Source: Lachnospiraceae bacterium
GTDB lineage: Bacteria; Bacillota; Clostridia; Lachnospirales; Lachnospiraceae
Reading direction: 5' to 3'
Length of the DNA: 64,000 bases
Assembly: GCA_029224965.1 (NCBI GenBank)
Contig: JAQXVO010000020.1
Location: 152,546 to 216,545, forward strand
Shown here: positions 1-64,000 of the stretch, piece after piece
Layout: every line of letters starts with the position of its first letter
How positions within the stretch are numbered: position 1 is the first letter of the stretch
The notes under the pieces: model-generated
Told to the model about the DNA's origin: nothing
The model's input: the letters and a program-made list of their open reading frames with translations, nothing else
Databases searched by the model: none
Position numbers and translations under genes: made by a program

Positions 1-432
1 GGCCATTTCATAAGGACTTCCGTGAAAGCTGTGGAGATAGCCGGTCACATCCATAAAGACCTCGTCCACCGAATAGACCTGAATATCCTCGGGAGCCACA
101 AAGCGGAGATAGATCCCGTAGATCTGCCGGCTGACCTCCATATAGCGGGCCATATGAGGCGGAGCAATCCGGAAGGTCAGAGGCTTGTCAGGATGGCCGG
201 CATTGATCCGGTCGACCACCTGATTCACCTCAAAAAGCCGGGCCCGGCCGGGAATGCCGTAAGCCTTGAGCGATGGAGATACGGCCAGACAGATGGTCTT
301 CTCAGTCCGGGTCGGATCGGCGACGACCAGGTTGGCAGTCAGAGGATCCAGACCCAGATCCCGGCAGGCGACCGAAGCGTAGAAGGACTTAAGATCGATG
401 GCTATATATGTTCTCTGGTCTTTCTGTCCCAT
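1..432 (-). CDS. Y-family DNA polymerase (DinB/UmuC-like), partial
   Basis: This is the first 144 residues of a translesion DNA polymerase whose 3' part lies beyond the window edge. Residues 10-22 read AIDLKSFYASVAC, the family's N-terminal palm motif with the first catalytic Asp. Near residue 125 comes YSVDEVFMDVT, which carries the second catalytic acidic pair (SVDE). The stretch between them (KTICLAVSPSLKAYGI) is typical of DinB/UmuC-like repair polymerases of Firmicutes. The start at 432 is preceded by AAAGGAG. It probably acts in lesion bypass; SOS control cannot be judged because no clear LexA box was seen in the short upstream gap. Confidence 0.88.
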   Translation of the reverse strand, partial: MGQKDQRTYIAIDLKSFYASVACRDLGLDPLTANLVVADPTRTEKTICLAVSPSLKAYGIPGRARLFEVNQVVDRINAGHPDKPLTFRIAPPHMARYMEVSRQIYGIYLRFVAPEDIQVYSVDEVFMDVTGYLHSFHGSPYEMA

Positions 433-555
433 GCCCTGCTCCTTTCTGTCTTTACCTCTGAACTTTATTTCTGATCCATATCTGCACGATTCCAGCAGAT
501 GCCCTATCCTTCCTGATTCAGCCCTGCCTTTCTATCCGGAAAATCGCATTTTTTC

Positions 556-2031
556 TTATTCTGCTTCTGCACCTTCTCCATGAAATGCTTCCGCAATCTC
601 ATCCGCTACAAAGACACCGGATGCCGATGCATGCGACAGGGAGTGGGTCACACCGGAGCCGTCTCCGATCATAAAGAGCCCCGGATAGACGGTCTCCAGA
701 CGATTGTTGAGCTGAACCTCCATGTTGTAGAACTTGACCTCGACGCCGTAGAGAAGGGTGTCATCGCCGGCAGTACCCGGAGCGATCCGGTCCAGGGCAT
801 AGATCATTTCGATAATGCCGTCCAGGATCCGCTTGGGAATAACCAGGGACAGGTCGCCCGGCGTCGCCTTCAGTGTCGGACGGACAATGCCCTCTTCGAT
901 CCGCTTTACGGTTGACCGGCGACCCCGCTCCAGGTCTCCGAATCTCTGGACGATAACACCGCCGCCCAGCATATTGGACAGGCGGGCGATGGATTCGCCG
1001 TAGCCGTTCGAATCATGGAAGGGCTCGGAGAAGTGCTTGGAAACCAGAAGAGCAAAATTCGTGTTGTCGGTCTTCTTGGCCGGGTCCTCGAAAGAATGTC
1101 CGTTGACGGTTACGATGCCGTTGGTGTTCTCGTTGACCACGATACCATTCGGATTCATACAGAAGGTCCGGACCCGGTCCTCGAATTTCTTGGTCCTATA
1201 GACGATCTTACTCTCATAGAGCTCGCTGGTCAGATGTTCGAAAATCGGAGCCGGAAGCTCGACCCGGACACCCAGATCCACACGGTTGGAACTGGTCTCG
1301 ATGTTCAGATCCTTACAGACAGATTCCATCCACTTGGAGCCGGACCGTCCCACAGAGACGATGCAGGTCTTTGCTGCTGCTGTACCCTTTTCGGTATGAA
1401 CCCGGTAAATGTAGGCCGACGCTCTATCTTTCTCAGGAAGGCCTTCGGCTGCATCGCTCGCAGAAGAGGAATCCTCTGCGGGAATAGCCTCGATTCTCTC
1501 GACCGGTGTGTTGAAGTGGAAATCCACATGGTCCTTCAGTATGGCGTAAAGATGCTCGAGAACGACATAGTTCTTGTCGGTTCCCAGATGGCGGACCGAA
1601 GCGTCCAGAAGCTGAAGACCGTTCTGCATGCAGAGGGTCTTGAAATGGGAGCCGGCCGTGGAATAGAGATGGGTTCCCTGGCCGCCGTTTGCCATATTGA
1701 TCGAATCGACATACTCCATGAGCTCGATCGTCTTCTCCCGGCCCAGATACTCATAAAGGGTGCCGCCGAAGTCATTGGTGATATTGTACTTTCCGTCGGA
1801 GAAGGCACCCGCTCCGCCGAAGCCGTTCATGATGGAACAGGTCTTGCAGTGGATGCAGGACTTGATCTTCTTTCCGTCGATGGGACAGTGGCGTTTTTCC
1901 AGGGGACTGCCCTCCTCAAAGAGACCGACCGAAAGCTCCGGGGCCTTCTGCAGAAGCTCGTAGGCCGCATAGATTCCGCCGGGGCCGGCACCGATAATAA
2001 TGACATCATATTTCCTGTCTTCGAATTCCAT
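556..2031 (-). CDS. FAD-dependent oxidoreductase (COG2509-like)
   Basis: A 491-residue flavoprotein. Residues about 9-20 (DVIIIGAGPGGIYAAYEL) form the N-terminal dinucleotide-binding fold, and the C-terminal GLFMIGDGSGVTHSLSHASASG closes the FAD site. A cysteine-rich stretch near residues 53-66 (CPIDGKKIKSCIHCKTC) precedes GFGGAGAFSDGKYN, a combination known in the uncharacterised NAD(FAD)-dependent dehydrogenases of COG2509. The substrate is unknown. It lies 123 bp upstream of the polymerase gene on the same strand and is divergent from the HD-domain gene. No membrane segment is visible, so it should be cytosolic. Confidence 0.8.
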   Translation of the reverse strand: MEFEDRKYDVIIIGAGPGGIYAAYELLQKAPELSVGLFEEGSPLEKRHCPIDGKKIKSCIHCKTCSIMNGFGGAGAFSDGKYNITNDFGGTLYEYLGREKTIELMEYVDSINMANGGQGTHLYSTAGSHFKTLCMQNGLQLLDASVRHLGTDKNYVVLEHLYAILKDHVDFHFNTPVERIEAIPAEDSSSASDAAEGLPEKDRASAYIYRVHTEKGTAAAKTCIVSVGRSGSKWMESVCKDLNIETSSNRVDLGVRVELPAPIFEHLTSELYESKIVYRTKKFEDRVRTFCMNPNGIVVNENTNGIVTVNGHSFEDPAKKTDNTNFALLVSKHFSEPFHDSNGYGESIARLSNMLGGGVIVQRFGDLERGRRSTVKRIEEGIVRPTLKATPGDLSLVIPKRILDGIIEMIYALDRIAPGTAGDDTLLYGVEVKFYNMEVQLNNRLETVYPGLFMIGDGSGVTHSLSHASASGVFVADEIAEAFHGEGAEAE

Positions 2032-2394
2032 AAAAACACCTCAATTACCCTGCAAGAGCCCATGCAGGCCATGGCCCCTATTCTCAGATCCGGATCCGGG
2101 CAGAATACCCGGCCGGACCCGAAAGCAGAAGCCACATCCCGATGGACTCTTACAAAGCTTTATCAACAAATAATTACAGTTAAAACTTATCCCTGAAAGG
2201 GAAGCAGATCATTTACGGCTTCCTTCACGGCCGTCTGCACTATCCATATTGTACCCGAAATAGCACCTTTTGCATATAGCTTTCCATCCCATCCATTCCA
2301 TGCTTTATTTTATTCTTTGGAAAAGATATCATGATAACAGTATCAATCGTCTTAACACCGCAAAGGCAATTCAATAAAAAGGAGTGTCCCTTAT
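2032..2394. other. Divergent intergenic region, little recognisable content
   Basis: This 363-bp gap separates the oxidoreductase (minus) from the HD gene (plus). The only promoter-like sequence I can point to is a weak plus-strand pair, TTGGAA at 2317-2322 and TATCAA at 2341-2346, with 18 bp between them. The HD gene has a good ribosome site (AAAAAGGAG) just upstream of 2395. No RNA gene, repeat or palindromic operator stood out. Confidence 0.35.
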
Positions 2395-3252
2395 ATGTTC
2401 AGCATGGATCGAGAAAGAGTCGAAAAAGTTTTTTCGGATTACGCATCCAATTATGATTTATCCGATGTAAAGATCCATCTGAAGGCCGTCCACACCTATC
2501 ATGTGGCGGAAAATGCAGACCGGATCGCAGAGAGCATCGGCCTGACCGGATCCGACCGCGACCTGGCCTGGCTTCTCGGCATGCTTCATGATGTCGGACG
2601 GTTTGAACAGCTTCGCCGCTATCATACCTTTAACGATGGCATTTCCGTAAACCATGCTATGCTGAGCGCTGACATTCTGTTCGGAGAAGAAAGCAGAAAG
2701 CAGATCAAAAGTCAGGCAGGCAGTGAAAACCATGAGCCTGCTGATAATGGCGGAACGATCTCCAAAGAAGGCATGATCCGGAAATTTATCGATGATCCGT
2801 CCGAGGATCCCCTGATTGAGAAGGCCATCCGCCTCCACAATGTCTTCCAGCTTCCCAAGGATCTGACCGAACGGGAACAGACCTACTGCGATATCCTCCG
2901 TGACGCCGACAAGATCGACATTTTCCGGGTCAATACCGAAACACCCCGGGCGGAAATCTATGACCTGCCCGAGGAGGACTTCCTGACCTCGGACCTCACG
3001 GATGAAGTCTATCAGACCATCATGGCCCATAAGAATGTTCTCCGCAAACCGGGGCTTACCGCCATCGATAAGATTGCCTCCCATCTGGCCCTGGTCTACG
3101 GCCTGGTTTACAGGGAAAGCATTCTCATAACGAAAGAGCAGGGATATCTGGATCAGTTACTGGAAAACACTTCCAAAAATCCGAAGACCCAGAAGAAGCT
3201 TTCGGAAATGAAAGATGAAATCCGGAAATATATGGAGGAAAGAAGCCGGTAA
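2395..3252 (+). CDS. HD-domain phosphohydrolase
   Basis: A 285-residue soluble protein of the HD superfamily. The metal-binding core is visible: a first His in KAVHTYHVAENADRIA near residue 36, the HD doublet in LLGMLHDVGRFEQL near residue 68, and downstream His/Asp residues in AIRLHN and CDILRDADKIDIFR. Such proteins hydrolyse nucleotides or other phosphoesters; the substrate cannot be assigned. The start is supported by AAAAAGGAG about 10 bp upstream. The gene stands alone and is followed by a rho-independent terminator, so it is probably monocistronic. Confidence 0.8.
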   Translation: MFSMDRERVEKVFSDYASNYDLSDVKIHLKAVHTYHVAENADRIAESIGLTGSDRDLAWLLGMLHDVGRFEQLRRYHTFNDGISVNHAMLSADILFGEESRKQIKSQAGSENHEPADNGGTISKEGMIRKFIDDPSEDPLIEKAIRLHNVFQLPKDLTEREQTYCDILRDADKIDIFRVNTETPRAEIYDLPEEDFLTSDLTDEVYQTIMAHKNVLRKPGLTAIDKIASHLALVYGLVYRESILITKEQGYLDQLLENTSKNPKTQKKLSEMKDEIRKYMEERSR

Positions 3253-3373
3253 ATTTCCATCTGATCGGATTCATACTGAACATAGATTCCGAATATCTTA
3301 TGGAAATCCCGAAATTCACATCACTGGCACACGATAAATATTCGAAAAGTTCAATGAAAAGGACAGAAGAAGA

Positions 3374-3405
3374 GTCCCGGTGCGTTCTGCATCGGGACTT
3401 TTTCT
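3374..3405 (+). terminator. Rho-independent terminator of the HD gene
   Basis: A perfect-stem hairpin, GTCCCGGTGC paired with GCATCGGGAC (3374-3383 with 3389-3398), is followed by TTTTTCTTT. It sits between two convergent genes. In the minus direction the hairpin is followed by a pyrimidine-rich run, so it may also stop the transporter transcript. Confidence 0.85.
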
Positions 3406-3431
3406 TTCAGCAATATTATTTTTCAGTACGA

Positions 3432-4490
3432 TTACTCAGTTACCGTCGACTGATCTGCCCCTTCTTCCTTCTCATCCAAGGTCTCGGCAGGGGCCTTATT
3501 TTCTGCCCGCTTGTCAAGCCATGAGAAGAAGCCTGCCAGGATGGTTCCGGAGATGGAGTGCCATACACAGGATACAGCGGAGATGATGGCGGCATTGGGA
3601 AGTGCTGCAAACTGTGCAGTCGTATTGGCAAGGTTTGTAGCCATACCTGCGTTCTGCATGCCGACCTCGATGGAGATGGTTCTTCTCTTTGCCTTGTTCA
3701 TGCGTGTCAGGATGCCAACCAGATAGCCGAGGACATAGCCGAATCCGTTGTGAAGGAATACTGCAACAAAGATTACAAGGCCGGATGTAAAGAAGCTTGC
3801 GCCCTGGGAATTTACAACACCGCCGACAACAAAAGCCAGACCGAGAACGGCAACAGCCGGCATGAGCTGCTGGAATTCACGGAACTTTTCTCTCTTACCG
3901 AAAACTGCGTTTAATACAAAGCCAAGGGCAACCGGAAGGATAACGGTTTCGATGATGGATACGAACATGGGGAAGGCCTTGATTCTGACGGTTGCACCGC
4001 TTGCCAGAAGAGAGATGAGAAGCGGTGTCATGATCGGAGAAAGGATCGTCGAAGCAGTTGTCATGCCGACGGAAAAGGCAACATCGCCATTGCAGAGATA
4101 TGACATGACATTCGAGGAAACGCCTCCGGGGCAGCAGCCTACGAGGATCAGGCCCAGAGCCAGGTCATCCGGCAGACGAAGCAGATGAACCAGCGTATAG
4201 GCCAGGAAGGGCATGATGCCGTACTGGGCAGCTGCGCCGATGAAGATATCCAGGGGCCGCTGAGCAAGGATTCTGAAATTCTCGGTCGTCATTGACATTC
4301 CCATGCTCATCATGATGACGCCGATGATCACGGTCTGCGTTGTGAATTTATTGGTTGCAAAATCGGTAAACCAGGCCTTGTTGACCCAGCCCATCCAGGC
4401 CGGCCAGATAAAGGTCACGACGGCAAAGGCGATAACGACCAGCGCCGTGTAGTCCGACATAAACTTTGCTGCTTTTTTCAGTGCTTTCAT
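3432..4490 (-). CDS. BASS-family (bile acid:sodium symporter-like) transporter
   Basis: A 352-residue membrane protein with about nine or ten hydrophobic segments, beginning TALVVIAFAVVTFIW near residue 15. The motifs LVGCCPGGVSSNVMSYLCNGDVA and SIEVGMQNAGMATNLA match the two crossing-helix Na+-site regions of the bile acid:sodium symporter family. Bacterial members include PanS-type carriers of 2-keto acids and other organic anions. I chose the start at 4490 because GGAGG lies 8 bp upstream; a longer open frame would run into the leader RNA. Expression is evidently set by the T-box leader just upstream, which suggests a substrate linked to amino acid metabolism rather than bile acids. That link is inference. 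Confidence 0.85.
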   Translation of the reverse strand: MKALKKAAKFMSDYTALVVIAFAVVTFIWPAWMGWVNKAWFTDFATNKFTTQTVIIGVIMMSMGMSMTTENFRILAQRPLDIFIGAAAQYGIMPFLAYTLVHLLRLPDDLALGLILVGCCPGGVSSNVMSYLCNGDVAFSVGMTTASTILSPIMTPLLISLLASGATVRIKAFPMFVSIIETVILPVALGFVLNAVFGKREKFREFQQLMPAVAVLGLAFVVGGVVNSQGASFFTSGLVIFVAVFLHNGFGYVLGYLVGILTRMNKAKRRTISIEVGMQNAGMATNLANTTAQFAALPNAAIISAVSCVWHSISGTILAGFFSWLDKRAENKAPAETLDEKEEGADQSTVTE

Positions 4491-4499
4491 TTTGTGATA

Positions 4500-4925
4500 C
4501 CTCCGCGAAACAAAAAATAAGTCCCTGCCCGGCCTTAACGGCTGAGAGGGACGAAATGATTCCGCGTTACCACCCTGATTCCGCCTGCCGTAAAACCTAC
4601 GACTGACGACACTTTTACGTACCAGCATACGTTTCCTTATAACGGAGGATTCCGTCGCCGCCTACTTGGGATTTCGATTTCAAATCTGTCTGAGTCTGTT
4701 CAGATCCGTCCGGAATTCTTCCGATTCCATTTTCAGATTTGAATCAAATATAAAGCGTTCCCGTTCAGCTTTGCTTCTCCGAGAGGATATCCGAATTCGC
4801 GCGCCCGCCTGCTCACACCGTCCGCAGGTTCTCTGAATGGCTCTCACTCGTGAACCGAACTTGTTCTCATCAATGAATTTAAAGGCTGTGCAGTTGTCAG
4901 CGGCAGGTTTTCATTTCCCTGCTGC
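4500..4925 (-). ncRNA. T-box riboswitch leader
   Basis: The minus strand carries AGGGTGGTAACGCGG at 4576-4562, one base off the family consensus AGGGTGGNACCGCG. A terminator follows directly, and upstream lies a long structured leader. The Stem I base can be drawn between GTTCGGT (4860-4854) and GCTGAAC (4769-4763), enclosing a hairpin with a GGTGTGA-type apical loop flanked by CCTGC and GCAGG. T-box RNAs bind uncharged tRNA and then prevent termination. The specifier lies somewhere in the stretch GAATTCGGATATCC (about 4799-4786); I could not fix the frame of the codon, so the amino acid is unassigned. The regulated gene is the BASS transporter. Confidence 0.88.
4512..4552 (-). terminator. 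Terminator of the T-box leader
   Basis: On the minus strand GTCCCT pairs with AGGGAC (4552-4547 with 4526-4521), with an inner GCC/GGC helix, and is followed by TTATTTTTTG. It lies just after the T-box sequence and 22 bp before the transporter ribosome site, the position expected for the regulated terminator of a transcriptional T-box. Confidence 0.85.
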
Positions 4926-4933
4926 TGATACAA

Positions 4934-4961
4934 AATATATCACTTATCAAATTTTGTTCAA
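4934..4961 (-). promoter_or_regulatory. Promoter of the T-box/BASS transcript
   Basis: On the minus strand TTGAAC (4961-4956) and TATATT (4939-4934) are separated by 16 bp and sit immediately upstream of the leader RNA. Confidence 0.6.
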
Positions 4962-5090
4962 GTATTAAATGAAATACATTCATCAGCCTTCCAATCAAGT
5001 ACAAGAACGGATTATAGCATCTAATTTCTGGAACAGTTCATTGGTAAAGGAAGTCGCTACGAATGAATTTTCAACCATCTGCGTTCACAT

Positions 5091-5131
5091 AAAAAAACAG
5101 CCTGACCGCTTCATTGCGCAGTCAGACTGTC
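5091..5131 (-). terminator. Terminator of the GH3 operon
   Basis: On the minus strand ACAGTCTGAC pairs with GTCAGGCTGT around a short loop and is followed by seven T residues, 30 to 70 bp after the GH3 stop codon. It closes the cello-oligosaccharide operon. Confidence 0.85.
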
Positions 5132-5162
5132 CATTTCCCCTGGATTCTGTAAATCGTAAATT

Positions 5163-7616
5163 TTATTCCATCCGCTCAAGGCAGAATTCCAGGACATGCT
5201 TTGCATTTGTCTGGAGCTCTGCCAGGGTCAGACCGTCCGGAACCTCCGGCTCCATACACTTTGCGACTTCCGGATCACTGTGATGAGGTCCCTGATCCAT
5301 ATAGTCCCGGCCGCCGGGCATGAGGACATTGACGCCGGCACGGATCCGGTAGGCATTATTCTTAAGGCCCGGGAATTCCGGAGATTCGCCCGGCTGCATC
5401 CACCAGTCGGTCATGACATTTCCCTTATAACCCCATTCCTTTCTTAAAATGGTCTCGACCAGGTCATAGTTATAATGGCTGTAGACGCCGTTGACCCGGT
5501 TATAGGAGGTCATGATGTTCTTCGGCGAAGCGATGCCAACGCACATTTCAAAGGCCTTGAGATAGATCTCACGGAGAGTTCTCTCATCGACCACGGAGTC
5601 TTCCTTGTTCCGCCCGGTTTCCTGGCTGTTGCAGGCAAAATGCTTGGGGCAGGCGCTGGCACCGCGCGACTGGATTCCCTCTACGACCGCAGCTGCCATC
5701 CAGCCGGTCAGGAAGGGATCCTCGGAGAAATATTCGAAATTCCGTCCGCAGAGAGGGTTTCTGTGGATATTCATGCCGGGAGCCAGCATGACATCGATCT
5801 TATAATGGTCAATCTCCTCCGCTTCCTTCTTGAAAAGCTCATAGACCAGGCGGTCATTCCAGGTAGACGCCAGAGCCGTCCCGATCGGAAGAAGAGTCGT
5901 ATAATGCTTGAGACGAAGTCCGGACGGACCGTCGCTTGTTACGATCGGCGGAACCTTCTTTGCCCGAAGGCTCTCTGAAACACCGCCGAAGATTCCTGTG
6001 TTTCCCTTGCTGCCCCATTCGGAATCCATGGGTCCCTCACCCCGAGACAGGTCGACCAGTTCCTCCAGACTGAGCTGACGGATAAAATCTTCCAGACTGG
6101 CTTCGCCGGATTTTACATCCTTAAGGGTTAAGGATTTCTCCCCTTTCCCACTGCCTGACTCATTCACGGATTTATCTGTTTCATTACCAGTATCTGTTCC
6201 TTTGCCTGTCTCAAAAACTTTCCCAGAGAAAGCGGATAGTTCCTGCGGCAGCCGGGATAGAATCCTGGCCGCAAGCTCTCTTGTAGATTCGGTCGTTGCC
6301 TTCTCGCACTGCTTGGTAACCACAGTCTCCTTCTGGGTAAAGGATCCGATCTCCACCAGGTTCCGAACCTGATCGCCGGCATAGAAGGTATAGGTTCCCT
6401 TCTCGAGAATATAGGCCGAAGGGTGGCCGGTGACGCCGTCCGCATCATAGGACGAAATCTGATAATCGCTGACCATAAAGTTTTCCGGATCCTCTTCCCC
6501 CTCGGACAGAAGCGGGCTCTTCACGAAGCCGACCAGGACCAGATCGGGCCGCTTCAGTCTGGATCCGGGCAGATCGGCGGAAAGATAGACCATAAGGGCA
6601 TCTTTCCCCGGACATTTCGACAGATTCTTCACCGAAGCCCGGATCTCAGTCAGGCCCGGGTAATGATGCAGGGATATAGGTGAGACTTCAAAATTCGAAT
6701 AGGAAAGACCGTAACCGAAGGGATAGAGAACGCGGTCCCTGGCCCGGGTCTCAAAGTGCCGGTAGCCGACAAAGATTCCCTCCTTATATTCGTTTCGAAC
6801 CGGATCTCCGAAGGAGTCGGCGGACGGATAATCATGATAGTCACAGGCAATCGTGTCGGTCAGACGCCCGGACGGGTTTACCTTTCCCGAAAGGACATCG
6901 GCCACGGCGTATCCCATCTCCTGACCCAGCTGCCAGACAAAGGCCAGGGCCTTGATCTTCGGGTATTTTTTCAGCCAGGACAGGTCCATGATATTCCCGA
7001 CATTCAATAAAATTGTGATCGAGTCAAAGGCCTGATTGAGCTGGTCCAGAAGATGCTCTTCCGCCCTGGTCAGATAATAGCTACCCTCTTCCAGTCGGTT
7101 CTCCCGGTCCTCTCCGGCCGCCCGTCCCAGAATATAGACCGCCTTGTTACAGCGCTTTGCCGCCTTCTGAACTGTCTCATCTGTAACTTCCATCTCCGGA
7201 TAATAATAGGGCCAGTTTCCCCAGCTGCCCTCTTCGGGCGGATTCTCCTTTGAAAACTTCCGATAGAGATCAGCCAGCTCTGGATCCACATGGAGATCCG
7301 GATCCTCTTCCATACCCTGAAGTATGGAAATCTTATGGACGGGACTTACGTCTCCGCCGGATCCGTAGCCGACAAAGAAGGTATCGATCTGACAGCGGCC
7401 GAATACGGCCAGATAATCCTCTTTTGTGAAGGGGAGGGTCTGATCCCGGTTCTCGAGAAGAACAATCCCTTCTGCTGCCGATTTTCGAAGGAGATCTGCC
7501 ATGCCCTCTGTCTCGTATTTTTCCTCGGATGGATCCAGGCCATGGGTCAGAGCCTGGGCCAGGTCACTGGTCTCCGATGTATTCATTTCTGATATTTTGC
7601 TTTCTACTGTATTCAT
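5163..7616 (-). CDS. Glycoside hydrolase family 3 beta-glucosidase with permuted domain order
   Basis: An 817-residue cytosolic enzyme without signal peptide. The part that is usually C-terminal in GH3 comes first: residues about 40-300 include SAAEGIVLLENRDQTLPF and the GRAAGEDRENRLEEGSYYLT loop. A fibronectin III-like segment follows (about 300-400, with YPFGYGLSYSNFE). The TIM-barrel domain is C-terminal (about 520-817), with PPIVTSDGPSGLR, CPKHFACNSQE and the nucleophile in VMTDWW (Asp about 737). This swapped order is known from some rumen and gut beta-glucosidases. It follows the permease genes after a 120-bp gap holding a hairpin, and probably hydrolyses imported cello-oligosaccharides beside the phosphorylase at 12.6 kb. 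Confidence 0.88.
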   Translation of the reverse strand: MNTVESKISEMNTSETSDLAQALTHGLDPSEEKYETEGMADLLRKSAAEGIVLLENRDQTLPFTKEDYLAVFGRCQIDTFFVGYGSGGDVSPVHKISILQGMEEDPDLHVDPELADLYRKFSKENPPEEGSWGNWPYYYPEMEVTDETVQKAAKRCNKAVYILGRAAGEDRENRLEEGSYYLTRAEEHLLDQLNQAFDSITILLNVGNIMDLSWLKKYPKIKALAFVWQLGQEMGYAVADVLSGKVNPSGRLTDTIACDYHDYPSADSFGDPVRNEYKEGIFVGYRHFETRARDRVLYPFGYGLSYSNFEVSPISLHHYPGLTEIRASVKNLSKCPGKDALMVYLSADLPGSRLKRPDLVLVGFVKSPLLSEGEEDPENFMVSDYQISSYDADGVTGHPSAYILEKGTYTFYAGDQVRNLVEIGSFTQKETVVTKQCEKATTESTRELAARILSRLPQELSAFSGKVFETGKGTDTGNETDKSVNESGSGKGEKSLTLKDVKSGEASLEDFIRQLSLEELVDLSRGEGPMDSEWGSKGNTGIFGGVSESLRAKKVPPIVTSDGPSGLRLKHYTTLLPIGTALASTWNDRLVYELFKKEAEEIDHYKIDVMLAPGMNIHRNPLCGRNFEYFSEDPFLTGWMAAAVVEGIQSRGASACPKHFACNSQETGRNKEDSVVDERTLREIYLKAFEMCVGIASPKNIMTSYNRVNGVYSHYNYDLVETILRKEWGYKGNVMTDWWMQPGESPEFPGLKNNAYRIRAGVNVLMPGGRDYMDQGPHHSDPEVAKCMEPEVPDGLTLAELQTNAKHVLEFCLERME

Positions 7617-7638
7617 TTTTACCGCCTTTACACAAATT

Positions 7639-7664
7639 GAGCTGGCGCGAAACGGTGCCAGCTC
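7639..7664 (-). other. Intercistronic hairpin before GH3
   Basis: GAGCTGGC (7639-7646) pairs with GCCAGCTC (7657-7664) between the permease and GH3 genes. There is no T-run, so it is more likely an RNA-processing or stability element than a terminator. Function is inferred only from position. Confidence 0.5.
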
Positions 7665-7736
7665 TAATTTATATCAATTTCAGAATCTTTTCTACCGGGA
7701 ATCCCCCGTCGCAGGCAAAGAATAAAGCTGATCCCA

Positions 7737-8639
7737 TCAGCCCTTGACAGCTCCCATAGCCAGGCCGCCGACGATATTCTTGGAAAGGATCAGATAAACG
7801 ATGATGACCGGGAAGATGGAGAAGGCGATGGTCATGTAGACAACACCCATATCAAACTTCAGGAAGTCTGCAGACCGGAGCTCGGCGATCATGATCGGGA
7901 GGGTTTTATATTCCTCCGTCTTCAGTACCAGAGCCGGTGTGAAGTAATTATTCCAGTTGGCAACGAAGGAAAAGATTGCCTGAACTGCGATCGCAGGCTT
8001 CATCATTGGAAGGACAATGGAGTTGAAGATCTTGAATTCTCCGGCTCCGTCAATCCTGGCTGCCTCAACCAGCGACATGGGAAGTGTGGAATCCATGTAC
8101 TGCTTCATATAGAAGAAGGTTGCCGGCGCTGCAATGGCCGGAACGATCAGTGGAATGTAATTATCCATCAATCCCATCTTGGTGATCAACTGAATGAAAC
8201 CTAGTGCCGTTACCTGTGTCGGGATCATCATAATGGCCAGGATAAAAGTAAAGGCCGCATTTCTCAGTTTAAAACGATATGCGTGAATCGCATATGCTGT
8301 CATGGTTGAGAAGTAAGTGCAGAAGAATGCGCTGACACCTGCCACCAAAAGTGAATTCAGCATGCCTCGTACGATTGGCTGTGTACTGTGCAGCATATTG
8401 ACAAAGTTCTTTGCCAGATGGGTTCCCGGATAGGCCTGGAAGCCCATCATCAGATCACCGTTGCTTCTTGTCGCATTGATAAAGAGAATGTAGAAACCGA
8501 AGAGGCAGAGGAAGGATAAGAAGATCAGAACGATGTAGGCAATCACTCTTCTCGCCTTGACCCCAACTCCCTGTTTTTTCTGAATTGCATATGCTTCATC
8601 CATGTCCCCGTTCCTCTTTTCCTGTAAATTATCTTTCAT
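7737..8639 (-). CDS. Sugar ABC transporter permease (MalG type)
   Basis: A 300-residue inner membrane permease with six hydrophobic segments. The EAA loop that docks the ATPase is visible as SLVEAARIDGAGEFKIFNSIVLPMMKPAIAV (two pieces of one loop, about residues 190-220). The C-terminal KNIVGGLAMGAVKG is typical of MalG-like CUT1 subunits. It follows the MalF-type gene with a 13-bp gap. No ATPase gene lies in the operon, so a shared MsmK-type ATPase elsewhere is probably used. Confidence 0.9.
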   Translation of the reverse strand: MKDNLQEKRNGDMDEAYAIQKKQGVGVKARRVIAYIVLIFLSFLCLFGFYILFINATRSNGDLMMGFQAYPGTHLAKNFVNMLHSTQPIVRGMLNSLLVAGVSAFFCTYFSTMTAYAIHAYRFKLRNAAFTFILAIMMIPTQVTALGFIQLITKMGLMDNYIPLIVPAIAAPATFFYMKQYMDSTLPMSLVEAARIDGAGEFKIFNSIVLPMMKPAIAVQAIFSFVANWNNYFTPALVLKTEEYKTLPIMIAELRSADFLKFDMGVVYMTIAFSIFPVIIVYLILSKNIVGGLAMGAVKG

Positions 8640-8652
8640 AACTAAAGCTCCC

Positions 8653-9570
8653 TTATGACTCCTGGCCCTTCATTGTCAGTTTATATACGATGAAGCTTAA
8701 GATTCCTGTGATGATAAAGAGCACAGTGGAAAGAGCTCCGCCCATACCTAGGTTCTTCGAATACAGGTGCTTGTTCAACTCCATGATCATGGTCATGGTG
8801 GAGTTGACCGGCTGACCTGATCCATTTGTTAAGATCTGCGGTACATCGAACATCTGCAGGCCACCGATCAGGGATGTGATCAGAACATAGACCAGAATCG
8901 GCCGTAAGAGGGGAAGCGTGATCTTAAAGAAGATCTGGGTGGAAGTGGCTCCATCGACCTCTGCCGCTTCGAAAAGGGACTGGTCAATTCCCATCATGCC
9001 CGCCATCAGAAGAATGGTCGTATTACCAAACCACATGAGGAAATTCATTAAACCAACCAGGCTTCTGGTAGCCCATACACTGGCAAAGAAATCGAAGGGT
9101 TTCTTCAGAATTCCCATGGAGATCAGAAGTGCATTGATGGGTGCATGTTTACTTCCTCCGAAGAGGGTGAAGAAGAGCATGGCAAATGCAGCTGCCATGA
9201 TCAGATTGGGCAGATAGATAACGGTCTTGAAGAAACGCTGACCCTTCAGCCGAAGGGAGGGATCCGTGAACCATGCTGCCAGGAGAAGAGATACAAAGAT
9301 CTGCGGAATAAAGCCGATCAGCCACATGATCATGGTATTACCGGCGTAAAAAAGAAGATGGCCCTTGGTAATCAGCTTCACATAATTTGCAAGTCCGACA
9401 AATTTAGGCCCGATCTGTTCCAGTCCGACCCGGTAGTTCTCAAAGAAGCTGTTGTAAATTGTGGTAAAAAGCGGAATCAGCTGGAAAATTGTGAAGATTG
9501 CGAAGAATGGGATCAGGAAAATGTAACCCCATTTATTATAGGCAACCACCTTGTTATTTTTCGTTTTCAT
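8653..9570 (-). CDS. Sugar ABC transporter permease (MalF type)
   Basis: A 305-residue CUT1 permease with six membrane segments, the first near residues 15-40 (IFLIPFFAIFTIFQLIPLF). Its EAA loop reads SLFEAAEVDGATSTQIF followed by KITLPLLRP. I chose the ATG at 9570 because GGGAG and AAAGG lie upstream of it, while the ATG 15 bp earlier has no ribosome site. It is the partner of the MalG-type permease for uptake of a sugar, probably cellobiose or cellodextrins given the flanking GH3 and GH94 genes. Confidence 0.88.
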   Translation of the reverse strand: MKTKNNKVVAYNKWGYIFLIPFFAIFTIFQLIPLFTTIYNSFFENYRVGLEQIGPKFVGLANYVKLITKGHLLFYAGNTMIMWLIGFIPQIFVSLLLAAWFTDPSLRLKGQRFFKTVIYLPNLIMAAAFAMLFFTLFGGSKHAPINALLISMGILKKPFDFFASVWATRSLVGLMNFLMWFGNTTILLMAGMMGIDQSLFEAAEVDGATSTQIFFKITLPLLRPILVYVLITSLIGGLQMFDVPQILTNGSGQPVNSTMTMIMELNKHLYSKNLGMGGALSTVLFIITGILSFIVYKLTMKGQES

Positions 9571-9609
9571 ACCTTTATCTCCCATATCAGGGCCAGCCCG
9601 CCCTGATAG

Positions 9610-9692
9610 AACATCTGCCTCCTTATGAGGGAGACAGATGCTTAAAATTCTTCGATTCAGAGGACAGCGGGCTTTCGTCTCTGCCTCCTGTC
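9610..9692 (-). other. Intercistronic hairpins between binding-protein and permease genes
   Basis: Two inverted repeats lie in the 142-bp gap. One is CATCTG with CAGATG around CCTCC/GGGAG (about 9611-9640); the other is AGGACAG with CTGTCCT (about 9659-9691). In binding-protein operons such hairpins commonly stabilise the upstream message or attenuate read-through so that the binding protein is made in excess. No long T-run is present. Confidence 0.5.
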
Positions 9693-9712
9693 CTCGAACC
9701 GGTTTACATTTC

Positions 9713-11128
9713 TCACTTGGTGAGGTTCGGATACTTCTTCATAACATCGCTGTAGAAGTTATTCAGTGCCTCATCCTTGGATGCATTGCCTGTGAAGTAA
9801 TCCTTCATAGCCTTCTGGAAGGACTCGGTGCAGCCCTGATCATAATCGCTCAGGTTCTTCATGCTGATCTTCTTAGCTCCTTCGCAGAACAGAGGCAGAG
9901 GGTTCTGACCGCCCAGTACCTTGAAGGCATAGGAATCATCCTTTGCTGCTTCTTCCATTGCCGGCTGGTTGTTAACGAAATCGGAATCCTTCTTCACGAT
10001 ATCAAGCATGGTATCCTTATCGCAGGTCATCTTCTTCATAATGTCAGCGATCAGAGTCTTATTATCAGTGCCCTTGGCTGCGCAGATCCAGGTACCGCCC
10101 CAGTTAAAGGACTGCGGTCCTTCGCAGGCGCCCCAGCCTCCCTGATAAGCAATGGAACCATCATCACCCTTGTCGGAATCCGGAGCATTGCCCATGGAGA
10201 AGTTGATCAGCCATGCAGGTCCAAAGTAGCAGAAGGTATCGCCAGGAGCCTTAAATCCGGCTTTCCAGCCATCACTCCAGAGATCATCGGTTCCGGTTTC
10301 ACCGGCATCTACCAGCTTCTTGGAATCATCAACCCACTTCATGATATTGTCATCGATCTGGATCTTACCGTTCTTATCAACCCATGGTTCGGTTGCGTTC
10401 TGGGAATATACACGGTAGGAATCATTGACAGTAGCCTCTACCTTATAGTTCTTTGCTTTCAGCTCAGCAGCTGTGGCATTGAAGGTATCCCAGTCCTTGA
10501 CATGCTGCTGAACGGTTTCCGGTGAATCATCACCCCACATGGCCTTGGCAATGGATCTGTTGTAAATCAGAAGTCCCGGACAGCCCTGCCATGATACACC
10601 ACGGAGATCTCCCTTGGAATCTGTTACAACATCCTTGGTGTACTGATACTGATTAGCCAGATCTGCATCGGTAATTCCGAGATCTGCAATCTTCTCCGTT
10701 ACAGGGGTCTTGGTGTTGATATACTTTCTGGCATAGTCGGCCTCAATCAGGAAGAGGTCTACTTTGCTGTCATCCTTGGCGTCGGCATTCTTCGGAAGAA
10801 CTTCATCCAGATTATTCTGATAAGCATTGTTATCAGAAGGGGTAACGGTAAACTTCACCTTGACGTCACCGATTGTACCGCCCTTGGTAGGATTTTCCTT
10901 ATCTGTCGGTTTGAAATCGGGATAATGATCTCTCAGACGTCTTGCAAACTCATCGTTCCAGCACTGAATGTTCAGGACCTTGCCCTCACCGCCACTTTTT
11001 GTGGTCTGGGTCTTGGCATCCCCTCCTGTCTTCTCAGCACTTCCGCCCTTGCTTCCGCAAGCGGCCATCGGAACGATCATTCCGGCTGCAAGTGCCACAC
11101 ACAAAGCCTTCTTAACACCCTTTTTCAT
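9713..11128 (-). CDS. Extracellular sugar-binding lipoprotein of the ABC importer
   Basis: A 471-residue solute-binding protein. The N-terminus is a lipoprotein signal with a charged start, a hydrophobic stretch and the lipobox MAAC, followed by a G/S/T/K-rich linker; the mature Cys is about residue 24. The body is a family 1 sugar-binding fold with many aromatic residues. The start has a strong AAAGGAGG site. It lies 60 bp downstream of the LacI gene and upstream of the two permeases. The substrate is inferred as a beta-glucoside from the GH3 and cellobiose phosphorylase neighbours, not shown by the protein itself. Confidence 0.88.
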   Translation of the reverse strand: MKKGVKKALCVALAAGMIVPMAACGSKGGSAEKTGGDAKTQTTKSGGEGKVLNIQCWNDEFARRLRDHYPDFKPTDKENPTKGGTIGDVKVKFTVTPSDNNAYQNNLDEVLPKNADAKDDSKVDLFLIEADYARKYINTKTPVTEKIADLGITDADLANQYQYTKDVVTDSKGDLRGVSWQGCPGLLIYNRSIAKAMWGDDSPETVQQHVKDWDTFNATAAELKAKNYKVEATVNDSYRVYSQNATEPWVDKNGKIQIDDNIMKWVDDSKKLVDAGETGTDDLWSDGWKAGFKAPGDTFCYFGPAWLINFSMGNAPDSDKGDDGSIAYQGGWGACEGPQSFNWGGTWICAAKGTDNKTLIADIMKKMTCDKDTMLDIVKKDSDFVNNQPAMEEAAKDDSYAFKVLGGQNPLPLFCEGAKKISMKNLSDYDQGCTESFQKAMKDYFTGNASKDEALNNFYSDVMKKYPNLTK

Positions 11129-11188
11129 ACTCTCTACCTCCTTTTTAAGAGTATTTCTTTTCTATGCAAACGATCTTTCTCTTTCCTG

Positions 11189-12199
11189 TCAGCTGATCTT
11201 TCGAACGGTATGCCCGATCAAAAGCTTTCCCTTCACATTTAGTGTCTCAGCTTCACAGGTCTTCGGATGCTCAATGGACTCAATCAGTTTTCTCATGGAA
11301 ATCCTACCCATTTCCTCTGAGTCTTGATGATAGGTCGTAAGCACCGGATGCAGATATTGAGAAAGACCGATTCCATCATATCCAACAACAGATACATCCA
11401 GCGGAATCTTCACATGCATCCGCTCCAGTTCCATCAATCCTCCGATGTAAGAATAATCATCAGGGAAAAGAATGACGGTTGGCGGATCCCGAAGCTCCAT
11501 CAGTTTCCTTGTTGCTTCCCTGCAGGAATCCGGACTATGGTAAGCCGCTTCTATGATGTATTCTTCCGGAACCGTGATCCCCTCTTCGGTCAGGGCCCGG
11601 TTGAATCCGACCATACGCTTTCTGGTAACGGAAGTATCCTCACCATGGATAAATCCGATCTTCCTGTGTCCCATCTCGATCACATATCGGGTAAGTGCGT
11701 AGCTTCCTTCGACATTATCGCTCATCACAGAGCTCTGATCGTTAAAGCTATAGTCGATTGTGATCGTCGGGATCTCGCTTTGCACCAATTCCTCCACGGA
11801 TCTGGATTCAAAGTCGGCGCTGGCAATCAAGACACCGTCCAGTCTGCGATATCTGGCATGTTCCAGATAGGATGTCAGCTTCCCTCCCAGGTTTCGGCTG
11901 ATAAAGGTTACGTCATATCCGGAATGCTCTGCCTCGTTCTTCGCAGCATTTAAGATCTTTGAAAAGAACTCATGCGTCAGACCGCTTCCCGTATGGTCTT
12001 CGAAAAGCAGGCCAATACTATGGGAGTTATTTGTCTTCAGCTGTCTTGCTGCAACATTCGGCAGATAATGAAGTTCTCTTGCCGCCTGGCGGATCCGGTC
12101 TGCCGTGGCCGGAGAGATGTCTCCGTAACCATTCAAGGCCTTGCTCACCGTTGCGCTGGAAACCTTACAATATTCTGCGATATCCTTTACTGTAACCAT
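11189..12199 (-). CDS. LacI-family transcriptional regulator of the cellobiose locus
   Basis: A 336-residue regulator. Residues 1-46 form the LacI helix-turn-helix (VTVKDIAEYCKVSSATVSKALNG) followed by the hinge region ending RQLKTNNSHSIGLLF, then a periplasmic-binding-like sensor domain to about residue 335. It is the first gene of the minus-strand operon with the binding protein, permeases and GH3, and is divergent from cellobiose phosphorylase. Operator-like sequences in the shared upstream region suggest it represses both sides and itself. The inducer is probably cellobiose or a derivative (inference). Confidence 0.9.
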   Translation of the reverse strand: MVTVKDIAEYCKVSSATVSKALNGYGDISPATADRIRQAARELHYLPNVAARQLKTNNSHSIGLLFEDHTGSGLTHEFFSKILNAAKNEAEHSGYDVTFISRNLGGKLTSYLEHARYRRLDGVLIASADFESRSVEELVQSEIPTITIDYSFNDQSSVMSDNVEGSYALTRYVIEMGHRKIGFIHGEDTSVTRKRMVGFNRALTEEGITVPEEYIIEAAYHSPDSCREATRKLMELRDPPTVILFPDDYSYIGGLMELERMHVKIPLDVSVVGYDGIGLSQYLHPVLTTYHQDSEEMGRISMRKLIESIEHPKTCEAETLNVKGKLLIGHTVRKIS

Positions 12200-12325
12200 T
12201 CATGAACCTTCCCCATACTTGATGCCTTCCTTACGATCCCTGTGTTTACGAATCAGGTAATACCGGATCTAGTGCACATCATCGGGAATCTGCTTTCCAA
12301 ACCCTGTGCAGGTTCGCCTATTACT

Positions 12326-12339
12326 CGAATACGATTTCG
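12326..12339. promoter_or_regulatory. LacI operator-like site 1
   Basis: CGAATACGATTTCG is the exact reverse complement of the site at 12538-12551. The near-palindrome with a central CG fits LacI-family operators. It lies within the lacI 5' leader, downstream of the minus-strand promoter. Confidence 0.6.
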
Positions 12340-12370
12340 TCATTATTTCCAGGATTCTTTTGAAATATGT

Positions 12371-12384
12371 CGAACTCGTTTTCG
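12371..12384. promoter_or_regulatory. LacI operator-like site 2
   Basis: CGAACTCGTTTTCG matches the other two copies at 12 of 14 positions. It falls at about the predicted start point of the lacI transcript, where bound repressor would block initiation. Confidence 0.55.
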
Positions 12385-12391
12385 TAACCTT

Positions 12392-12420
12392 ATAGTAATT
12401 CCCCCCATGTCTATCGTCAA
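12392..12420 (-). promoter_or_regulatory. Promoter of the lacI-ABC-GH3 operon
   Basis: On the minus strand TTGACG (12420-12415) and TACTAT (12397-12392) are 17 bp apart. Operator-like site 2 lies directly downstream. Confidence 0.6.
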
Positions 12421-12495
12421 TATACAATTCAGCCAATAAAATTGCTCGAAATTTTCACGAAATAGCCAAATAAGGCTTCCGAAAATCCGAAACTC

Positions 12496-12524
12496 TTGTA
12501 ATTCGTAATCAATGATATTATGAT
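12496..12524 (+). promoter_or_regulatory. Promoter of cellobiose phosphorylase
   Basis: TTGTAA (12496-12501) and TATGAT (12519-12524) are 17 bp apart on the plus strand, with operator-like site 3 starting 13 bp downstream. Confidence 0.6.
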
Positions 12525-12537
12525 GCTTTTAAATGAG

Positions 12538-12551
12538 CGAAATCGTATTCG
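12538..12551. promoter_or_regulatory. LacI operator-like site 3
   Basis: CGAAATCGTATTCG lies just after the predicted start of the cellobiose phosphorylase transcript. Together with sites 1 and 2 it suggests coordinated control of the divergent genes by the LacI protein. Confidence 0.6.
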
Positions 12552-12650
12552 TTACCAAGAAAACGCTATTTTCCATTTATTTCAGTCGTTTTGTTTCTGT
12601 ATTTGTACATTAGAAATATGAATGTTTCTTATAAAAGGAGGATTTCAGAA

Positions 12651-15086
12651 ATGAGGTATGGTCATTTTGATGATAAGGCCAGAGAATATGTCATCGAGAC
12701 GCCCAGAACACCGCTGCCCTGGATCAATTATCTGGGTTCCAAAGAGTTCTTCCGGCTGATCTCAAACACTTCCGGAGGTTATGCCTTCTATAAGGATGCC
12801 AAGCTCTTACGCCTGACCCGCTATCGTTACAACAACTCTCCCGCTGACTGCAATGGTTTATATTTCTATATAAAGGATAAGGATCATGTCTGGAACCCGG
12901 GCTGGCAGCCGACCCAGACCGAACTGGATCATTATGAATGTCACCACGGTCTGGGCTATACCACGATCTTAGGGGAGAAGGATGGAGTTTCGGCCCGGCA
13001 GGAGAGTTTCGTCCCGACAAGCGATCCTTGTGAGATCGACCGGATCACCTTGACTAACATGAGCCATCAGAAAAAAGAGTTGACTCTCTTCTCTTATGTA
13101 GAGTTCTGTCTTTGGAATGCCGCAGATGATCAGGAAAACTTCCAAAGGAATTTCTCCACCGGAGAAGTCGAAGTCGAGGGTTCTGTCATCTATCATAAGA
13201 CCGAATACCGGGAGCGGCGGAATCATTACGCCATCTTCGCCTGCAACTGTCCGATCGATGGTTTCGATACCAGCCGGGATGCCTTTGTCGGTCTCTACAA
13301 CGGGCCGGCTCATCCCAAGGCCGTATTCGGAGATGGCTGTACCAATTCCATTGCCCATGGCTGGGCACCCATCGGCGCCCACGAGATCCGACTTTCACTA
13401 GAGCCCGGCGAGAAGAAGACTTTGATCTTCCTTCTCGGCTATTGTGAAAATCCGAACGATCAGAAGTTCATCGGGCCGAATATCATTAACAAGGCACCGG
13501 CCTATGGCCTGATTGAGAAATACAAGACCGATGAGCAGGTGGATCAGGCTCTCTCTGATCTTCATGCTTACTGGAATAATCTTCTTTCCATCTATCAGGT
13601 ATCCACAAAGGATGAAAAGCTGAACCGGCTCGTCAACATCTGGAACCAGTATCAGTGCATGGTCACCTTCAATATGTCCCGGTCGGCATCCTATTACGAA
13701 TCCGGCATGGGGCGAGGCATGGGCTTCCGGGATTCCTGTCAGGACCTTCTGGGCTTTGTCCACCTGATTCCGGAAAGAGCCAGAGAGCGGATTCTGGACA
13801 TTGCAAACACCCAGTTCCCGGACGGCAGCTGCTATCACCAGTACCAGCCCCTGACCAAAAAGGGCAATGCCGATATCGGCGGCGGTTTCAACGATGATCC
13901 CCTCTGGCTTATCGCCGGAACATCCGCTTATATCCGTGAAACCGGCGACTATAGTATTCTCGATGAGCTCTGTGCCTTTGACAGCGACTTTTCCAAGGCC
14001 AAGCCCTTGATCGACCACTTAAGAATCTCCTTCCAATATACCCTGAACCATAAGGGGCCTCACGGCCTTCCTCTGATCGGCCGGGCAGACTGGAATGACT
14101 GTTTGAATCTGAACTGTTTCTCCGACCGGCCCGGTCAGTCCTTCCAAACCAGCGGTCCTTCGGAAGGTCCTGTCGCAGAGTCTGTTTTCATCGCCGGCAT
14201 GTTCGTAAAATACGGGAATGAACTGGCTGATATCCTGGATCATATCGACTGCAAAGAAGAAGCCGAAAAGATCAGGAAAGAAACCGAAGAAATGGACCAT
14301 ACCATTCAGACCGCCGGCTGGGATGGAAAATGGTTCCTTCGTGCCTATGATGCAGAATCCCGTCCGGTCGGATCCAAGTCCTGTGAAGAGGGCCAGATCT
14401 ACATCGAGCCCCAGGGCATGTGCGTCATGGCTCATGTGGGTCTGGAAAGCGGAGAGGCCGAGCAGGCTCTGGAAAGCGTCAGGGAACGGCTGGATACGAA
14501 ATACGGCATTGTCCTTCTCCAACCTGCCTACACCCGCTATCATCTGGAGCTTGGTGAGATTTCCTCCTATCCGCCCGGATATAAGGAAAATGCCGGCATC
14601 TTCTGCCACAACAATCCCTGGATTGCCTGTGCAGAAACCGTTGTCGGACACGGAAACCGGGCCTTCGAGGTCTTCAAGAAGACCTGTCCTATCTATCTCG
14701 AGGACATCAGCGATATCCACAGGACCGAGCCCTATGCCTACTGCCAGATGGTCGCCGGCATTGATGCTCCGACCTTCGGCGAGGGAAAGAACAGCTGGCT
14801 GACCGGTACGGCCGCATGGACCTTTACCGCCATGAGCCAGTATATCCTGGGCCTGCAGCCGACCCTGGACGGTCTCCGCGTGGATCCCTGCATTCCCTCC
14901 TCTGTCGATGACTATGATCTGATCCGGAAATACCGCGGAAATGTATACCATATCCACGTAGACAACAGCGCCCACAAGGAAAAGGGCGTAAAGGAAATGA
15001 TGGTTGACGGAAAGCCGATCGGTTCTAATCTGATTCCGGCCGACCTGCCCGGAAAGGACCATAAGGTTACGGTGGTTCTGGGATAA
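12651..15086 (+). CDS. cbp: Cellobiose phosphorylase (GH94)
   Basis: Cytosolic enzyme that splits cellobiose with phosphate into glucose 1-phosphate and glucose. The start at 12651 is supported by AAAGGAGG 9 bp upstream and gives 811 residues, the length I recall for clostridial cellobiose phosphorylases. The N-terminus ([21 protein letters not shown]) and the [20 protein letters not shown] and RLTRYRYNN motifs match the family. The general acid Asp sits in [11 protein letters not shown] at about residue 480. It is divergent from the lacI-ABC-GH3 operon, so the cell can use imported beta-glucosides by phosphorolysis as well as hydrolysis. Confidence 0.93.
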
Positions 15087-15110
15087 AACATATACCCCTT
15101 CTTCTCAAGA

Positions 15111-15146
15111 GCCCGGCCGATACTACCCCTTCTCGGCCGGGTTTTC
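15111..15146 (+). terminator. Terminator of cellobiose phosphorylase
   Basis: CCCGGCCG pairs with CGGCCGGG around an unpaired loop and is followed by TTTTCT. The stop codon of the convergent short LacI gene (15123) lies in the loop, so the two genes overlap at this structure. Confidence 0.8.
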
Positions 15147-15722
15147 TATTGTCAGAATCAGATTCCGGTCATCCGAAGCTGAGCGTGCATGGAGGATGCC
15201 GAGAATGGATTCCGGGGACGTCCGGGTTCTCTCTGCTATCACATTGCCCGACATGCAGGCCTTCTCGACACCGGCTGCAAAGGGCTCGAAGGAGGTCTCA
15301 TAGGAAATCTGTCGGAAGCCCCGGAGGATGAGTTCCGAGGTCTCCCTGAGGGCGATATCATAAATTTCCCGGTCGGATTCAGTTTGCGTTTGAAAAGAAA
15401 TCTCCCGGCCAGTCTTTATCCAGTCTGAATTCTCCTGACCGGCAATTTTCTCATCGTATTTCATATGTCCGGAAACATTCTGTTCAAAAGGCCTGTGATC
15501 AGAATATTCCGACTGGAAATCGCCGCTCTGCAGAGCCTGCTCCTCCCGGATGGCCCGTTCTCTCCGGACAGAAAGAGGCAGCACCGCATAGTGCTGCCTT
15601 TCTGCTTCACGAAATACCTTTTCTCTGGTCTCGGCCCGGACGCCGGCATAGCCGTTCAAGGCCTTACTGACCGTTGCCGGCGACAGGCCCAGTTCTCCCG
15701 CAATATCCCGGATTCCTCCCAT
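15123..15722 (-). CDS. Short LacI-type DNA-binding protein without sensor domain
   Basis: A 199-residue protein. Residues 1-48 are a clear LacI helix-turn-helix (IRDIAGELGLSPATVSKALNG), closely like the domain of the 11.2-kb regulator. The usual roughly 270-residue ligand-binding domain is missing. Instead there is a charged, Gln/Glu-rich segment (about 55-115) and a C-terminal part I do not recognise (SELILRGFRQISYETSFEPFAAGVEKA). The start has AAGGGGAG upstream and lies 23 bp after pepT, so the two are probably cotranscribed. It could be an independent short regulator or a decayed LacI. No frameshifted remainder was found downstream, where cellobiose phosphorylase ends. Confidence 0.7.
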   Translation of the reverse strand: MGGIRDIAGELGLSPATVSKALNGYAGVRAETREKVFREAERQHYAVLPLSVRRERAIREEQALQSGDFQSEYSDHRPFEQNVSGHMKYDEKIAGQENSDWIKTGREISFQTQTESDREIYDIALRETSELILRGFRQISYETSFEPFAAGVEKACMSGNVIAERTRTSPESILGILHARSASDDRNLILTIENPAEKG

Positions 15723-15745
15723 AACTTTTACTCCCCTTGAAAAAA

Positions 15746-16963
15746 TTACAGCGGATGCGCTGCCAGGTAAATCAGTTCCTTCACAACGGTCTCCATAGCC
15801 TCCAGTGTGCAGTGCTCATAGGGTCCGTGGAAGCCATAGCCGCCGGTTCCCAGATTGGGACAGGGCAGACCCTTGAAGGAAAGGGCTGCACCATCGGTAC
15901 CACCGCGGACCGGACGTGAAATCGGATCCAGTCCGACCGAACGGATGGCATCCTCTGCATTGCGGACGACATCCATATGATCCTTCATGACTTCGATCAT
16001 ATTGAAATAAGAGTCCTGAATACTGACCTGAATCCGGCCCTGACCGTACTTCTCATTCATCCGGTCGGCAAGCTTCTGCATGAGGTCCTTCTTTTCACAG
16101 AACTTATCCCGATCATGGTCACGGATAATAAAGACCAGCTCGGCAGATGCCACATCGCCCTTCATTTCCATCAGATGAATAAAGCCCTCACGGCCTTCGG
16201 TGGTTTCCGGTCTCTGGTCCTTCGGCAGGCTTGCAGCAAATTCTGCCGCCAGATCTGCGGCATTGATCATAATGCCCTTGGCTTCGCCCGGATGAACATT
16301 TTTTCCCCGGATCTTAACATGGCAGGCTGCAGCGTTGAAATTCTCGTAGGCAATCTCGCCTTCATAGTCGCCGTCTACTGTGTAACCGTAGTCAGCCTTG
16401 CAGATGTTGAAATCATAGTGATCCGGACCTTCTCCGATCTCTTCGTCCGGTGTAAATACAACCCAGAAATCTCCATGAGGAAGGTTTTCTTCAAGGATCT
16501 TTTTCGTGGCGGTCATGATCTCCGTCACGCCGGCCTTGTCATCCGCACCGAGAAGAGTTGTACCGTCTGTTGTGATCAGGGTTCTACCCTTTAATTTCAG
16601 AAGATCCGGGAAATCCTTTACGCTTAAGACTGCCCCGCTGCCCTCGAGAACGACATCCTTTCCGTCATAGTCGGGAATGATCTGAGGCTTTACATTTTCG
16701 CCTGAATAATCCGGTGCCGTATCCATATGGGAAATCAGTGCCATGGAGCGATGACCTTCCATACCTTCGCTGGCCGGAACATGGCCGTAGACGTAACCGT
16801 CCTTGGACAGGATGACATCTGTAACGCCGATATCCATCAGATCTGCGGTCAGCATATGGGCCAGGTTTAGCTCCCGCTCCGCACTCGGAGTGGTGCCTGA
16901 CTTCTCGTCCGACGTGGTATAGACACTGACATACTTCAGAAAACGTTCTTTCAACTCTTCCAT
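15746..16963 (-). CDS. pepT: Peptidase T (tripeptide aminopeptidase)
   Basis: A 405-residue M20-family metallopeptidase that removes N-terminal residues from tripeptides in the cytosol. The zinc ligands are visible in ISHMDTAPD (about residue 78), LLGADDKAGV (about 139) and FTPDEEIGEGPDHYD (about 173), and the C-terminal GGTDGAALSFKGLPCPNLGTGG is diagnostic for PepT. Length matches the family. The start has GGAGAAG 3 to 9 bp upstream. It precedes the short LacI gene and follows the terminator of the phosphoesterase operon. Confidence 0.93.
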   Translation of the reverse strand: MEELKERFLKYVSVYTTSDEKSGTTPSAERELNLAHMLTADLMDIGVTDVILSKDGYVYGHVPASEGMEGHRSMALISHMDTAPDYSGENVKPQIIPDYDGKDVVLEGSGAVLSVKDFPDLLKLKGRTLITTDGTTLLGADDKAGVTEIMTATKKILEENLPHGDFWVVFTPDEEIGEGPDHYDFNICKADYGYTVDGDYEGEIAYENFNAAACHVKIRGKNVHPGEAKGIMINAADLAAEFAASLPKDQRPETTEGREGFIHLMEMKGDVASAELVFIIRDHDRDKFCEKKDLMQKLADRMNEKYGQGRIQVSIQDSYFNMIEVMKDHMDVVRNAEDAIRSVGLDPISRPVRGGTDGAALSFKGLPCPNLGTGGYGFHGPYEHCTLEAMETVVKELIYLAAHPL

Positions 16964-17125
16964 TTCTTCTCCTCTCCCGTTCTTTCCGAGAGCCTGTTTC
17001 TATTGAAATTCCCTGCTCCAGAAAATTCCCGATCCTGTAAATTTTTTATCTAAAATCCCTTATTCCGAAAATCCTGTATCATAAAATTCGTTATTGGGAT
17101 TTCATCACAGCTTTTCTATTATACA

Positions 17126-17180
17126 CAAAAAGAAAGAGGCCGAAAAGTCCCCTTTTTCGGGGGCTTCCGCCTCTTTGCCG
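17126..17180 (-). terminator. Terminator after the metallophosphoesterase gene
   Basis: On the minus strand AAAGAGGC pairs with GCCTCTTT, with an inner CCCC/GGGG helix, and is followed by CTTTTTG. It lies directly after the stop codon at 17184. Confidence 0.85.
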
Positions 17181-17183
17181 AAC

Positions 17184-17876
17184 TCAGAGCCCGTACTTCC
17201 GTTCTCTTCTCCTGTCCTTCATTCCGACATAGAGATCATAAAGGGCGGAACCGGTTTTCCCATGAGCCGGGTGGTCCTCGTCGCTGATCTCCAGATAATA
17301 GGTGTCATAGCAGTTTAAAATATGGCAGCCGCTGGGATGGATCCGTTCTCTCTTGAATTTCGCTCCGTAGGTCTTATGGACATGACCATGAAGCATGTAT
17401 TTGGGATGATACTGATTCAGCAGCGTATTGAAGCATTCAAAGCCTTGATGGGGCAGGTCGTCCAGATCCCCGTAACCCTTGGCCGGAGCATGGGTAACCA
17501 GGATATCGAAGCCGTTCCGAAGGGTAATCGCCGGCCGCATCTTAGAGATCCGGCGCTTCATTTCATCCTCCGTATACATATAGGGGCCGTCCTTGTAGCG
17601 CATGGACCCGCCCAGGCCCAGGATCCTCAGGCCCTTGAAATCATAGATCCTGTCATCAATGCAGGTGCAGCCCTGGGGCGGCTCCTTCTCATAGCTCTTG
17701 TCATGATTTCCGGCCACATAGAGAAGGGGCACGTTGGACATGGTCTCCAGATATTCGAGATAGCGGCGGTTCAAGTCACCGCAGGAAATGATCAGATCCA
17801 CCCCCTTTGTCCGTTCCGGATCATAAAAATCATAGAGGCCTTTATTTACTTCATCCGCCAGTACTAAAATCTTCAT
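17184..17876 (-). CDS. Calcineurin-like metallophosphoesterase
   Basis: A 230-residue protein of the binuclear metallophosphoesterase superfamily. Metal ligands appear in order: MKILVLADEVNKG (atypical first motif, LAD-E rather than the usual D-x-H), ISCGDLNRRYLEYL, VAGNHDKSYEKE, LVTHAPAKG and LHGHVHKTYG. The substrate is unknown. Its start overlaps the stop of the ParB-like/BMP gene by 4 bp (ATGA), indicating translational coupling, so the two products may act on the same signal or metabolite. Confidence 0.85.
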   Translation of the reverse strand: MKILVLADEVNKGLYDFYDPERTKGVDLIISCGDLNRRYLEYLETMSNVPLLYVAGNHDKSYEKEPPQGCTCIDDRIYDFKGLRILGLGGSMRYKDGPYMYTEDEMKRRISKMRPAITLRNGFDILVTHAPAKGYGDLDDLPHQGFECFNTLLNQYHPKYMLHGHVHKTYGAKFKRERIHPSGCHILNCYDTYYLEISDEDHPAHGKTGSALYDLYVGMKDRRRERKYGL

Positions 17877-19816
17877 GCGATCGTGTCGTCCTCCCTAATG
17901 ATGCCGCTGACTGCCACCGTGTCACGGCCGGCCTGGGTCAGCTCCTCCAGACGGGGCAGACGGCCGACAATATTATCATTCAGCCAGTTCATGGTAATAA
18001 TCTTCTGCTCGGACAGGCTGTGTCCGCCTGCCTTCTGAACCAGTCCGTTCTGGCTTCTCAGCTCGCCGCGGAAAGGATTGATGGATCCGTTCATGGTGGC
18101 CCGCTTCAGATTTTCCACCAGCTTCTTACTCTCATAGGGCAGGTGCTCGGAGGTGATGATATCCACAACGCCGGCCGACATGCCCCACCAGTAGTTAATG
18201 GCCTGACTTCCCGGATCCTGATCCAGATGTCCGTCCATACAGGCATCAATGATCAGCTCGTAGAACTTTCCCCAGTTCCAGACCGGCGCCGCCAGGTTGC
18301 GGACGCCTCCGTTCTCCTCCAGGCGGAAGAGACCGTATTCCCTGGAAGCTTTTTCGGGCCGGATGAAATCCTTGCCGGAAACCAGCTCCACCTCGTTTTT
18401 TTCCATGATCTCCCGCCAATTGCTGTCCTTCATGGATGTCCAGGAAAGATAGACCCGGACCTTGGGATCCACCATCGCCGCACCGATGGCATAGGCGTTG
18501 ATCTCTGCCAGGGATCCGTAAATGGGATAATCCGCCAGATAGCCGATCTTATGATTGGAGGACAGAGAAGCTGCCAGGGCGCCGATCACGGCCTTGGCTT
18601 CAAACATCCTTGCATAATAAGTCCGGACCCTGGAATGGGACAGATTGATGGAGCAGTTAAAAAACTTGACCTTGGGATAATGAACGGCCGAACGAAGGGT
18701 TTCTGTCATCTGCTTGGGCGAAACCGTAAAAATCAACTCGCAGCCCTTCGATACCGCATCATCGATGGCTGCCCGAAGCTCCTCTTCACTGCCGCAATGG
18801 TCATAGCAGAGAGTTTCCACGATTCCCTCATACTTGTTTTCCACGAAATTCCGGCCCAATTCATGGCCGTAGATCCAGGTGGATGTCTCCTGAGGCCGCT
18901 CGTAGCAGAAGGCTGCCTTCAATGGCTTCTCTTTGGAGTAGCCGCTGCTGCCGCCGAAAATCGACCGGATAACCGACTGGGTCCGGAAGGCGGATCCGCT
19001 CTCCTGCGGCCGGTCAATGACGGTCACCTCATCGTCATTGGACTGGATCAGGAACTCATTCCAGAGCTTACTGATCCGGGAAATGAGGACCGATTCCGGC
19101 AGACCCTGCATTTCATCCAGATGATAGAAATTCAGATAGATCAGAAAGGCATCCGAAGAATTGATACGGAGCTTTTCCGCAAACTTTTCCTGGAAATTCT
19201 TGTCAAAATACTGGAAGCCGCCCTTCAGTCTCTGCTGAAGATCCAGGGGCCAGGGATGCTCAAAATCCATCTGCATGAGGTCAGCCAGTTTCTTATAGGA
19301 TCCGACCTTAGAAAAATCGATTTCATAGATCGGGGCCACATTGTAGAAGTCCAGGAATTCCTTATAGAGGAGATAATCATCGTCCTCCCGGGGCTCGGGC
19401 ACAATCCGGTTCACCTCGGCCAGGATGGTGACCGCACCCACTACGCGGGAAACCGAGACTCTCTTGTTTCCCTCCTGGACATAAAAGCGGTGCATATATT
19501 CATATACCTTGATGGGGTCCCGGATTCCCTCTTCCATCTGGGAATCATAGAGACTGGACCACTTCATGGCAAATTCCGAATGGGGTTCCAGAAGAGGCAT
19601 GAAGTTATCGGCAAAGGCCTTCTGCCGTCCTGCCGTTTTGGTCCCGGCGATCATATCCAAAGGGATTTCCAGATAGCCGACCGGGTAGCTGCCCCGGGTA
19701 TCGTTCTCGCTAATCAGATCATCCAGGGCTGTGAGATAGGGATAGCGTCCTTCTGCAACAGCCTTGTTGTATTCCTTCTTTCCAAGCTTTCTGGCCTTGT
19801 TATAGTCTTCCTGCAT
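17873..19816 (-). CDS. Cytosolic BMP-domain protein with ParB-like N-terminus, copy 1
   Basis: A 647-residue protein. Residues about 48-135 resemble the ParB/sulfiredoxin-like fold: IPLDMIAGT, a Gly-Ile-x-x-Pro-Ile stretch (EGIRDPIKVYEY) and FYVQEGNKRVSVSR in place of the ParB GERR box. Residues about 295-560 look like the BMP/Med nucleoside-binding fold (IYGHELGRNFVE, YYARMFEAKAVIGALAA, IGYLADYPIYG, INAYAIGAAMVDPKVRV). There is no signal peptide, unlike true ABC binding proteins. I chose the start at 19816 (GGAGAAAGGGAG upstream), which also aligns with copy 2 at 31333; an upstream TTG at 19858 lacks support. It is coupled to the phosphoesterase. Function is unknown; a cytosolic ligand sensor is a guess. 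Confidence 0.75.
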   Translation of the reverse strand: MQEDYNKARKLGKKEYNKAVAEGRYPYLTALDDLISENDTRGSYPVGYLEIPLDMIAGTKTAGRQKAFADNFMPLLEPHSEFAMKWSSLYDSQMEEGIRDPIKVYEYMHRFYVQEGNKRVSVSRVVGAVTILAEVNRIVPEPREDDDYLLYKEFLDFYNVAPIYEIDFSKVGSYKKLADLMQMDFEHPWPLDLQQRLKGGFQYFDKNFQEKFAEKLRINSSDAFLIYLNFYHLDEMQGLPESVLISRISKLWNEFLIQSNDDEVTVIDRPQESGSAFRTQSVIRSIFGGSSGYSKEKPLKAAFCYERPQETSTWIYGHELGRNFVENKYEGIVETLCYDHCGSEEELRAAIDDAVSKGCELIFTVSPKQMTETLRSAVHYPKVKFFNCSINLSHSRVRTYYARMFEAKAVIGALAASLSSNHKIGYLADYPIYGSLAEINAYAIGAAMVDPKVRVYLSWTSMKDSNWREIMEKNEVELVSGKDFIRPEKASREYGLFRLEENGGVRNLAAPVWNWGKFYELIIDACMDGHLDQDPGSQAINYWWGMSAGVVDIITSEHLPYESKKLVENLKRATMNGSINPFRGELRSQNGLVQKAGGHSLSEQKIITMNWLNDNIVGRLPRLEELTQAGRDTVAVSGIIREDDTIA

Positions 19817-19914
19817 AATCTCTCTCCCTTTCTCCGGTAAAATCTCTTCATCTGTCAATGTCGTATAAAATTTCTTCCTGTGTCATTCACAGTCAGACAG
19901 AATTGCTTCCGATG

Positions 19915-21243
19915 TTATTCATAGAGGCGGCAGGTGAAGGTAATGATTCCGTCCTTCCAGCCGACCTCGGCCCGTCCGTGATACTGTTCCACAATGGTTT
20001 CTGCGATGGAAAGTCCGATGCCGTAGCCTCCCTTGTCCGTATTGTGGGATTTATCCTCCCGGTAGAAACGGTCAAAGAAGCGGATATAATTGACATTCTT
20101 TCCGGCCGCATAATTGTTGGAAAACTGGAAAATCGTATATTTTTCTCTCTTCGGCTGGCTGATTTTAATCAGAATCTCTCCTTGGGGATCGCAGTACTTG
20201 ATGGCATTATCCACAAAGAGAGAGACCAACTGGCGGATCTGCCCGCCCTCGGCAGTCATATGGAGACCGTCCGGAATGTCCATGGTAACCTTCAGGCCCT
20301 CCTGCGATGCCACAGGCAGGAAAGTTTCCACCGTTTCCCTGGCTGCCGCACTGATATCCATATCCACCCGGGAATCCTTGGAATCCTGTTCCTGGGCCCT
20401 GGTAATCAGAACCAGGTTCTGAATCAGACCCTGAAGACGATCTACCTGGCGAAGGGTCGCCTGTGTCCATTCGGTCTCTCCGGACAAGGCCTCGGTCAGC
20501 TCCGTATTGGCCCGGATGACAGCCAGAGGGGTTTTTAACTCATGACTGGCATTGGTAATAAAGCGCTTCTGATTCTCACTGTTTCTTACTTCCGGTGCCA
20601 CAATCCGGGAAGACAGGGCCCGTAAGACAATCGAAGAAAGAACCATCCCAAATCCAATGAGAATCAGAGATAGGAAAAGGATTCGTTTGGACAGGGAAAC
20701 CTGACTGGTGCAGTCCATGACAACCAGAATGGTATCACCTGACGAGGCGGTTGACTTTTTATAATAATAATCGCCGTATCTTCCGAAATTCAGCCTCCGC
20801 TTCTGAATCCGTCCGGCCAGGCTGACCGCATCCGCATTGTCAACGGAAGCCATGTGCGTGGTCTTTACCTCCACGACATCCTTGCTCTTGGAATTATAGA
20901 TTACGGAGAAGAAGCGGGTCGAATAGACGAATTCCGGTGTGTCATAGGTTCCCTGAAGGCCGAAAAAATCCGACAGAACCTCATAAACCGGCTTCTTATC
21001 CTCCTTGCCGTCCGACTTCTGAAGCTTTTCGAAGGTGGAGTTCTGAGAACTTGTGGTATTCTTCTCTGGAAGTTCACCGTCATTGTCTATGATATAGGTC
21101 AGGACCTCGTTGATCTCGCTGCTGACGATCCAGAGGTTTCCGACATAGATCAGTCCGGCAATGAAAATCATGACCACCATGAAAGACAGAGCGGCAACCG
21201 TCACAAATTTTCTTTTCAATTTCGTAATGGCACGCTCGTCCAT
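19915..21243 (-). CDS. Membrane sensor histidine kinase
   Basis: A 442-residue kinase. One membrane helix lies at about residues 14-36, an extracytoplasmic sensor region of about 150 residues follows, and a second helix is near 190-212. The phospho-accepting His is in FITNASHELKTPLAVI (about residue 238). The ATPase domain shows the N box VDNAIKYCDPQG and the G box GGYGIGLSIAETIVEQ. No clear HAMP domain is seen. It is the third gene of an alarmone synthetase - response regulator - kinase operon, 87 bp after the regulator. The sensed signal is unknown. Confidence 0.9.
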   Translation of the reverse strand: MDERAITKLKRKFVTVAALSFMVVMIFIAGLIYVGNLWIVSSEINEVLTYIIDNDGELPEKNTTSSQNSTFEKLQKSDGKEDKKPVYEVLSDFFGLQGTYDTPEFVYSTRFFSVIYNSKSKDVVEVKTTHMASVDNADAVSLAGRIQKRRLNFGRYGDYYYKKSTASSGDTILVVMDCTSQVSLSKRILFLSLILIGFGMVLSSIVLRALSSRIVAPEVRNSENQKRFITNASHELKTPLAVIRANTELTEALSGETEWTQATLRQVDRLQGLIQNLVLITRAQEQDSKDSRVDMDISAAARETVETFLPVASQEGLKVTMDIPDGLHMTAEGGQIRQLVSLFVDNAIKYCDPQGEILIKISQPKREKYTIFQFSNNYAAGKNVNYIRFFDRFYREDKSHNTDKGGYGIGLSIAETIVEQYHGRAEVGWKDGIITFTCRLYE

Positions 21244-21258
21244 GGGTTCGCCTTTCCT

Positions 21259-21331
21259 GGTTTTATCTGCTTTTCTGATGTATTGCCCCTGGTTTAATAA
21301 TTCTCCCCGGTTTTATCTGCTTTTCTGATGT
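21259..21331. repeat. 23-bp direct repeat between regulator and kinase genes
   Basis: Two identical 23-bp copies lie at 21259-21281 and 21309-21331, 50 bp apart start to start; each contains TTTTATCTGCTTTTCTGATG. The second copy touches the response regulator stop codon, so this looks like a local duplication that lengthened the spacer. Confidence 0.85.
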
Positions 21332-22020
21332 CAGGCTTGTTTCTGATCTTCTTTTTTCTTCGTCAGAATAAAAGGTCCGGTCTTGTCGCCCTGAATCTCC
21401 AGGTCCGCATTGATGTAGGACAATTTATCTCTCAGATACTGGACATAGAGCAGAACCATGTCCTCTCCTGCATCGGCATCGTCCTGCCAGAGATGGGTCA
21501 GGAAATAATGGGCATCCAGCTCTTTTCCGGAATTATTCAGGAAATCCGCCAGCATTTCCGACTCCCGGCTGGACAGGCGGATGCTGTTCTCCGCCTTCAG
21601 TTCACCGGTATCTTCTTTCAGGGTTACATTTCCCAGATGAAGCTCACCCGTCTTGTTCTGCCGACCTCTCCGGGTCAGGGCATGGACACGGGCAATCAGC
21701 TCCTTCATGGCAAAGGGCTTGGTCAGATAATCGTCTGCCCCGGACTCCAGTCCTTCCACCCGGTCATCAACCTCGGACTTGGCGGTCAGCATGAGAACCG
21801 GTGTGGTAATCTGACGGGCCCGGATTTCCTTTAAGACTTCCAGGCCGCTTTTTTTCGGCATCATGATGTCCAGAATCAGTCCGTCGTAGCCGTTTTTATT
21901 GATATAATCCAGGGCCTCCTCGCCGTCATAGGCGCTGTCGACTTCATAGCTCTGCATCTTCAGCATGGCGGTCAGAACCCGGTTCAGGTCTCGCGTATCT
22001 TCTGCCAGTAATAATTTCAT
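21331..22020 (-). CDS. OmpR-family response regulator
   Basis: A 229-residue two-component regulator. The receiver domain (1-115) has acidic residues in LLAEDTRDLN, the phospho-acceptor Asp in GLILDIMMPKKSG (about residue 52) and Lys in YLTKPFAMKEL. The C-terminal part (about 130-222) is a winged helix with RLSSRESEMLADFLNN and a recognition helix near YVQYLRDKLSYIN. Its start overlaps the stop of the alarmone synthetase gene by 4 bp, and the kinase follows, so it is almost certainly the kinase's partner. Confidence 0.92.
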   Translation of the reverse strand: MKLLLAEDTRDLNRVLTAMLKMQSYEVDSAYDGEEALDYINKNGYDGLILDIMMPKKSGLEVLKEIRARQITTPVLMLTAKSEVDDRVEGLESGADDYLTKPFAMKELIARVHALTRRGRQNKTGELHLGNVTLKEDTGELKAENSIRLSSRESEMLADFLNNSGKELDAHYFLTHLWQDDADAGEDMVLLYVQYLRDKLSYINADLEIQGDKTGPFILTKKKEDQKQA

Positions 22021-22757
22021 TTATCTCCTTCTTCCCGAATCATGTCGCGGATGGTCTGCATGGACATATCGGTCGAAGCCAGCTCGTCCGCGCAGCGCTT
22101 CAGTTCACTCTCGATCAGATTGAGATTCCCTTTGATCTCGTGTTTGTAACGGATATTATGCTCCAGGGCTGCCCAGGTATCCATGGAAATGGTCCGGATC
22201 TGGATCTCAGCATAATAGGACCGGTCTTCGGACAGACGGACCTTCAGAATCAGATGCAGACTTCGGTAGCCATTGGGCTTGGCATGCCGGATATAGTCCT
22301 TCTCCTGGACAATTTCACAGTCCGGTAGATTTTCCAGATAATCCCGGACCAGGTAGACGTCATTGACAAAGGCGCAGACAACCCGGATGCCGACCGCATC
22401 GAAGATTTCCGTCAGGGCCGATTCCGTGGTCTCCGGAAGATTCCGCCGCCGGCATTTCTCCCGCATGCTTTCCTCGGATTTGATCCGGGCCAGACAGTGC
22501 TCTACCGGATCCGATCCGGTCTGTTCGGTTATCTGTTCACGAAGCTCCTGAATGGCATTCATGAGCTTGTCTCTGACTGCCAGAAGGTCTTCCTTTTTAT
22601 CTCCGTAAATTGACTCTGTACTGCCCTCTTTTCCGTTACCGTCGTTGGGTTCAATGCTTCTTTCTCTATTGCCGGGGCTCCATCCGGCTTCCTTTTCCGT
22701 GCTGTCGCCGGTGCCCGGCCCGGCTTTCGTTTTCTTTAATATTTGAGCTGTTTCCAT
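22017..22757 (-). CDS. Small alarmone synthetase ((p)ppGpp synthetase, RelA/SpoT domain)
   Basis: A 246-residue single-domain synthetase that moves pyrophosphate from ATP to GDP or GTP. The RelA/SpoT core occupies about residues 65-225: FDAVGIRVVCAFVNDVYLV, KPNGYRSLHLIL and AEIQIRTISMDTWAALEH, with the Gln/Glu and Tyr/His residues of the synthetase site. There is no hydrolase domain. The first 60 residues are a polar, Gly/Glu-rich extension. It heads an operon with a response regulator (4-bp overlap) and a histidine kinase, which is an unusual link between stringent response and two-component signalling. An extended -10 (TATGAT, minus strand, 22820-22815) lies upstream. Confidence 0.88.
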   Translation of the reverse strand: METAQILKKTKAGPGTGDSTEKEAGWSPGNRERSIEPNDGNGKEGSTESIYGDKKEDLLAVRDKLMNAIQELREQITEQTGSDPVEHCLARIKSEESMREKCRRRNLPETTESALTEIFDAVGIRVVCAFVNDVYLVRDYLENLPDCEIVQEKDYIRHAKPNGYRSLHLILKVRLSEDRSYYAEIQIRTISMDTWAALEHNIRYKHEIKGNLNLIESELKRCADELASTDMSMQTIRDMIREEGDK

Positions 22758-22903
22758 ATCATAAATCCCCTTTTCAGGTTTTATTCTCTTTCTGCAATAT
22801 AAAGATTACATATAATCATAGCACGACAGAGCAGAAAAAAGAAAACCGGGGCCCAAGTTTTACCGAATTTTCACATTTATAAAAGAGGCGGCCGGAAACA
22901 GAG

Positions 22904-22940
22904 CAAAAAAGAGGGGCCGGCCGAAAGCGGTCAGTCCCCA
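22904..22940 (-). terminator. Terminator of the GH31/EamA/ABC operon
   Basis: On the minus strand a GGGG...CCCC hairpin with a GC-rich stem follows the GH31 stop codon at 22966 and ends in CTCTTTTTTG. Confidence 0.65.
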
Positions 22941-22965
22941 CATAAAAATGATTTGAAAATTCGAT

Positions 22966-25077
22966 TCAGTCCATCTTCTGAATCGAAGAAAAAAGATTCT
23001 GCCAGGAGGAATTCTCCCGGTAGAAGACGGCCGGTTTTCCGAGCGGGGCAGCCATACGGAATTCGCCGGGCCCATAGGTCTTCCCGTCAAAGAGGCCGAT
23101 CCAGCGCTCCCCATCCCTGGCAGGAAGATAGACCAGCCTGGAATCGGCGCCCTCTTCCATAACCGGTGCGACCAGAAGGTCCGGCCCCAGGAGATACTCC
23201 GTTTTCAGATCCCGGACATTGGGATCCTTTTCATAATGCAGAACCAGAGGCCGCATGCAGCCGATTCCTCTCTCATGGTTTTCTTCGACAATGGCTTGAA
23301 GATAGGGCTTTAAGTCCCTGTGGATCCGGGTCATCCGAGCGAAATGATTCATACCCTCTTCATCGTTATAAAACTGGTAATTTTCTTCGGGCCGGTTCCC
23401 CTCATGGGTCCGCATAACCGGAGAAAAGCAGGCGAATTCGGCCCAGCGCATGAAGAGCTCCCGGCTCCGGATATTGCCATAGGCCGAGGTATAGCCGCCG
23501 ATATCACTGTGAGACAGGCCATAGCCCGACATGGTCAGAGACAGAGCACCCGTCAGAGCGGAAGGCAGACCGTCATGCTCGGACCAGTCAACCGACTGGT
23601 CACCCTGCCACTGGAGGGCCGTGTAGGTCTGGGATCCCGTGGCTCCAGACCGCATGAAATAGAGAATCTGTCCGGACTTTCCGGCCTCCCGACAGGCTTC
23701 ATAGTTGCAGCGGGCCCATTCGGCCGGGAAGCGGTTGTGCCAGAGCTTCGGGTCCTCTCCGGATGCCGGGCAGCAGTCCGCAGGCACATATTCGCCGAAA
23801 TCCGCCATCCATCCGCTCAGGCCGAAGTCCAGAAGTTCCCGTTTAATGACGTCCTTATACCAGTTGAAGCCGCGTTCGGTCGACAGGTCCACCATGCCGA
23901 AATAAATCGATACCGAATTCATCCGGTAGACCTCTCCGGCCTGATTCAGAAGAAGAGCTCCGGCCTTCTTTCCTTCCTCATATAGCTTTCCGCCCTCTGC
24001 CAGGTAGGGATTGATATAGCCAAGGAAATGGATGCCCTCCTGGGCCCAGGCATGGATGGCATTAGGGAGGTCCGGATAGAGAGAAGGATCCCAGCGGAAA
24101 TCCCAGCGCAATCTTTTTCCGAAGGCCGGATCCATAAACTTTCCGCACCAGTCCTGGCAGAAGAGGCCGGCGGTCTTCACGCCATGGGCCAGGCTCTTCT
24201 TCGTCAGCTCCCGGACACGTTCTGTTCCGCCCTGAAGGCCAAGGATAGCCCCATTATAAACGAAATCCGGAAGCAGCATCTGCCTACCAAGAAGGTCCGT
24301 GAGTTTGATCAGGCAGTCTTCGAGACTCTGTCCCTCTCTGAAATAAAGCCTCTTCGGGCAGGCAAAGAAGGTCAGATCGTGATGGTCTGCATTTCGAAAA
24401 TCAAAATCCGCATAGGCCGTGCAGAAAGTGTGGAAATAATAATCCCTGCTGCTTAAGTAGGTCTGCTGGGGAAAATAGGTCGTATAATAGTCGCCGCCGT
24501 TTCCTCCGTCCGCGTCAGCCTTCTTCGTGATCTCGGTCGACTTGTCACGGCCGATGCCGGGCTCCGAGGTCCAGAGAGGATAATGACGGTGCCTCAGATT
24601 CAGATAGGAAAATTGCTCTCCGCCCCCATAGACCGCCTCGGATTCCTCTGCACAGATATGGAACTGAAAACGGTTATAGTCTATGGCCGGATTCTCCCGG
24701 AAGAAGGGAAGGAAGTCCACCGTGCAGGCATCCTCGGAAAGAAGGATGTCGAAATCCAGGCTGCTTTCATCCGGAAGGAGGTAGACGGCCCGATAGCCGG
24801 AAATCAGAGGTCCGGTCGCGGTCTTTGGTCCGAGTATGGTCTCCTCCTCTCTCCTTCTGGCTCTTTTCCGTTCCTCCTCATTCAGGAGACGGATGGACTG
24901 AAAAGACGGCTGAAGCCAGCCCTCCATCTGATCCTTCACGGTAAAGAAACCGCTTTTTACGGAGATATCTTCGTTTCCTTTTCCGATGGAAAAAAGGGGC
25001 CGGTCCGCCGTCTGGCGGAGGAGCGGCCCCTCTTCTGTTTCAATTAGAAATCCATCGGAAAGAATGGTTATTTTCAT
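22966..25077 (-). CDS. GH31 glycosidase with full sulfoquinovosidase signature
   Basis: A 703-residue cytosolic GH31 enzyme. The nucleophile Asp lies in GWMADFGEYVP (residue 426) and the acid/base Asp in WQGDQSVDW (493). From memory of E. coli YihQ, sulfonate recognition uses Gln288, Arg301, Trp304 and Tyr508. The matching motifs here are FCQDWCG (Q308), FGKRLRW (R322, W325) and SDIGGYT (Y529), so the sulfonate-binding set looks complete. The start at 25077 has AAAGGAT upstream; a longer frame lacks a site. It follows the EamA transporter and the sugar ABC importer. The likely role is releasing sulfoquinovose from sulfoquinovosyl glycerol or related glycosides. An ordinary alpha-glucosidase is the less likely alternative. 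Confidence 0.82.
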   Translation of the reverse strand: MKITILSDGFLIETEEGPLLRQTADRPLFSIGKGNEDISVKSGFFTVKDQMEGWLQPSFQSIRLLNEEERKRARRREEETILGPKTATGPLISGYRAVYLLPDESSLDFDILLSEDACTVDFLPFFRENPAIDYNRFQFHICAEESEAVYGGGEQFSYLNLRHRHYPLWTSEPGIGRDKSTEITKKADADGGNGGDYYTTYFPQQTYLSSRDYYFHTFCTAYADFDFRNADHHDLTFFACPKRLYFREGQSLEDCLIKLTDLLGRQMLLPDFVYNGAILGLQGGTERVRELTKKSLAHGVKTAGLFCQDWCGKFMDPAFGKRLRWDFRWDPSLYPDLPNAIHAWAQEGIHFLGYINPYLAEGGKLYEEGKKAGALLLNQAGEVYRMNSVSIYFGMVDLSTERGFNWYKDVIKRELLDFGLSGWMADFGEYVPADCCPASGEDPKLWHNRFPAEWARCNYEACREAGKSGQILYFMRSGATGSQTYTALQWQGDQSVDWSEHDGLPSALTGALSLTMSGYGLSHSDIGGYTSAYGNIRSRELFMRWAEFACFSPVMRTHEGNRPEENYQFYNDEEGMNHFARMTRIHRDLKPYLQAIVEENHERGIGCMRPLVLHYEKDPNVRDLKTEYLLGPDLLVAPVMEEGADSRLVYLPARDGERWIGLFDGKTYGPGEFRMAAPLGKPAVFYRENSSWQNLFSSIQKMD

Positions 25078-25132
25078 GGCAATTCCATCCTTTCGAATTC
25101 TATTTTCTTCAATCCGGTCTATATCTGGCAGC

Positions 25133-26053
25133 TCACCTGCCCTCAAGTAGGGTACCCTTCCGAATCTTGCCCCGTTCGCAGAGGAGCATGCCAAAGCCTC
25201 CGAGGAGGACGATGGCGGCACCGATCATTTCGCTCGCTGTCATCCGGTCTCCGAACAGGAAGAAGACCAGAAGGGAGGCGACAATCGGCATAAGAAGGAG
25301 GAAGGTTTTCACGATCCATACAGGGAAGTGCCGGAGGTCGAAGTAGTAGACCAGATAGATTCCGGTCTGTCCGAGTCCGGCCAGAATGGACCAGATCAGG
25401 AGGCCTGGAGAGCTTCCGAGCCTGGACAGCTGCCCCAAGGTTCCCATGAATGCGCTTGTGATGAAAAAGAGAATCATGGTCACAAAATTATTGTAAAAGG
25501 CCACCGTATCATCGGATTGGGGATTCTTTTGATCCAACTGGGCCGACTTGATCACGAAGGCATTCATGGAAACAAAAAGGGCGGAAAGTATGAAAAAGAT
25601 CGAACCTCTGTCAACCCTAAAGTGGCGGAAATCAACGCCGACCACCAGGAATACTCCAAAGAGCATAACCAGGGTCATGAGCCACTCGATTCCCCGGAAA
25701 TGTTTCTTATAGATCAGGCAGGAAATCAGGTTTACAAAAAGAATATCACATTTCAGGAGAGCCGTCCCTGTGCCTGCAGAGGAAAGGGTCAGCCCGATAA
25801 AGGCGGTCAGATCCAAGGCGAAGCCCAGGCAGCCGATCAGAAGGAGCTTCCAGAGGACACCTCTGACATGGAAGAGCTGTTTCAGCTCTCCCCTGGCCCC
25901 CATGATCACGATCAGAAGAATCATGGTCAGGAAGCGGATGACAATTCCGGTATCGAATACCGACATCTGTTTTACGGTCTGCTGACTTGCTACATAATAA
26001 CCACCCCAGATGAAACATAGACCGATCAGAGGCAGTACTTTTTTTAAGCTCAT
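25133..26053 (-). CDS. EamA/DMT-family transporter
   Basis: A 306-residue membrane protein with ten hydrophobic segments in two EamA repeats, starting LIGLCFIWGGYYVASQQ and ending AAIVLLGGFGMLLCE. The family exports metabolites. It lies 7 bp after the ABC permease gene and 55 bp before the sulfoquinovosidase gene, so it belongs to that operon. In sulfoglycolysis a C2 or C3 sulfonate must leave the cell, and this exporter is a reasonable candidate (inference). The ribosome site is modest because it overlaps the end of the preceding gene. Confidence 0.85.
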   Translation of the reverse strand: MSLKKVLPLIGLCFIWGGYYVASQQTVKQMSVFDTGIVIRFLTMILLIVIMGARGELKQLFHVRGVLWKLLLIGCLGFALDLTAFIGLTLSSAGTGTALLKCDILFVNLISCLIYKKHFRGIEWLMTLVMLFGVFLVVGVDFRHFRVDRGSIFFILSALFVSMNAFVIKSAQLDQKNPQSDDTVAFYNNFVTMILFFITSAFMGTLGQLSRLGSSPGLLIWSILAGLGQTGIYLVYYFDLRHFPVWIVKTFLLLMPIVASLLVFFLFGDRMTASEMIGAAIVLLGGFGMLLCERGKIRKGTLLEGR

Positions 26054-26059
26054 TTTCCA

Positions 26060-26902
26060 TCAACCCTTTACAGCACCGGCTGTCAGTCCGGCAATGATCT
26101 TCTCCTGGAAGACCATATAGATCACAATACTGGGAACCATGGCAATCACAATTGCCGCATACATGGATACATAGTCTGTCGAGAACTGGTTGGTGAAGTA
26201 GCGGATTCCGATCTGGATGGTCTTTGTTTCCGGAGAGGATGTTAAGAGGTTTGCATAAACAAATTCATTCCAGCAGGTCAGGAAGCAGAAGGTTGCAGCT
26301 GTTACAATGCCGGTCCGGATCAGTGGTAGGAAGATCTTGAAGAATCTTCCGAAGAAGCCGCAGCCATCTACATAGGCGGCCTCTTCCACTTCACCTGGGA
26401 AGGAATCCATGAAGCCCCGGATGATGACCGTCGATACCGGCAGATTGACTGCGGTATAGAGGATGATCAGGGCCAGGAGGGAGTCCAGGAGGTGAAGCTT
26501 CTGGAAGGTCATGAAGTAAGGAACCATCATGGCATTCAGAGGAACCATGATTCCGGAGGCAAAAAGCGCATAGATGATCTCTCGTCCGCGGAAACGGAAG
26601 CGGCTTAAGGCGTAGCTTGCCATCGTTGCAATGAAGACATTGAGAATCGTTGCGGAGAAGGCAACGATAATCGAGTTAATGATCATGTGTCCCAGATTGG
26701 CCTGGGTCCAGGCATGAACATAGTTGATCAGCTGAGGAATGGCCGGCCAGCTGAAGGGGCTGGCGATGTATTCCTTATTCGTCTTTAATGATGTCACAAA
26801 GAGCCAGAGCAGCGGAAACAGGGTATAGACCGCAAAGAAAATGATCAGGATCCATTTCAGGATTCTTGAGCCCAGGCTGCCGAATTGTTTTTTACCACTC
26901 AT
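26060..26902 (-). CDS. Sugar ABC transporter permease (MalG type), second system
   Basis: A 280-residue CUT1 permease. The start at 26902 has GAGGAGG 5 bp upstream; a longer frame would overlap the preceding gene. Six membrane segments are visible, as well as the EAA loop (GEVEEAAYVDGCGFFGRFFKI) and the C-terminal KIIAGLTAGAVKG. It is 10 bp after its MalF-type partner. The operon lacks an ATPase. Because it is coupled to an EamA exporter and a sulfoquinovosidase, uptake of sulfoquinovose glycosides is the favoured role. Confidence 0.88.
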   Translation of the reverse strand: MSGKKQFGSLGSRILKWILIIFFAVYTLFPLLWLFVTSLKTNKEYIASPFSWPAIPQLINYVHAWTQANLGHMIINSIIVAFSATILNVFIATMASYALSRFRFRGREIIYALFASGIMVPLNAMMVPYFMTFQKLHLLDSLLALIILYTAVNLPVSTVIIRGFMDSFPGEVEEAAYVDGCGFFGRFFKIFLPLIRTGIVTAATFCFLTCWNEFVYANLLTSSPETKTIQIGIRYFTNQFSTDYVSMYAAIVIAMVPSIVIYMVFQEKIIAGLTAGAVKG

Positions 26903-26912
26903 ATGAGCCTCC

Positions 26913-27794
26913 TCAATTTTCTTCGTCTGTCTTGATATGGGCGAAAATCGTCCGGATCGCAACAATCACGACAACACCTAACATAATGAGAACGACCGAA
27001 GATGCATTGGCTATGCCGTACTTATTGTTTCTCATCTTGTTGTAGAGATAGAGAACAATAACAGAGGTCTTGTTGGCCGGTCCGCCATTGGTCAGGAGGT
27101 AGATATTCTCGAAGGTTCTGAGTCCGAAGACCGCTGCCAGAAGGACGCAGGTCTGAATGGAGGACTTGATCATGGGAATGGTGATATAGAAATCGATCTG
27201 AAGCTCTGAGGCTCCGTCGATCCGGGCTGCCTCATAGTAGTCTTCCGGCACATTGGCGATACCGGCCATGATGATGGTCATGTAATAGCCGATGTAGAAA
27301 AGTCCGTAGATCAGAACACAGGGAAAGGCGGTCTTGGGATTTCCCAGCCAGTTGGTCGCGTATTTGCCGAGGCCGATGGCCTTTAAAATACCGTTTAAGA
27401 GACCGTAGTCACTGTTATAGACAGCGCCCCACATGGCTGCAAGAGCAACACCCGAAATAACCTGAGGGAGGAAATATACGGTACGGAAGAATTTCCATCC
27501 TCTCGGCTGCTTGGACAGGATCATGGCCATAAGAAGGGCCAGACCTACCTGAACGACGACTGCACAGACGGCCCAGATTACGTTGTTTCTCAGGCTGTGA
27601 ATAAAAACCGGATCCGAGAGGATCTTCTTATAGTTTTCAATTCCGTTAAAGACCGGAGCTGTAATTCCGTTCCATTCGGTGAAGCTTCGAACAATGACAT
27701 AGAACACCGGATAGATGAAGAACACTGCAAACAGAAAAACTGCCGGCAGAAGGAAGATACAGATACCGATCCTGGCTTCTTTGTTCAGTTTCAT
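26913..27794 (-). CDS. Sugar ABC transporter permease (MalF type), second system
   Basis: A 293-residue CUT1 permease with six membrane segments beginning ICIFLLPAVFLFAVFFIYPVF. The EAA loop reads DYYEAARIDGASELQ followed by TIPMIKSS. The start at 27794 has AAAGGGG upstream. It is separated from the binding-protein gene by a hairpin that should reduce permease expression relative to the binding protein. Confidence 0.9.
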   Translation of the reverse strand: MKLNKEARIGICIFLLPAVFLFAVFFIYPVFYVIVRSFTEWNGITAPVFNGIENYKKILSDPVFIHSLRNNVIWAVCAVVVQVGLALLMAMILSKQPRGWKFFRTVYFLPQVISGVALAAMWGAVYNSDYGLLNGILKAIGLGKYATNWLGNPKTAFPCVLIYGLFYIGYYMTIIMAGIANVPEDYYEAARIDGASELQIDFYITIPMIKSSIQTCVLLAAVFGLRTFENIYLLTNGGPANKTSVIVLYLYNKMRNNKYGIANASSVVLIMLGVVVIVAIRTIFAHIKTDEEN

Positions 27795-27881
27795 ATTTGA
27801 ATCCCCTTTGAAGTACTTGTAAACTGCCTTTCAATCGCTTAATCAACTGCTTTTGAACAGCAATTTTCGAATTTTCAGATA

Positions 27882-27913
27882 AAAAATGCCGGCTGCGGCA
27901 TTGGCAGCCGGCG
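27882..27913 (-). terminator. Attenuator between binding-protein and permease genes
   Basis: GCCGGCTGC and GCAGCCGGC (27888-27896 with 27904-27912) form a perfect stem followed on the minus strand by ATTTTTTA. Its place directly after the binding-protein stop, but inside the operon, suggests partial termination to keep the binding protein in excess. Confidence 0.85.
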
Positions 27914-27921
27914 TCATACTT

Positions 27922-29193
27922 TTATTCCTCGTTGTCAGCTTTCAGTGTCTCTACGAAAGTCTTGGCATCGATCGATCCGGAAAGGAAGGACTCCAGCTGC
28001 GGAGAAAGGTCATTTGCGCAGGTGGTAGATACGGAACTCTCGAAGGAAGGAATCAGAACCTTGGCACTGTCACGGAGCTTCAGAATCTCGCTGACATAGG
28101 CATTGTCAACGGTATTTTCCTTGGGAACAAAGACGGAACCGGAGGAATTGGAAAGCTCGGTCAGACGATCGGCATCGGTGACATAGGTCATGAATGCCTC
28201 GACGGCCTTCTGCTTTGCCTTATCTTTTACGGCACCGGAAAGAATGTAGGCCTGGGTGTACTGTATGATGGTATTGCCGGGGCCTGCAGAGAACTTCAGG
28301 TTGTCATAGACACCGTCAGCCGCATTCTGCTGAATGTTGGAAAGGATCCAGGTTCCATTGGTGTAGACTGCTGTCTCCTGGTTGAAGAAATGTGCGTTGA
28401 CATCCTTGGCCTGGGCGCCGATGGCATCGGAAGGAGCATAGCCGTAGACTTCCTTGAGCCAGTTGGCGGCATCGATAAAGTCATTCTCATTCCACTTTCC
28501 GGAAATGGCATCAGCACCGCCCTTCTCGCCAAGTGCATAGGTGTACCAGAGCATTGCAGTCCAGGCATTGGATGCTGTCATGAAGGATGCAGGTGTGGAA
28601 ACGCCGGAAGCCTTCAGCTTGTCGAAGGTCTCAATATATTCGTCTGTAGTGGTCGGAAGGTCTGTAATACCTGCCTTCTCAAGAAGAGAACCATTCCAGA
28701 TAACCGGAACAACGGCCGCTTCCCAGGGAAGTGCGTAGTTCTTGCCGTCGACCTGCTCGTTTTTCAGAACGCCGTCCGAATATTTGCTCTTCATATCATC
28801 ACCGGACAGGAAATCGGTCAGATCCAGAACCTTGCCCGACTGGGAATAAAGCTCTACATCCGCCTTGGTCTTTACCGAGAAGAGATCCGGTGCGTCTCCG
28901 GAGGAGATGCTGGTCCGGATATAATCGGCATAGGCGTCATAGTCCGTGTAGTCCTTGATTGTGATGTGGTATTTGCCTTCATTTTCCGAATTGAAGCCAT
29001 CGACAATCTTCTTGAATCCCTCTGCCTTGGAGTCTGTGCCAACCCAGATGCAGGGGAAAGTCAGATCGACTTCGCCGCTGCTGCTCGAGCTGTCTTTCGA
29101 CGAGCTGGAGCTCTTCTTCGATGAACCGCAGCCGGCAAACAAGGCCGCAACCATCGAAACCCCTAAAAGTGCTGCAAGAAGTTTCTTTCTCAT
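27922..29193 (-). CDS. Extracellular sugar-binding lipoprotein, second ABC system
   Basis: A 423-residue binding protein. The signal ends in the lipobox LFAGC with Cys about residue 21, followed by a Ser/Lys-rich linker (GSSKKSSSSSKDSSSSSGE) anchoring it outside the membrane. The body is a family 1 solute-binding fold (DAPDLFSVKTKADVELYSQSG, YALPWEAAVVPVIWN). The start has AAAAGGGGG. It is the first gene of the importer - EamA - GH31 operon. Its ligand is inferred, not shown, to be a sulfoquinovose-type glycoside. Confidence 0.88.
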   Translation of the reverse strand: MRKKLLAALLGVSMVAALFAGCGSSKKSSSSSKDSSSSSGEVDLTFPCIWVGTDSKAEGFKKIVDGFNSENEGKYHITIKDYTDYDAYADYIRTSISSGDAPDLFSVKTKADVELYSQSGKVLDLTDFLSGDDMKSKYSDGVLKNEQVDGKNYALPWEAAVVPVIWNGSLLEKAGITDLPTTTDEYIETFDKLKASGVSTPASFMTASNAWTAMLWYTYALGEKGGADAISGKWNENDFIDAANWLKEVYGYAPSDAIGAQAKDVNAHFFNQETAVYTNGTWILSNIQQNAADGVYDNLKFSAGPGNTIIQYTQAYILSGAVKDKAKQKAVEAFMTYVTDADRLTELSNSSGSVFVPKENTVDNAYVSEILKLRDSAKVLIPSFESSVSTTCANDLSPQLESFLSGSIDAKTFVETLKADNEE

Positions 29194-29316
29194 GCCTAAA
29201 TACCCCCTTTTGTGTTTAAGACTTTTAAGAAAAACTACTCTTCAAAGTGAAAAAATGCCGCAATTTTGTCTCACATTTCTAGCATATCGGCATGTTTTCC
29301 CCTCTTTCTGATAAAC

Positions 29317-29345
29317 AGAATAGCAGTTTCATGTTAATTTTTCAA
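29317..29345 (-). promoter_or_regulatory. Promoter of the second ABC importer operon
   Basis: On the minus strand TTGAAA (29345-29340) and TATTCT (29322-29317) are 17 bp apart, about 125 bp before the binding-protein start. Just upstream (29347-29361) lies an AT-rich stretch with TTAATTA that partly resembles the shared element of the two sulfoquinovose operons. Confidence 0.6.
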
Positions 29346-29434
29346 GTGTTTTAATTAATATATTCAAATGAAATTTGATAGGAGGAATATTGGGCTTTCC
29401 GCCGGTTTTCTGCAGGAAAAAATGGCAGGAAAAT

Positions 29435-31333
29435 TTACCGGCGGAGGGCGCTGATCGCCGCTGTTTCCCAGGCGTGCCGGCTCAGTTCCTCTGCAGACGG
29501 GATTCTGCCGACCACATTCTGATTGAGCCAATTCATGGAAATAATCTCTTCCCTGGACAGTCTTCTGCCCTCTGCGGAAATGACAGTATGGTCCTGCAGG
29601 GTGATCTTTCCCTCAAAGGGATGGAAGGAATCCTCGGCAATCAGCTTCTTAAAGGTAGCCGCAAGCCTTCTGGAACTGTCTGAAAGATGGGGCGACAGGA
29701 TCAGATCCACTACACCTGATGGAAGGCCGAACCAGTAATTGAAGGATCTGGAGGATCCGCCGTTTCTTCTATCATAGGATCCGTCCAGAACGGAGGCAAG
29801 GATTTTCTCATAATAGCAGCCCCAGTTCCATACCGGTGCGGCCAGATTCACAATTGTTCCGTTCGACTTTCTAAGAAATAGCCCGTATTCCCGGGTCTGT
29901 TTCTCCGGTTTGATCAGGTCATGGCCGGAAATGACAGAAATCGATTTGATTTCTTCCTCCATTTCCGGATCCGGAACCCTGAGGGTATTCCAGCGGAGAT
30001 AGACCCTGGCTTTGGGATCAATCAATGAAGCCCCGATAGCAAAGGCATTGATGTTGGAAATAGTGCCATAGATCGGATAATTTGCCAGATAGGCGATCCT
30101 GTGATCTTCTGCTGCCTGGGCTGCCAGCATGCCCAGAAGAAATTTGACCTCATACATGCGGCTGTAATAGGTCCGGACTGCTCCTGAAGGAAGATTCAGA
30201 GAGCAGTTCAGAAAGCGGACATGCGGATAATGAATCGCTGCCTGACTGGTCTCTGGCATCATTGCCGGCGAGGCTGTAAAAACAACTTCTGCTCCCTCTT
30301 CCACTGCCTGGTCAATGGCCTGCCGAAGTTTTTCTCCGTTCCCGACCGCATTCTTCATCATGGTCTTAACTTTCCCCTGAAAGACCTCTTCCACATGATT
30401 CCGGCCCAGCTCATGGCCGTAAAGCCAGCCGGACCTTCGGAAGTCACTGTCATAAAGGAAGGCTGCCCTGAGCGGATGATCGGCAGAGTAGGAAGGGCGG
30501 ATGAACACCGGCCGGTACTCTCCTTCTCCCTCTTGCAGAGTGAACTGGCGGGAGGGGAGATTTTCTGCAGAGAATTCGCCCCAGAGCTTCCCAATCCGGG
30601 CACGAAGAAGCTCCGTGCTTTCTGATAGAATGCTGTCCAGTGGATAGAAATCCAGGAAGACCAGGAAGGCATCCCCTATGGTAAAGTCCTCCTTCTGGCC
30701 GAAGGTCCTGTACTGATCGGCAAAGGTCAGATAGGCATTTCGAAGAAGACTGGTCTTGTCAGCAGGCCAGGGATTCAGGCAGTTTTCTCCCATACGGCCG
30801 GCCAGGTCCCGAAAACGGCCGCGGGCCGAGAAATAGATCTCATTAATCCCGCTTGCCCTGGAGAAATCATTGAATTCATAATAGATCTCAACCTCTGGGC
30901 TTCCGTCCCGGGCCGGCAGAAGACGGAAGACGTCTGCAGTCACGGTCACTGCCCCGAAATAGCGGAGAACAGACACCCGTTTATTTCCCTCTGCCACATA
31001 GTATTTCCGGAGATATTCGTAAACCCTGATAGGATCCGAAATGCCCTGGCGGTCCTGGTAATGGTAGACATTTTCCCATTTTCTGGCAAATTCCGACTTT
31101 TCGGACAGGACCGGATAGAAATCCCGGGAGAAAGATCGAGCCCGAAGGCGGGTCAGAGTCCCTGCGATCTCATCCAGTGGAATTTCCTCCTGTCCCATGG
31201 GGATCTCCTTCAGACGGTGGATATCCCCGGCAGCCTCTTCCAGAGAAAGAAGGGTCGTTCTTTTTCCTGTTAAAAGCGCTGTTCTCTGGGAACGCAGACC
31301 AAGTTTTCTGGCTTTCGGATAATAGATCAGCAT
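29435..31333 (-). CDS. Cytosolic BMP-domain protein with ParB-like N-terminus, copy 2
   Basis: A 632-residue paralog of the 17.9-kb protein with the same layout. The N-terminal ParB-like part shows IPLDEIAGT, GISDPIRVYEYL and YYVAEGNKRVSVLR, and the C-terminal BMP/Med-like part shows LYGHELGRNHVEEV, YYSRMYEVKFLLGMLAAQ, ANYPIYGTISNINAFAIGASLIDPKARVYL and INMNWLNQ-type closing motifs (here ISMNWLNQNVVGRIPS). There is no signal peptide or membrane segment. The start has AGGGGGATATCT upstream. It sits between the ABC importer operon and the divergent ROK regulator, which hints at a role in sensing for this locus; the function is unknown. Confidence 0.75.
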   Translation of the reverse strand: MLIYYPKARKLGLRSQRTALLTGKRTTLLSLEEAAGDIHRLKEIPMGQEEIPLDEIAGTLTRLRARSFSRDFYPVLSEKSEFARKWENVYHYQDRQGISDPIRVYEYLRKYYVAEGNKRVSVLRYFGAVTVTADVFRLLPARDGSPEVEIYYEFNDFSRASGINEIYFSARGRFRDLAGRMGENCLNPWPADKTSLLRNAYLTFADQYRTFGQKEDFTIGDAFLVFLDFYPLDSILSESTELLRARIGKLWGEFSAENLPSRQFTLQEGEGEYRPVFIRPSYSADHPLRAAFLYDSDFRRSGWLYGHELGRNHVEEVFQGKVKTMMKNAVGNGEKLRQAIDQAVEEGAEVVFTASPAMMPETSQAAIHYPHVRFLNCSLNLPSGAVRTYYSRMYEVKFLLGMLAAQAAEDHRIAYLANYPIYGTISNINAFAIGASLIDPKARVYLRWNTLRVPDPEMEEEIKSISVISGHDLIKPEKQTREYGLFLRKSNGTIVNLAAPVWNWGCYYEKILASVLDGSYDRRNGGSSRSFNYWFGLPSGVVDLILSPHLSDSSRRLAATFKKLIAEDSFHPFEGKITLQDHTVISAEGRRLSREEIISMNWLNQNVVGRIPSAEELSRHAWETAAISALRR

Positions 31334-31653
31334 AGATATCCCCCTGATTCATCAAATTGTTTCGTATGATATCGAATATTTTTCGGTGCTTTCGTTATTT
31401 TTCATACACTCTGAGACTTTTGTCTGAGTTATAATATATCTCATATGGGAATTAAATCGAAATCGTTTACTGATAAGTTCCCTTCAATCATATAGAATAA
31501 AGGATAAACAGAAAGATATCAAAGAAAAAACTTTCGAAAGAGCCGATACATAAACCCGGCCAGAAAGTATATCGTTAAGAATAATTTAAGGTTCTCAGGC
31601 ATATAATGACGTAGGGGAAAATTACAGAACACCTTTATTAAGGGGGGCAGATT
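31334..31653. promoter_or_regulatory. Divergent control region of BMP-like copy 2 and ROK regulator
   Basis: This 320-bp AT-rich gap holds two TATAAT sequences on the plus strand (31430-31435 and 31602-31607). The second lies about 50 bp before the ROK start but has no good -35. An imperfect inverted repeat, CTGAGAC and GTCTGAG, lies at about 31411-31427 beside the first. I did not find the 13-bp element shared by the two sulfoquinovose operons here. Confidence 0.4.
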
Positions 31654-32901
31654 ATGGCAGGAAAAGACGGAATCAATATGCTGGATGTGAAGATCAGAAA
31701 CCGCTGCTCTATTCTGGAACTGATCTATCAATCCCGCCAGATCCCACGGAAGGATATTGCCAAGGCACTCGGGCTGACTCCGGCAGCGATCACACTCATT
31801 ACAAACGACCTGATCAAGGAAGGCATCCTGGTTGAAAAGGCAAAGAAGGAATCCCAGGCACGGGGACGAAGGGAGGTTCTCCTCGAAATCCAGGCCGAAA
31901 AGTTCAGTGTCATCGGCGTCAATATCACTCGGCACCATTATGAAATTCTCTGTACAGATCTATCAACGAAAGAGCTCTATCACAAGCGCGTCAGCACCAT
32001 AGAATTCCATTCGGATGCCAATCTCATCATGGATGCCATTGCAAAGACCATTGAAAAGGACATCCTCTCCTCTTCTGTTCTGAAGAAGAAGAAACTCTTA
32101 AGCATCGGTATTTCCACCCTTGGAATCGTTCAGACGGAGCTCGGCATCAGTCTGAATTCCTATGGCGTCTTCCATGGTAAGGCTGCCCTGAAGGACTTCT
32201 TTGAGAATCGTTTTTCCGTTCCGGTCATCGTCACCAATAATATCTGTGCCGATGCTCACGCTGAGGCTTTCCTGAAGAAGACTTCTGTTCAGAGCGGTTC
32301 TCTCCTTTTTATCAAATATGGACCGGGAATCGGATCTGCCATGATCCGGACCAGTGATTACTTCAACATTTATGACTATAAAGCCGTCCAGATTGGCCAC
32401 ACCATTACAGAGCCCTTCGGAAAGCCCTGTATCTGCGGCAACAGCGGCTGTCTGGAAACGGTTGTCAGCTATCCCAATGTCATAAGCGAACTCTATAACA
32501 TGATCAGTCCGGAGGCGACCCCGGAGCTCTATGAGGCCTGGAAGCATGTTCCCTTTAACCAGATGACTCTCAGGGATTCCGGCGAGGATCTGATGGAGCA
32601 CGTTTTCACAAGCTATGACAAAGGCAACGTCGTGGTCGGCCAGGAAATCCGCCGGATTCTCAGCAATATGGCCGTTGCCATCGAGAATGCCATCACTCTT
32701 TTAAATCCCCAGCGGGTCATCCTCTACGGCGGTGCCTTCCAGCACCGGAGATTCCGCGATGCCCTGCTGTCGCAGCTGTCAGTCTTCACGAGATCTCAGA
32801 AGGTCGGTATTTCCGAGTTCAATATGAAACTGGATGCCCTGGGCCCTGTCACTGCAGCAATTTCACTCTTCTTCCTGAACGGCGGACGGATTCCGGATTA
32901 G
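31654..32901 (+). CDS. ROK-family transcriptional regulator (NagC/XylR type)
   Basis: A 415-residue regulator. The N-terminal winged helix reads SILELIYQSRQIPRKDIAKALG and LTPAAITLITNDLIKEGIL (about residues 15-55). The ROK sugar-kinase-like domain follows, with the zinc motif CICGNSGCLETVV near residue 265 and a C-terminal PQRVILYGGAF. No other DNA-binding regulator is present in the 23-45 kb region, so it is the best candidate to control the two minus-strand sulfoquinovose operons. The start has AAGGGGGG upstream. Confidence 0.9.
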   Translation: MAGKDGINMLDVKIRNRCSILELIYQSRQIPRKDIAKALGLTPAAITLITNDLIKEGILVEKAKKESQARGRREVLLEIQAEKFSVIGVNITRHHYEILCTDLSTKELYHKRVSTIEFHSDANLIMDAIAKTIEKDILSSSVLKKKKLLSIGISTLGIVQTELGISLNSYGVFHGKAALKDFFENRFSVPVIVTNNICADAHAEAFLKKTSVQSGSLLFIKYGPGIGSAMIRTSDYFNIYDYKAVQIGHTITEPFGKPCICGNSGCLETVVSYPNVISELYNMISPEATPELYEAWKHVPFNQMTLRDSGEDLMEHVFTSYDKGNVVVGQEIRRILSNMAVAIENAITLLNPQRVILYGGAFQHRRFRDALLSQLSVFTRSQKVGISEFNMKLDALGPVTAAISLFFLNGGRIPD

Positions 32902-32954
32902 GATCCGCTTCCTTCAAAGTTTGAGAGCGTACCCGTCTGAATTTCGAATACTAA

Positions 32955-32990
32955 GAGGCGCCTGAGAAATTTCTCAGACGCCTCATTTTG
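32955..32990 (+). terminator. Terminator of the ROK gene
   Basis: GAGGCG, GAGAAATTTCTC and CGCCTC form a long near-perfect hairpin (32955-32984) followed by ATTTTG, between two convergent genes. Confidence 0.8.
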
Positions 32991-33105
32991 TGCATTCTTT
33001 CTATCAGGATATTCTTCGATATTTTCCTGTGATATGAAACAGCAGGCCATTACATGCACAACTCGGTAAATCGACATTTCCTGCTGATCCGTTTCGTGTC
33101 TGCCC

Positions 33106-34167
33106 TCAGACCATATAGCCGCGGATAACCTGTACAAGGTCATCATAGCCGCCCAGGAACTGGTTCAGGGTAGTGCGGAAACCGCCATAATTTACAAATT
33201 CCGACGGCTTCATACCATCTTCGCGGAAGGACTTGGCAAATTCCGGAATCTTTCTGAGCTCCTTCATGATTTCTTCCGGCACCGGATCATCAATCCGGGA
33301 CTTGACCTCAATGTCACAGGCCTCCAGGCGCTTCCACCACTTGTAGTTGATGGTTTGGGCCAGATCGCCGCCGATCAGCTGGCTCCAGTGATAATGATTG
33401 CGGTTGGCCGCAGAAAGCAGACGGGTCCGGTAGCCTCTCTCCTGATAGATCCGGTAGGCTTCCTTGATGACGGCTACGCCAGCCCATTCCAGCGCCTCGG
33501 GGTTTACAATCAGACCGGTTTCATTGCAGTACTTCTTCAGCCAGTCATCGGTCCGGCCGATCATAATGGTGCAGACCGGTCCCATATTCTCCGTCGGAAG
33601 GCCTTCGGCCTCCCGGCGCTTCAGTCCCCGCTCGACGGCTTCTGCTACTGCAACTGCCTGGGCAACCGTAAAGGAAACGGTCGCATTGGTCGAGGCTCCC
33701 CGATAGGTTGCTTCTTCAATGGCCCGTATGCCGGCCTCTGATGCTGGGATCTTGATCATCATGTTTTCGCCCAGGGAATTTAAGTGCATGGCCTGCTCGA
33801 CCATCTTCGATGCATTCCGGTAATATTTGGCATTGACCTGAATGGAGAGACGGCCTTTCTTTCCCTTATACTCCTCAAATTTCGGAAGCAGCTTCTTACT
33901 CCGGAGTGCTCCGACCTCATCGATCAGAGCCCAGGTAATCTCATCCTCGGTTGCTTCCGGCATATCTCTGATCAGCTTTTTTATCTCCGGCTCCCAGAGA
34001 TCCATCTCTTCTTTTACTACTGATCCGACAATGATGGGATTGGAGGTTGCCCCGACGATTCCTCGCTCAATGCCGTAATTCAGTTCCTCTTCTCCGCAGG
34101 AATCCATCCAGAGATCGGTCTGCGGGAATTTCCTAACACTTTCTGCAAGCTTTCCTAACTTTGCCAT
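33106..34167 (-). CDS. Transaldolase-family protein (large type)
   Basis: A 353-residue Schiff-base aldolase-fold protein. The N-terminal TDLWMDSCGE carries the catalytic Asp (about residue 22), GATSNPIIV the substrate loop, and MMIKIPASEAGI the Schiff-base Lys (about 139). STNATVSFTVAQAVAV supplies the usual Thr/Asn region. It is the last gene of the dehydrogenase - transketolase - RpiB - transaldolase operon. It could interconvert the sugar phosphates made by the transketolase, or cleave 6-deoxy-6-sulfofructose as in the sulfo-transaldolase pathway. The sequence alone does not separate these roles. Confidence 0.83.
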   Translation of the reverse strand: MAKLGKLAESVRKFPQTDLWMDSCGEEELNYGIERGIVGATSNPIIVGSVVKEEMDLWEPEIKKLIRDMPEATEDEITWALIDEVGALRSKKLLPKFEEYKGKKGRLSIQVNAKYYRNASKMVEQAMHLNSLGENMMIKIPASEAGIRAIEEATYRGASTNATVSFTVAQAVAVAEAVERGLKRREAEGLPTENMGPVCTIMIGRTDDWLKKYCNETGLIVNPEALEWAGVAVIKEAYRIYQERGYRTRLLSAANRNHYHWSQLIGGDLAQTINYKWWKRLEACDIEVKSRIDDPVPEEIMKELRKIPEFAKSFREDGMKPSEFVNYGGFRTTLNQFLGGYDDLVQVIRGYMV

Positions 34168-34265
34168 GTTCTGCCCCTTTTCTATCTGATGATATGGCTG
34201 TCATAAGTGTAAGCAGCGGATCCTCTGCACAGCCGGCACTCTTCAGATCCGCTCCTGGCAATAAT

Positions 34266-34949
34266 TCATGAATTTCCGACCGTGTTATCCCAGGCATTCT
34301 GGAATTTTTTCAGGCCGTAATCGGTAAAGGGATGATAGAAGCTGTCCTTATAGACCTGAAGGCCCGCAGTCACGATATCGACACCTGCCTTTGCCATCTC
34401 GGAAATCTGGCGTCCATTCCGGCAGGCTGCCGCAATGATCTCAGTATCATAGCCATAGATGGCATAGATCTCAGCGATCTCCTTGACATAGGTCTGGCCG
34501 TCATCACCGGAATTCTCCTTCCAGCCGATGAAGGGAGAGACAAATTTCGCGCCGATCCGGGCTGCCTGGATGGCCTGGGAAGGAGAAAATACCAGGGTCA
34601 CATTGGTCCGGATGCCCTCTTCCTCCAGCTTCTTTGCCGCGATCAGACCCTGCTCGCAGCAGGGAATCTTGATCACATAGTTCTCGCAGTAGGAGGAAAC
34701 CTTCCTTGCGGCCTCCATCATGTCCTCTGCAGTCGAAAGATGCGGGTTGATCTCAAATGAAACCGGGAACTTATCCTGCCCCTCCAGGCCGGCCTCCTTA
34801 ATAAAATCCGCCACCTCCTGCACGACCGTCAGAAACGGTTTGCCGGAATTCTTGATGTGATTGGGATTGGTCGTTACGCCGTCGATGCCGAAATTGTCAT
34901 AGGCATAACGGATCTCGTCGATTTTTCCACTGTCCAGAAAATATTTCAT
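34266..34949 (-). CDS. Small transaldolase / fructose-6-phosphate aldolase-like protein
   Basis: A 227-residue protein of the FSA/TalC-type transaldolase subfamily. MKYFLDSGKIDEI carries the catalytic Asp (residue 6), GVTTNPNHI the substrate loop and YVIKIPCCEQG the Schiff-base Lys (residue 94); IRTNVTLVFSPSQAIQAARIGAKFVSPF is the family's core. The ATG at 34949 was preferred to a GTG 12 bp upstream because of the spacing to GTGGGG. It lies between RpiB-like and large transaldolase genes. A second, distinct transaldolase in the same operon suggests that one acts on the sulfonated sugar and the other on phosphorylated intermediates (inference). Confidence 0.85.
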   Translation of the reverse strand: MKYFLDSGKIDEIRYAYDNFGIDGVTTNPNHIKNSGKPFLTVVQEVADFIKEAGLEGQDKFPVSFEINPHLSTAEDMMEAARKVSSYCENYVIKIPCCEQGLIAAKKLEEEGIRTNVTLVFSPSQAIQAARIGAKFVSPFIGWKENSGDDGQTYVKEIAEIYAIYGYDTEIIAAACRNGRQISEMAKAGVDIVTAGLQVYKDSFYHPFTDYGLKKFQNAWDNTVGNS

Positions 34950-35126
34950 CTCATACCCCACTTTCAGTCAGCTGATTGCTTTCATACTTGATTTTTATTT
35001 CAAAAGCTGGTTCCCCCGAACCCGATTTTTCTGTTTTTATCCGGACATGGATCCTTCAGCCTTCAGACAGGCACTTTCTAATTCCAAGTCATTTCAAAGA
35101 TCATACGTCCGGAATTCCTGTCCTGC

Positions 35127-35609
35127 TTACTCCTTGTAAATTTCCTTCTCATAGTCCTGAACCGTTGCGAAGGCACGGGTCAGGTTCTTCTGCCGCCAGT
35201 CCTCGAGATTCTCCAGGAAATCCGTGTTCAGGAAGGTATCCACGATATCGCAGCCGGCAAAAGATCCGGTGATCCAGCCGCCCATGGTCAGAACATTGGC
35301 ATTGTTGATGGCTCTGGCCTTCATGGCTGCATAGGTGTTCTCGCAGACTGCCGCATAGACATGAGGAAATTTATTGGCCACGATATTCATGCCCATGCCT
35401 GTGCCGCAGATCAGGATGCCGCGCTCAAATTCGCCGGTCGAAATCTTCGGTGCGACCTCGTGGGCAACCTCGTAATAGGGTCTTGGCTGGTCGGCGCTCT
35501 GGGTGCCGAGATCCGTGACCTCGTAGCCCTCCTCGATGAGATGTTTCTTTACGGCTTCCTTTAATTCAAATCCGGATCCGTCCGATCCGATAACGATTCT
35601 CTTATCCAT
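35127..35609 (-). CDS. RpiB/LacAB-family sugar isomerase
   Basis: A 160-residue isomerase of the ribose-5-phosphate isomerase B family. The catalytic Cys is kept in GILICGTGMGMNIVANK (residue 68). The N-terminal GSDHAG motif of the family reads GSDGSGFELK, so the usual His is missing, which may reflect a substrate other than a phosphorylated sugar. In the sulfo-transketolase pathway an RpiB-family enzyme isomerises 4-deoxy-4-sulfoerythrose to the ketose, and this gene lies exactly among the expected partners. The ribosome site AAGGAGG is strong. Confidence 0.85.
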   Translation of the reverse strand: MDKRIVIGSDGSGFELKEAVKKHLIEEGYEVTDLGTQSADQPRPYYEVAHEVAPKISTGEFERGILICGTGMGMNIVANKFPHVYAAVCENTYAAMKARAINNANVLTMGGWITGSFAGCDIVDTFLNTDFLENLEDWRQKNLTRAFATVQDYEKEIYKE

Positions 35610-35701
35610 TTTTCCTCCTTCTTGATCTATTTATCAGCCTGTTCGAAAGATAGACCGTTTCCAAGAGTATTCTCTTAGAACCCTGATTTTTTCAGCCGGT
35701 C

Positions 35702-36649
35702 TTACTTCATCCCGATAGCAAGCTTTGCAGCATTTACAATATCCTTTGCTCTGAGCCCGTATTTATCCATCAGATAATCCGTCTTTCCGACCTCACCGAA
35801 GTGATCAGTGACGCCGACCCGCTTCATGGGAACCGGATGGTTTTCGATCAGATTTTCCGCAACGGCACTGCCAAGTCCGCCGATAATTGAATGATTCTCA
35901 GCGGTAACAACGGCGCCGGTCTTTCTTGCACTCTCCAGAACCATATCCGTATCCAATGGCTTTACGGTATGGATATTGATGACATCTGCCTCAACGCCCT
36001 GCTTCTCCAACTCTTCTGCCGCCTTCATGGCCTCTGCCACCTCGATGCCGCTGGCAAAGATCGAGACGTCTTTTCCGTCCCGAAGCTTCTTTCCCTTTCC
36101 AAGAGTGAAGCTCTCTCCATCCTCCCAGATCTTTATGGCATTTCTTCGAAGGAGCCGAATGTAGACCGGTCCGTCGTGGTCGAGAATCTGCGGAAATACA
36201 GCCTTGAGCTGGGCCGAATCCACCGGCTCGAAAATCACCATGCCGGGAATATTCCGCATGATGGAGACATCCTCAAAGCTCATATGGGTACCGCCGTTCA
36301 TTTCCGCGGTTACGCCGGGATCCGAGCCCATCATCTTGACATTGAGTCCGGCATAGGAAACGGACAGGGTCACCTGGTCGCAGCAGCGCCGAGTTGCAAA
36401 GGGTGTAAAGGTATGGGTAAAGGGAATCTTTCCCATGGCATTCATGCCTGCCGCAACACCGATCATATTGGCTTCCTGGATGCCGCAGTCTATGGTCCGC
36501 TTGCCATCGAACTCGGCTGTAAAGCGCTTGGTTCCGCCGGCATTGGAGAGATCGGCTTCAAGGATGACGATCCGGGGATCCTTCTTTGCATATTCAATCA
36601 GGCAGTCGACGTAGGTCTCGCGCAGCCATCTGTCTTCCAGTTCAAACAT
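35702..36649 (-). CDS. Transketolase, C-terminal subunit
   Basis: A 315-residue subunit of a split transketolase with the pyrimidine-binding and C-terminal domains. ERFTAEFD-like and IDCGIQEANMIGVAAGMN place the conserved Glu that activates thiamine diphosphate, PFTHTFTPFATRRCCDQV gives the substrate loop, and VKPLDTDMV and AENHSIIGGLGSAVAE mark the C-terminal domain. Its start overlaps the N-terminal subunit by 8 bp. In the proposed pathway the pair removes C2 units from 6-deoxy-6-sulfofructose and then from sulfoerythrulose, giving pentose phosphate and sulfoacetaldehyde. Ordinary pentose phosphate activity is the alternative. Confidence 0.9.
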   Translation of the reverse strand: MFELEDRWLRETYVDCLIEYAKKDPRIVILEADLSNAGGTKRFTAEFDGKRTIDCGIQEANMIGVAAGMNAMGKIPFTHTFTPFATRRCCDQVTLSVSYAGLNVKMMGSDPGVTAEMNGGTHMSFEDVSIMRNIPGMVIFEPVDSAQLKAVFPQILDHDGPVYIRLLRRNAIKIWEDGESFTLGKGKKLRDGKDVSIFASGIEVAEAMKAAEELEKQGVEADVINIHTVKPLDTDMVLESARKTGAVVTAENHSIIGGLGSAVAENLIENHPVPMKRVGVTDHFGEVGKTDYLMDKYGLRAKDIVNAAKLAIGMK

Positions 36650-37475
36650 CCTTTTCCGCCTCCTTCATCTCTTCCAGCGCCTGCCGGGTGAGTTCCTCGG
36701 TAATATTGTTGTCATTGTGGCAGGAGACCTTGTTTTCCCAGTGGGAAGCACCCTTGCCCTTGATGGTATTTAAGATGATCATATGGGGTCTGCCCTGGAT
36801 CTTTTTGGCATTGTCGATAGCCAGGGAAATGGCCCGGCAGTCATGGCCGTCCACGACCTGAACATGCCAGTTGAAGGATTTCCACTTTTCATCCAGGGGA
36901 TAGAGACCGTTGATCTCTTCAATGGTGCCGTCAATCTGCATCTTGTTATAGTCGGTAAAGGCAATCAGATTGTCGAGCTTTCTCGATGCACCGAGCAGAG
37001 CGGCTTCCCAGATCTGTCCCTCCTGCGATTCTCCGTCACCGATAATGGAATAGACCCTAATATCGCGCCGGTCCATCTTTGCCGCCAGGGCCATGCCGAC
37101 CGCTGCCGAGAAGCCCTGGCCCAGGGATCCGGTTGACATGTCGATTCCGGTCGTCAGCTTCCGGTCGCAATGGCTGGGAAGGTGGGTTCCCGGCTGGTTT
37201 AAGGTCATAAGCTCGCTTTCGGGGAAATAGCCCTTCAGAGCCAGGGTAGCATAGACAGCCGGTCCGCCGTGGCCCTTGGATAGAACGAAGCGGTCGCGGT
37301 CCTCCCAGTCGGGATTCTTCGGATCCACCCGCATGGCATCAAAATAGAGAACGCTCATGACCTCTGCCAGGTCCAGCGATCCTCCGATATGACCGAAGCC
37401 GCGGTGGCCGATGGTCTTCATGGTCAGCTCGCGGATAGTCATTGCTTTCTTCTGTAAGTCTCTGTACTTGTCCAT
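36642..37475 (-). CDS. Transketolase, N-terminal subunit
   Basis: A 277-residue thiamine diphosphate-binding subunit. RDRFVLSKGHGGPAVYA and PGTHLPSHCDR are the family's substrate-binding His regions, GSLGQGFSAAVGMA follows, and the GDGESQEGQIWEA...TDYNKMQIDG stretch (about residues 147-183) is the GDG-to-Asn diphosphate/Mg motif. The start has AAAGGACTG. It is directly downstream of the iron alcohol dehydrogenase gene in the same operon. Confidence 0.92.
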   Translation of the reverse strand: MDKYRDLQKKAMTIRELTMKTIGHRGFGHIGGSLDLAEVMSVLYFDAMRVDPKNPDWEDRDRFVLSKGHGGPAVYATLALKGYFPESELMTLNQPGTHLPSHCDRKLTTGIDMSTGSLGQGFSAAVGMALAAKMDRRDIRVYSIIGDGESQEGQIWEAALLGASRKLDNLIAFTDYNKMQIDGTIEEINGLYPLDEKWKSFNWHVQVVDGHDCRAISLAIDNAKKIQGRPHMIILNTIKGKGASHWENKVSCHNDNNITEELTRQALEEMKEAEKDV

Positions 37476-37588
37476 TTCAGTCCTTTCTGAATTGTCCGGT
37501 CAGATATCTGTACTTTAACAGGTCTTAAACGCCAGGCCTTATGGCCGTAGCTTTGAGTTTCTGATTCTTCTTTTGTTTTAGAGAAGGG

Positions 37589-38716
37589 TCAGCGGAAGGA
37601 ATTGTACATATCCCGCAGGATCTCATCCGTAATCTCAACCGGATTATTGAGCATATTGGGGTGATGGCTGGTCTGAACCAGGGTCTCGACCTCTTCATCG
37701 GTCAGGCTGAAGTCCTTAAGATCCATGCGGAGGCCGATATCTTTCTTCAGTTCCGTGATGGCATCCGCCATATCGAGCATGTCCTTATAGCCCAGCTCTC
37801 TGGCAAAGGTATTGATCCGCTCTCCGGTCTCGCCTTCCGCCTTTGCATTGACACGGGCGAAATAATCCAGTGTCAGTCCGCAGGCTTCGCCGTGAGGAAT
37901 GCGATAGAGATTGGTCAGAGGGAAGGAGCAGGCATGAGAACTGGTCGTCTTCGGCAGAGTGAAGGCCATGCCGGCGATGACCGAGGCTTCCGCCATCTTC
38001 TCTCTGGCTTCCCGGTCCTCTCCGTTTTCATAGGCCCGGCGGAGATACTGAAAAACCAGGCGGCTGGCATGCAATGCCAGTGCATCGCAGATAGGCTGAT
38101 GGCCTTTGGACCAGAAGCCTTCGACGGCATGGCAGAGAACATCGATTCCGCAGGATGCGGTCTGTTTTTTGGGAAGACTGTAGGTGAGCTCCGGATCGAT
38201 CAGAGCGATGGCCGGATAGAAAAGATCGTTATTGATAGGGCCCTTCTTTCCTTTTGCATGGTTGGAAAGAACAGATACACAGGTGACCTCCGAACCGGTG
38301 CCGGCCGTTGTCGGCAAAGCGATGATCGGGATGTGTTTATCGGGAAGCGGAACTCCCGTCATATGATATTTCTCGATGGAATCATTGGTAAAGCAGACAA
38401 CGGAAGCGCTCTTGGCGCAGTCCATGGAAGAACCGCCGCCCAAGGCTACAATAAATTCGGCTCCGGTCTTACGGATGACATCGGCGCAGGCATCAACCTC
38501 GCCGACCTCCGGATTGGGAGAGATCTGGCTGTAGACAGCGATCAGAAGGCCCTTACTGTCCTTTACGATCTGATCTGCCAGACCGTTCTGCGCGAAGAAG
38601 GGATCCGATACCAGGATGCCCTTTTTTAAGCCCAGCTCCGCTGCGACATCCGGCAGTGTCTTCCGGACCCCCTCGCCGAAACGGATGTTCACCGGTTCCG
38701 TATAAAACCAATTCAT
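37589..38716 (-). CDS. Iron-containing alcohol dehydrogenase (candidate sulfoacetaldehyde reductase)
   Basis: A 375-residue group III dehydrogenase. NAD-binding motifs GGGSSMDCAK and LPTTAGTGSEVT are followed by metal ligands in GIDVLCHAVEGFW (Asp and His), SHACSFPLTN (His) and RIPHGEACG (His). I chose the ATG at 38716 (GAGGGG upstream) over one 27 bp earlier. As first gene of the operon with split transketolase and an RpiB-like isomerase, it fits the last step of the sulfo-transketolase pathway, reduction of sulfoacetaldehyde to isethionate; iron-dependent enzymes of this kind are known from taurine degraders. Other short aldehydes are possible substrates. Confidence 0.88.
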   Translation of the reverse strand: MNWFYTEPVNIRFGEGVRKTLPDVAAELGLKKGILVSDPFFAQNGLADQIVKDSKGLLIAVYSQISPNPEVGEVDACADVIRKTGAEFIVALGGGSSMDCAKSASVVCFTNDSIEKYHMTGVPLPDKHIPIIALPTTAGTGSEVTCVSVLSNHAKGKKGPINNDLFYPAIALIDPELTYSLPKKQTASCGIDVLCHAVEGFWSKGHQPICDALALHASRLVFQYLRRAYENGEDREAREKMAEASVIAGMAFTLPKTTSSHACSFPLTNLYRIPHGEACGLTLDYFARVNAKAEGETGERINTFARELGYKDMLDMADAITELKKDIGLRMDLKDFSLTDEEVETLVQTSHHPNMLNNPVEITDEILRDMYNSFR

Positions 38717-38833
38717 GAAAAGTCCCCTCACTTTCTCTTTCACAGGTTTTCTTTTTCCCCTTTTCCCCAGGATTTTTTATCTTTTGATGAACGGATTTTT
38801 TTCTCCTGGGCTTTTTAGAATTTCTGTATATAT

Positions 38834-38855
38834 TTAATTGCTTTAATTATCTATG
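38834..38855. promoter_or_regulatory. Shared AT-rich operator candidate, dehydrogenase operon
   Basis: TTAATTATCTATG (38843-38855, plus strand) recurs exactly at 44854-44866. In both places it lies 3 bp beyond the -10 hexamer, at the predicted transcription start, and the match continues through TTAA-x-TG upstream. The identical placement suggests that one regulator binds both promoters, most simply the ROK protein. Confidence 0.6.
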
Positions 38856-38858
38856 TCT

Positions 38859-38887
38859 AATATAGGCTTGCTTATCGGCAGTGTCAA
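38859..38887 (-). promoter_or_regulatory. Promoter of the dehydrogenase/transketolase/transaldolase operon
   Basis: On the minus strand a perfect TTGACA (38887-38882) and TATATT (38864-38859) are 17 bp apart. The rest of this 353-bp gap holds the operator candidate and, at its far end, the terminator of the preceding operon. Confidence 0.75.
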
Positions 38888-38982
38888 GGCAAAAATGGCC
38901 GTTTTTCGAGATATTTTTCAGCAGTTTTCAAAACATTTTCGCTTTTGATTAAGAGTTTTTAAATAATGCTAATTTTTCAGAC

Positions 38983-39026
38983 AAAAAAGGCAGCCGGATG
39001 AACTTACAGGTTTCATCCGACTGCCC
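38983..39026 (-). terminator. Terminator of the GH31/symporter/isomerase operon
   Basis: On the minus strand GGCAGTCGGATGAA pairs with TTCATCCGGCTGCC and is followed by TTTTTTG, just after the isomerase stop at 39070. It separates the two sulfoquinovose operons. Confidence 0.85.
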
Positions 39027-39069
39027 TATATTTCAAGAATAAACAGAAAACTCAGCTTTAAATATCCCT

Positions 39070-40413
39070 TCAGGTAAAAATTTCAACCGGGATATTGAGC
39101 TCATGGCCCAGGATTTCCAGCTCCTTTGCCACATTTCCGTAGATCACGACGTAATGAGGCTCCCAGCCTTCCTCTATGGTCTGATAGACGAAGTCCTTGG
39201 CATTGTGGCCCGTCTTTACGACTACCGAAGTGCCGTAGAACTGCTTGGGCTTATCCAGAGCTTCGCCCGGTGCGATCAGGAAGCGGAACTTTCCATCCGG
39301 ATCCTTGCCGATCCGGAAGATGGTGACTTCCTTGCAGGATCTGCAGCCGAATTCCAGGGTTGGTCCGATATGACGGTTGCAGTGCTCTCCGATCAGGGCT
39401 CCGGTATCTGTCCGTGCCAGACTGCATGCCGCCATGCCGCAGTGCCAAAAGGTTACGGTTCCCTCCTTGTCATCCAGGGAAACCGGATCTCCGAAGAAGG
39501 AAGGTCCGCCGGTCAGCTCCTGACCGACATACATGGAAAGGGCTCCGTAGGCATCGACCTCACAGGCTGCCGGAATTCCCAGGTCATTCAGGATTCCGAG
39601 AACCGTGCAGACCGGAGTTCCGAATTCGGTGAAGAAATCCGGCCAGCAGCGGGATGCCAGAGCTCCGATACCATTTTCATCGACATAGTCCTTGTAGGCC
39701 TTATAGAGGCGGGCGAAATCCATGCGGTTCTTTTCCGGTGTCTGTTCCAGGCCGACCGTACGGTTTTCGGCATCTTCGAGATAGGTCTGTATTTCTTCCT
39801 CGCTGAAGGATTTTGCCTTCTCAATTAATTGTCTTGCCTCGATACATTCGAGGTCCACACCGAAAGCGGTCCGCATTTCTCCGTCCAGGGCACGTCCGAA
39901 GCCGAAGCCCTGGGGCGTATGGCCGATGGAGGCCATTTTCAGATGGCGGAGGTCAAAGCGGACATGTGCAGCGCGGATGGCTGCTCCGATGGTCTTCTTC
40001 ACCTCCTCTTCGTCCGGGGCGCCGAAGATGTAGTCCAGGGGCTCCTTTCGAAACTGGCGGTAGGTATTGGCCGCCGAATAGGCGCCTGTCAGGGAGTTCA
40101 GACGGAGACGGGTGCCGTCGATGGCCGGCTCGCGCAGGGTCCAGAGAAGGACGGGACAGTTGAATCGGGCCAGAACCTCTGTCGCGTAGGCCGCATTGGC
40201 AAAGGTGATGTTCTGAAGAATAATCAGATCCGGATTGATGGTATCCAGAAAGGCCTTCAGCTTATCGATTCCGAGCAGCATCTCCTCGGGGCTCTTGACA
40301 TTGTCACAGAGAGAGTTCAGGAGAGCCTTGGACTCTTCAAATTTCTGTTCGGCGCTGACCAGCTCGTAGGTCGGGACGCCGATGGGAATATAGGCGACTT
40401 CAAATTTCTTCAT
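39070..40413 (-). CDS. L-fucose/L-arabinose isomerase-fold sugar isomerase (candidate SQ isomerase)
   Basis: A 447-residue protein of the FucI/AraA superfamily, which isomerises aldoses to ketoses with Mn2+. The C-terminal domain shows the metal-site pattern PAACEVDAYGALSMYV, ELTGGPSFFGDPVSLD and TFWHCGMAACSLA. The N-terminal half has IGVPTYELVSAEQ and ILQNITFANAAYATEVLARF. It is about 100 residues shorter than FucI itself. With a sulfoquinovosidase-like enzyme and symporter in the same operon, conversion of sulfoquinovose to 6-deoxy-6-sulfofructose is the favoured role. The start has GTGAGGAAAAC upstream. Confidence 0.82.
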   Translation of the reverse strand: MKKFEVAYIPIGVPTYELVSAEQKFEESKALLNSLCDNVKSPEEMLLGIDKLKAFLDTINPDLIILQNITFANAAYATEVLARFNCPVLLWTLREPAIDGTRLRLNSLTGAYSAANTYRQFRKEPLDYIFGAPDEEEVKKTIGAAIRAAHVRFDLRHLKMASIGHTPQGFGFGRALDGEMRTAFGVDLECIEARQLIEKAKSFSEEEIQTYLEDAENRTVGLEQTPEKNRMDFARLYKAYKDYVDENGIGALASRCWPDFFTEFGTPVCTVLGILNDLGIPAACEVDAYGALSMYVGQELTGGPSFFGDPVSLDDKEGTVTFWHCGMAACSLARTDTGALIGEHCNRHIGPTLEFGCRSCKEVTIFRIGKDPDGKFRFLIAPGEALDKPKQFYGTSVVVKTGHNAKDFVYQTIEEGWEPHYVVIYGNVAKELEILGHELNIPVEIFT

Positions 40414-40433
40414 ATGTTTTCCTCACTTTCCGC

Positions 40434-41186
40434 TTAATATTTCAGTTCCTTGTTTTCTCCGATGATGCCGGGGAAGGCGCCCTGGCGGATCAGGGGCTCT
40501 CGGTCAGGATGTGCGATGACCCATTTATTTCTCTGAAGAAGGAGTTGTCCTTCCGGGTCGTTCTTCCATAAAGAAGGCATCGGATTCATTTCTTCCGCCG
40601 GAGCAGAATCTCTTGCATCCGAAGTTCGAAGATAAGGATTCTTCCTCTTTTCCTCCTCCGTAAGCGGGGTGTTTGTGCCTTTGGGCAGAATCACAATGCC
40701 TTTGAATCCCCGATCGCATACCCGAAGCGGGGATAAGTGCAGGGTCGTCTGATACATCTCAATCGCCGTTCCCTTAGGGACGAAAAAGACTTTGGCATCT
40801 CGATTATCAAAGTGATTGTCTTTGATTTCCCAACTGTGACCAAGAACCAGCATGAAATCCGTAACAGCAATATTAATCTCTGATCCTTTATGGTATTCAA
40901 ATCCGTTATAGGTGGTATTTCTACCATTGCAGTAACCAATCTGGATCGGCATGCCTCCATACAGGATCGACTGGATCTCCTTTCGAATCGAAAATTTTTC
41001 CATCTCGGGAACCGATGCGACATAGACATTGCCTTGTTCCGGTATATCTGTCCGATCCTCCATGTAGGAAATCAGATCCGAGAAATCATAACCTGTCACG
41101 ATCCTGCCATAACTCAGAAAAATCTCTTCTGAAACATGGTGTATCGGTACCGTATTTACTTCATTCAAATGTTGTAATATATCCAT
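40434..41186 (-). CDS. DUF4867-family protein
   Basis: A 250-residue soluble protein that I assign to DUF4867. GGMPIQIGYCNGRNTTYNGFEYHKGSEINIAVTDF, VLGHSWEIKDNHFD and AKVFFVPKGTAIEMYQTTLHLSPL read as a cupin-like barrel with His, Glu and Asp residues that could bind metal. No activity is known to me. It lies between the GPH symporter and the sugar isomerase, starting 3 bp after the symporter stop. The ATG at 41186 was preferred to the GTG one codon earlier. An accessory role such as sugar anomer or isomer handling would fit, but this is a guess. Confidence 0.7.
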   Translation of the reverse strand: MDILQHLNEVNTVPIHHVSEEIFLSYGRIVTGYDFSDLISYMEDRTDIPEQGNVYVASVPEMEKFSIRKEIQSILYGGMPIQIGYCNGRNTTYNGFEYHKGSEINIAVTDFMLVLGHSWEIKDNHFDNRDAKVFFVPKGTAIEMYQTTLHLSPLRVCDRGFKGIVILPKGTNTPLTEEEKRKNPYLRTSDARDSAPAEEMNPMPSLWKNDPEGQLLLQRNKWVIAHPDREPLIRQGAFPGIIGENKELKY

Positions 41187-41189
41187 CAC

Positions 41190-42692
41190 TCAACCTCTTT
41201 TTCCATTCTTTGCTCTGAATTTCATTGCATTCTCAGGATTCCAAAGTCTGTCATATGAGAATCCTGTCACTTTCTCTATGATCCGTATTTCCTCCGGATC
41301 CGCTTTGGAAGAATCCTCTCCTCTTCTCCTGGCAATATCCTGATGGATAACGGCAAACTCCCTCTTCTTCATCGGGAAGAGCAAGGTGAAAATAATAGCC
41401 AAAAGCATTAGAATCATCGGAGCAAAAATATAGATCATAGTGATCCCATGCTGCGTTGAAAGAGACTGACGTGCTCCCTCTGCAGCAAGTTTTTCATTAT
41501 AACCTATGATTCCAAGCAAAAGGCCGATGATTGCAGAAGAGAGCCCAGTTGCAATTTTCCGGATAAAAGTCGCCATGGCAGAGCAGGTTCCCGGCCGATT
41601 CAGAGAAGTGATCAGCATATCAACATCTGCCATATCAGCAAGAATTGCATAGATGGTTGTAGAAGATCCTGCCATGCCAAGGCCTATCAGAAAGGACAAG
41701 ACCAGAATCGTCTTAAAATCTGCTCCTGCATGGGAGAAGGGCAAAAGAGCCAGTGTTGCGAGCATACGAAGCGGAAAGCCCAAAAGCAGAGGGAGCTTTT
41801 TTGAGGTCTTCGCCATGATTGGTGTCAGAACAATCGTTCCCACAAACTGAGACAGAAGAATTACTGCCATCAAGTAGGTAAAACGGCCGCCGCCGTATGC
41901 ATTCAGAACATCATCCACATAATAGACCGCCAGTCCGGTCACGAAATCTGCCGCACCCTGACCGGTCAGAAAAATAGCAATAAAGATTCGATAAGATCTG
42001 GATTTATAAACCGTAAGACTCTGTGTAAAACTCTCAATCAGGCCGGCCCGTACCGGTTCTCTCTTCTTTTCCCACGTTCCCAGGAAAGTAACTATAATAA
42101 CCAGGAAGAAAAGCACTGAAAAAATCAATGCCACCAGAAAATATTGAGTCGGATTGGTGTTGTCCCGGATCAAGAGTGATGGGATCAATCCGGCAAGTAT
42201 TGCGCCAAGGGTCGAAAACATCATCCGGACGCCGGAATAGCCGGAGCGCTCCGTATAATCATCGATCATATCCGGCAGCAAGGCGTTATATGGAACCATC
42301 ACAATTGTGAATCCGGTAGAAAACAGCATATACATGAGCATGTAGAAAATATAGGTTGCTGTCGTGGAAGTTGATGTGAAATGAACCCACATCAGAAGAA
42401 AAGAAATACCGGAACAAAAACTTCCAATCAGAAGATAGAATCGTTTGGCTCCAAACCTGGAACTGGTCCGGTCTACAATATTTCCCATGATCGGATCTGT
42501 AATGGCATCCCAGACCTTTCCAATCAAAGGAATGGTACCAGCCAAGGCAACCGGCATGCCCAGTGCCTTTGTCAAAAAGACTGTAAAAAATGTCGATATG
42601 ATAACAAAAGCTCCACCCCCGTAAATATCTGCAAATCCATATGTACATTTACTAAGGAAGCTTTTCTCCCTGCTATTCTCTGACCTGTTCAT
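41190..42692 (-). CDS. GPH-family sugar:cation symporter
   Basis: A 500-residue major facilitator-type carrier of the glycoside-pentoside-hexuronide family with about 12 membrane segments. Typical motifs are GKVWDAITDPIMGNIVDRT near residue 50, MVPYNALLPDMIDDYTERSG near 130 and a second-half LADMADVDML. The family includes MelB and the sulfoquinovose transporters YihO/YihP of E. coli. It is cotranscribed with a YihQ-like GH31 enzyme and the isomerase, so import of sulfoquinovose or its glycosides is likely. The ribosome site is AGGGGG. Confidence 0.88.
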   Translation of the reverse strand: MNRSENSREKSFLSKCTYGFADIYGGGAFVIISTFFTVFLTKALGMPVALAGTIPLIGKVWDAITDPIMGNIVDRTSSRFGAKRFYLLIGSFCSGISFLLMWVHFTSTSTTATYIFYMLMYMLFSTGFTIVMVPYNALLPDMIDDYTERSGYSGVRMMFSTLGAILAGLIPSLLIRDNTNPTQYFLVALIFSVLFFLVIIVTFLGTWEKKREPVRAGLIESFTQSLTVYKSRSYRIFIAIFLTGQGAADFVTGLAVYYVDDVLNAYGGGRFTYLMAVILLSQFVGTIVLTPIMAKTSKKLPLLLGFPLRMLATLALLPFSHAGADFKTILVLSFLIGLGMAGSSTTIYAILADMADVDMLITSLNRPGTCSAMATFIRKIATGLSSAIIGLLLGIIGYNEKLAAEGARQSLSTQHGITMIYIFAPMILMLLAIIFTLLFPMKKREFAVIHQDIARRRGEDSSKADPEEIRIIEKVTGFSYDRLWNPENAMKFRAKNGKRG

Positions 42693-42745
42693 CTCTTACC
42701 CCCTATCGTTGCTGCAAGCCCTTTTCCCTCTTACGAGCTTACAAG

Positions 42746-44812
42746 TCACAAGTCCCTGTTTTCATTCAAGAACAGCTTACGAATCCGATCTCCTTCCTTC
42801 GAATCTCTGACGAAGACCGGTATCCGCTCAAGAAGCGGTGCCCGAATGTGACAGGTTCCGCCTTCATATTCTTCCCCTGTCCAGAGATCGATCCAATGAT
42901 CCTTTGGCAAACGGACCTCTCTTTCTTCCTGTCCTTCTGTTAGAATCGGTGCAACAAGAAGATCCCTCCCCAGGAGATATTCTGTCTTTTCGTCATAGCA
43001 GAAGTCCTCATCATAATGGTAAAAAAGAGGTCGCATCAGAGGCCACCCATATCTTTCTGTCTCTTCCATGCAATGATCCAAATAAGAGGACAAAAGCAGG
43101 TGCCAGCGGCTGGTTTTTGCCAAAACAGACAGCAATTCCTCATCGTCATCGAACTGGACGTCATTGGCCGGCTGATTGCCTTCATGGGTTCGAAGCAAAG
43201 GACTGAAAGCGTTCATTTCTTCCCACCGGATCAAAAGCTCTTTTGTCCTTCTCATCTGCATCAGCGTCGTATAACCGCCGGCATCAGAATGCGTCATACC
43301 GAAGCCGCTCATTGCCAGAGATAAGGTTGCCGGTATCACTGACGGCAAGCCGTCATCCACAGACCAGTCCACATGCTGGTCTCCGGTCCACATCATCATG
43401 GAATTTCGGATGCTGTCTGTTGACCCGGCCCGGGTAAAGAAAAAAACGCGCCCTATATTTCCTGTTTCCGAAATTGCCTCCTGATTCATTCTGGCCCAGA
43501 TCGTCGGCCATTCATTATGGCGGTCCATCGGATCGGATCCGTCATACAGGACACAGTCCAGGGGCAGGTATTCCCCGAAATCCGCCATCCATCCCTTCAT
43601 GCCGATCCCGATCATATTTTCTTTGATCAGGTTCTTATACCAGGCATAAGCATCCGGATTGGTAAAATCCACCATAGCCGCCGGAAAGGTTGTGATCTTC
43701 ACCAGATAATCCTTCCCGTCCTTATCCTTGACGCAATAGCCTCTTTTAGATGCCTCCTTGTAAAGGTCCTTTTCCAAGGCAATAAAAGGATTGATATAAC
43801 CGAGGAAAGCAATCCCCTCTTCCTCCCATTTTTGAATGTGCTCTTTCAAATCCGGATACTGCCCGTCCGGCCCATCATCGGCTTTCCAGTTCCACATGAC
43901 CTGGTAGCCAAAACCCGTCCGGCGGCAGCCGCACCAGTCCTGAGACCAGATTCCGGCAATGGTTACTCCATGGGCCCGGGCCCTCCGGATTTTTTCATCA
44001 ATCTTTTGGACACCTTCCTGTACCGCCAGAATGACACCTCGATTGATCCATTCCGGAAGGCTCTTCTGTCTGCCGAGGAGAGCGGATAATTTCATGGAAA
44101 GATCCGGAAAACAGTCTGTTCCCTCTGCTTCTGCCAGATAGAAATCCGGCAGCTCCTCAAGAAGAAGTCTTGTGGTCTTCCCTTCCCGGAAGTCAAATTC
44201 CGCATATCGTTTGCAATTCACATGGACAAAATAGCCTTGGCTTGAGACAAAGGTCGGTTGCGCATAATAGGATTCATAAGCCGAAAAGGGCATGACATGA
44301 TTTGGATCTCTTCCGAGAATTTTCTCCCGGATCAGTTTCCTTCCAATCCGTCTGGCATTTTGATGTTCCGCTACGAAGATACGTACCTTTTCTCCCTTCA
44401 GATTCCATCGAGCATAGGTCTCGCCGCAGCCATAGATCCGTTCCTTGGGATCCGCAGGCAATGTCAAAAGGAAACGGATACCGTAACCATCCGGAAAGCC
44501 CGACTCGTTTTTTCTCCTGTTTTCTGCTGTTCTTTCTTCTGTCGTTCCATCCCCGGTTTCTGCCGTAAAATACAGATGACAGATTCCGTTCTTTTCGCCC
44601 GTCAGCCATTCCTTGTGAAGCCGATAACAATATCTTCCGGAAGAATCCCGGAAGGAAAAGGTATCCTCTTTCTGACGAGTCAATTGCATCTCATGGGACT
44701 GTTTTCTTTTATAGCGAAAGCTTCCATGACTCATGGTAAATTGATCCCGGCCGATTGCTATGGATAAACCAAGGCCGCTGATTACTTGTTCTAAAAAATC
44801 TGATCCCCTCAT
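42746..44812 (-). CDS. YihQ-like GH31 glycosidase with altered sulfonate site
   Basis: A 688-residue cytosolic GH31 enzyme that resembles E. coli YihQ over most of its length. The nucleophile Asp is in GWMADFGEYLP (411), the acid/base Asp in WTGDQHVDW (478) and the Tyr of SDAGGYTT (514) is kept. In the sulfonate-binding motif, WSQDWCG (Q291) and VMWNWK (W307) are kept, but the position of YihQ Arg301 is Gln304 (FGYQVMW). The start at 44812 has AAAAGGAAG upstream; a GTG 18 bp earlier is less likely. It heads the operon with the GPH symporter, DUF4867 and isomerase genes. It may act on a sulfoquinovoside with a changed pocket or on another glycoside. Confidence 0.83.
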   Translation of the reverse strand: MRGSDFLEQVISGLGLSIAIGRDQFTMSHGSFRYKRKQSHEMQLTRQKEDTFSFRDSSGRYCYRLHKEWLTGEKNGICHLYFTAETGDGTTEERTAENRRKNESGFPDGYGIRFLLTLPADPKERIYGCGETYARWNLKGEKVRIFVAEHQNARRIGRKLIREKILGRDPNHVMPFSAYESYYAQPTFVSSQGYFVHVNCKRYAEFDFREGKTTRLLLEELPDFYLAEAEGTDCFPDLSMKLSALLGRQKSLPEWINRGVILAVQEGVQKIDEKIRRARAHGVTIAGIWSQDWCGCRRTGFGYQVMWNWKADDGPDGQYPDLKEHIQKWEEEGIAFLGYINPFIALEKDLYKEASKRGYCVKDKDGKDYLVKITTFPAAMVDFTNPDAYAWYKNLIKENMIGIGMKGWMADFGEYLPLDCVLYDGSDPMDRHNEWPTIWARMNQEAISETGNIGRVFFFTRAGSTDSIRNSMMMWTGDQHVDWSVDDGLPSVIPATLSLAMSGFGMTHSDAGGYTTLMQMRRTKELLIRWEEMNAFSPLLRTHEGNQPANDVQFDDDEELLSVLAKTSRWHLLLSSYLDHCMEETERYGWPLMRPLFYHYDEDFCYDEKTEYLLGRDLLVAPILTEGQEEREVRLPKDHWIDLWTGEEYEGGTCHIRAPLLERIPVFVRDSKEGDRIRKLFLNENRDL

Positions 44813-44844
44813 TTCAGACTTCCTTTTCACAAACCCCTTGTTAG

Positions 44845-44866
44845 TTAAATGTATTAATTATCTATG
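44845..44866. promoter_or_regulatory. Shared AT-rich operator candidate, GH31 operon
   Basis: This is the second copy of the element at 38834-38855, with TTAATTATCTATG at 44854-44866. It has the same 3-bp spacing to the -10 hexamer of its own promoter. Confidence 0.6.
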
Positions 44867-44869
44867 CTC

Positions 44870-44898
44870 AGTATATGAGATTTGCATCTTAATATCAA
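44870..44898 (-). promoter_or_regulatory. Promoter of the GH31/symporter/DUF4867/isomerase operon
   Basis: On the minus strand TTGATA (44898-44893) and TATACT (44875-44870) are 17 bp apart. The remaining gap up to the DAHP synthase gene (342 bp in all) holds only that gene's terminator. Confidence 0.7.
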
Positions 44899-45013
44899 CG
44901 TTAAATTCATGTTTTCTGCCTATATTCACGTCTGTTTTTGTTTCGGTTTCCTGTATCTGTGGCTATTGCATTAAGTCTCTTAATTTTTAGAAATAAGTTT
45001 ATGAGATTGTGAT

Positions 45014-45055
45014 AAAAAAAGCTGCCACAGATCATACTGCGGCAGCTCTTTTCTT
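45014..45055 (-). terminator. Terminator of the DAHP synthase gene
   Basis: GCTGCC and GGCAGC with flanking pairs (45021-45046) form a hairpin; the minus strand continues with TTTTTTTATC and the plus strand with TCTTTTCTTTTT, so it can work in both directions. Confidence 0.8.
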
Positions 45056-45154
45056 TTTCATATGTCTGATGCTTTTCAAAGGACATTCTGAAAGTCCTTT
45101 TGAATCTTTCCAGAATTTCGCCGGATGCTTTTTCCAGGTCCTTTTTTCCTCTCT

Positions 45155-46192
45155 TCAGGCCAGATCCGCCAGCTCCTGAACCAGGCGCTCGGTTTTATCC
45201 CAACCCAGGCAGGCGTCGGTAATGGACTTTCCGTAAACTCCGCCGCCGACCGGCTGGTTGCCGTCCTCCAGGTAAGACTCGATCATAAAGCCCTTGACCA
45301 GCTTGTGGATATCCGGAGACAGAGCCCGGCTCTGCATGACCTCCTTGGCAATCCGGATCTGCTCCATGTACTTTTTGCCCGAATTGTTATGGTTACAGTC
45401 GATAATCACCGAAGGATATTTGAGGTCCGGATGAGCCGCATAAGCATCTGCTACAGACAGGATGTCCTCATAATGATAATTGGGATGGGATCTGCCGAAC
45501 TTGTCGACATAGCCTCTTAAAATGCAGTGGGTATAAGGGTTGCCACTGGTCTGAACCTCCCAGTTCCGGTAGATGAAAGTATGTCCGTTCTGAGCGGCAA
45601 TCAGGGAATTCATCATGACGGAAATATCGCCGCCGGTCGGATTCTTCATGCCGACCGGGATTCCGACGCCGCTGGCGGTCAGACGATGCTCCTGGTTCTC
45701 TACCGACCGGGCACCGACTGCCACATAGGCCAGAAGATCCGAGAGATAACGATGGTTGGCCGGATAAAGCATTTCATCCGCACAGGTAAAACCGGTCTCC
45801 TCCACGACTTTGGTATGGAGCTGGCGGATGGCAATCAGACCGGCCAGGACATCGGCTCCCTTGGTCGGATCCGGCTGGGTTGTCATTCCCTTGTAGCCCA
45901 TGCCTGTGGTTCTGGGCTTATTGGTATAGACCCGGGGAATCATATAGATCTTATCCTTGACCTTATCCTGAAGACTGCGGAGCCTGGTCATATATTCAAG
46001 GACGGCATCCTCACGGTCTGCCGAGCAGGGGCCGATCAGAAGAATCAACCGTTTATCTTCTCCGCGGAAGATCTTCTGAATCTCCTGGTCCCGCCGTTCC
46101 TTCAGTTCCTTGACATCCTCCCGGAGAGGAAACATTTCCTTGATCTCCTTAGGTATGGGAAGTCTTCGTTTGAAGTCCATCTGCATTTCCAT
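45155..46192 (-). CDS. aroF: 3-deoxy-7-phosphoheptulonate (DAHP) synthase
   Basis: A 345-residue type I DAHP synthase of the AroFGH class, which joins phosphoenolpyruvate and erythrose 4-phosphate at the entry of the shikimate pathway. Diagnostic motifs are LLIGPCSADREDAVLEY, MIPRVYTNKPRTTGMGYKG, SVENQEHRLTASGVGIPVGMKNPTGGDI and VIIDCNHNNSGK. The N-terminus (MDFKRRLPIPKEIKEMFPL) is the extension that carries feedback control in this class. The start has AGGAGAAG upstream. The gene is monocistronic between its own promoter region and a bidirectional terminator. Confidence 0.93.
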   Translation of the reverse strand: MEMQMDFKRRLPIPKEIKEMFPLREDVKELKERRDQEIQKIFRGEDKRLILLIGPCSADREDAVLEYMTRLRSLQDKVKDKIYMIPRVYTNKPRTTGMGYKGMTTQPDPTKGADVLAGLIAIRQLHTKVVEETGFTCADEMLYPANHRYLSDLLAYVAVGARSVENQEHRLTASGVGIPVGMKNPTGGDISVMMNSLIAAQNGHTFIYRNWEVQTSGNPYTHCILRGYVDKFGRSHPNYHYEDILSVADAYAAHPDLKYPSVIIDCNHNNSGKKYMEQIRIAKEVMQSRALSPDIHKLVKGFMIESYLEDGNQPVGGGVYGKSITDACLGWDKTERLVQELADLA

Positions 46193-46610
46193 AGTATCTT
46201 CTCCTAGTCTGCATTCAATCTGTCAGCTGAATCATTTGTACCTATTATAGCTTTCCCGGACGTCTTTTTTCACTATTTTCTATAGAACGTCTGCAGAAAG
46301 CTTTCCATAAACAGGCAATTCTTACCCTGTATAGGATCACATGATCCGTATTTTCACTTTTACACGTTGATGTGTAACATTGTTATCCAATACTATAGTA
46401 AATTCACAAAGGAATTTCAAGGGCGGATTCCTCTCCGTTCTGCTCAGGACCTGTATTTTTATTCCCGCTTCATGGTATAATCCGAAGTGATTCTGCATTC
46501 CTGCAGATATACTTCGAGAACCAGTATGAAAGCGGAAACTGCAGGTCTCCTGCGGATGCCGCCGTTTTACATTTCACAGAGCAAGAAAGAAGATATGAAG
46601 GAATAAATCC
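46193..46610. promoter_or_regulatory. Divergent control region with palindrome TTACAC-6-GTGTAA
   Basis: This 418-bp gap lies between the DAHP synthase gene (minus) and the YhgE/Pip trio (plus). TTACACGTTGATGTGTAA (46360-46377) is a perfect 6-bp inverted repeat. It overlaps the -35 of a plus-strand promoter, TTGATG (46367-46372) and TACTAT (46391-46396) at 18-bp spacing, as expected for a repressor site. The transcript would have a leader of about 200 bases. No clear minus-strand promoter was identified. Confidence 0.5.
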
Positions 46611-48782
46611 ATGAACATGGCACGTAAAATCTTTCTGGACGACATGAAGTATCTGCTTCGGAATTTTCTTATCCTCGTTATTATCCTCGGTGTTTCGGTC
46701 CTGCCGGCCCTCTATGCCTGGCTCAATATCTATTCCAACTGGGACCCCTACGGCAATACCCAGAACCTGACTCTGGCCGCTGTCTCCCTGGATCGGGACT
46801 ATATCACAGAGGACCAGACAACCGAAAACACCGGAAAGCAGATCCTTGAAAGTCTGAAGGAAAACAAGAAGATCCACTGGGTTTTCCCCGACAGCAGGGA
46901 GGATGCCATCGAGGGCGTCCGTTCGGGAAAATACTACGGTGCCCTGGTCGTTCCCAAGGATTTCACCTATTCCATGTACAATATCTTCACGAAAAATGTA
47001 GACCGTCCTTCCATCACCTTCTATCAGAACCAGAAAAAGAATCCGGTCGCAAATAAGATCACAGACACCGTTGCCGAAACGGTTCTCTCCAATGTCAATA
47101 ACCAGTTCATTGAGGTCATAGCCAAGACTGTCTTCACCGATGCCAATGGCCTAGCCGAAGATATCAAGGCCCAGGGCGGCGTAGATCAGATCATCAGCCG
47201 GATGAAGGATCTGAACACAGAGCTTAAGAATTACGAATCTGTTATCGATCAGGTCCAGACCGGCAATGCCGCTCTCTCCGAGGCCGTCAATGCCGCATCA
47301 GCCGATGTGGCAAAGGCAGAAAAGGGCACATCTAATGAATCCCGGTCTCTGAAGGAGACCGGCGACTCGATCGATGCCGCAAGGCAGTCGGTCCAAGCCT
47401 TCTCCAATGATGTGGATCAGAGAATTGCAGATTTGCAGACAAAGCTCTCTGCCATGTCCGATGAGCTTGCGGCAATGGACCTTTCCGATAGCGAGCTCTC
47501 AAAGGAAGTGAGTGCAAAAGCCAATCAAAAGATCAGTGACCTGAAAGAAAAGGAAAAGTCTGTCCTGGAAGAGGCAGAGTCCATCCAGAAGGAACTTGAG
47601 ACCCTCCGGGATTCCATGTCCGAGGAAAGCGACTGGGAAAAGAATCTGAAGAATTCCTTGAATCAGATGCTTTCCACGGCCGGAAAGATTGAGGATCAGC
47701 TAAAGCAGCTGGAAAATGATCAGACTGCCGAAGAAATCACCTCTCAGATGATTCAGAATCTGAAGACCCGCTATGCCGATGCCTCTGCCCAGGTGCAGAA
47801 CCTGAGAAACCAGTACAAGAACCAGCTTCTCCCCGTCATGAATTCAGCCCTGGATTCGGCCAGCCAGACCCTGGATCAGGCTTCCTCCCTCATGTCCTCC
47901 ATGTCCGACGCCCTGTCCGGCATGGGCAATGTCTTCGGAGCACTCCAGGTCACCATCTCATCCGGGAACACTTCCCTTACCAACACAAAAGAAGTGCTTT
48001 CGGCCCTGTCCGACCGCCTGAGTGAAACCATTGACAAGGTCCGGACCGCCAAGGAGGATGAAAAAGTCAAGATCCTCATGAATACCCTGTCCGGGGATCC
48101 CAATCTCTATGCCTCCTTCTTCTCTTCCCCGGTCACCATCAAATCCACCGCCATCTATCCGGTGGCCAATTACGGCTCCTCGGTAACACCCTTCTACACC
48201 ACCCTGGCCATCTGGGTCGGCGCCCTGATCCTGACAGCCATCATGAAGGTCCGACCGGAAAAGAAGCGCTACCCGGGTTCCACCTCTGCAGAGCGTTTCT
48301 TCGGACGCTTCTTTACCTTCCTGACCCTGGCGGAGCTCCAGACCCTGGTCACCGTTCTCGGAGATCTCTATCTCTTCAAGGTCCAGTGTCTCCATCCCTT
48401 CCGTTTCTGGTTCGCCTGCGCCTTTGCCTCACTGACCTTTACTCTTCTGATCTACTCACTGGTCGTAGCCTTCCATGATGTCGGAAAGGCCATCGCAGTC
48501 GTCCTGGTCGTCATTCAGATCGCCGGATCCTCCGGAACTTACCCCATAGAGCTTCTGCCGGAATTCTTCCGGAAGGTCTATATTTTCTTCCCCTTCCCCT
48601 ACGCCATCAACGCCATGCGGGAATGCATCGGAGGTATGTACGGCCATAATTATGAATTCTACCTGTTGCAGGAGTCCGTCTTCCTTCTGGTGTCGCTCGG
48701 TATCGGCCTGCTGGTTCAGAAGCCCCTGCACGAGCTCAGCCACTTCATGGAGAAGCGGATGCACGATACGGAGATGATGTGA
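46611..48782 (+). CDS. YhgE/Pip-family membrane protein, copy 1
   Basis: A 723-residue membrane protein. One hydrophobic helix lies at about residues 19-40 (ILVIILGVSVLPALYAWLNIYSNWDPYG, the family's hallmark start). A large extracytoplasmic region, rich in Ala, Ser, Gln and Glu with long predicted coiled coil, spans about 180-500. Five or six helices with ABC-2 permease character follow (AIWVGALILTAIM, FACAFASLTFTLLIYSLVVAF, VQ..AGSSGTYPIELLPEFFR). Relatives include the phage infection protein of Lactococcus and the EsaA/YueB proteins of type VII secretion loci. It is the first gene of a trio. The molecular function is not established. Confidence 0.88.
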   Translation: MNMARKIFLDDMKYLLRNFLILVIILGVSVLPALYAWLNIYSNWDPYGNTQNLTLAAVSLDRDYITEDQTTENTGKQILESLKENKKIHWVFPDSREDAIEGVRSGKYYGALVVPKDFTYSMYNIFTKNVDRPSITFYQNQKKNPVANKITDTVAETVLSNVNNQFIEVIAKTVFTDANGLAEDIKAQGGVDQIISRMKDLNTELKNYESVIDQVQTGNAALSEAVNAASADVAKAEKGTSNESRSLKETGDSIDAARQSVQAFSNDVDQRIADLQTKLSAMSDELAAMDLSDSELSKEVSAKANQKISDLKEKEKSVLEEAESIQKELETLRDSMSEESDWEKNLKNSLNQMLSTAGKIEDQLKQLENDQTAEEITSQMIQNLKTRYADASAQVQNLRNQYKNQLLPVMNSALDSASQTLDQASSLMSSMSDALSGMGNVFGALQVTISSGNTSLTNTKEVLSALSDRLSETIDKVRTAKEDEKVKILMNTLSGDPNLYASFFSSPVTIKSTAIYPVANYGSSVTPFYTTLAIWVGALILTAIMKVRPEKKRYPGSTSAERFFGRFFTFLTLAELQTLVTVLGDLYLFKVQCLHPFRFWFACAFASLTFTLLIYSLVVAFHDVGKAIAVVLVVIQIAGSSGTYPIELLPEFFRKVYIFFPFPYAINAMRECIGGMYGHNYEFYLLQESVFLLVSLGIGLLVQKPLHELSHFMEKRMHDTEMM

Positions 48783-48878
48783 TGAGAATGAAATTGAAAA
48801 CTGTCGATTGCGGCTGGCCTGTATCTGATGGGAAGGTTCATCCGCATCTTCGTATACTGTTGATCGTGAGGTTATGTC

Positions 48879-49526
48879 ATGGAGAAATTTAAACCCGAGG
48901 ACTATGAGCGCCTCTACAACCATTTCATGGACTATGAGCAGTCGGTGCATGAAAAGAACCAGAAAAGGATCCGGGTCGGACTGAAGGTCAATATCTTCTT
49001 TCCCCTGATTTTCCTCTTTCTCTGCTTTATCACCGACGCCAGCAAGCTCTTCTTTCTGATCCTCTGGATCCTGTCTCTCTTCGGCATTGCCTTCTATCTC
49101 ATGTATGTCGAGTACCAGGATTACAGGCTTCAGGAACAAATGAAGAGCTTCCGCGGGGAAAGTCCTGAAGATTCTGAGGAGGAAGAGCCGAAGATTCTGA
49201 TCGGTGCCGCAGTGAACAGTGCAGGAAAGGCGGTCACGGAGAAGGTCGATGCATTCGATGACCGGGTCGATGAGAAGAAGGAAGAATTAAAGGCGGAATT
49301 CCGGGAGAAGGTCCAGGAAATCCAGGAGGAACTGAATCAGAAGATCAAGAATGCCACGGAACTGACAAAGGAATCCCTGACAGAGATAGAGAAGGATTCC
49401 AATGATTCCGGTCATGCCGATCAAGAAGAATCACCAAACGGACAGACAGAGGAAGCCCGGGAATCCCATACCGAAGAATCTCCGGTCGGACAGGCAGAGA
49501 ATCATGAAGATCATAAGGATCAATAA
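48879..49526 (+). CDS. Small two-helix membrane protein with coiled-coil tail
   Basis: A 215-residue protein that I do not recognise. The first 45 residues are charged, two hydrophobic segments follow at about 45-62 (IFFPLIFLFLCFIT) and 66-86, and the rest is a highly charged helix-forming tail (EKVDAFDDRVDEKKEELKA, EIQEELNQKIKNATELT) ending in a Glu/Gln/His-rich region. It lies between two YhgE/Pip genes with gaps of 96 and 9 bp, so it is probably a partner of those proteins. Confidence 0.75.
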   Translation: MEKFKPEDYERLYNHFMDYEQSVHEKNQKRIRVGLKVNIFFPLIFLFLCFITDASKLFFLILWILSLFGIAFYLMYVEYQDYRLQEQMKSFRGESPEDSEEEEPKILIGAAVNSAGKAVTEKVDAFDDRVDEKKEELKAEFREKVQEIQEELNQKIKNATELTKESLTEIEKDSNDSGHADQEESPNGQTEEARESHTEESPVGQAENHEDHKDQ

Positions 49527-49535
49527 GAGGAAATC

Positions 49536-51665
49536 ATGAGTAATATCATCCGCATTTTTATATCCGATATCAGACGGCTGGCAACCAACGTGGTCGCCAT
49601 CGTCGTTATCATGGGACTGACCGTCATTCCCTGTCTCTATGCCTGGTTCAATATTTTTTCCAACTGGGACCCCTACGGCCCCGAAGCTACCGGAAAACTC
49701 CAGGTTGCAGTCGCAACCTCCGACAGCGGCACCGACATCGAGACCTACCACCTCAATATCGGAAGCATTGTCATCGACAATCTGAAGCAGAACAAGACCA
49801 TCGACTGGAAGTTCCCCAAAAATTCCAATGCAGCCATCGAAGGTGTCCGCTCCGGCAAGTATTATGCGGCCCTGATCATCGACAAGGACTTCTCGGAGAA
49901 TATGATTTCCTTCCTGGGCGGCAATCCCGAGCATCCGGAAATCTCCTATTACGAAAACGAGAAGAAGAATGCCATTGCGCCGAAGATCACCGGAAAGGTC
50001 AAGACCACGGTTCAGGAGGAAGTCAACCATGCCTTCATCTCCACCCTGGCTTCGGCTCTGGTCCAGGTTTCCAACTATGCGGTTTCCACCAACCAGAAGG
50101 ACCAGCTGAGCAGTACTGCCCTGCTCCGGATGAAGCAGATGGATCAGGATCTGACGGTACTCACTACCGTCCTGGATTCCTACATGAGTCTCATCGATTC
50201 CGCCCAGAGTCTGTCCGATGCCTCTGCGGCGGTCACCCAGGAACTGGGACAGATTGCTGACAGTGGGAAGACCATGGCCAATCAGGCATCCGACTCCCTG
50301 GACAGTGCCAAGGATCAGGCCGAGAAAGCATCCGATCTGGTTTCCTCTTCCCTAAGTGAAATCCAGACCGAGGTCGACGGCATCCAGTCCTCCGCCAGTC
50401 AGATCATAACGATCATAAAGAGTGGAAAGACCATCCAGTCCAATTCCGCTGCCAGTCTGATCACAGCCGCAGAGGGCCTACGGGATTCTGTCCATCAGAC
50501 CCTGCAGACGGCCGGCTATACTTCAGACCAGCTCAAGGATATCAATGAAAAATTCGATCAGACGATAGCGGATCTGAAGGAGCTGGATCAGGCCGGAGAC
50601 AAGGCCAGAGACAAGATTGAGGCTCTCTCCGATCGTCTGACCGATGACTTCGTCAGTGTGAAAAACGGGCTTACCTCCTTAAAGGGAGAATATGAGAATA
50701 CCGTCAGTCCCAGTCTTCACGACACCATGTCCTCCATTCAGAAATCCCTGGATGAGGCCAGAGATCTCCTGAACTTCTCCGATTCCAATATCAGCCGCTT
50801 AAGCGTAGCTCTCTCGAGCTACCCCGATATGATGAAATTCGGCAAACAGGGACTGGAAGCTTCCAAGGCTGAGGTCCAGGAGCTTCAGAAAAAACTCGAG
50901 GATCTGATAGCCGACATGGAATCCTTAAGCCAGAATGACCAGTATGCCTATCTTCTGAATCTGATCCAGACCAATCCGGAACTGATCTCTGACTTTGTCT
51001 CCAGCCCAGTCAGCCTGAAAACCAAGGCCGAATATTCCGTAGCCAATAACGGCTCCGGCACAGCGCCCTTCTACATCATCCTGTCCATCTGGGTCGGTGC
51101 CGTCATCCTCATCGCCATCATCCATACGAAAATTCTGCATCCGGCGGAATTTCCGAAGCTTCGGAACTACCAGTCCTATTTCGGGAGATACATCATCTTC
51201 TTTCTGATCGGCCAGATGCAGACAGCGATCACAGTCCTTGGCGCCATCTTCTATGTCCGGATCCAGTGCCATCACCCGGTCCTCTTCTATCTGTCCTGCG
51301 CTCTGACCAGCCTGACCTTTACCCTTCTCATGTATTCCCTGACCTATGCCATGGGTACCGTTGGAGAAGCAGTCTGCGTCGTCCTCATGGTCATCCAGGT
51401 GGCCGGATCCGGCGGAACCTTCCCCATTGAGGTCCTGCCCAGGCCCTATCGGGTCTTCTACCGCTTCATGCCCTTCCAGTACAGCATGAACGCTGTCCGG
51501 GAATGTATCGGCGGTATGCACGGCAATAACTATTGGACCTATCTTCTGTCCCTCCTGCCCTTCATCGGCTTCTCCCTCTTCCTGGGCCTGATCCTGGCCA
51601 TCCCCAACAGGAAGCTAAATGCCCTGATTGAGAAGGCCAAGGAAGAAACCGGTGTGCTGGAGTAA
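49536..51665 (+). CDS. YhgE/Pip-family membrane protein, copy 2
   Basis: A 709-residue paralog of copy 1 with the same layout: an N-terminal helix (VVIMGLTVIPCLYAWFNIFSNWDPYG), a long coiled-coil-rich extracytoplasmic domain, and a C-terminal multi-helix ABC-2-like part (FYIILSIWVGAVILIAIIHT, SCALTSLTFTLLMYSLTYAMG, QVAGSGGTFPIEVLPRPYR). Both copies share NAVRECIGGM/NAMRECIGGM near the end. The start lies 9 bp after the small membrane protein gene with GAGG upstream. The two copies differ enough to suggest a heteromeric complex rather than a recent duplication. Confidence 0.88.
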   Translation: MSNIIRIFISDIRRLATNVVAIVVIMGLTVIPCLYAWFNIFSNWDPYGPEATGKLQVAVATSDSGTDIETYHLNIGSIVIDNLKQNKTIDWKFPKNSNAAIEGVRSGKYYAALIIDKDFSENMISFLGGNPEHPEISYYENEKKNAIAPKITGKVKTTVQEEVNHAFISTLASALVQVSNYAVSTNQKDQLSSTALLRMKQMDQDLTVLTTVLDSYMSLIDSAQSLSDASAAVTQELGQIADSGKTMANQASDSLDSAKDQAEKASDLVSSSLSEIQTEVDGIQSSASQIITIIKSGKTIQSNSAASLITAAEGLRDSVHQTLQTAGYTSDQLKDINEKFDQTIADLKELDQAGDKARDKIEALSDRLTDDFVSVKNGLTSLKGEYENTVSPSLHDTMSSIQKSLDEARDLLNFSDSNISRLSVALSSYPDMMKFGKQGLEASKAEVQELQKKLEDLIADMESLSQNDQYAYLLNLIQTNPELISDFVSSPVSLKTKAEYSVANNGSGTAPFYIILSIWVGAVILIAIIHTKILHPAEFPKLRNYQSYFGRYIIFFLIGQMQTAITVLGAIFYVRIQCHHPVLFYLSCALTSLTFTLLMYSLTYAMGTVGEAVCVVLMVIQVAGSGGTFPIEVLPRPYRVFYRFMPFQYSMNAVRECIGGMHGNNYWTYLLSLLPFIGFSLFLGLILAIPNRKLNALIEKAKEETGVLE

Positions 51666-51747
51666 GAAATATAGACCGATACCGGAATCAGTACTCCGGT
51701 CGCAGTCTGAATGCAAGCTGCTCAGTCGATCTGGCTGCGTAATAAAG

Positions 51748-51826
51748 AAAAAAAGACCCCGGAATTTCTCTTCCGATTTTCTGTAAGATACAGAAGATTG
51801 GAAAAGAAATTCCGGGGTCTTTTCAG
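51748..51826. terminator. Bidirectional terminator after the YhgE/Pip trio
   Basis: AAAAGACCCCGGAATTTCT and its complement (51751-51769 with 51804-51823) form a very long stem whose arms begin with A-runs and end with T-runs. It can end the trio on the plus strand and the small gene at 51842 on the minus strand. Confidence 0.88.
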
Positions 51827-51841
51827 GTTTCATCCCTAGAA

Positions 51842-52048
51842 TTATTTGTGGATACGATGCAGCCGTCTGGTGATAATTCCCATGTCATGACGAACATCGC
51901 TGGCTTTTTCATCAATCCGGCGGCTAGTCTTAATGAACATATCCTGAAGAACAGGGTTACGCATATCGATACCAGATGTCAGGCTATGATCCTCAAGACC
52001 ATATTCACGAGCTTCCTCGGGGCTGATCTCATTTGTAAATCTCATCAT
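51842..52048 (-). CDS. Small hypothetical protein
   Basis: A 68-residue hydrophilic protein that I do not recognise. It has a clear AGGAGG site 8 to 13 bp upstream of two consecutive ATG codons and a bidirectional terminator downstream, which supports a real gene. The C-terminal third is basic (RHDMGIITRRLHRIHK). No domain or membrane segment is visible. Confidence 0.6.
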   Translation of the reverse strand: MMRFTNEISPEEAREYGLEDHSLTSGIDMRNPVLQDMFIKTSRRIDEKASDVRHDMGIITRRLHRIHK

Positions 52049-52240
52049 TAGACTTACCTCCTTCTGTATACATATTATAACACCCTGCTAAATTTTGTAT
52101 ACTGAAAGGATTTTAAGGGACAATTGACAAAAATTTACGCCAATGCGGTGAAGTGTCAGAAAGTTATGGTTATTGTTTGAGCCAGATCAAATGTATGCTC
52201 TCCCCTGAGCCGTCCGTCAGGCCTGTCTCTTATCAATAAT

Positions 52241-53659
52241 TTAGATAATCTTGTGTCTGAGCCAACGGCCGCTGAAATAGCGCCAGGTATAAACAGCTGC
52301 CCTGACTGCCCAGTCCAGAACCTGGCCATACCAGACGGCAATCGGTCCGAAGCCGAAGACCCGGATCAGAAGAGTTACCAGAAGCACTCTAGCCGTCCAC
52401 ATGGATATGGTTGAAAAGATCATGGAGAAACGCACATCTCCGGCTGCCCGGAAGCCGTAGGCCGGGATAAAGGCCGGCGTCCAGACCAGGATTTTCATAA
52501 TGGTAATAAAGTTCATCATGGATATGACCATGACAGAACTGGCCCTCTCCATGCCGGACAGGAAAAGAATGGGACCGGTCAGGGCCCGGATCAGAAGGCA
52601 TCCCGCAATCATAACGAAAAAGGAATAGAAGGTCAGCTTGATAATATAGTACTTGGCCTCTTCCGTCCGGCCGGCTCCCAGGGTCTGACCGACAATGGTC
52701 ATAAGACCGATTCCAATACCGATGGCCGCAATGCCATTCAGATTTTCCAGGATAATGGCCATGGCCTGGGCTGCAATGGCAGCCGTACCCAGAGTCGAAA
52801 CGCTGGACTGGATAGCCAGCTTGCCGAACTGAAACATACCGTTCTCGATGCCGGATGGGATGCCGATGGCCAGAATGCGTCGGATCATGGGAAGGTCCGG
52901 CCTTACATGCAGAAGATCCTTCAGTACAATGGGCTGACGCGGCTTATGGAGGAAATAAAGCATGACAACTGCGATAAAAATCCGGGACAGCAGTGTCGAC
53001 AGAGCCGCTCCGAAGACACCCCAGTGGAAGGCGAAAATGTAGACCGCATTTCCAATGATATTCATGACATTTCCAATGACAGAAATCGTAAGGGGAAAAC
53101 GGCTGTTGCCGCCGGCCCGATAGAAGGCAGCGCAGGCCTGATAGATGGCCAGGAAGGGGAAGGAAATGCCTGTCACAAGGAAGTAGATCTGAGCATTCTT
53201 CATAACAGCAGGCTCTACCTTTCCGAAGACCAGGTGAAGGATAGGCAGCCGGAAGAGGACGCAGATCAGGCCCAGAGCTGCTGAGATCAGGGTAATGGAA
53301 AGAAGGACCTCTTCGGCGGCATGATTGGCGCGTTTCAGGTCCTCATGGCCCAGATACTGGGAACAGATGATGGTGCCGCCGGTCGCCAGGGCGGTGAAGA
53401 TCTGGATCATCAGGACATTGATGGAGTCGGTCAGGGAGACCGCTGAGATCGCGGCGGAGCCGACACGGGTGACCATGAGAGAATCGGCCATGCCCATAAG
53501 ACTGGTCAGAAGCTGCTCTCCCATCAAAGGAATCAAAAGGGCCCAGATCTTCCGTCGGTCAAAAAGCAGGTGATTGAAATCGATGGCGGACCGATCATAT
53601 AATTTTCCTTCTATGCTTCTTATGCATCTTATGCGTTTTATGCGTCTGATCCCTTCCAA
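52241..53659 (-). CDS. MATE-family efflux transporter
   Basis: A membrane protein of up to 472 residues with about 12 helices in two MATE repeats. Motifs include LLTSLMGMADSLMVTRVGSAAISAVSL near residue 50, AFYRAGGNSRFPL near 150 and IGIGLMTIVGQTLGAGRTEEA near 300. The family exports drugs or metabolites with Na+ or H+. No ATG lies before the first helix. The TTG at 53659, with AGGGAG 7 bp upstream, is the best start I can find; it places an IR-rich N-terminus (IRRIKRIRCIRSIEG) coded by 9-bp repeats before the first helix. Confidence 0.85.
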   Translation of the reverse strand: MEGIRRIKRIRCIRSIEGKLYDRSAIDFNHLLFDRRKIWALLIPLMGEQLLTSLMGMADSLMVTRVGSAAISAVSLTDSINVLMIQIFTALATGGTIICSQYLGHEDLKRANHAAEEVLLSITLISAALGLICVLFRLPILHLVFGKVEPAVMKNAQIYFLVTGISFPFLAIYQACAAFYRAGGNSRFPLTISVIGNVMNIIGNAVYIFAFHWGVFGAALSTLLSRIFIAVVMLYFLHKPRQPIVLKDLLHVRPDLPMIRRILAIGIPSGIENGMFQFGKLAIQSSVSTLGTAAIAAQAMAIILENLNGIAAIGIGIGLMTIVGQTLGAGRTEEAKYYIIKLTFYSFFVMIAGCLLIRALTGPILFLSGMERASSVMVISMMNFITIMKILVWTPAFIPAYGFRAAGDVRFSMIFSTISMWTARVLLVTLLIRVFGFGPIAVWYGQVLDWAVRAAVYTWRYFSGRWLRHKII

Positions 53660-53740
53660 ATCCGATCTCCCTGGAATGATTCCCGTGTTTCTCTTGATTC
53701 TGCAAGTATTCCTTTTATTTCTGCAGGTATTCCCTCCGGC

Positions 53741-54001
53741 TTATTTACAATGCTCGCTCTGCCATTTTTTGGCATAAGGATGCTCGAAATTCACTTTCTC
53801 TCCGCGGCTTTCGATCATTGATACAGCCCGCAAGATCATGGCATCGGTTTCTTCCAGGGTCCGGTAATCTTCATCAAAGAAAACCTCCTTAATGGTGCAG
53901 GTTCCTTCACTGGTTTCCGGAAAGGAAATTTCTGCAATCACCTTGCCGTTTTCATCCTTCCGGTAAATGCGATGGGGTAATTCGATCCATTCTTCTGTCA
54001 T
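53741..54001 (-). CDS. Mini-GNAT acetyltransferase-like protein (YjdJ/NATD1 type)
   Basis: An 86-residue protein matching the short GCN5-related family of about 90 residues. GKVIAEISFPET, CTIKEVFFDEDYRTLEETDAMILRAV and the closing FEHPYAKKWQSEH (the family's C-x-x-x-P-YA-x-x-W-x-x-x-H region) are visible. The acetyl-CoA loop normally rich in Gly is reduced (YRTLEETD), so catalysis is uncertain. I chose the ATG at 54001 because the longer frame has no better ribosome site. It follows the DUF438 gene, separated by a terminator. Confidence 0.72.
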   Translation of the reverse strand: MTEEWIELPHRIYRKDENGKVIAEISFPETSEGTCTIKEVFFDEDYRTLEETDAMILRAVSMIESRGEKVNFEHPYAKKWQSEHCK

Positions 54002-54031
54002 GCAGCCTGCCTCTTTCTGAAACCTGAATTT

Positions 54032-54063
54032 AAAAACTCCCACGGGGATTGCCCGCGGGAGTA
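54032..54063 (-). terminator. Terminator of the DUF438 gene
   Basis: ACTCCC-CGGG with CCCG-GGGAGT (54036-54062) forms a hairpin followed on the minus strand by TTTTTAAA. Confidence 0.82.
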
Positions 54064-54187
54064 TATCATCTGGTGCAACCTAAAAAGCATACACCTTTTT
54101 AAAGATTTCGTAAACTGCAGGAGGGAACCGGCAGCTGACGTTCCATTCTCACTTCTTTAGAAAACCTGCATCCGGATTTACGGGGTC

Positions 54188-55927
54188 TTAAAAATTTTCT
54201 TCCTTGTAGTGCTTCTCGATCTGGTCCATAACCTGTACCACTTCCATGGTTCCAACATAATCGCCCTTATCATCACGGACTGCCATATAGCGGACCAGAG
54301 CAGGCTGACCATTCTTCTTCATCCAGATGTCCTCGGAATCCCGGACTCCAGCCTTCAGATCCTCGATGACCGCACGGACCATAGGCTCGATTTTGGCCGG
54401 ATGGCAGAAGTAAACCTCACGGTCAATGGCAGCATCCGGACGCTTGAAGAGCTTTTTCTCCTTCTGCTGGTTAAAGTAGCGGTTGGTATCATCCTCATCG
54501 ATAAAGGTGATCTCCAGAGGAATGGTATTCAGCATGGCATTGAGCTGATAGGGAGTCAGATGGCCGACCGGGAAGCGGACCTCATCTCCCTCGATGGAAG
54601 GCTCGGGGCGCTTGAGATCAGAAGCCTCATCCCAGATGGGGAAAGCCTCGGTGAAGCAGGGATCGTAATCCTGGAGATCCCGGGAAATACCCTTCCACTC
54701 GTCCTCGGTAAAGAAGTTTGCACACATGGGAAGGAGAATGTTCTTTTCCTTGTAGAGCATCTCCTCAGCACGAGTCAGGACCTGGTCAGCGCGATCATAC
54801 CACTTGTCCTGACGGTCTTCCTTTGGCGTGCCGGCCGCCAGATAGCGGAACTCGTCACGGATCTCATCATCCACACCCCACATGACGTTTGAGGGGCCGG
54901 AGACATCGTATTTGGAAGCCAGAAGGGGATAGAGGAGATCACCCTTCTTGGAATAATGGAGGGCAATGCGGCGATCGGTCTTCAGTTCTTCAAGCAGTTT
55001 CTGATTTCCCTCTTCGCTCTTCATTTTCCGAGCCGCTTCCAGAGCTTCTCTGGACTTCTTCAGCTGCTTTTCAATGGCCTTGTTCTCCTGAGCGAAAACA
55101 TAGACCGGATGGTTGACGGTGTAGGAAAGACGGACTGCTTCCCTCTTCTTGGCATCCTTATCCACGGTCTTTACAATGGTCGGAGCTTCTGCGCCCTGGC
55201 CGGCAGCCTCGGCACTTTGTCCGGCAGTTTCCTTATCCTGCGCGGCTGCCTCTGCCCGGGCCCTGGACGCCTCGACTTCCTTCTCGGCATTCTCAATCTG
55301 CTCTTCTCTGGTTGCACCATGGAAAAGAGCCGAATGAATATCGCAGAGAGACTGAACCTTTGCCACCGGCATACCGCTGTTAATCATGGCCTGCTCGGCT
55401 TTTACGATCTCGACTGCCTCGACATCCTTGAAGTTCTTTACGAAGTCAGCCCGTACCGACTCCAGATCCTCTCCATTGGACAGGCGCTCGATGTAGGAAC
55501 GGATCAGAGCCTCCCGCTCGGTTTCAGACAGGCCTTCCGGATTCTTTGTGGAGGCTGCTGTACCGAAAGTTTCTTCCTCTGCAGCCTTGACATCGGAATT
55601 CTCTGTCGTCTGCTCAGTTTTCTGACCATCTGCTGCATTTGTTTCAGATACAGACTTGGCATCAGAAGCATCTGCCTTCTTCTTGGTAAAACCAGGCCGA
55701 TTTCCGGTCGGTTCGAAGCCGGCATCCTCCAGCTTCCGTAGAACTTCCGGAATATTGAATCCCTTGATCAGGCATCCCTTGGGGATGGTCATGATCTTAC
55801 CAACGGTATTTAAGGCCATGGGCTTTGCCATATCCTTGAAGCCGATTTCTACCATTACATCCTTTAATTCCGGATACTGCTTTACCAGTTCATAAACACT
55901 CTTACCGAGATCCAAGGGCTTTGCCAT
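54188..55927 (-). CDS. DUF438/hemerythrin-like/PAS sensor protein
   Basis: A 579-residue cytosolic protein. Residues 1-75 look like DUF1858 (VYELVKQYPELKDVMVEIGF, NIPEVLRKLEDAGFE), followed by a low-complexity linker. DUF438 occupies about 130-205 (ALIRSYIERLSNGEDLESVR, SLCDIHSALFHGA). An Ala/Glu-rich linker precedes a hemerythrin-like segment (NHPVYVFAQENKAIE to VMWGVDDEIRDEFRYLA, about 262-375), and a PAS domain ends the protein (LNTIPLEITFIDEDDTNRYFNQ). In the family the segment reads roughly HYxRKENLLFPYLE; here it is HYSKKGDLLYPLLAS, so usual acidic ligands seem changed. The start has AGGAGG. Its role as a metal or redox sensor is inferred. Confidence 0.82.
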   Translation of the reverse strand: MAKPLDLGKSVYELVKQYPELKDVMVEIGFKDMAKPMALNTVGKIMTIPKGCLIKGFNIPEVLRKLEDAGFEPTGNRPGFTKKKADASDAKSVSETNAADGQKTEQTTENSDVKAAEEETFGTAASTKNPEGLSETEREALIRSYIERLSNGEDLESVRADFVKNFKDVEAVEIVKAEQAMINSGMPVAKVQSLCDIHSALFHGATREEQIENAEKEVEASRARAEAAAQDKETAGQSAEAAGQGAEAPTIVKTVDKDAKKREAVRLSYTVNHPVYVFAQENKAIEKQLKKSREALEAARKMKSEEGNQKLLEELKTDRRIALHYSKKGDLLYPLLASKYDVSGPSNVMWGVDDEIRDEFRYLAAGTPKEDRQDKWYDRADQVLTRAEEMLYKEKNILLPMCANFFTEDEWKGISRDLQDYDPCFTEAFPIWDEASDLKRPEPSIEGDEVRFPVGHLTPYQLNAMLNTIPLEITFIDEDDTNRYFNQQKEKKLFKRPDAAIDREVYFCHPAKIEPMVRAVIEDLKAGVRDSEDIWMKKNGQPALVRYMAVRDDKGDYVGTMEVVQVMDQIEKHYKEENF

Positions 55928-56005
55928 AACTTACCTCCTGCGTCTGTTTTCGACAATCTATATCTCATCTCTAGAGAATTTCATTTCTTTCTTAACTGTA
56001 AGAGG

Positions 56006-56020
56006 AGTATAACACAGGCC
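56006..56020 (-). promoter_or_regulatory. Extended -10 promoter of the DUF438 gene
   Basis: On the minus strand TG-T-TATACT (TATACT at 56011-56006) forms an extended -10 about 80 bp before the start codon. No good -35 is visible. Confidence 0.4.
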
Positions 56021-56190
56021 CATTTCCCTGTTTGTTTGATTTCCAACGGAAACAGGAATTTTCGGAAAGAATTCAATATTTAATTTTTGACGGGTCCTTC
56101 TTCTTTTCTTTCCTGAATCAAAGACACTGTAAGATCTCTTTCCGGCTGAAGTTCTCCATATTTTTTTACTCAGTGTTCTGCATAAGTTCA

Positions 56191-59100
56191 TCAGGCTGCA
56201 TTTGCATTAATCTGTTCGATAACTTTCCGAATACCCATCCACACATTCAGGTCCGGGAAGATCTCTACTATGCTGCCTTGATCTGTAAATGGTGCTTCCT
56301 GTAGTACTGAGAGGTCTTTCATCATTCCATTATGGACAATGTACTCAACGATCTGATTGACGAAATAAATCTGACGGCTGTCCAGATTGACATCATTCAG
56401 ATAAGCTGAGAATGCCTCCTTTGCCGCATTCATATCAAGTCCGACGATACTTCGGACAAACTCACCCAGCGGTTTATCCCCATATTCCTGTTCATACTCT
56501 TCCTTGGTGCCGACCTCACTCCAGAGCACTTTTTCCAGATTCCCGATGTCGTTTGCTGTTAATGGCTTGTTGGTTTTCAGCTTTGCAATCGTGATCATAT
56601 CCTGATGTGTTCGGACGTAGTATTCAGCCTTTGCCTTGTAATTGGCAAGCTCCCCATAATCCAGTTCGGATTCGTGGACCTCCGTGTTCAGAATATTATC
56701 CGTAAAATGCGTATCGTACCGCACGGATTTCGTTTGTATGTAGACCATCAGGTCACGCAGCTCCTGGCGAATTTTTTCGAACTCATCAATACCTGCATTC
56801 TCCAGGTAATCCGTATGGAGAATCTGTCGTATCAGTTCGGATTTTCCCTGAATTACCGGAATATTGGCAATATCAGCCAGTGCTCTGACATGTTTTATGA
56901 GATCCTTCCTGGCTCTGGCATACTTTTCTCCCGAAAGATAGGCCAGTTCTATTCCATACATCAGCGCATCAAAGCGGACTGCAGCAGCCGGATCCGGATC
57001 TGGCAGAATCAGCGGAGCAAGCTCATCCTGTACGATCAGAGTATCCTCATAAGACAACGATTGATACCCTTCCGGCTTGGAGTAAAGATCCACATACCTG
57101 ATATGCTGGCGAACAGCAAAATTCTCCCGGTTTAGTTCCGATACCTTGCTGCACATGACTTCGACAAGTTTATCTCGGTATGCTTTTAAATTCTGCGTCT
57201 GATTTTCCAATGTCTGCAGTTTATATGCTATCTGAAATTCCAGGTTGAAGACCGCGCCCTGCAGTGCAATCTGGTTGGCGGAAGGCTTTCCCTTGTTTAT
57301 CCGGAAGAACTCAAAGTTCCCGCAGAAATCAAAGATATAGAATTTGTCTTTATCCCTGCCGTCTATAAGTCCAGGGCAAAGTCTTGTTCCACGGCCGATC
57401 ATCTGCCAGAACTTCGCCTTGCTCATAACCTTCTTGAAAAAGACGAGATTCAGAATCTCCGGCACATCAATACCCGTATCCAGCATATCAACCGAAATAG
57501 CTATCTGCGGCAGTTTCTGCGGATCACTAAACTCGTCAATTGCACTCTGTGCATAGTTGATCCGGTTATCGATCACCTTGGCAAAATCATTCGGCAGATG
57601 CGGGTATTCCTTATGAAACACCTCAAGAATCTTCTCTGCATGGGCATGATTTTTGGCAAATATAATTGTCTTGCCAATCTTTTCGCCGTAGTCGATCTTC
57701 AGGCCCTGCGTCATTACTGTCTGAAGGACTTTTCGAATCGTATCTTCATTAAAGATCCAGGTATTTAAAGCGGAAGATCCAATAGAATCCGGAAGACTTC
57801 CATCCTCTTCGATAAAATCTTGCTCGTATTCTTCCTTTTCCTCATCCGACAGTTCATCGTAAACGATACCCTGATCAATGAATTTCAGCTTGGTCTCAAC
57901 AGACTGAAAATCCACCAGATATCCATCCTTCACCGCCTGTGCAAGCTCATAACCGTAAGTCGGGACACCGTTTTCCAGCTCAAAGACCTCGTATGTATTC
58001 TTATCGATCTCGTCTTTCGGTGTTGCAGTCAGACCGACAAGCGGTGCATCGAAGTAATTGAAGATATCTTTGTATTTATTGTAGATGGAGCGGTGTGCCT
58101 CATCACAGATGACAAGATCGAAATGGCCGCAGGAGAAGATCTTTCCTTCTTCATCTTTCGCTTCATCGATCAGATTGAACATGGTCTGATAAGTAGAAAA
58201 GATACAGTGTGCCCCGTAATTATCTTTTTCTTCTGTAATATTGCTGCAGGAAAGATCAGGAAGAAGATTCACAAAATTCCGCTTTGCCTGCACAACGAGT
58301 GAAGTTCTGTCTGCGAGGAAAAGAATATTACGGATCCAGCCGGCATTCATCAGCACTTTACACAGAGCGATAACGGTTCTTGTTTTTCCGGAACCGGTCG
58401 CCATGACAAGCAGGGCTTTCCGGCGGTTCTTGTTGTCAAAGCTGTCGCAGACTGCTTTAATCGCAGCTTCCTGATAGTACCGTCCTGCAATCTGCTTATC
58501 GACAACCACATTTCGAAGACTTGTCCGCATGGACAGAAGATTAAACCATTTCTCCAGATCGCGTTTTGACCAGATTGCTGCGCACTGCCGTTCCGGATAC
58601 TGTCCGTCGACAATTCTTGTATCAAAACCATTCGTCAGGAATACAACCGGCCGCCTGTGATACTGCTCCTCCAGAATATCTGCATATAGTTTTGCCTGCT
58701 GACGTCCTTTGGAAACATCTACGCAGGTACGTTTTGCTTCAATGACTGCCAGCGGACGATGCGCATCATCATAAAGCACATAGTCAGCATATCCCGTACC
58801 GGAAGCATTTGGCATGCCCTTAAGTTCAACTTCATTCAGCCAATCTCTGCCCTCTACCCAGCCGGCATCAACGAGCATGGAATCAATGTATATCTTTCTG
58901 GTCTTAAATTCAGAGAGATCCAGCGGCTTTGTAACATAGCCCGGAGCCTGCTCTTCCCGGCGCTTTGTCAGTTCTTCTTTCAGTGCTTTATTTTCTGCAA
59001 TCAGCGCTTTCAGATCAACCTCAGCAGCAGCTGATGACTTTTCAGAATCCGCTGCAGCTTCAGGTTTCTGTGCAGATTGTTCCACTAATGATTCATCATA

Positions 59101-59499
59101 CTTATGCTCATGATAATTATTACCATAGCAATAAGAGACGAAATCCATGAAGAGGAAGAGATTCTTCAGACATAGTTTGGCCTGGTCCAGCGTTGCCGCT
59201 TTTCCGCTATGTGCTAGCTGATTTCCCATACGCCGGATAAAATCAAGCCGTTGCCAGAGCTTGTCATCCATCAGATCTTTGAATTCTTCCGTATGAAGGA
59301 GTGTAACCAGCGTGTCCTGATATGGCATGACGAGTGCCTTATCTACGGAGTACATCCATTTAATGGCAAATTCCATTGCCCGCCGGCAATTGATGATGCT
59401 GGCAGACGGATCTATCATCGCGATCTTCTCTGCCGATATTGCTACCGGTGCAAATCTATGGAATTGTGGCTCAGAGTTCAGATAGTCGAAATTCGTCAT
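56191..59499 (-). CDS. hsdR: Type I restriction enzyme, R subunit
   Basis: A 1102-residue restriction and translocase subunit. Residues about 1-130 match DUF4145 (CRRAMEFAIKWMYSVD, LDFIRRMGNQLAHSG). The nuclease domain has DYVLYDDAHRPLAVIEAKRT (the D...ExK pattern, about 240-255). The helicase motor shows MATGSGKTRTVIAL (Walker A), CDEAHRSIYNKYKD (DEAH), VGLTATP, and IGRGTRLCPG (motif VI). With HsdM and HsdS it would cut unmodified DNA. The start has GGAGGGCGGAG. It is downstream of the hsdS cassettes; no hsdM gene is in the window. Confidence 0.93.
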   Translation of the reverse strand: MTNFDYLNSEPQFHRFAPVAISAEKIAMIDPSASIINCRRAMEFAIKWMYSVDKALVMPYQDTLVTLLHTEEFKDLMDDKLWQRLDFIRRMGNQLAHSGKAATLDQAKLCLKNLFLFMDFVSYCYGNNYHEHKYDESLVEQSAQKPEAAADSEKSSAAAEVDLKALIAENKALKEELTKRREEQAPGYVTKPLDLSEFKTRKIYIDSMLVDAGWVEGRDWLNEVELKGMPNASGTGYADYVLYDDAHRPLAVIEAKRTCVDVSKGRQQAKLYADILEEQYHRRPVVFLTNGFDTRIVDGQYPERQCAAIWSKRDLEKWFNLLSMRTSLRNVVVDKQIAGRYYQEAAIKAVCDSFDNKNRRKALLVMATGSGKTRTVIALCKVLMNAGWIRNILFLADRTSLVVQAKRNFVNLLPDLSCSNITEEKDNYGAHCIFSTYQTMFNLIDEAKDEEGKIFSCGHFDLVICDEAHRSIYNKYKDIFNYFDAPLVGLTATPKDEIDKNTYEVFELENGVPTYGYELAQAVKDGYLVDFQSVETKLKFIDQGIVYDELSDEEKEEYEQDFIEEDGSLPDSIGSSALNTWIFNEDTIRKVLQTVMTQGLKIDYGEKIGKTIIFAKNHAHAEKILEVFHKEYPHLPNDFAKVIDNRINYAQSAIDEFSDPQKLPQIAISVDMLDTGIDVPEILNLVFFKKVMSKAKFWQMIGRGTRLCPGLIDGRDKDKFYIFDFCGNFEFFRINKGKPSANQIALQGAVFNLEFQIAYKLQTLENQTQNLKAYRDKLVEVMCSKVSELNRENFAVRQHIRYVDLYSKPEGYQSLSYEDTLIVQDELAPLILPDPDPAAAVRFDALMYGIELAYLSGEKYARARKDLIKHVRALADIANIPVIQGKSELIRQILHTDYLENAGIDEFEKIRQELRDLMVYIQTKSVRYDTHFTDNILNTEVHESELDYGELANYKAKAEYYVRTHQDMITIAKLKTNKPLTANDIGNLEKVLWSEVGTKEEYEQEYGDKPLGEFVRSIVGLDMNAAKEAFSAYLNDVNLDSRQIYFVNQIVEYIVHNGMMKDLSVLQEAPFTDQGSIVEIFPDLNVWMGIRKVIEQINANAA

Positions 59500-59692
59500 A
59501 TGCTCCGCCCTCCATTGTTAACCATGCAGACATGCCTGATTATTATTTTATATCTGCCCATGCTATAAAGTGATTTACCGTTCTCGTCGATCAACCCACT
59601 TCAATTTCCCTGATACCTCTATTGTAGTCAAAAAATATTTATATAAAAGGGATTCGTTACTAACTGTGCCTCACGAATTACTTTTCTAATAT

Positions 59693-59716
59693 CAAGTTTG
59701 GATTTGTCGACCTGTT
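59693..59716. repeat. hsdS repeat B, copy 1
   Basis: A 24-bp sequence containing AAGTTTGGATTTGTCGAC, repeated in the same orientation at 61350-61373 with one mismatch. It marks the distal end of the recognition domain and codes for QVDKSKLxI. Confidence 0.9.
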
Positions 59717-60225
59717 GAACAAAATTAGTAAAACTTTCTTGCATATATTTTGGAGGTAAATCGACTTCCAATTCTTTCAGCTGGAATATTTTAAACTCTG
59801 CAAATGTTGAGCCTGATCCCAATTTTGGATATTCAATTTCAGTGCGGATTTTCATGTAATATTGCAGATACTTGGGATTAAAAATGTCTCTATTTGGAGA
59901 AATACAGAGGACTCGACCATCTTTGTAATAAAATGGCTTCTCAGTATTGACCATCCATACCTGTCCCTTATTGCAAATGGAAGGCATCAATAGATCCCCA
60001 ACCATCGGCTTTGACTCATCGCTTGCTAATTCGTTATACTTTTTTTCTGTAATATAAAACGGATCTTGGGGAATTTCGCCTTCCGCCAATATTCCAATCT
60101 CTGTACCTCTGAAAAAAGGCACTCCCTTTTCAACGAATTCAGTTGTAAACACACGATGACTCGACTTTACACAAGCAACATTTCCAAGCTTATCCGTCGG
60201 ATATCGTTGTCCAGGTGTTGCTGGG

Positions 60226-60251
60226 TCTCCAAACATCTCGACAAATCGGGC
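60226..60251. repeat. hsdS repeat A, copy 1
   Basis: A 26-bp sequence containing AAACATCTCGACAAATCGGG, identical to 61898-61923 and in the same orientation. It codes for ARFVEMFGD at the central conserved region of HsdS. Confidence 0.92.
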
Positions 60252-60261
60252 TGTCAAGCAC

Positions 60262-61245
60262 TCACGCAATGTACTTTTGATGCGACAGCTTGACATTTGT
60301 CTGGTTAACAATGGCATATTCCATAGTGGTATCAATTTGCGAATGTCCAAGCAGCTTCTGCACTTGTTCGATCGCCATTCCTTTATCTATTGCCCGAGTA
60401 GCCATGGTTCGCCGAAATTTATGTGGGTGAATCTTTGCAAGTCCTACGTCTAGCCCTAAACGCCGTATTCTTTGTTCTACGCCTCTGATTTGCAGTCTGT
60501 CGTGCGGAGCATCCAATGTCACAAATAATGCAGGGTTATCATCCGTGCGGCTCTCAAGATAATTTTGAATATGTATCTTGGCTTTTGCATCAAAATATAC
60601 TTTTCTCTCTTTATCACCCTTGCCATATACAACGCATTCCCGCTGCTCCATGTTAAGGTCTGCAATATTCAGATTTACCAGTTCTCCGACACGAATACCA
60701 GTTGAATATAAAAAATCCACAATTGCAAGATCACGAGGCGTTTTACAATGATCCCGAATTCTTTCGATTGCTTCGTCTGAAATTACTTCCTTGACAGCTT
60801 TCTTTGTCTTTACTTTATGAATACGCCGCATCGGGCTCTTCAGAATATAGTCTTCCTCCTCAAGCCATGAGAAAAAACTCGAAAGATTCCGTCGTATGTT
60901 ATCGATGGTTGCTTTTCCGCAGTTATTAATTTTCTGATAATCTACTAGATACGATCGAATTTCATCCGTAGTGATCTTTCGAACAGGTATCTTTATACTC
61001 TTAAATAGATGTTCTATTGTCACACGATAATATTTGATCGTTCTGTTAGAGCAGCCTTCGATTTTCTTTGCATCAAGAAACAGCTTTACATATTCTCCGT
61101 TCTCGATGTCTTTCTTTCTAGGTTCATTCTCAGCAAATCTTCGGATCATAACTTCCTGAAGCTTTTTCAATTGTGCAATACTGAGAAATTCAGCCATTTC
61201 ATTTAGTACGCCTGCTATTTTTTCTTCCATGTTGGTACCTTTCAT
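60262..61245 (-). CDS. Tyrosine recombinase of the hsdS locus
   Basis: A 327-residue XerC/D-like site-specific recombinase. The N-terminal core-binding domain (YVKLFLDAKKIEGCSNRTIKYY) is followed by the catalytic domain with Arg in STGIRVGELVNL, Lys in GKGDKERKV, H-x-x-R in HPHKFRRTMATRA, His in LLGHSQIDTT and the nucleophile Tyr in MEYAIVN. I chose the ATG at 61245 (GAAGGAT upstream) over a GTG 15 bp earlier. It lies between the complete hsdS and the silent hsdS half, ending 10 bp before repeat A, so it most likely catalyses hsdS cassette exchange. Confidence 0.88.
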   Translation of the reverse strand: MKGTNMEEKIAGVLNEMAEFLSIAQLKKLQEVMIRRFAENEPRKKDIENGEYVKLFLDAKKIEGCSNRTIKYYRVTIEHLFKSIKIPVRKITTDEIRSYLVDYQKINNCGKATIDNIRRNLSSFFSWLEEEDYILKSPMRRIHKVKTKKAVKEVISDEAIERIRDHCKTPRDLAIVDFLYSTGIRVGELVNLNIADLNMEQRECVVYGKGDKERKVYFDAKAKIHIQNYLESRTDDNPALFVTLDAPHDRLQIRGVEQRIRRLGLDVGLAKIHPHKFRRTMATRAIDKGMAIEQVQKLLGHSQIDTTMEYAIVNQTNVKLSHQKYIA

Positions 61246-61251
61246 ACCAAC
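61231..61251. promoter_or_regulatory. Inverted repeat over the recombinase start codon
   Basis: GTTGGTA and TACCAAC form a perfect 7-bp inverted repeat around the ATG at 61245. It could hide the start in an mRNA hairpin or be a binding site for the recombinase or another regulator. Confidence 0.5.
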
Positions 61252-61281
61252 ATCCTTCACCGGCTTATGCCATAAATAATA

Positions 61282-62466
61282 TCAACCAAAATATTTTTGC
61301 ATCAGACTGTCAAATAATAACTGCATCTCTTCCAAAGATTTTTCAATCGCAAGTTTGGATTTGTCGACTTGTTTGACAAAATCATAAAACTCTTTTTGCT
61401 TATCAATCGGCGGCAGAATAATATCTGTTTTCAGAATTCCATCCTGGCCAATTGTAGTCATAGTAGCTGTCTTAGATTGTGAAATAACCTGATTCCTGAA
61501 ATAATCCATGGTCGATAATGTTTGCATAAACTCAGGAACACATTTGCTCAAATCTAATGGCAATCTTATAACATGACACTCAAATAGAATGTTTTCTTGT
61601 ACATCTTCTGGAATAATTGAAGCTTTTCCAATTCCCTCTGCGACTAATGAAGAACGGCAGAAAAGCATATCTCCATACTTTACTTCAAATTTCTCAATAT
61701 CCTTATCGTCAGCATTTGTTCTCGGCAAGTCTTCAAGGTTTGAATACATGCGATTTACAATATTTGCCACTCCAAGAACGCGTATATTTCCATCATCACA
61801 GTAATCGTCACGTTTTGCAAAAAAGCCATTAGAAACTTTTCCGTCAACAACTTCAGAAATATTGACAACATCCCATTTTTTAGGATTTAGGTTCGGATCT
61901 CCAAACATCTCGACAAATCGGGCCTTGACGAGTTCATCCAACTTTTGTAATTCTTGTTTTTTAGTATCAATAATCTCATTTACCCTATTAAGGATATTAG
62001 TAATGACATCCTGCTCTTGACGCTTTAAAACCGGAACTGGATATTCAGCGACCACTCTTGGCTGTGCTCTCGTGAGAGATCCTCCAATGCCAGTCACTTC
62101 ACTTGTCATAAGCTGTTTAAATTTAGGGCTTCGGAAGTACCAAGCCAAGAATTCCGGATTATATTTGGAATTTCTTATCACAATCCATTCTGAAGAAGCT
62201 ATACATGGATATTCGGATTCATCCGTGACCACCCAGACTCGATTAATTCGTGGATTAATCTTGCAAAGTAGTATGTCTTGTTTCTTAACTTTTACTTTAT
62301 TGGAAGCAATTTCACTACCATGCAAATACTCTGGGTGACCCGTGTCATAAATTGGCACACTATACATCTCAAATATTTGCTCTGGAGTTTTCATGGGTGA
62401 AACGCTCTCGCTAATATACTCATTGATGTTTTTTAGCTTTGTATATTCCATGTCATCTCTTACCAT
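61282..62466 (-). CDS. hsdS: Type I restriction enzyme, specificity subunit
   Basis: A 394-residue DNA specificity subunit. The first recognition domain covers about residues 1-150 (VYDTGHPEYLHGSE-like start with ILLCKINPRINRVWVV), the central conserved region has ILNRVNEIIDTKKQELQKLDELVKARFVEMFGDP, the second recognition domain runs from about 195 to 350, and a closing coiled coil contains FVKQVDKSKLAIEKSLEEMQ. The two conserved regions carry the direct repeats shared with the silent half-cassette. No strong ribosome site precedes the ATG at 62466; a second ATG 15 bp later is possible. The usual upstream hsdM is not visible. Confidence 0.88.
   Translation of the reverse strand: MVRDDMEYTKLKNINEYISESVSPMKTPEQIFEMYSVPIYDTGHPEYLHGSEIASNKVKVKKQDILLCKINPRINRVWVVTDESEYPCIASSEWIVIRNSKYNPEFLAWYFRSPKFKQLMTSEVTGIGGSLTRAQPRVVAEYPVPVLKRQEQDVITNILNRVNEIIDTKKQELQKLDELVKARFVEMFGDPNLNPKKWDVVNISEVVDGKVSNGFFAKRDDYCDDGNIRVLGVANIVNRMYSNLEDLPRTNADDKDIEKFEVKYGDMLFCRSSLVAEGIGKASIIPEDVQENILFECHVIRLPLDLSKCVPEFMQTLSTMDYFRNQVISQSKTATMTTIGQDGILKTDIILPPIDKQKEFYDFVKQVDKSKLAIEKSLEEMQLLFDSLMQKYFG
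61350..61373. repeat. hsdS repeat B, copy 2
   Basis: Second copy of the 24-bp repeat at 59693-59716, here inside the complete hsdS near its 3' end. Confidence 0.9.
61898..61923. repeat. hsdS repeat A, copy 2
   Basis: Second copy of the 26-bp repeat at 60226-60251, at the centre of the complete hsdS. Recombination between the A copies would remove about 1.7 kb with the recombinase and join the first recognition domain to the stored second one. Confidence 0.92.
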
Positions 62467-62549
62467 AAAAATATTTTGACTGATTTACAATTTAATGTTA
62501 TATTATAGGTGAACCACTGAAAACGCGAATGCGTCGTAGGTGGTGTTTT

Positions 62550-62732
62550 CTATTTTGGATAAATCACAAATCCAAACTCATGACTTCCATTTGCTTTAAT
62601 ATTCAGTATGTTACCATCCTTCAATATTCCCAGCACATTTCTTACAAAATTTTCATCCACAAAAGAGGCTATTCTTCTTGGATCCTCAATTGTAAACTGA
62701 GATTCCATACCCAGGATCTCAGGCAGAGTTAA
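62550..62732 (-). pseudogene. Possible 3' remnant of a gene cut by the insertion element
   Basis: An open stretch of about 60 codons on the minus strand ends MESQFTIEDPRRIASFVDE... and GSHEFGFVIYPK before a stop at 62550. It has no ribosome site and is preceded by two stop codons next to the element's left side. I do not recognise the family. It could be the end of a larger gene interrupted by the IS30-type insertion. Confidence 0.35.
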
Positions 62733-62785
62733 TCATCAATAGTTACATATCAGGGAAGAAGTGTATGGATTCTTCCTTACAAAGA

Positions 62786-62818
62786 TGAGATGGGCTGGAA
62801 AGCCTGTCTCATTTTTTG
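62786..62818 (+). terminator. Hairpin terminator in the left end of the IS30-family element
   Basis: ATGAGATGGGCT pairs with AGCCTGTCTCAT around GGAA and is followed by TTTTTT. It lies 45 bp upstream of the transposase start and probably shields the transposase from outside transcription. Confidence 0.75.
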
Positions 62819-62859
62819 CTATCTTTAAGACCTCTGGCGGTCGTTAGAAAGGAACCGCT

Positions 62860-64000
62860 ATGTCTAAATTTTTAACCTATGAGGACCGTCTGGAGATTGC
62901 CAGCGGTCTCAAAGAGCATCAGTCGTTCGGTGCAATCGGCAGGAATCTCGGGAAAGACCGGACAACGATTGCCAAGGAAGTAAAACGATACTCCTTTGAT
63001 AAAAAGAGTGGGCGCCCAGGCTATCCCTTTAACCCATGTAAGCTTAGGAAAAGCTGTAAACGTAAGGGCATCTGCGAAAACAGATGCACTCATACCTCGC
63101 TTTATAAGTGCAGCCTGTGCGCAGAATGCTACCGACACTGTAAGGACTTTGCTGAGGATGTCTGTACCGTCAAGAATAAACCTCCTTACGTCTGTAACGG
63201 ATGTGGAGAGATGAGCAACTGCACCCTCCTGAAAAAGCTCTATGATCCCGCAGATGCCCATATCCGGGCGGAGAAGTCCATCTCAGAAGCCCGTACTGGA
63301 ATCCTGACGGATGAAGCCACGATTGCAAGGATCAATGCCATCATCGCCCCTCTGGTAAAGAATGGTCAGTCTCTCCATCAGATCTATCTTGATCATGTAG
63401 ATGAGCTCATGTGCAGCGAGAAGACCCTTTACAACTATGTAGACGCCCAGCTCTTTGACGTCAGGAACATCGACCTTCCAAGGAAGGTGAAATATCGTCC
63501 GCGGTATAAGAAGCCGGAGTTCAAAGTAGACAGAGGCTGCCGCATAGGGCGGAGCTATCAGGATTTTCTGAAGTTCATGGAGACAGAACCTGAGACCCAT
63601 ATCGTCCAGATGGACAGCGTTATCGGCAAAGTCGGAGGCAAATGCCTTCTTACAATCCACTTCGTGGATACCAGTCTGATGTTGGCTTTCCTTCGCGATG
63701 CGAATACCTCGCGATCAGTTATCGATATATTCAACCGTCTGGATTACGCCCTGGGCACCGTTCTCTTTGAAAAGCTCTTTCCTGTGATTCTTACCGACAA
63801 TGGCAGCGAGTTTTCAAATCCCAAAGAGATAGAGTACCGGGAGGACTTTGGTGAATCCCATTCCCTCATGAGGACCAGGGTCTATTACTGCGATCCAAGC
63901 AGTCCGTATCAGAAGGGCTCCTGCGAGGTCAATCATGAGCTGATCCGGAGGATACTGCCCAAGGGTTCCAGCTTTGATGACCTGACTCAGGAAGATGTGA
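62860..64000 (+). mobile_element. IS30-family transposase, partial (window edge)
   Basis: The first 380 codons of a transposase gene, still open at the window end. The N-terminus has the IS30 helix-turn-helix (LEIASGLKEHQSFGAIGRNLGKDRTTIAKEVKR), then a Cys-rich zinc-like segment (CSLCAECYRHCKDF, CNGCGEMSNC). The DDE catalytic core shows HIVQMDSVIG (first Asp), ILTDNGSEF (second Asp) and SSPYQKGSCEVNHELIRRILPKG (Glu). The start at 62860 has AAAGGAACC upstream. It is next to the hsdS gene and may have separated it from hsdM. Confidence 0.92.

Follow-up and report, generated by a model that had tools for sequence, protein, structure and literature searches.

A mosaic gene cluster of the probable bifurcated sulfo-transketolase/transaldolase type with two differing YihQ-like glycosidases in a Lachnospiraceae bacterium

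Here we report that a region within a 64,000-nucleotide stretch of a Lachnospiraceae genome (contig JAQXVO010000020.1; hereafter the window) belongs, with a probability that we put at roughly 0.8, to the published bifurcated sulfo-transketolase (sulfo-TK)/transaldolase type, with front genes most like those of sulfo-transaldolase (sulfo-TAL) clusters, and is predicted to convert sulfoquinovose (SQ) mainly to isethionate with a smaller branch to a C3 sulfonate. SQ is a major organosulfur compound of plants, and the isethionate that it yields sustains hydrogen sulfide producers in guts and in the rumen (PMC11659671, PMC13219744). New are the mosaic make-up of the cluster, its two differing YihQ-like GH31 enzymes, and the pairing of SftT with a second transaldolase-fold enzyme (TAL2) in sulfo-TK loci.

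Gene content and predicted pathway

Profile searches recovered, in place, all the genes that a first-pass annotation of this DNA had named, and its reading of three operons (A, B and C) and of two import routes, each with its own GH31, holds. The features are as follows.

42746..44830, minus strand: GH31b, YihQ-family glycosidase, motif QQQWY, predicted sulfo-sugar glycosidase; first in operon A (NF007746, 713 bits)
41190..42692, minus strand: GPH symporter, predicted sulfonated-sugar importer (PF13347, 232 bits)
40434..41189, minus strand: SftX-like DUF4867 cupin (PF16161, 243 bits; PDB 9gyy, 237 bits)
40434..45154, strand not applicable: DUF4867-GPH-GH31b block with upstream region; identity to the sister genome L047 drops sharply at both ends
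39070..40413, minus strand: SftI, SQ isomerase of SftI/SqvD type with a fucose-isomerase fold (NF048012, 417 bits, cut-off 700)
37589..38743, minus strand: iron alcohol dehydrogenase (Fe-ADH), predicted sulfoacetaldehyde reductase; first in operon B (PF00465)
36642..37475, minus strand: SqwG, sulfofructose (SF) transketolase N-terminal subunit (PF00456, 189 bits)
35702..36649, minus strand: SqwH, SF transketolase C-terminal subunit
35127..35609, minus strand: SqwI, RpiB-like 4-deoxy-4-sulfoerythrose isomerase (PF02502, 154 bits)
34266..34961, minus strand: TAL1 (SftT), SF transaldolase (324 bits to BmSF-TAL 8bc3)
33106..34167, minus strand: TAL2, second transaldolase-fold enzyme, predicted class I aldolase (fructose 6-phosphate or related substrate), D-Q-K triad
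32955..32984, minus strand: terminator-like hairpin with a 13-bp stem after TAL2, end of operon B
31654..32901, plus strand: ROK regulator, predicted cluster control (PF00480)
29435-31333: PnrA-like protein of 632 aa inside the region, absent from the first-pass list
27922..29193, minus strand: ABC importer solute-binding protein (SBP); first in operon C (PF01547)
26913..27794, minus strand: ABC importer permease 1 (PF00528)
26060..26965, minus strand: ABC importer permease 2 (PF00528)
25133..26053, minus strand: EamA/DMT transporter, predicted sulfonate exporter (PF00892)
22966..25077 (frame opens at 25221), minus strand: GH31a, predicted sulfoquinovosidase, motif QQRWY (NF007746, 786 bits)

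The core of the region matches the published Faecalicatena bifurcated cluster (Borusak 2024) in its SQ isomerase, SqwG/SqwH, SqwI, Fe-ADH, SftT-type transaldolase, second transaldolase, EamA transporter and ROK regulator, and therefore the pathway is not new. Identity to the Faecalicatena contorta copies (locus L055) is 67% for SqwG, 71% for SqwH, 68% for SqwI, 61% for SftI, 73% for each of TAL1 and TAL2, and 60% for EamA, which there follows TAL2. The first-pass proposal of a sulfo-TK pathway stands as far as its genes go, but it missed that such a cluster had already been published as the bifurcated type (PMC11659671).

Its isethionate reading is backed by sulfo-type SqwGH, an SftI-family isomerase, RpiB-like SqwI and Fe-ADH, the reductase role being assigned by fold and place only. 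At the positions compared, SqwH carries R10, A37, D110 and R168, which are the R, A, D and R of the published RAFDR signature, whereas the genome's own ordinary transketolase subunit has RAHR, with His at the Asp position. Across 80 locus rows the letters are RADR in 57, RSDR in 15, RCDR in six, and KADR and RGDR in one each; Asp is present in 80/80, SqwG, SqwH and SqwI occur together in only 50 of the 80 loci, and since the Asp is also found in loci without other sulfo genes it is no proof by itself. SftI matches NF048012 over its full length, under the curated cut-off, and no other NCBIfam model matched it at E 0.001; a solved-structure search gave no match. On model scores and trees we rejected both a pentose isomerase for SftI and ordinary alpha-glucosidases for the GH31s. 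The Fe-ADH is 39% identical to the L055 copy, 31-39% to copies in most closer sulfo-TK loci, and 83% and 72% to those of L048 and L049, and in the tree it lies on a different branch from that of F. contorta.

From gene content, signature residues, gene trees and co-occurrence we can predict reactions, substrates, transport directions and regulation. Sulfoquinovosides or free SQ would enter by the ABC importer and be cut by GH31a, or alternatively enter by the GPH symporter and be cut by GH31b. SftI would then convert SQ to SF, from which SqwGH, with SqwI acting in between, would move two C2 units onto glyceraldehyde 3-phosphate to give xylulose 5-phosphate and sulfoacetaldehyde; the Fe-ADH would reduce the latter to isethionate, which EamA would export. 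At the same time, SftT would transfer a C3 unit to glyceraldehyde 3-phosphate, yielding fructose 6-phosphate and sulfolactaldehyde (SLA). In line with a speculation of Borusak et al., TAL2 probably cleaves the fructose 6-phosphate, which would supply the transketolase branch with glyceraldehyde 3-phosphate again. A phosphoketolase was found in the genome and, as a reading of genome content only, could also return glyceraldehyde 3-phosphate from xylulose 5-phosphate.

Promoter-like sites lie 40-124 bases 5' of the three proposed operons, at 44898-44870 (10/12), 38887-38859 (11/12) and 29345-29317 (9/12), among 26 in total against 16.6 +/- 3.9 in shuffles; the TAL2 stem is likewise one of 27 terminator-like stems against 18.1 +/- 4.1. 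The five nearest rows to the ROK regulator in its tree are all from sulfo-TK loci. No shared operator was found in the intergenic regions, and scans found no Rfam families or tRNAs. Dyads met in the operator search sit just 3' of DAHP synthase and SftI and are terminator-like. The PnrA-like protein was considered as a cluster member; because 42/120 family genomes, including this one, have matches and the window encodes a paralogue, it is treated as a bystander.

Two transaldolase-fold enzymes

The first-pass annotation predicted degradation to isethionate. That product remains, but TAL1, like TAL2 a TAL_FSA protein, is SF-transaldolase-like, and therefore a C3 sulfonate is also predicted: TAL1 carries the D-E-K triad and the W-A-R head-group residues, its gene lies beside SqwGHI, and in the search the second-best protein after BmSF-TAL scores 166 bits. 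TAL2 lacks the D-E-K triad of the TalB type and has D-Q-K, as do 25/26 homologues in sulfo-TK loci; the homologue in L057 has lost both Gln and Lys.

Borusak et al. have already proposed that a TAL2-like enzyme acts as an aldolase on fructose 6-phosphate (PMC11659671). An ordinary transaldolase that serves the pentose phosphate cycle in recycling xylulose 5-phosphate would share the transaldolase fold and the two phosphate-site Arg residues that TAL2 keeps, but we consider this unlikely, given that the catalytic Glu is replaced by Gln, that contig C33 of the same genome already encodes a transketolase-transaldolase pair, and that two TAL2 relatives in other genomes (L204, L205) sit in inositol-type clusters, where an aldolase is expected. 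Of 22 sulfo-TK loci with SftT, all 22 have TAL2 and none has a YihU-like reductase; of 14 sulfo-TAL loci, none has TAL2 and all 14 have such a reductase. L054 and L055 are near-copies, and because each locus is a contig piece of at most 21 kb, absences may be cut-offs. The combination of SftT and TAL2 without a YihU-like reductase makes the proposed glyceraldehyde 3-phosphate cross-feeding in these sulfo-TK loci testable with two enzymes.

Two GH31 enzymes and their importers

The first-pass claim of two YihQ-like GH31s is borne out in that both exceed the cut-off (553) of NF007746, an NCBIfam model named PRK10426 alpha-glucosidase that we take to be the YihQ model. GH31a has the YihQ letters QQRWY and the catalytic Asp pair, scoring 665 bits to 8r56 and 607 bits to YihQ 5aed. 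Its real start is probably Met49, at about 25077, which ends the overlap with EamA; the copy in the sister genome L047 is 94% identical, and its frame does not open before residue 39. GH31b is 46% identical to YihQ and keeps the catalytic Asp pair, Q262, Q288, W304 and Y508, but it reads QQQWY and is no plain YihQ, because Gln stands for the sulfonate-site Arg at YihQ position 301.

We see somewhat less than even odds that GH31b is an ordinary sulfoquinovosidase in which Gln 301 replaces Arg neutrally and the additional GH31/importer pair is redundant. The conserved residues just listed are consistent with that reading, as is the fact that the Gln type is the GH31 of 14 sulfo-TAL loci. Against it, QQQWY is present in 120/120 GH31b homologues among the matches listed, a further 27 columns, including two gap positions, split the Gln and Arg groups as well, and the R301 enzymes form one clade of 17 rows (support 98); in alignments both YihQ and the assayed Eubacterium rectale SftG (6pnr) have Arg. 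Motif variants among Gln rows are EQQWY (four) and QQQWF (four). Literature searches showed no Gln-301 GH31 enzymes among the results listed, and a term search of PMC13219744 that included words for the residue gave no hit.

It is improbable, in our estimation, that GH31b and the GPH symporter act on a different, non-sulfonated alpha-glycoside and merely adjoin the SQ genes. GPH and GH31 pairs occur in alpha-xyloside operons, which offers an analogy; the Gln would fit a non-sulfonated substrate, the DUF4867-GPH-GH31b block diverges on its own, and the Gln-type relative L184 has no sulfoglycolytic gene within 12 kb, a GPH-like stretch aside. However, 14/16 Gln-type loci fetched from the order carry SftT, SftI and a YihU-like reductase (the misses are L184 and L183, a 5.7-kb contig), and the GH31 found in the Thermotogota sulfo-TK loci L084, L093, L098 and L102 is of the Gln type.

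We tentatively propose, with odds appreciably below even, that GH31b represents a second class of sulfo-sugar glycosidases, which would do without the canonical Arg in sulfonate binding, be matched to GPH importers as Arg types are to ABC importers, and act on another natural sulfoquinovoside. The import-hydrolase cassette would pass in one piece between clusters of the sulfo-TAL and sulfo-TK kinds, and the organism would consume two forms of sulfolipid sugar through two channels. If Gln-301 GH31s are a separate specificity class, surveys of yihQ may merge two functions, and a set of sulfo-TAL clusters has an entry enzyme of predicted function.

Among 42 GH31 rows in comparison loci, those with a single importer kind divide into 13 ABC and two GPH for Arg types and 17 GPH and no ABC for Gln types (Fisher 3e-7, with related rows taken as independent and five Arg rows from whole-genome stretches, L037-L040 and L043, left out). 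The GH31 tree has one main residue change, and therefore the association is not replicated; E. coli, with a GPH and an Arg enzyme, runs contrary to it. The GPH symporter groups with those of sulfo-TAL loci (support 99) and is 24% identical to YihO. The SBP is 41-61% identical to SBPs in sulfo-TK loci L050, L060, L062, L067-L069, L072 and L088; none of its matches among 43 solved sequences bears the name of an SQ-binding protein, and it is 24% identical to the L055 SBP, and its ligand therefore rests on context.

A mosaic cluster

Gene-by-gene comparison, which the first-pass annotation had called for, places most genes with sulfo-TK clusters, but GH31b, GPH, DUF4867 and, by its tree, SftI with sulfo-TAL clusters from the bacterium's own family and order. 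Window rows are nested with sulfo-TAL rows for DUF4867 (support 99), SftI (98), GPH (99) and GH31b (98); the nearest rows are sulfo-TK for TAL1, ROK, EamA, Fe-ADH, permease 1 and GH31a, with long-branch warnings for the GPH, EamA and permease trees. Aligned with 9gyy, DUF4867 has the four metal-ligand residues that PMC11968277 describes.

The 4.7-kb DUF4867-GPH-GH31b block is 60-85% identical to L047, which has the same gene order, against 82-96% beside the block, with breakpoints near 40.5 and 45.15 kb. That these genes simply evolve faster, under relaxed or diversifying selection and without exchange, is a real possibility, though well short of even odds: the window and L047 copies are mutually nearest in all three trees, as expected without exchange, yet the drop is sharp at both edges and extends to the non-coding DNA 5' of GH31b, and DUF4867 and GPH have a lower GC content. 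GC does not fully separate the block (GH31b 0.487, permease 1 0.480), and neither it nor the identity drop dates an exchange. SftI fits the mosaic less neatly: it is 97% identical to L047 and outside the block, and in its tree two sulfo-TK loci, L049 and L051, are placed close to sulfo-TAL rows. An ABC and a GPH route, each with its own GH31, had been called unusual; two GH31s with a GPH in a sulfo-TK locus recur on the contig of L047 and in L071 and L074.

Comparison with known systems

The bifurcated cluster of Faecalicatena sp. DSM22707 (PMC11659671) shares with the window SqwG, SqwH, SqwI, SftT, a D-Q-K transaldolase, a DMT permease, a repressor, an ABC importer, an SQ isomerase and a similar order. 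The SLA reductase candidates of Faecalicatena are encoded outside its cluster; none was found in our cluster, and the best in this 80%-complete genome is a strong NAD_binding_2 protein, 32% identical to YihU. The Faecalicatena cluster has a GH188 SQase candidate, a glycerol dehydrogenase and a DHA kinase (no DHA kinase was found in our 80%-complete genome), whereas the window has two GH31s, a GPH, DUF4867 adjoining SftI and an Fe-ADH of another branch.

Caproiciproducens likewise combines sulfo-TK genes with sftT in the absence of sftR or sftD, and strain KNHs216 makes isethionate from SQ; its genomes lack YihQ and SqgA (PMC13219744), in contrast to the two YihQ-family enzymes here. The E. rectale-type sulfo-TAL (sulfo-SFT) cluster, whose SftG is an assayed SQase (PMC11968277), and loci L169-L182 share GH31, DUF4867, SftI and SftT with the window, and L169-L182 also the Gln-type GH31, joined in some of them by a GPH of the same family; no SqwGH was found in either, unlike in the window, and L169-L182 carry beside SftT a YihU-like reductase, of which none was found in our cluster. 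The yih cluster of E. coli (sulfo-EMP) shares the GPH and GH31 front end, but there the GPH accompanies an Arg-301 enzyme, an SF kinase and an aldolase, whereas in the window it stands beside Gln-type GH31b in a cluster with a transketolase.

Gene layout and core pathway

The first-pass annotation had proposed a sulfoquinovose (SQ) utilisation region built of three operons and forming isethionate, and Pfam and NCBIfam scans bore out every gene that it named.

44830-39070, minus strand: operon A, GH31b-GPH-DUF4867-SftI (YihQ-like glycosidase, symporter, DUF4867 protein, SQ isomerase)
38743-33106, minus strand: operon B, FeADH-SqwG-SqwH-SqwI-TAL1-TAL2
31654-32901, plus strand: ROK gene
29435-31333, minus strand: PnrA-like (Bmp-domain) paralogue, 632 aa
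29193-22966, minus strand: operon C, SBP-perm1-perm2-EamA-GH31a (ABC importer parts, EamA protein, second YihQ-like glycosidase)
17873-19858, minus strand: PnrA-like (Bmp-domain) paralogue, 661 aa

Promoter-like sites lie upstream of operons A, B and C, a 13-bp terminator-like stem follows TAL2, and domain scans found no ATPase gene among those of the window's ABC importer. The 632-aa PnrA-like gene, placed between ROK and operon C, was excluded from the cluster because 42 of the 120 family genomes searched, this one among them, contain a match to the protein and because the window has a paralogue; in both paralogues the N-terminal part is without a Pfam match.

The main proposal, conversion of SQ to isethionate by the sulfo-transketolase (sulfo-TK) pathway, is well supported. 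In alignment, SqwH agrees with the RAFDR signature published for sulfofructose (SF) transketolase (PMC11659671) at four letters, R10, A37, D110 and R168, and the ordinary transketolase subunit of the same genome (contig C33) has His where SqwH has Asp. This Asp occurs in 80/80 locus rows, including loci where other sulfo genes were not seen, and therefore supports the SqwH assignment without proving it. TAL1, the predicted SF transaldolase SftT, matches the solved Bacillus megaterium SF transaldolase with 324 bits (next protein, 166 bits) and retains the D-E-K triad and the W-A-R residues. SqwI is RpiB-like by domain scan, and SftI matches along the length of the SQ isomerase model at 417 bits, below the model cut-off of 700.

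Comparison loci came from scanning genome contigs with a profile built from seven aligned SqwH proteins; among the best 80 of 454 loci, which were kept, tblastn placed SqwG, SqwH and SqwI together in 50. The closest, L047 (MAG Lachnospiraceae bacterium SUG1708), has the gene order of the window and proteins 95-100% identical to it, except GH31b (78%), GPH (88%) and DUF4867 (78%); its GH31a lies farther along the same contig and is 94% identical to the window's.

Elsewhere in the window, a Type I restriction system occupies 56191-62466 on the minus strand.

56191-59499, minus strand: HsdR
59628-60350, minus strand: short HsdS-like gene
60262-61260, minus strand: tyrosine recombinase
61282-62466, minus strand: second HsdS

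Imperfect inverted repeats of 20 bp (59968/62580) and 18 bp (61281/62467) suggest, at the level of sequence, a switchable specificity gene.

Two glycosidase types and their importers

At YihQ positions 262, 288, 301, 304 and 508, GH31a aligns with the same letters as YihQ itself, QQRWY, and GH31b with QQQWY; the catalytic Asp pair is retained in both window enzymes. Arg301 of YihQ has a part in binding the sulfonate. QQQWY recurs in 120/120 GH31b homologues among the matches listed (2007 proteins passed the threshold), and our literature searches showed no report of Gln-301 GH31 enzymes among the papers listed. Both GH31a and GH31b match a solved structure of the E. rectale enzyme SftG, which has been assayed as an SQase (PMC11968277); in the alignment SftG carries Arg. 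Within GH188, a comparable group with an altered residue has been described (PMC11465081).

Importer type was counted over 42 comparison-locus GH31 rows (44 less L184 and L185, with YihQ and the window not counted). Arg-type rows stood with ABC only in 13 cases, GPH only in two and neither in one; for Gln-type rows the figures were GPH only 17, both three, neither six and ABC only zero. Both Arg-with-GPH rows (L071 and L074) additionally hold a Gln-type GH31 adjoining GPH, and E. coli, outside the counted set, is an exception in having GPH with an Arg-type GH31. In a 45-row tree the Arg-301 enzymes form one clade of 17 rows (support 98) and the remaining rows are Gln-301; since this is one main residue change, the association of Arg with ABC and Gln with GPH is not replicated. 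Both import-plus-GH31 pairs are present in the window and on the L047 contig.

Four Thermotogota loci (L084, L093, L098 and L102) hold SqwG, SqwH, SqwI and a Gln-301 GH31, and are candidate sulfo-TK clusters outside Firmicutes. Separately, a YihQ-like GH31 at L185:9129-11138 reads QRHCQ at the five motif positions with none of the searched sulfoglycolytic genes within 20 kb, and so is probably of another specificity.

Mosaic construction of the cluster

A GH31b query matched 33 of 392 genomes of the window's order, and 16 other matches with at least 53% identity were fetched, seven from the window's family and nine from other families within that order. Fourteen of these loci (L169-L182) look like sulfo-transaldolase (sulfo-TAL) clusters, because SftT, SftI and a YihU-like reductase are present; L183 is a 5.7-kb contig with GPH and GH31 only, and L184 shows a GPH-like stretch next to GH31 and nothing else of the searched set.

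In trees, the window's DUF4867 (support 99), SftI (98), GPH (99) and GH31b (98) group with sulfo-TAL rows. TAL1 groups with sulfo-TK rows, the two groups standing apart (support 94), and the nearest rows for ROK, EamA, FeADH, permease 1 and GH31a are sulfo-TK loci, with sulfo-TAL rows absent from the available set for EamA, FeADH and permease 1. The GPH, EamA and permease trees carry long-branch warnings. GC content is 0.454 in DUF4867, 0.447 in GPH and 0.487 in GH31b, and 0.480-0.555 in the other cluster genes.

Scored in 250-base steps, window identity to L047 is 0.60-0.85 between about 40.5 and 45.25 kb, 0.92-0.96 to the right of this block and 0.82-0.96 to its left, where 0.82-0.88 occurs only near the SftI-FeADH gap. 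The drop fits an exchanged front cassette; alternatively, the block diverged through faster local evolution rather than exchange. The block does not include SftI, which shares 97% identity with its L047 counterpart; the affinity of SftI to sulfo-TAL clusters is then either older or weaker.

The second transaldolase-fold protein

SftT occurs in 22 of the best 80 of 454 sulfo-TK-scan loci, with TAL2 alongside in 22/22 and a YihU-like reductase in 0/22; four further loci (L057, L061, L066 and L112) have TAL2 without SftT. Among the 14 sulfo-TAL loci, SftT and the YihU-like reductase are each present in 14/14 and TAL2 in 0/14. An aldehyde dehydrogenase query, its own sequence serving as control, gave no match in sulfo-TK or sulfo-TAL loci at E 1e-20 and one weak match (L121) at E 1e-5.

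The aligned catalytic triad is D-Q-K in TAL2 and FsaA and D-E-K in TalB, and TAL2 Gln110 is >97% conserved among the homologues listed (n=120). One TAL2 homologue (40%; L057:11419-12579) belongs to a sulfo-TK locus that has no SftT and retains neither the catalytic Lys and Gln nor the phosphate-site Arg residues; the gene may be dead or repurposed.

A search of the order's 392 genomes showed TAL2 in 13, and seven loci (L201-L207) were fetched. L201 is a sulfo-type cluster. TAL2-family genes have five inositol-catabolism-type neighbours in L204 (IolA-, IolB-, IolD-, IolE- and IolC-like domains) and three in L205; in L203 a thiamine-diphosphate enzyme alone was found. The fetched stretches of L202 and L207 show none of these neighbours, and L206 is too short to judge. 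An aldolase would be expected in an inositol cluster, and the D-Q-K family at L204 and L205 may take the place of the IolJ aldolase as a class I enzyme.

Comparison with known systems

Borusak et al. had already proposed a fructose 6-phosphate (F6P) aldolase feeding glyceraldehyde 3-phosphate across the bifurcation, and tied it to that cluster's genes for glycerol dehydrogenase and DHA kinase (PMC11659671). The SftT and TAL2 co-occurrence counts agree with this idea. Relatives of both genes, which in Faecalicatena contorta (L055) were assigned from their position in the published cluster rather than by domain scan, occur in L049, L050, L052, L054, L055 and L062, all six with TAL2. DHA kinase was not found in the window genome (80% complete); a phosphoketolase (850-aa frame) is present, and could split xylulose 5-phosphate to give back glyceraldehyde 3-phosphate along with acetyl phosphate. 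Three papers of the searched literature mention SQ and phosphoketolase together.

The window cluster is like that of F. contorta, a bifurcated sulfo-TK/TAL cluster, in gene order and protein identities. For this cluster type Borusak et al. report that SQ yields mainly isethionate, with small amounts of C3 sulfonates (PMC11659671), and another example has been published for Caproiciproducens (PMC13219744); the pathway is therefore not new. The cluster is a previously undescribed variant of this bifurcated type, marked by its mosaic build and by two non-equivalent import-plus-GH31 pairs.
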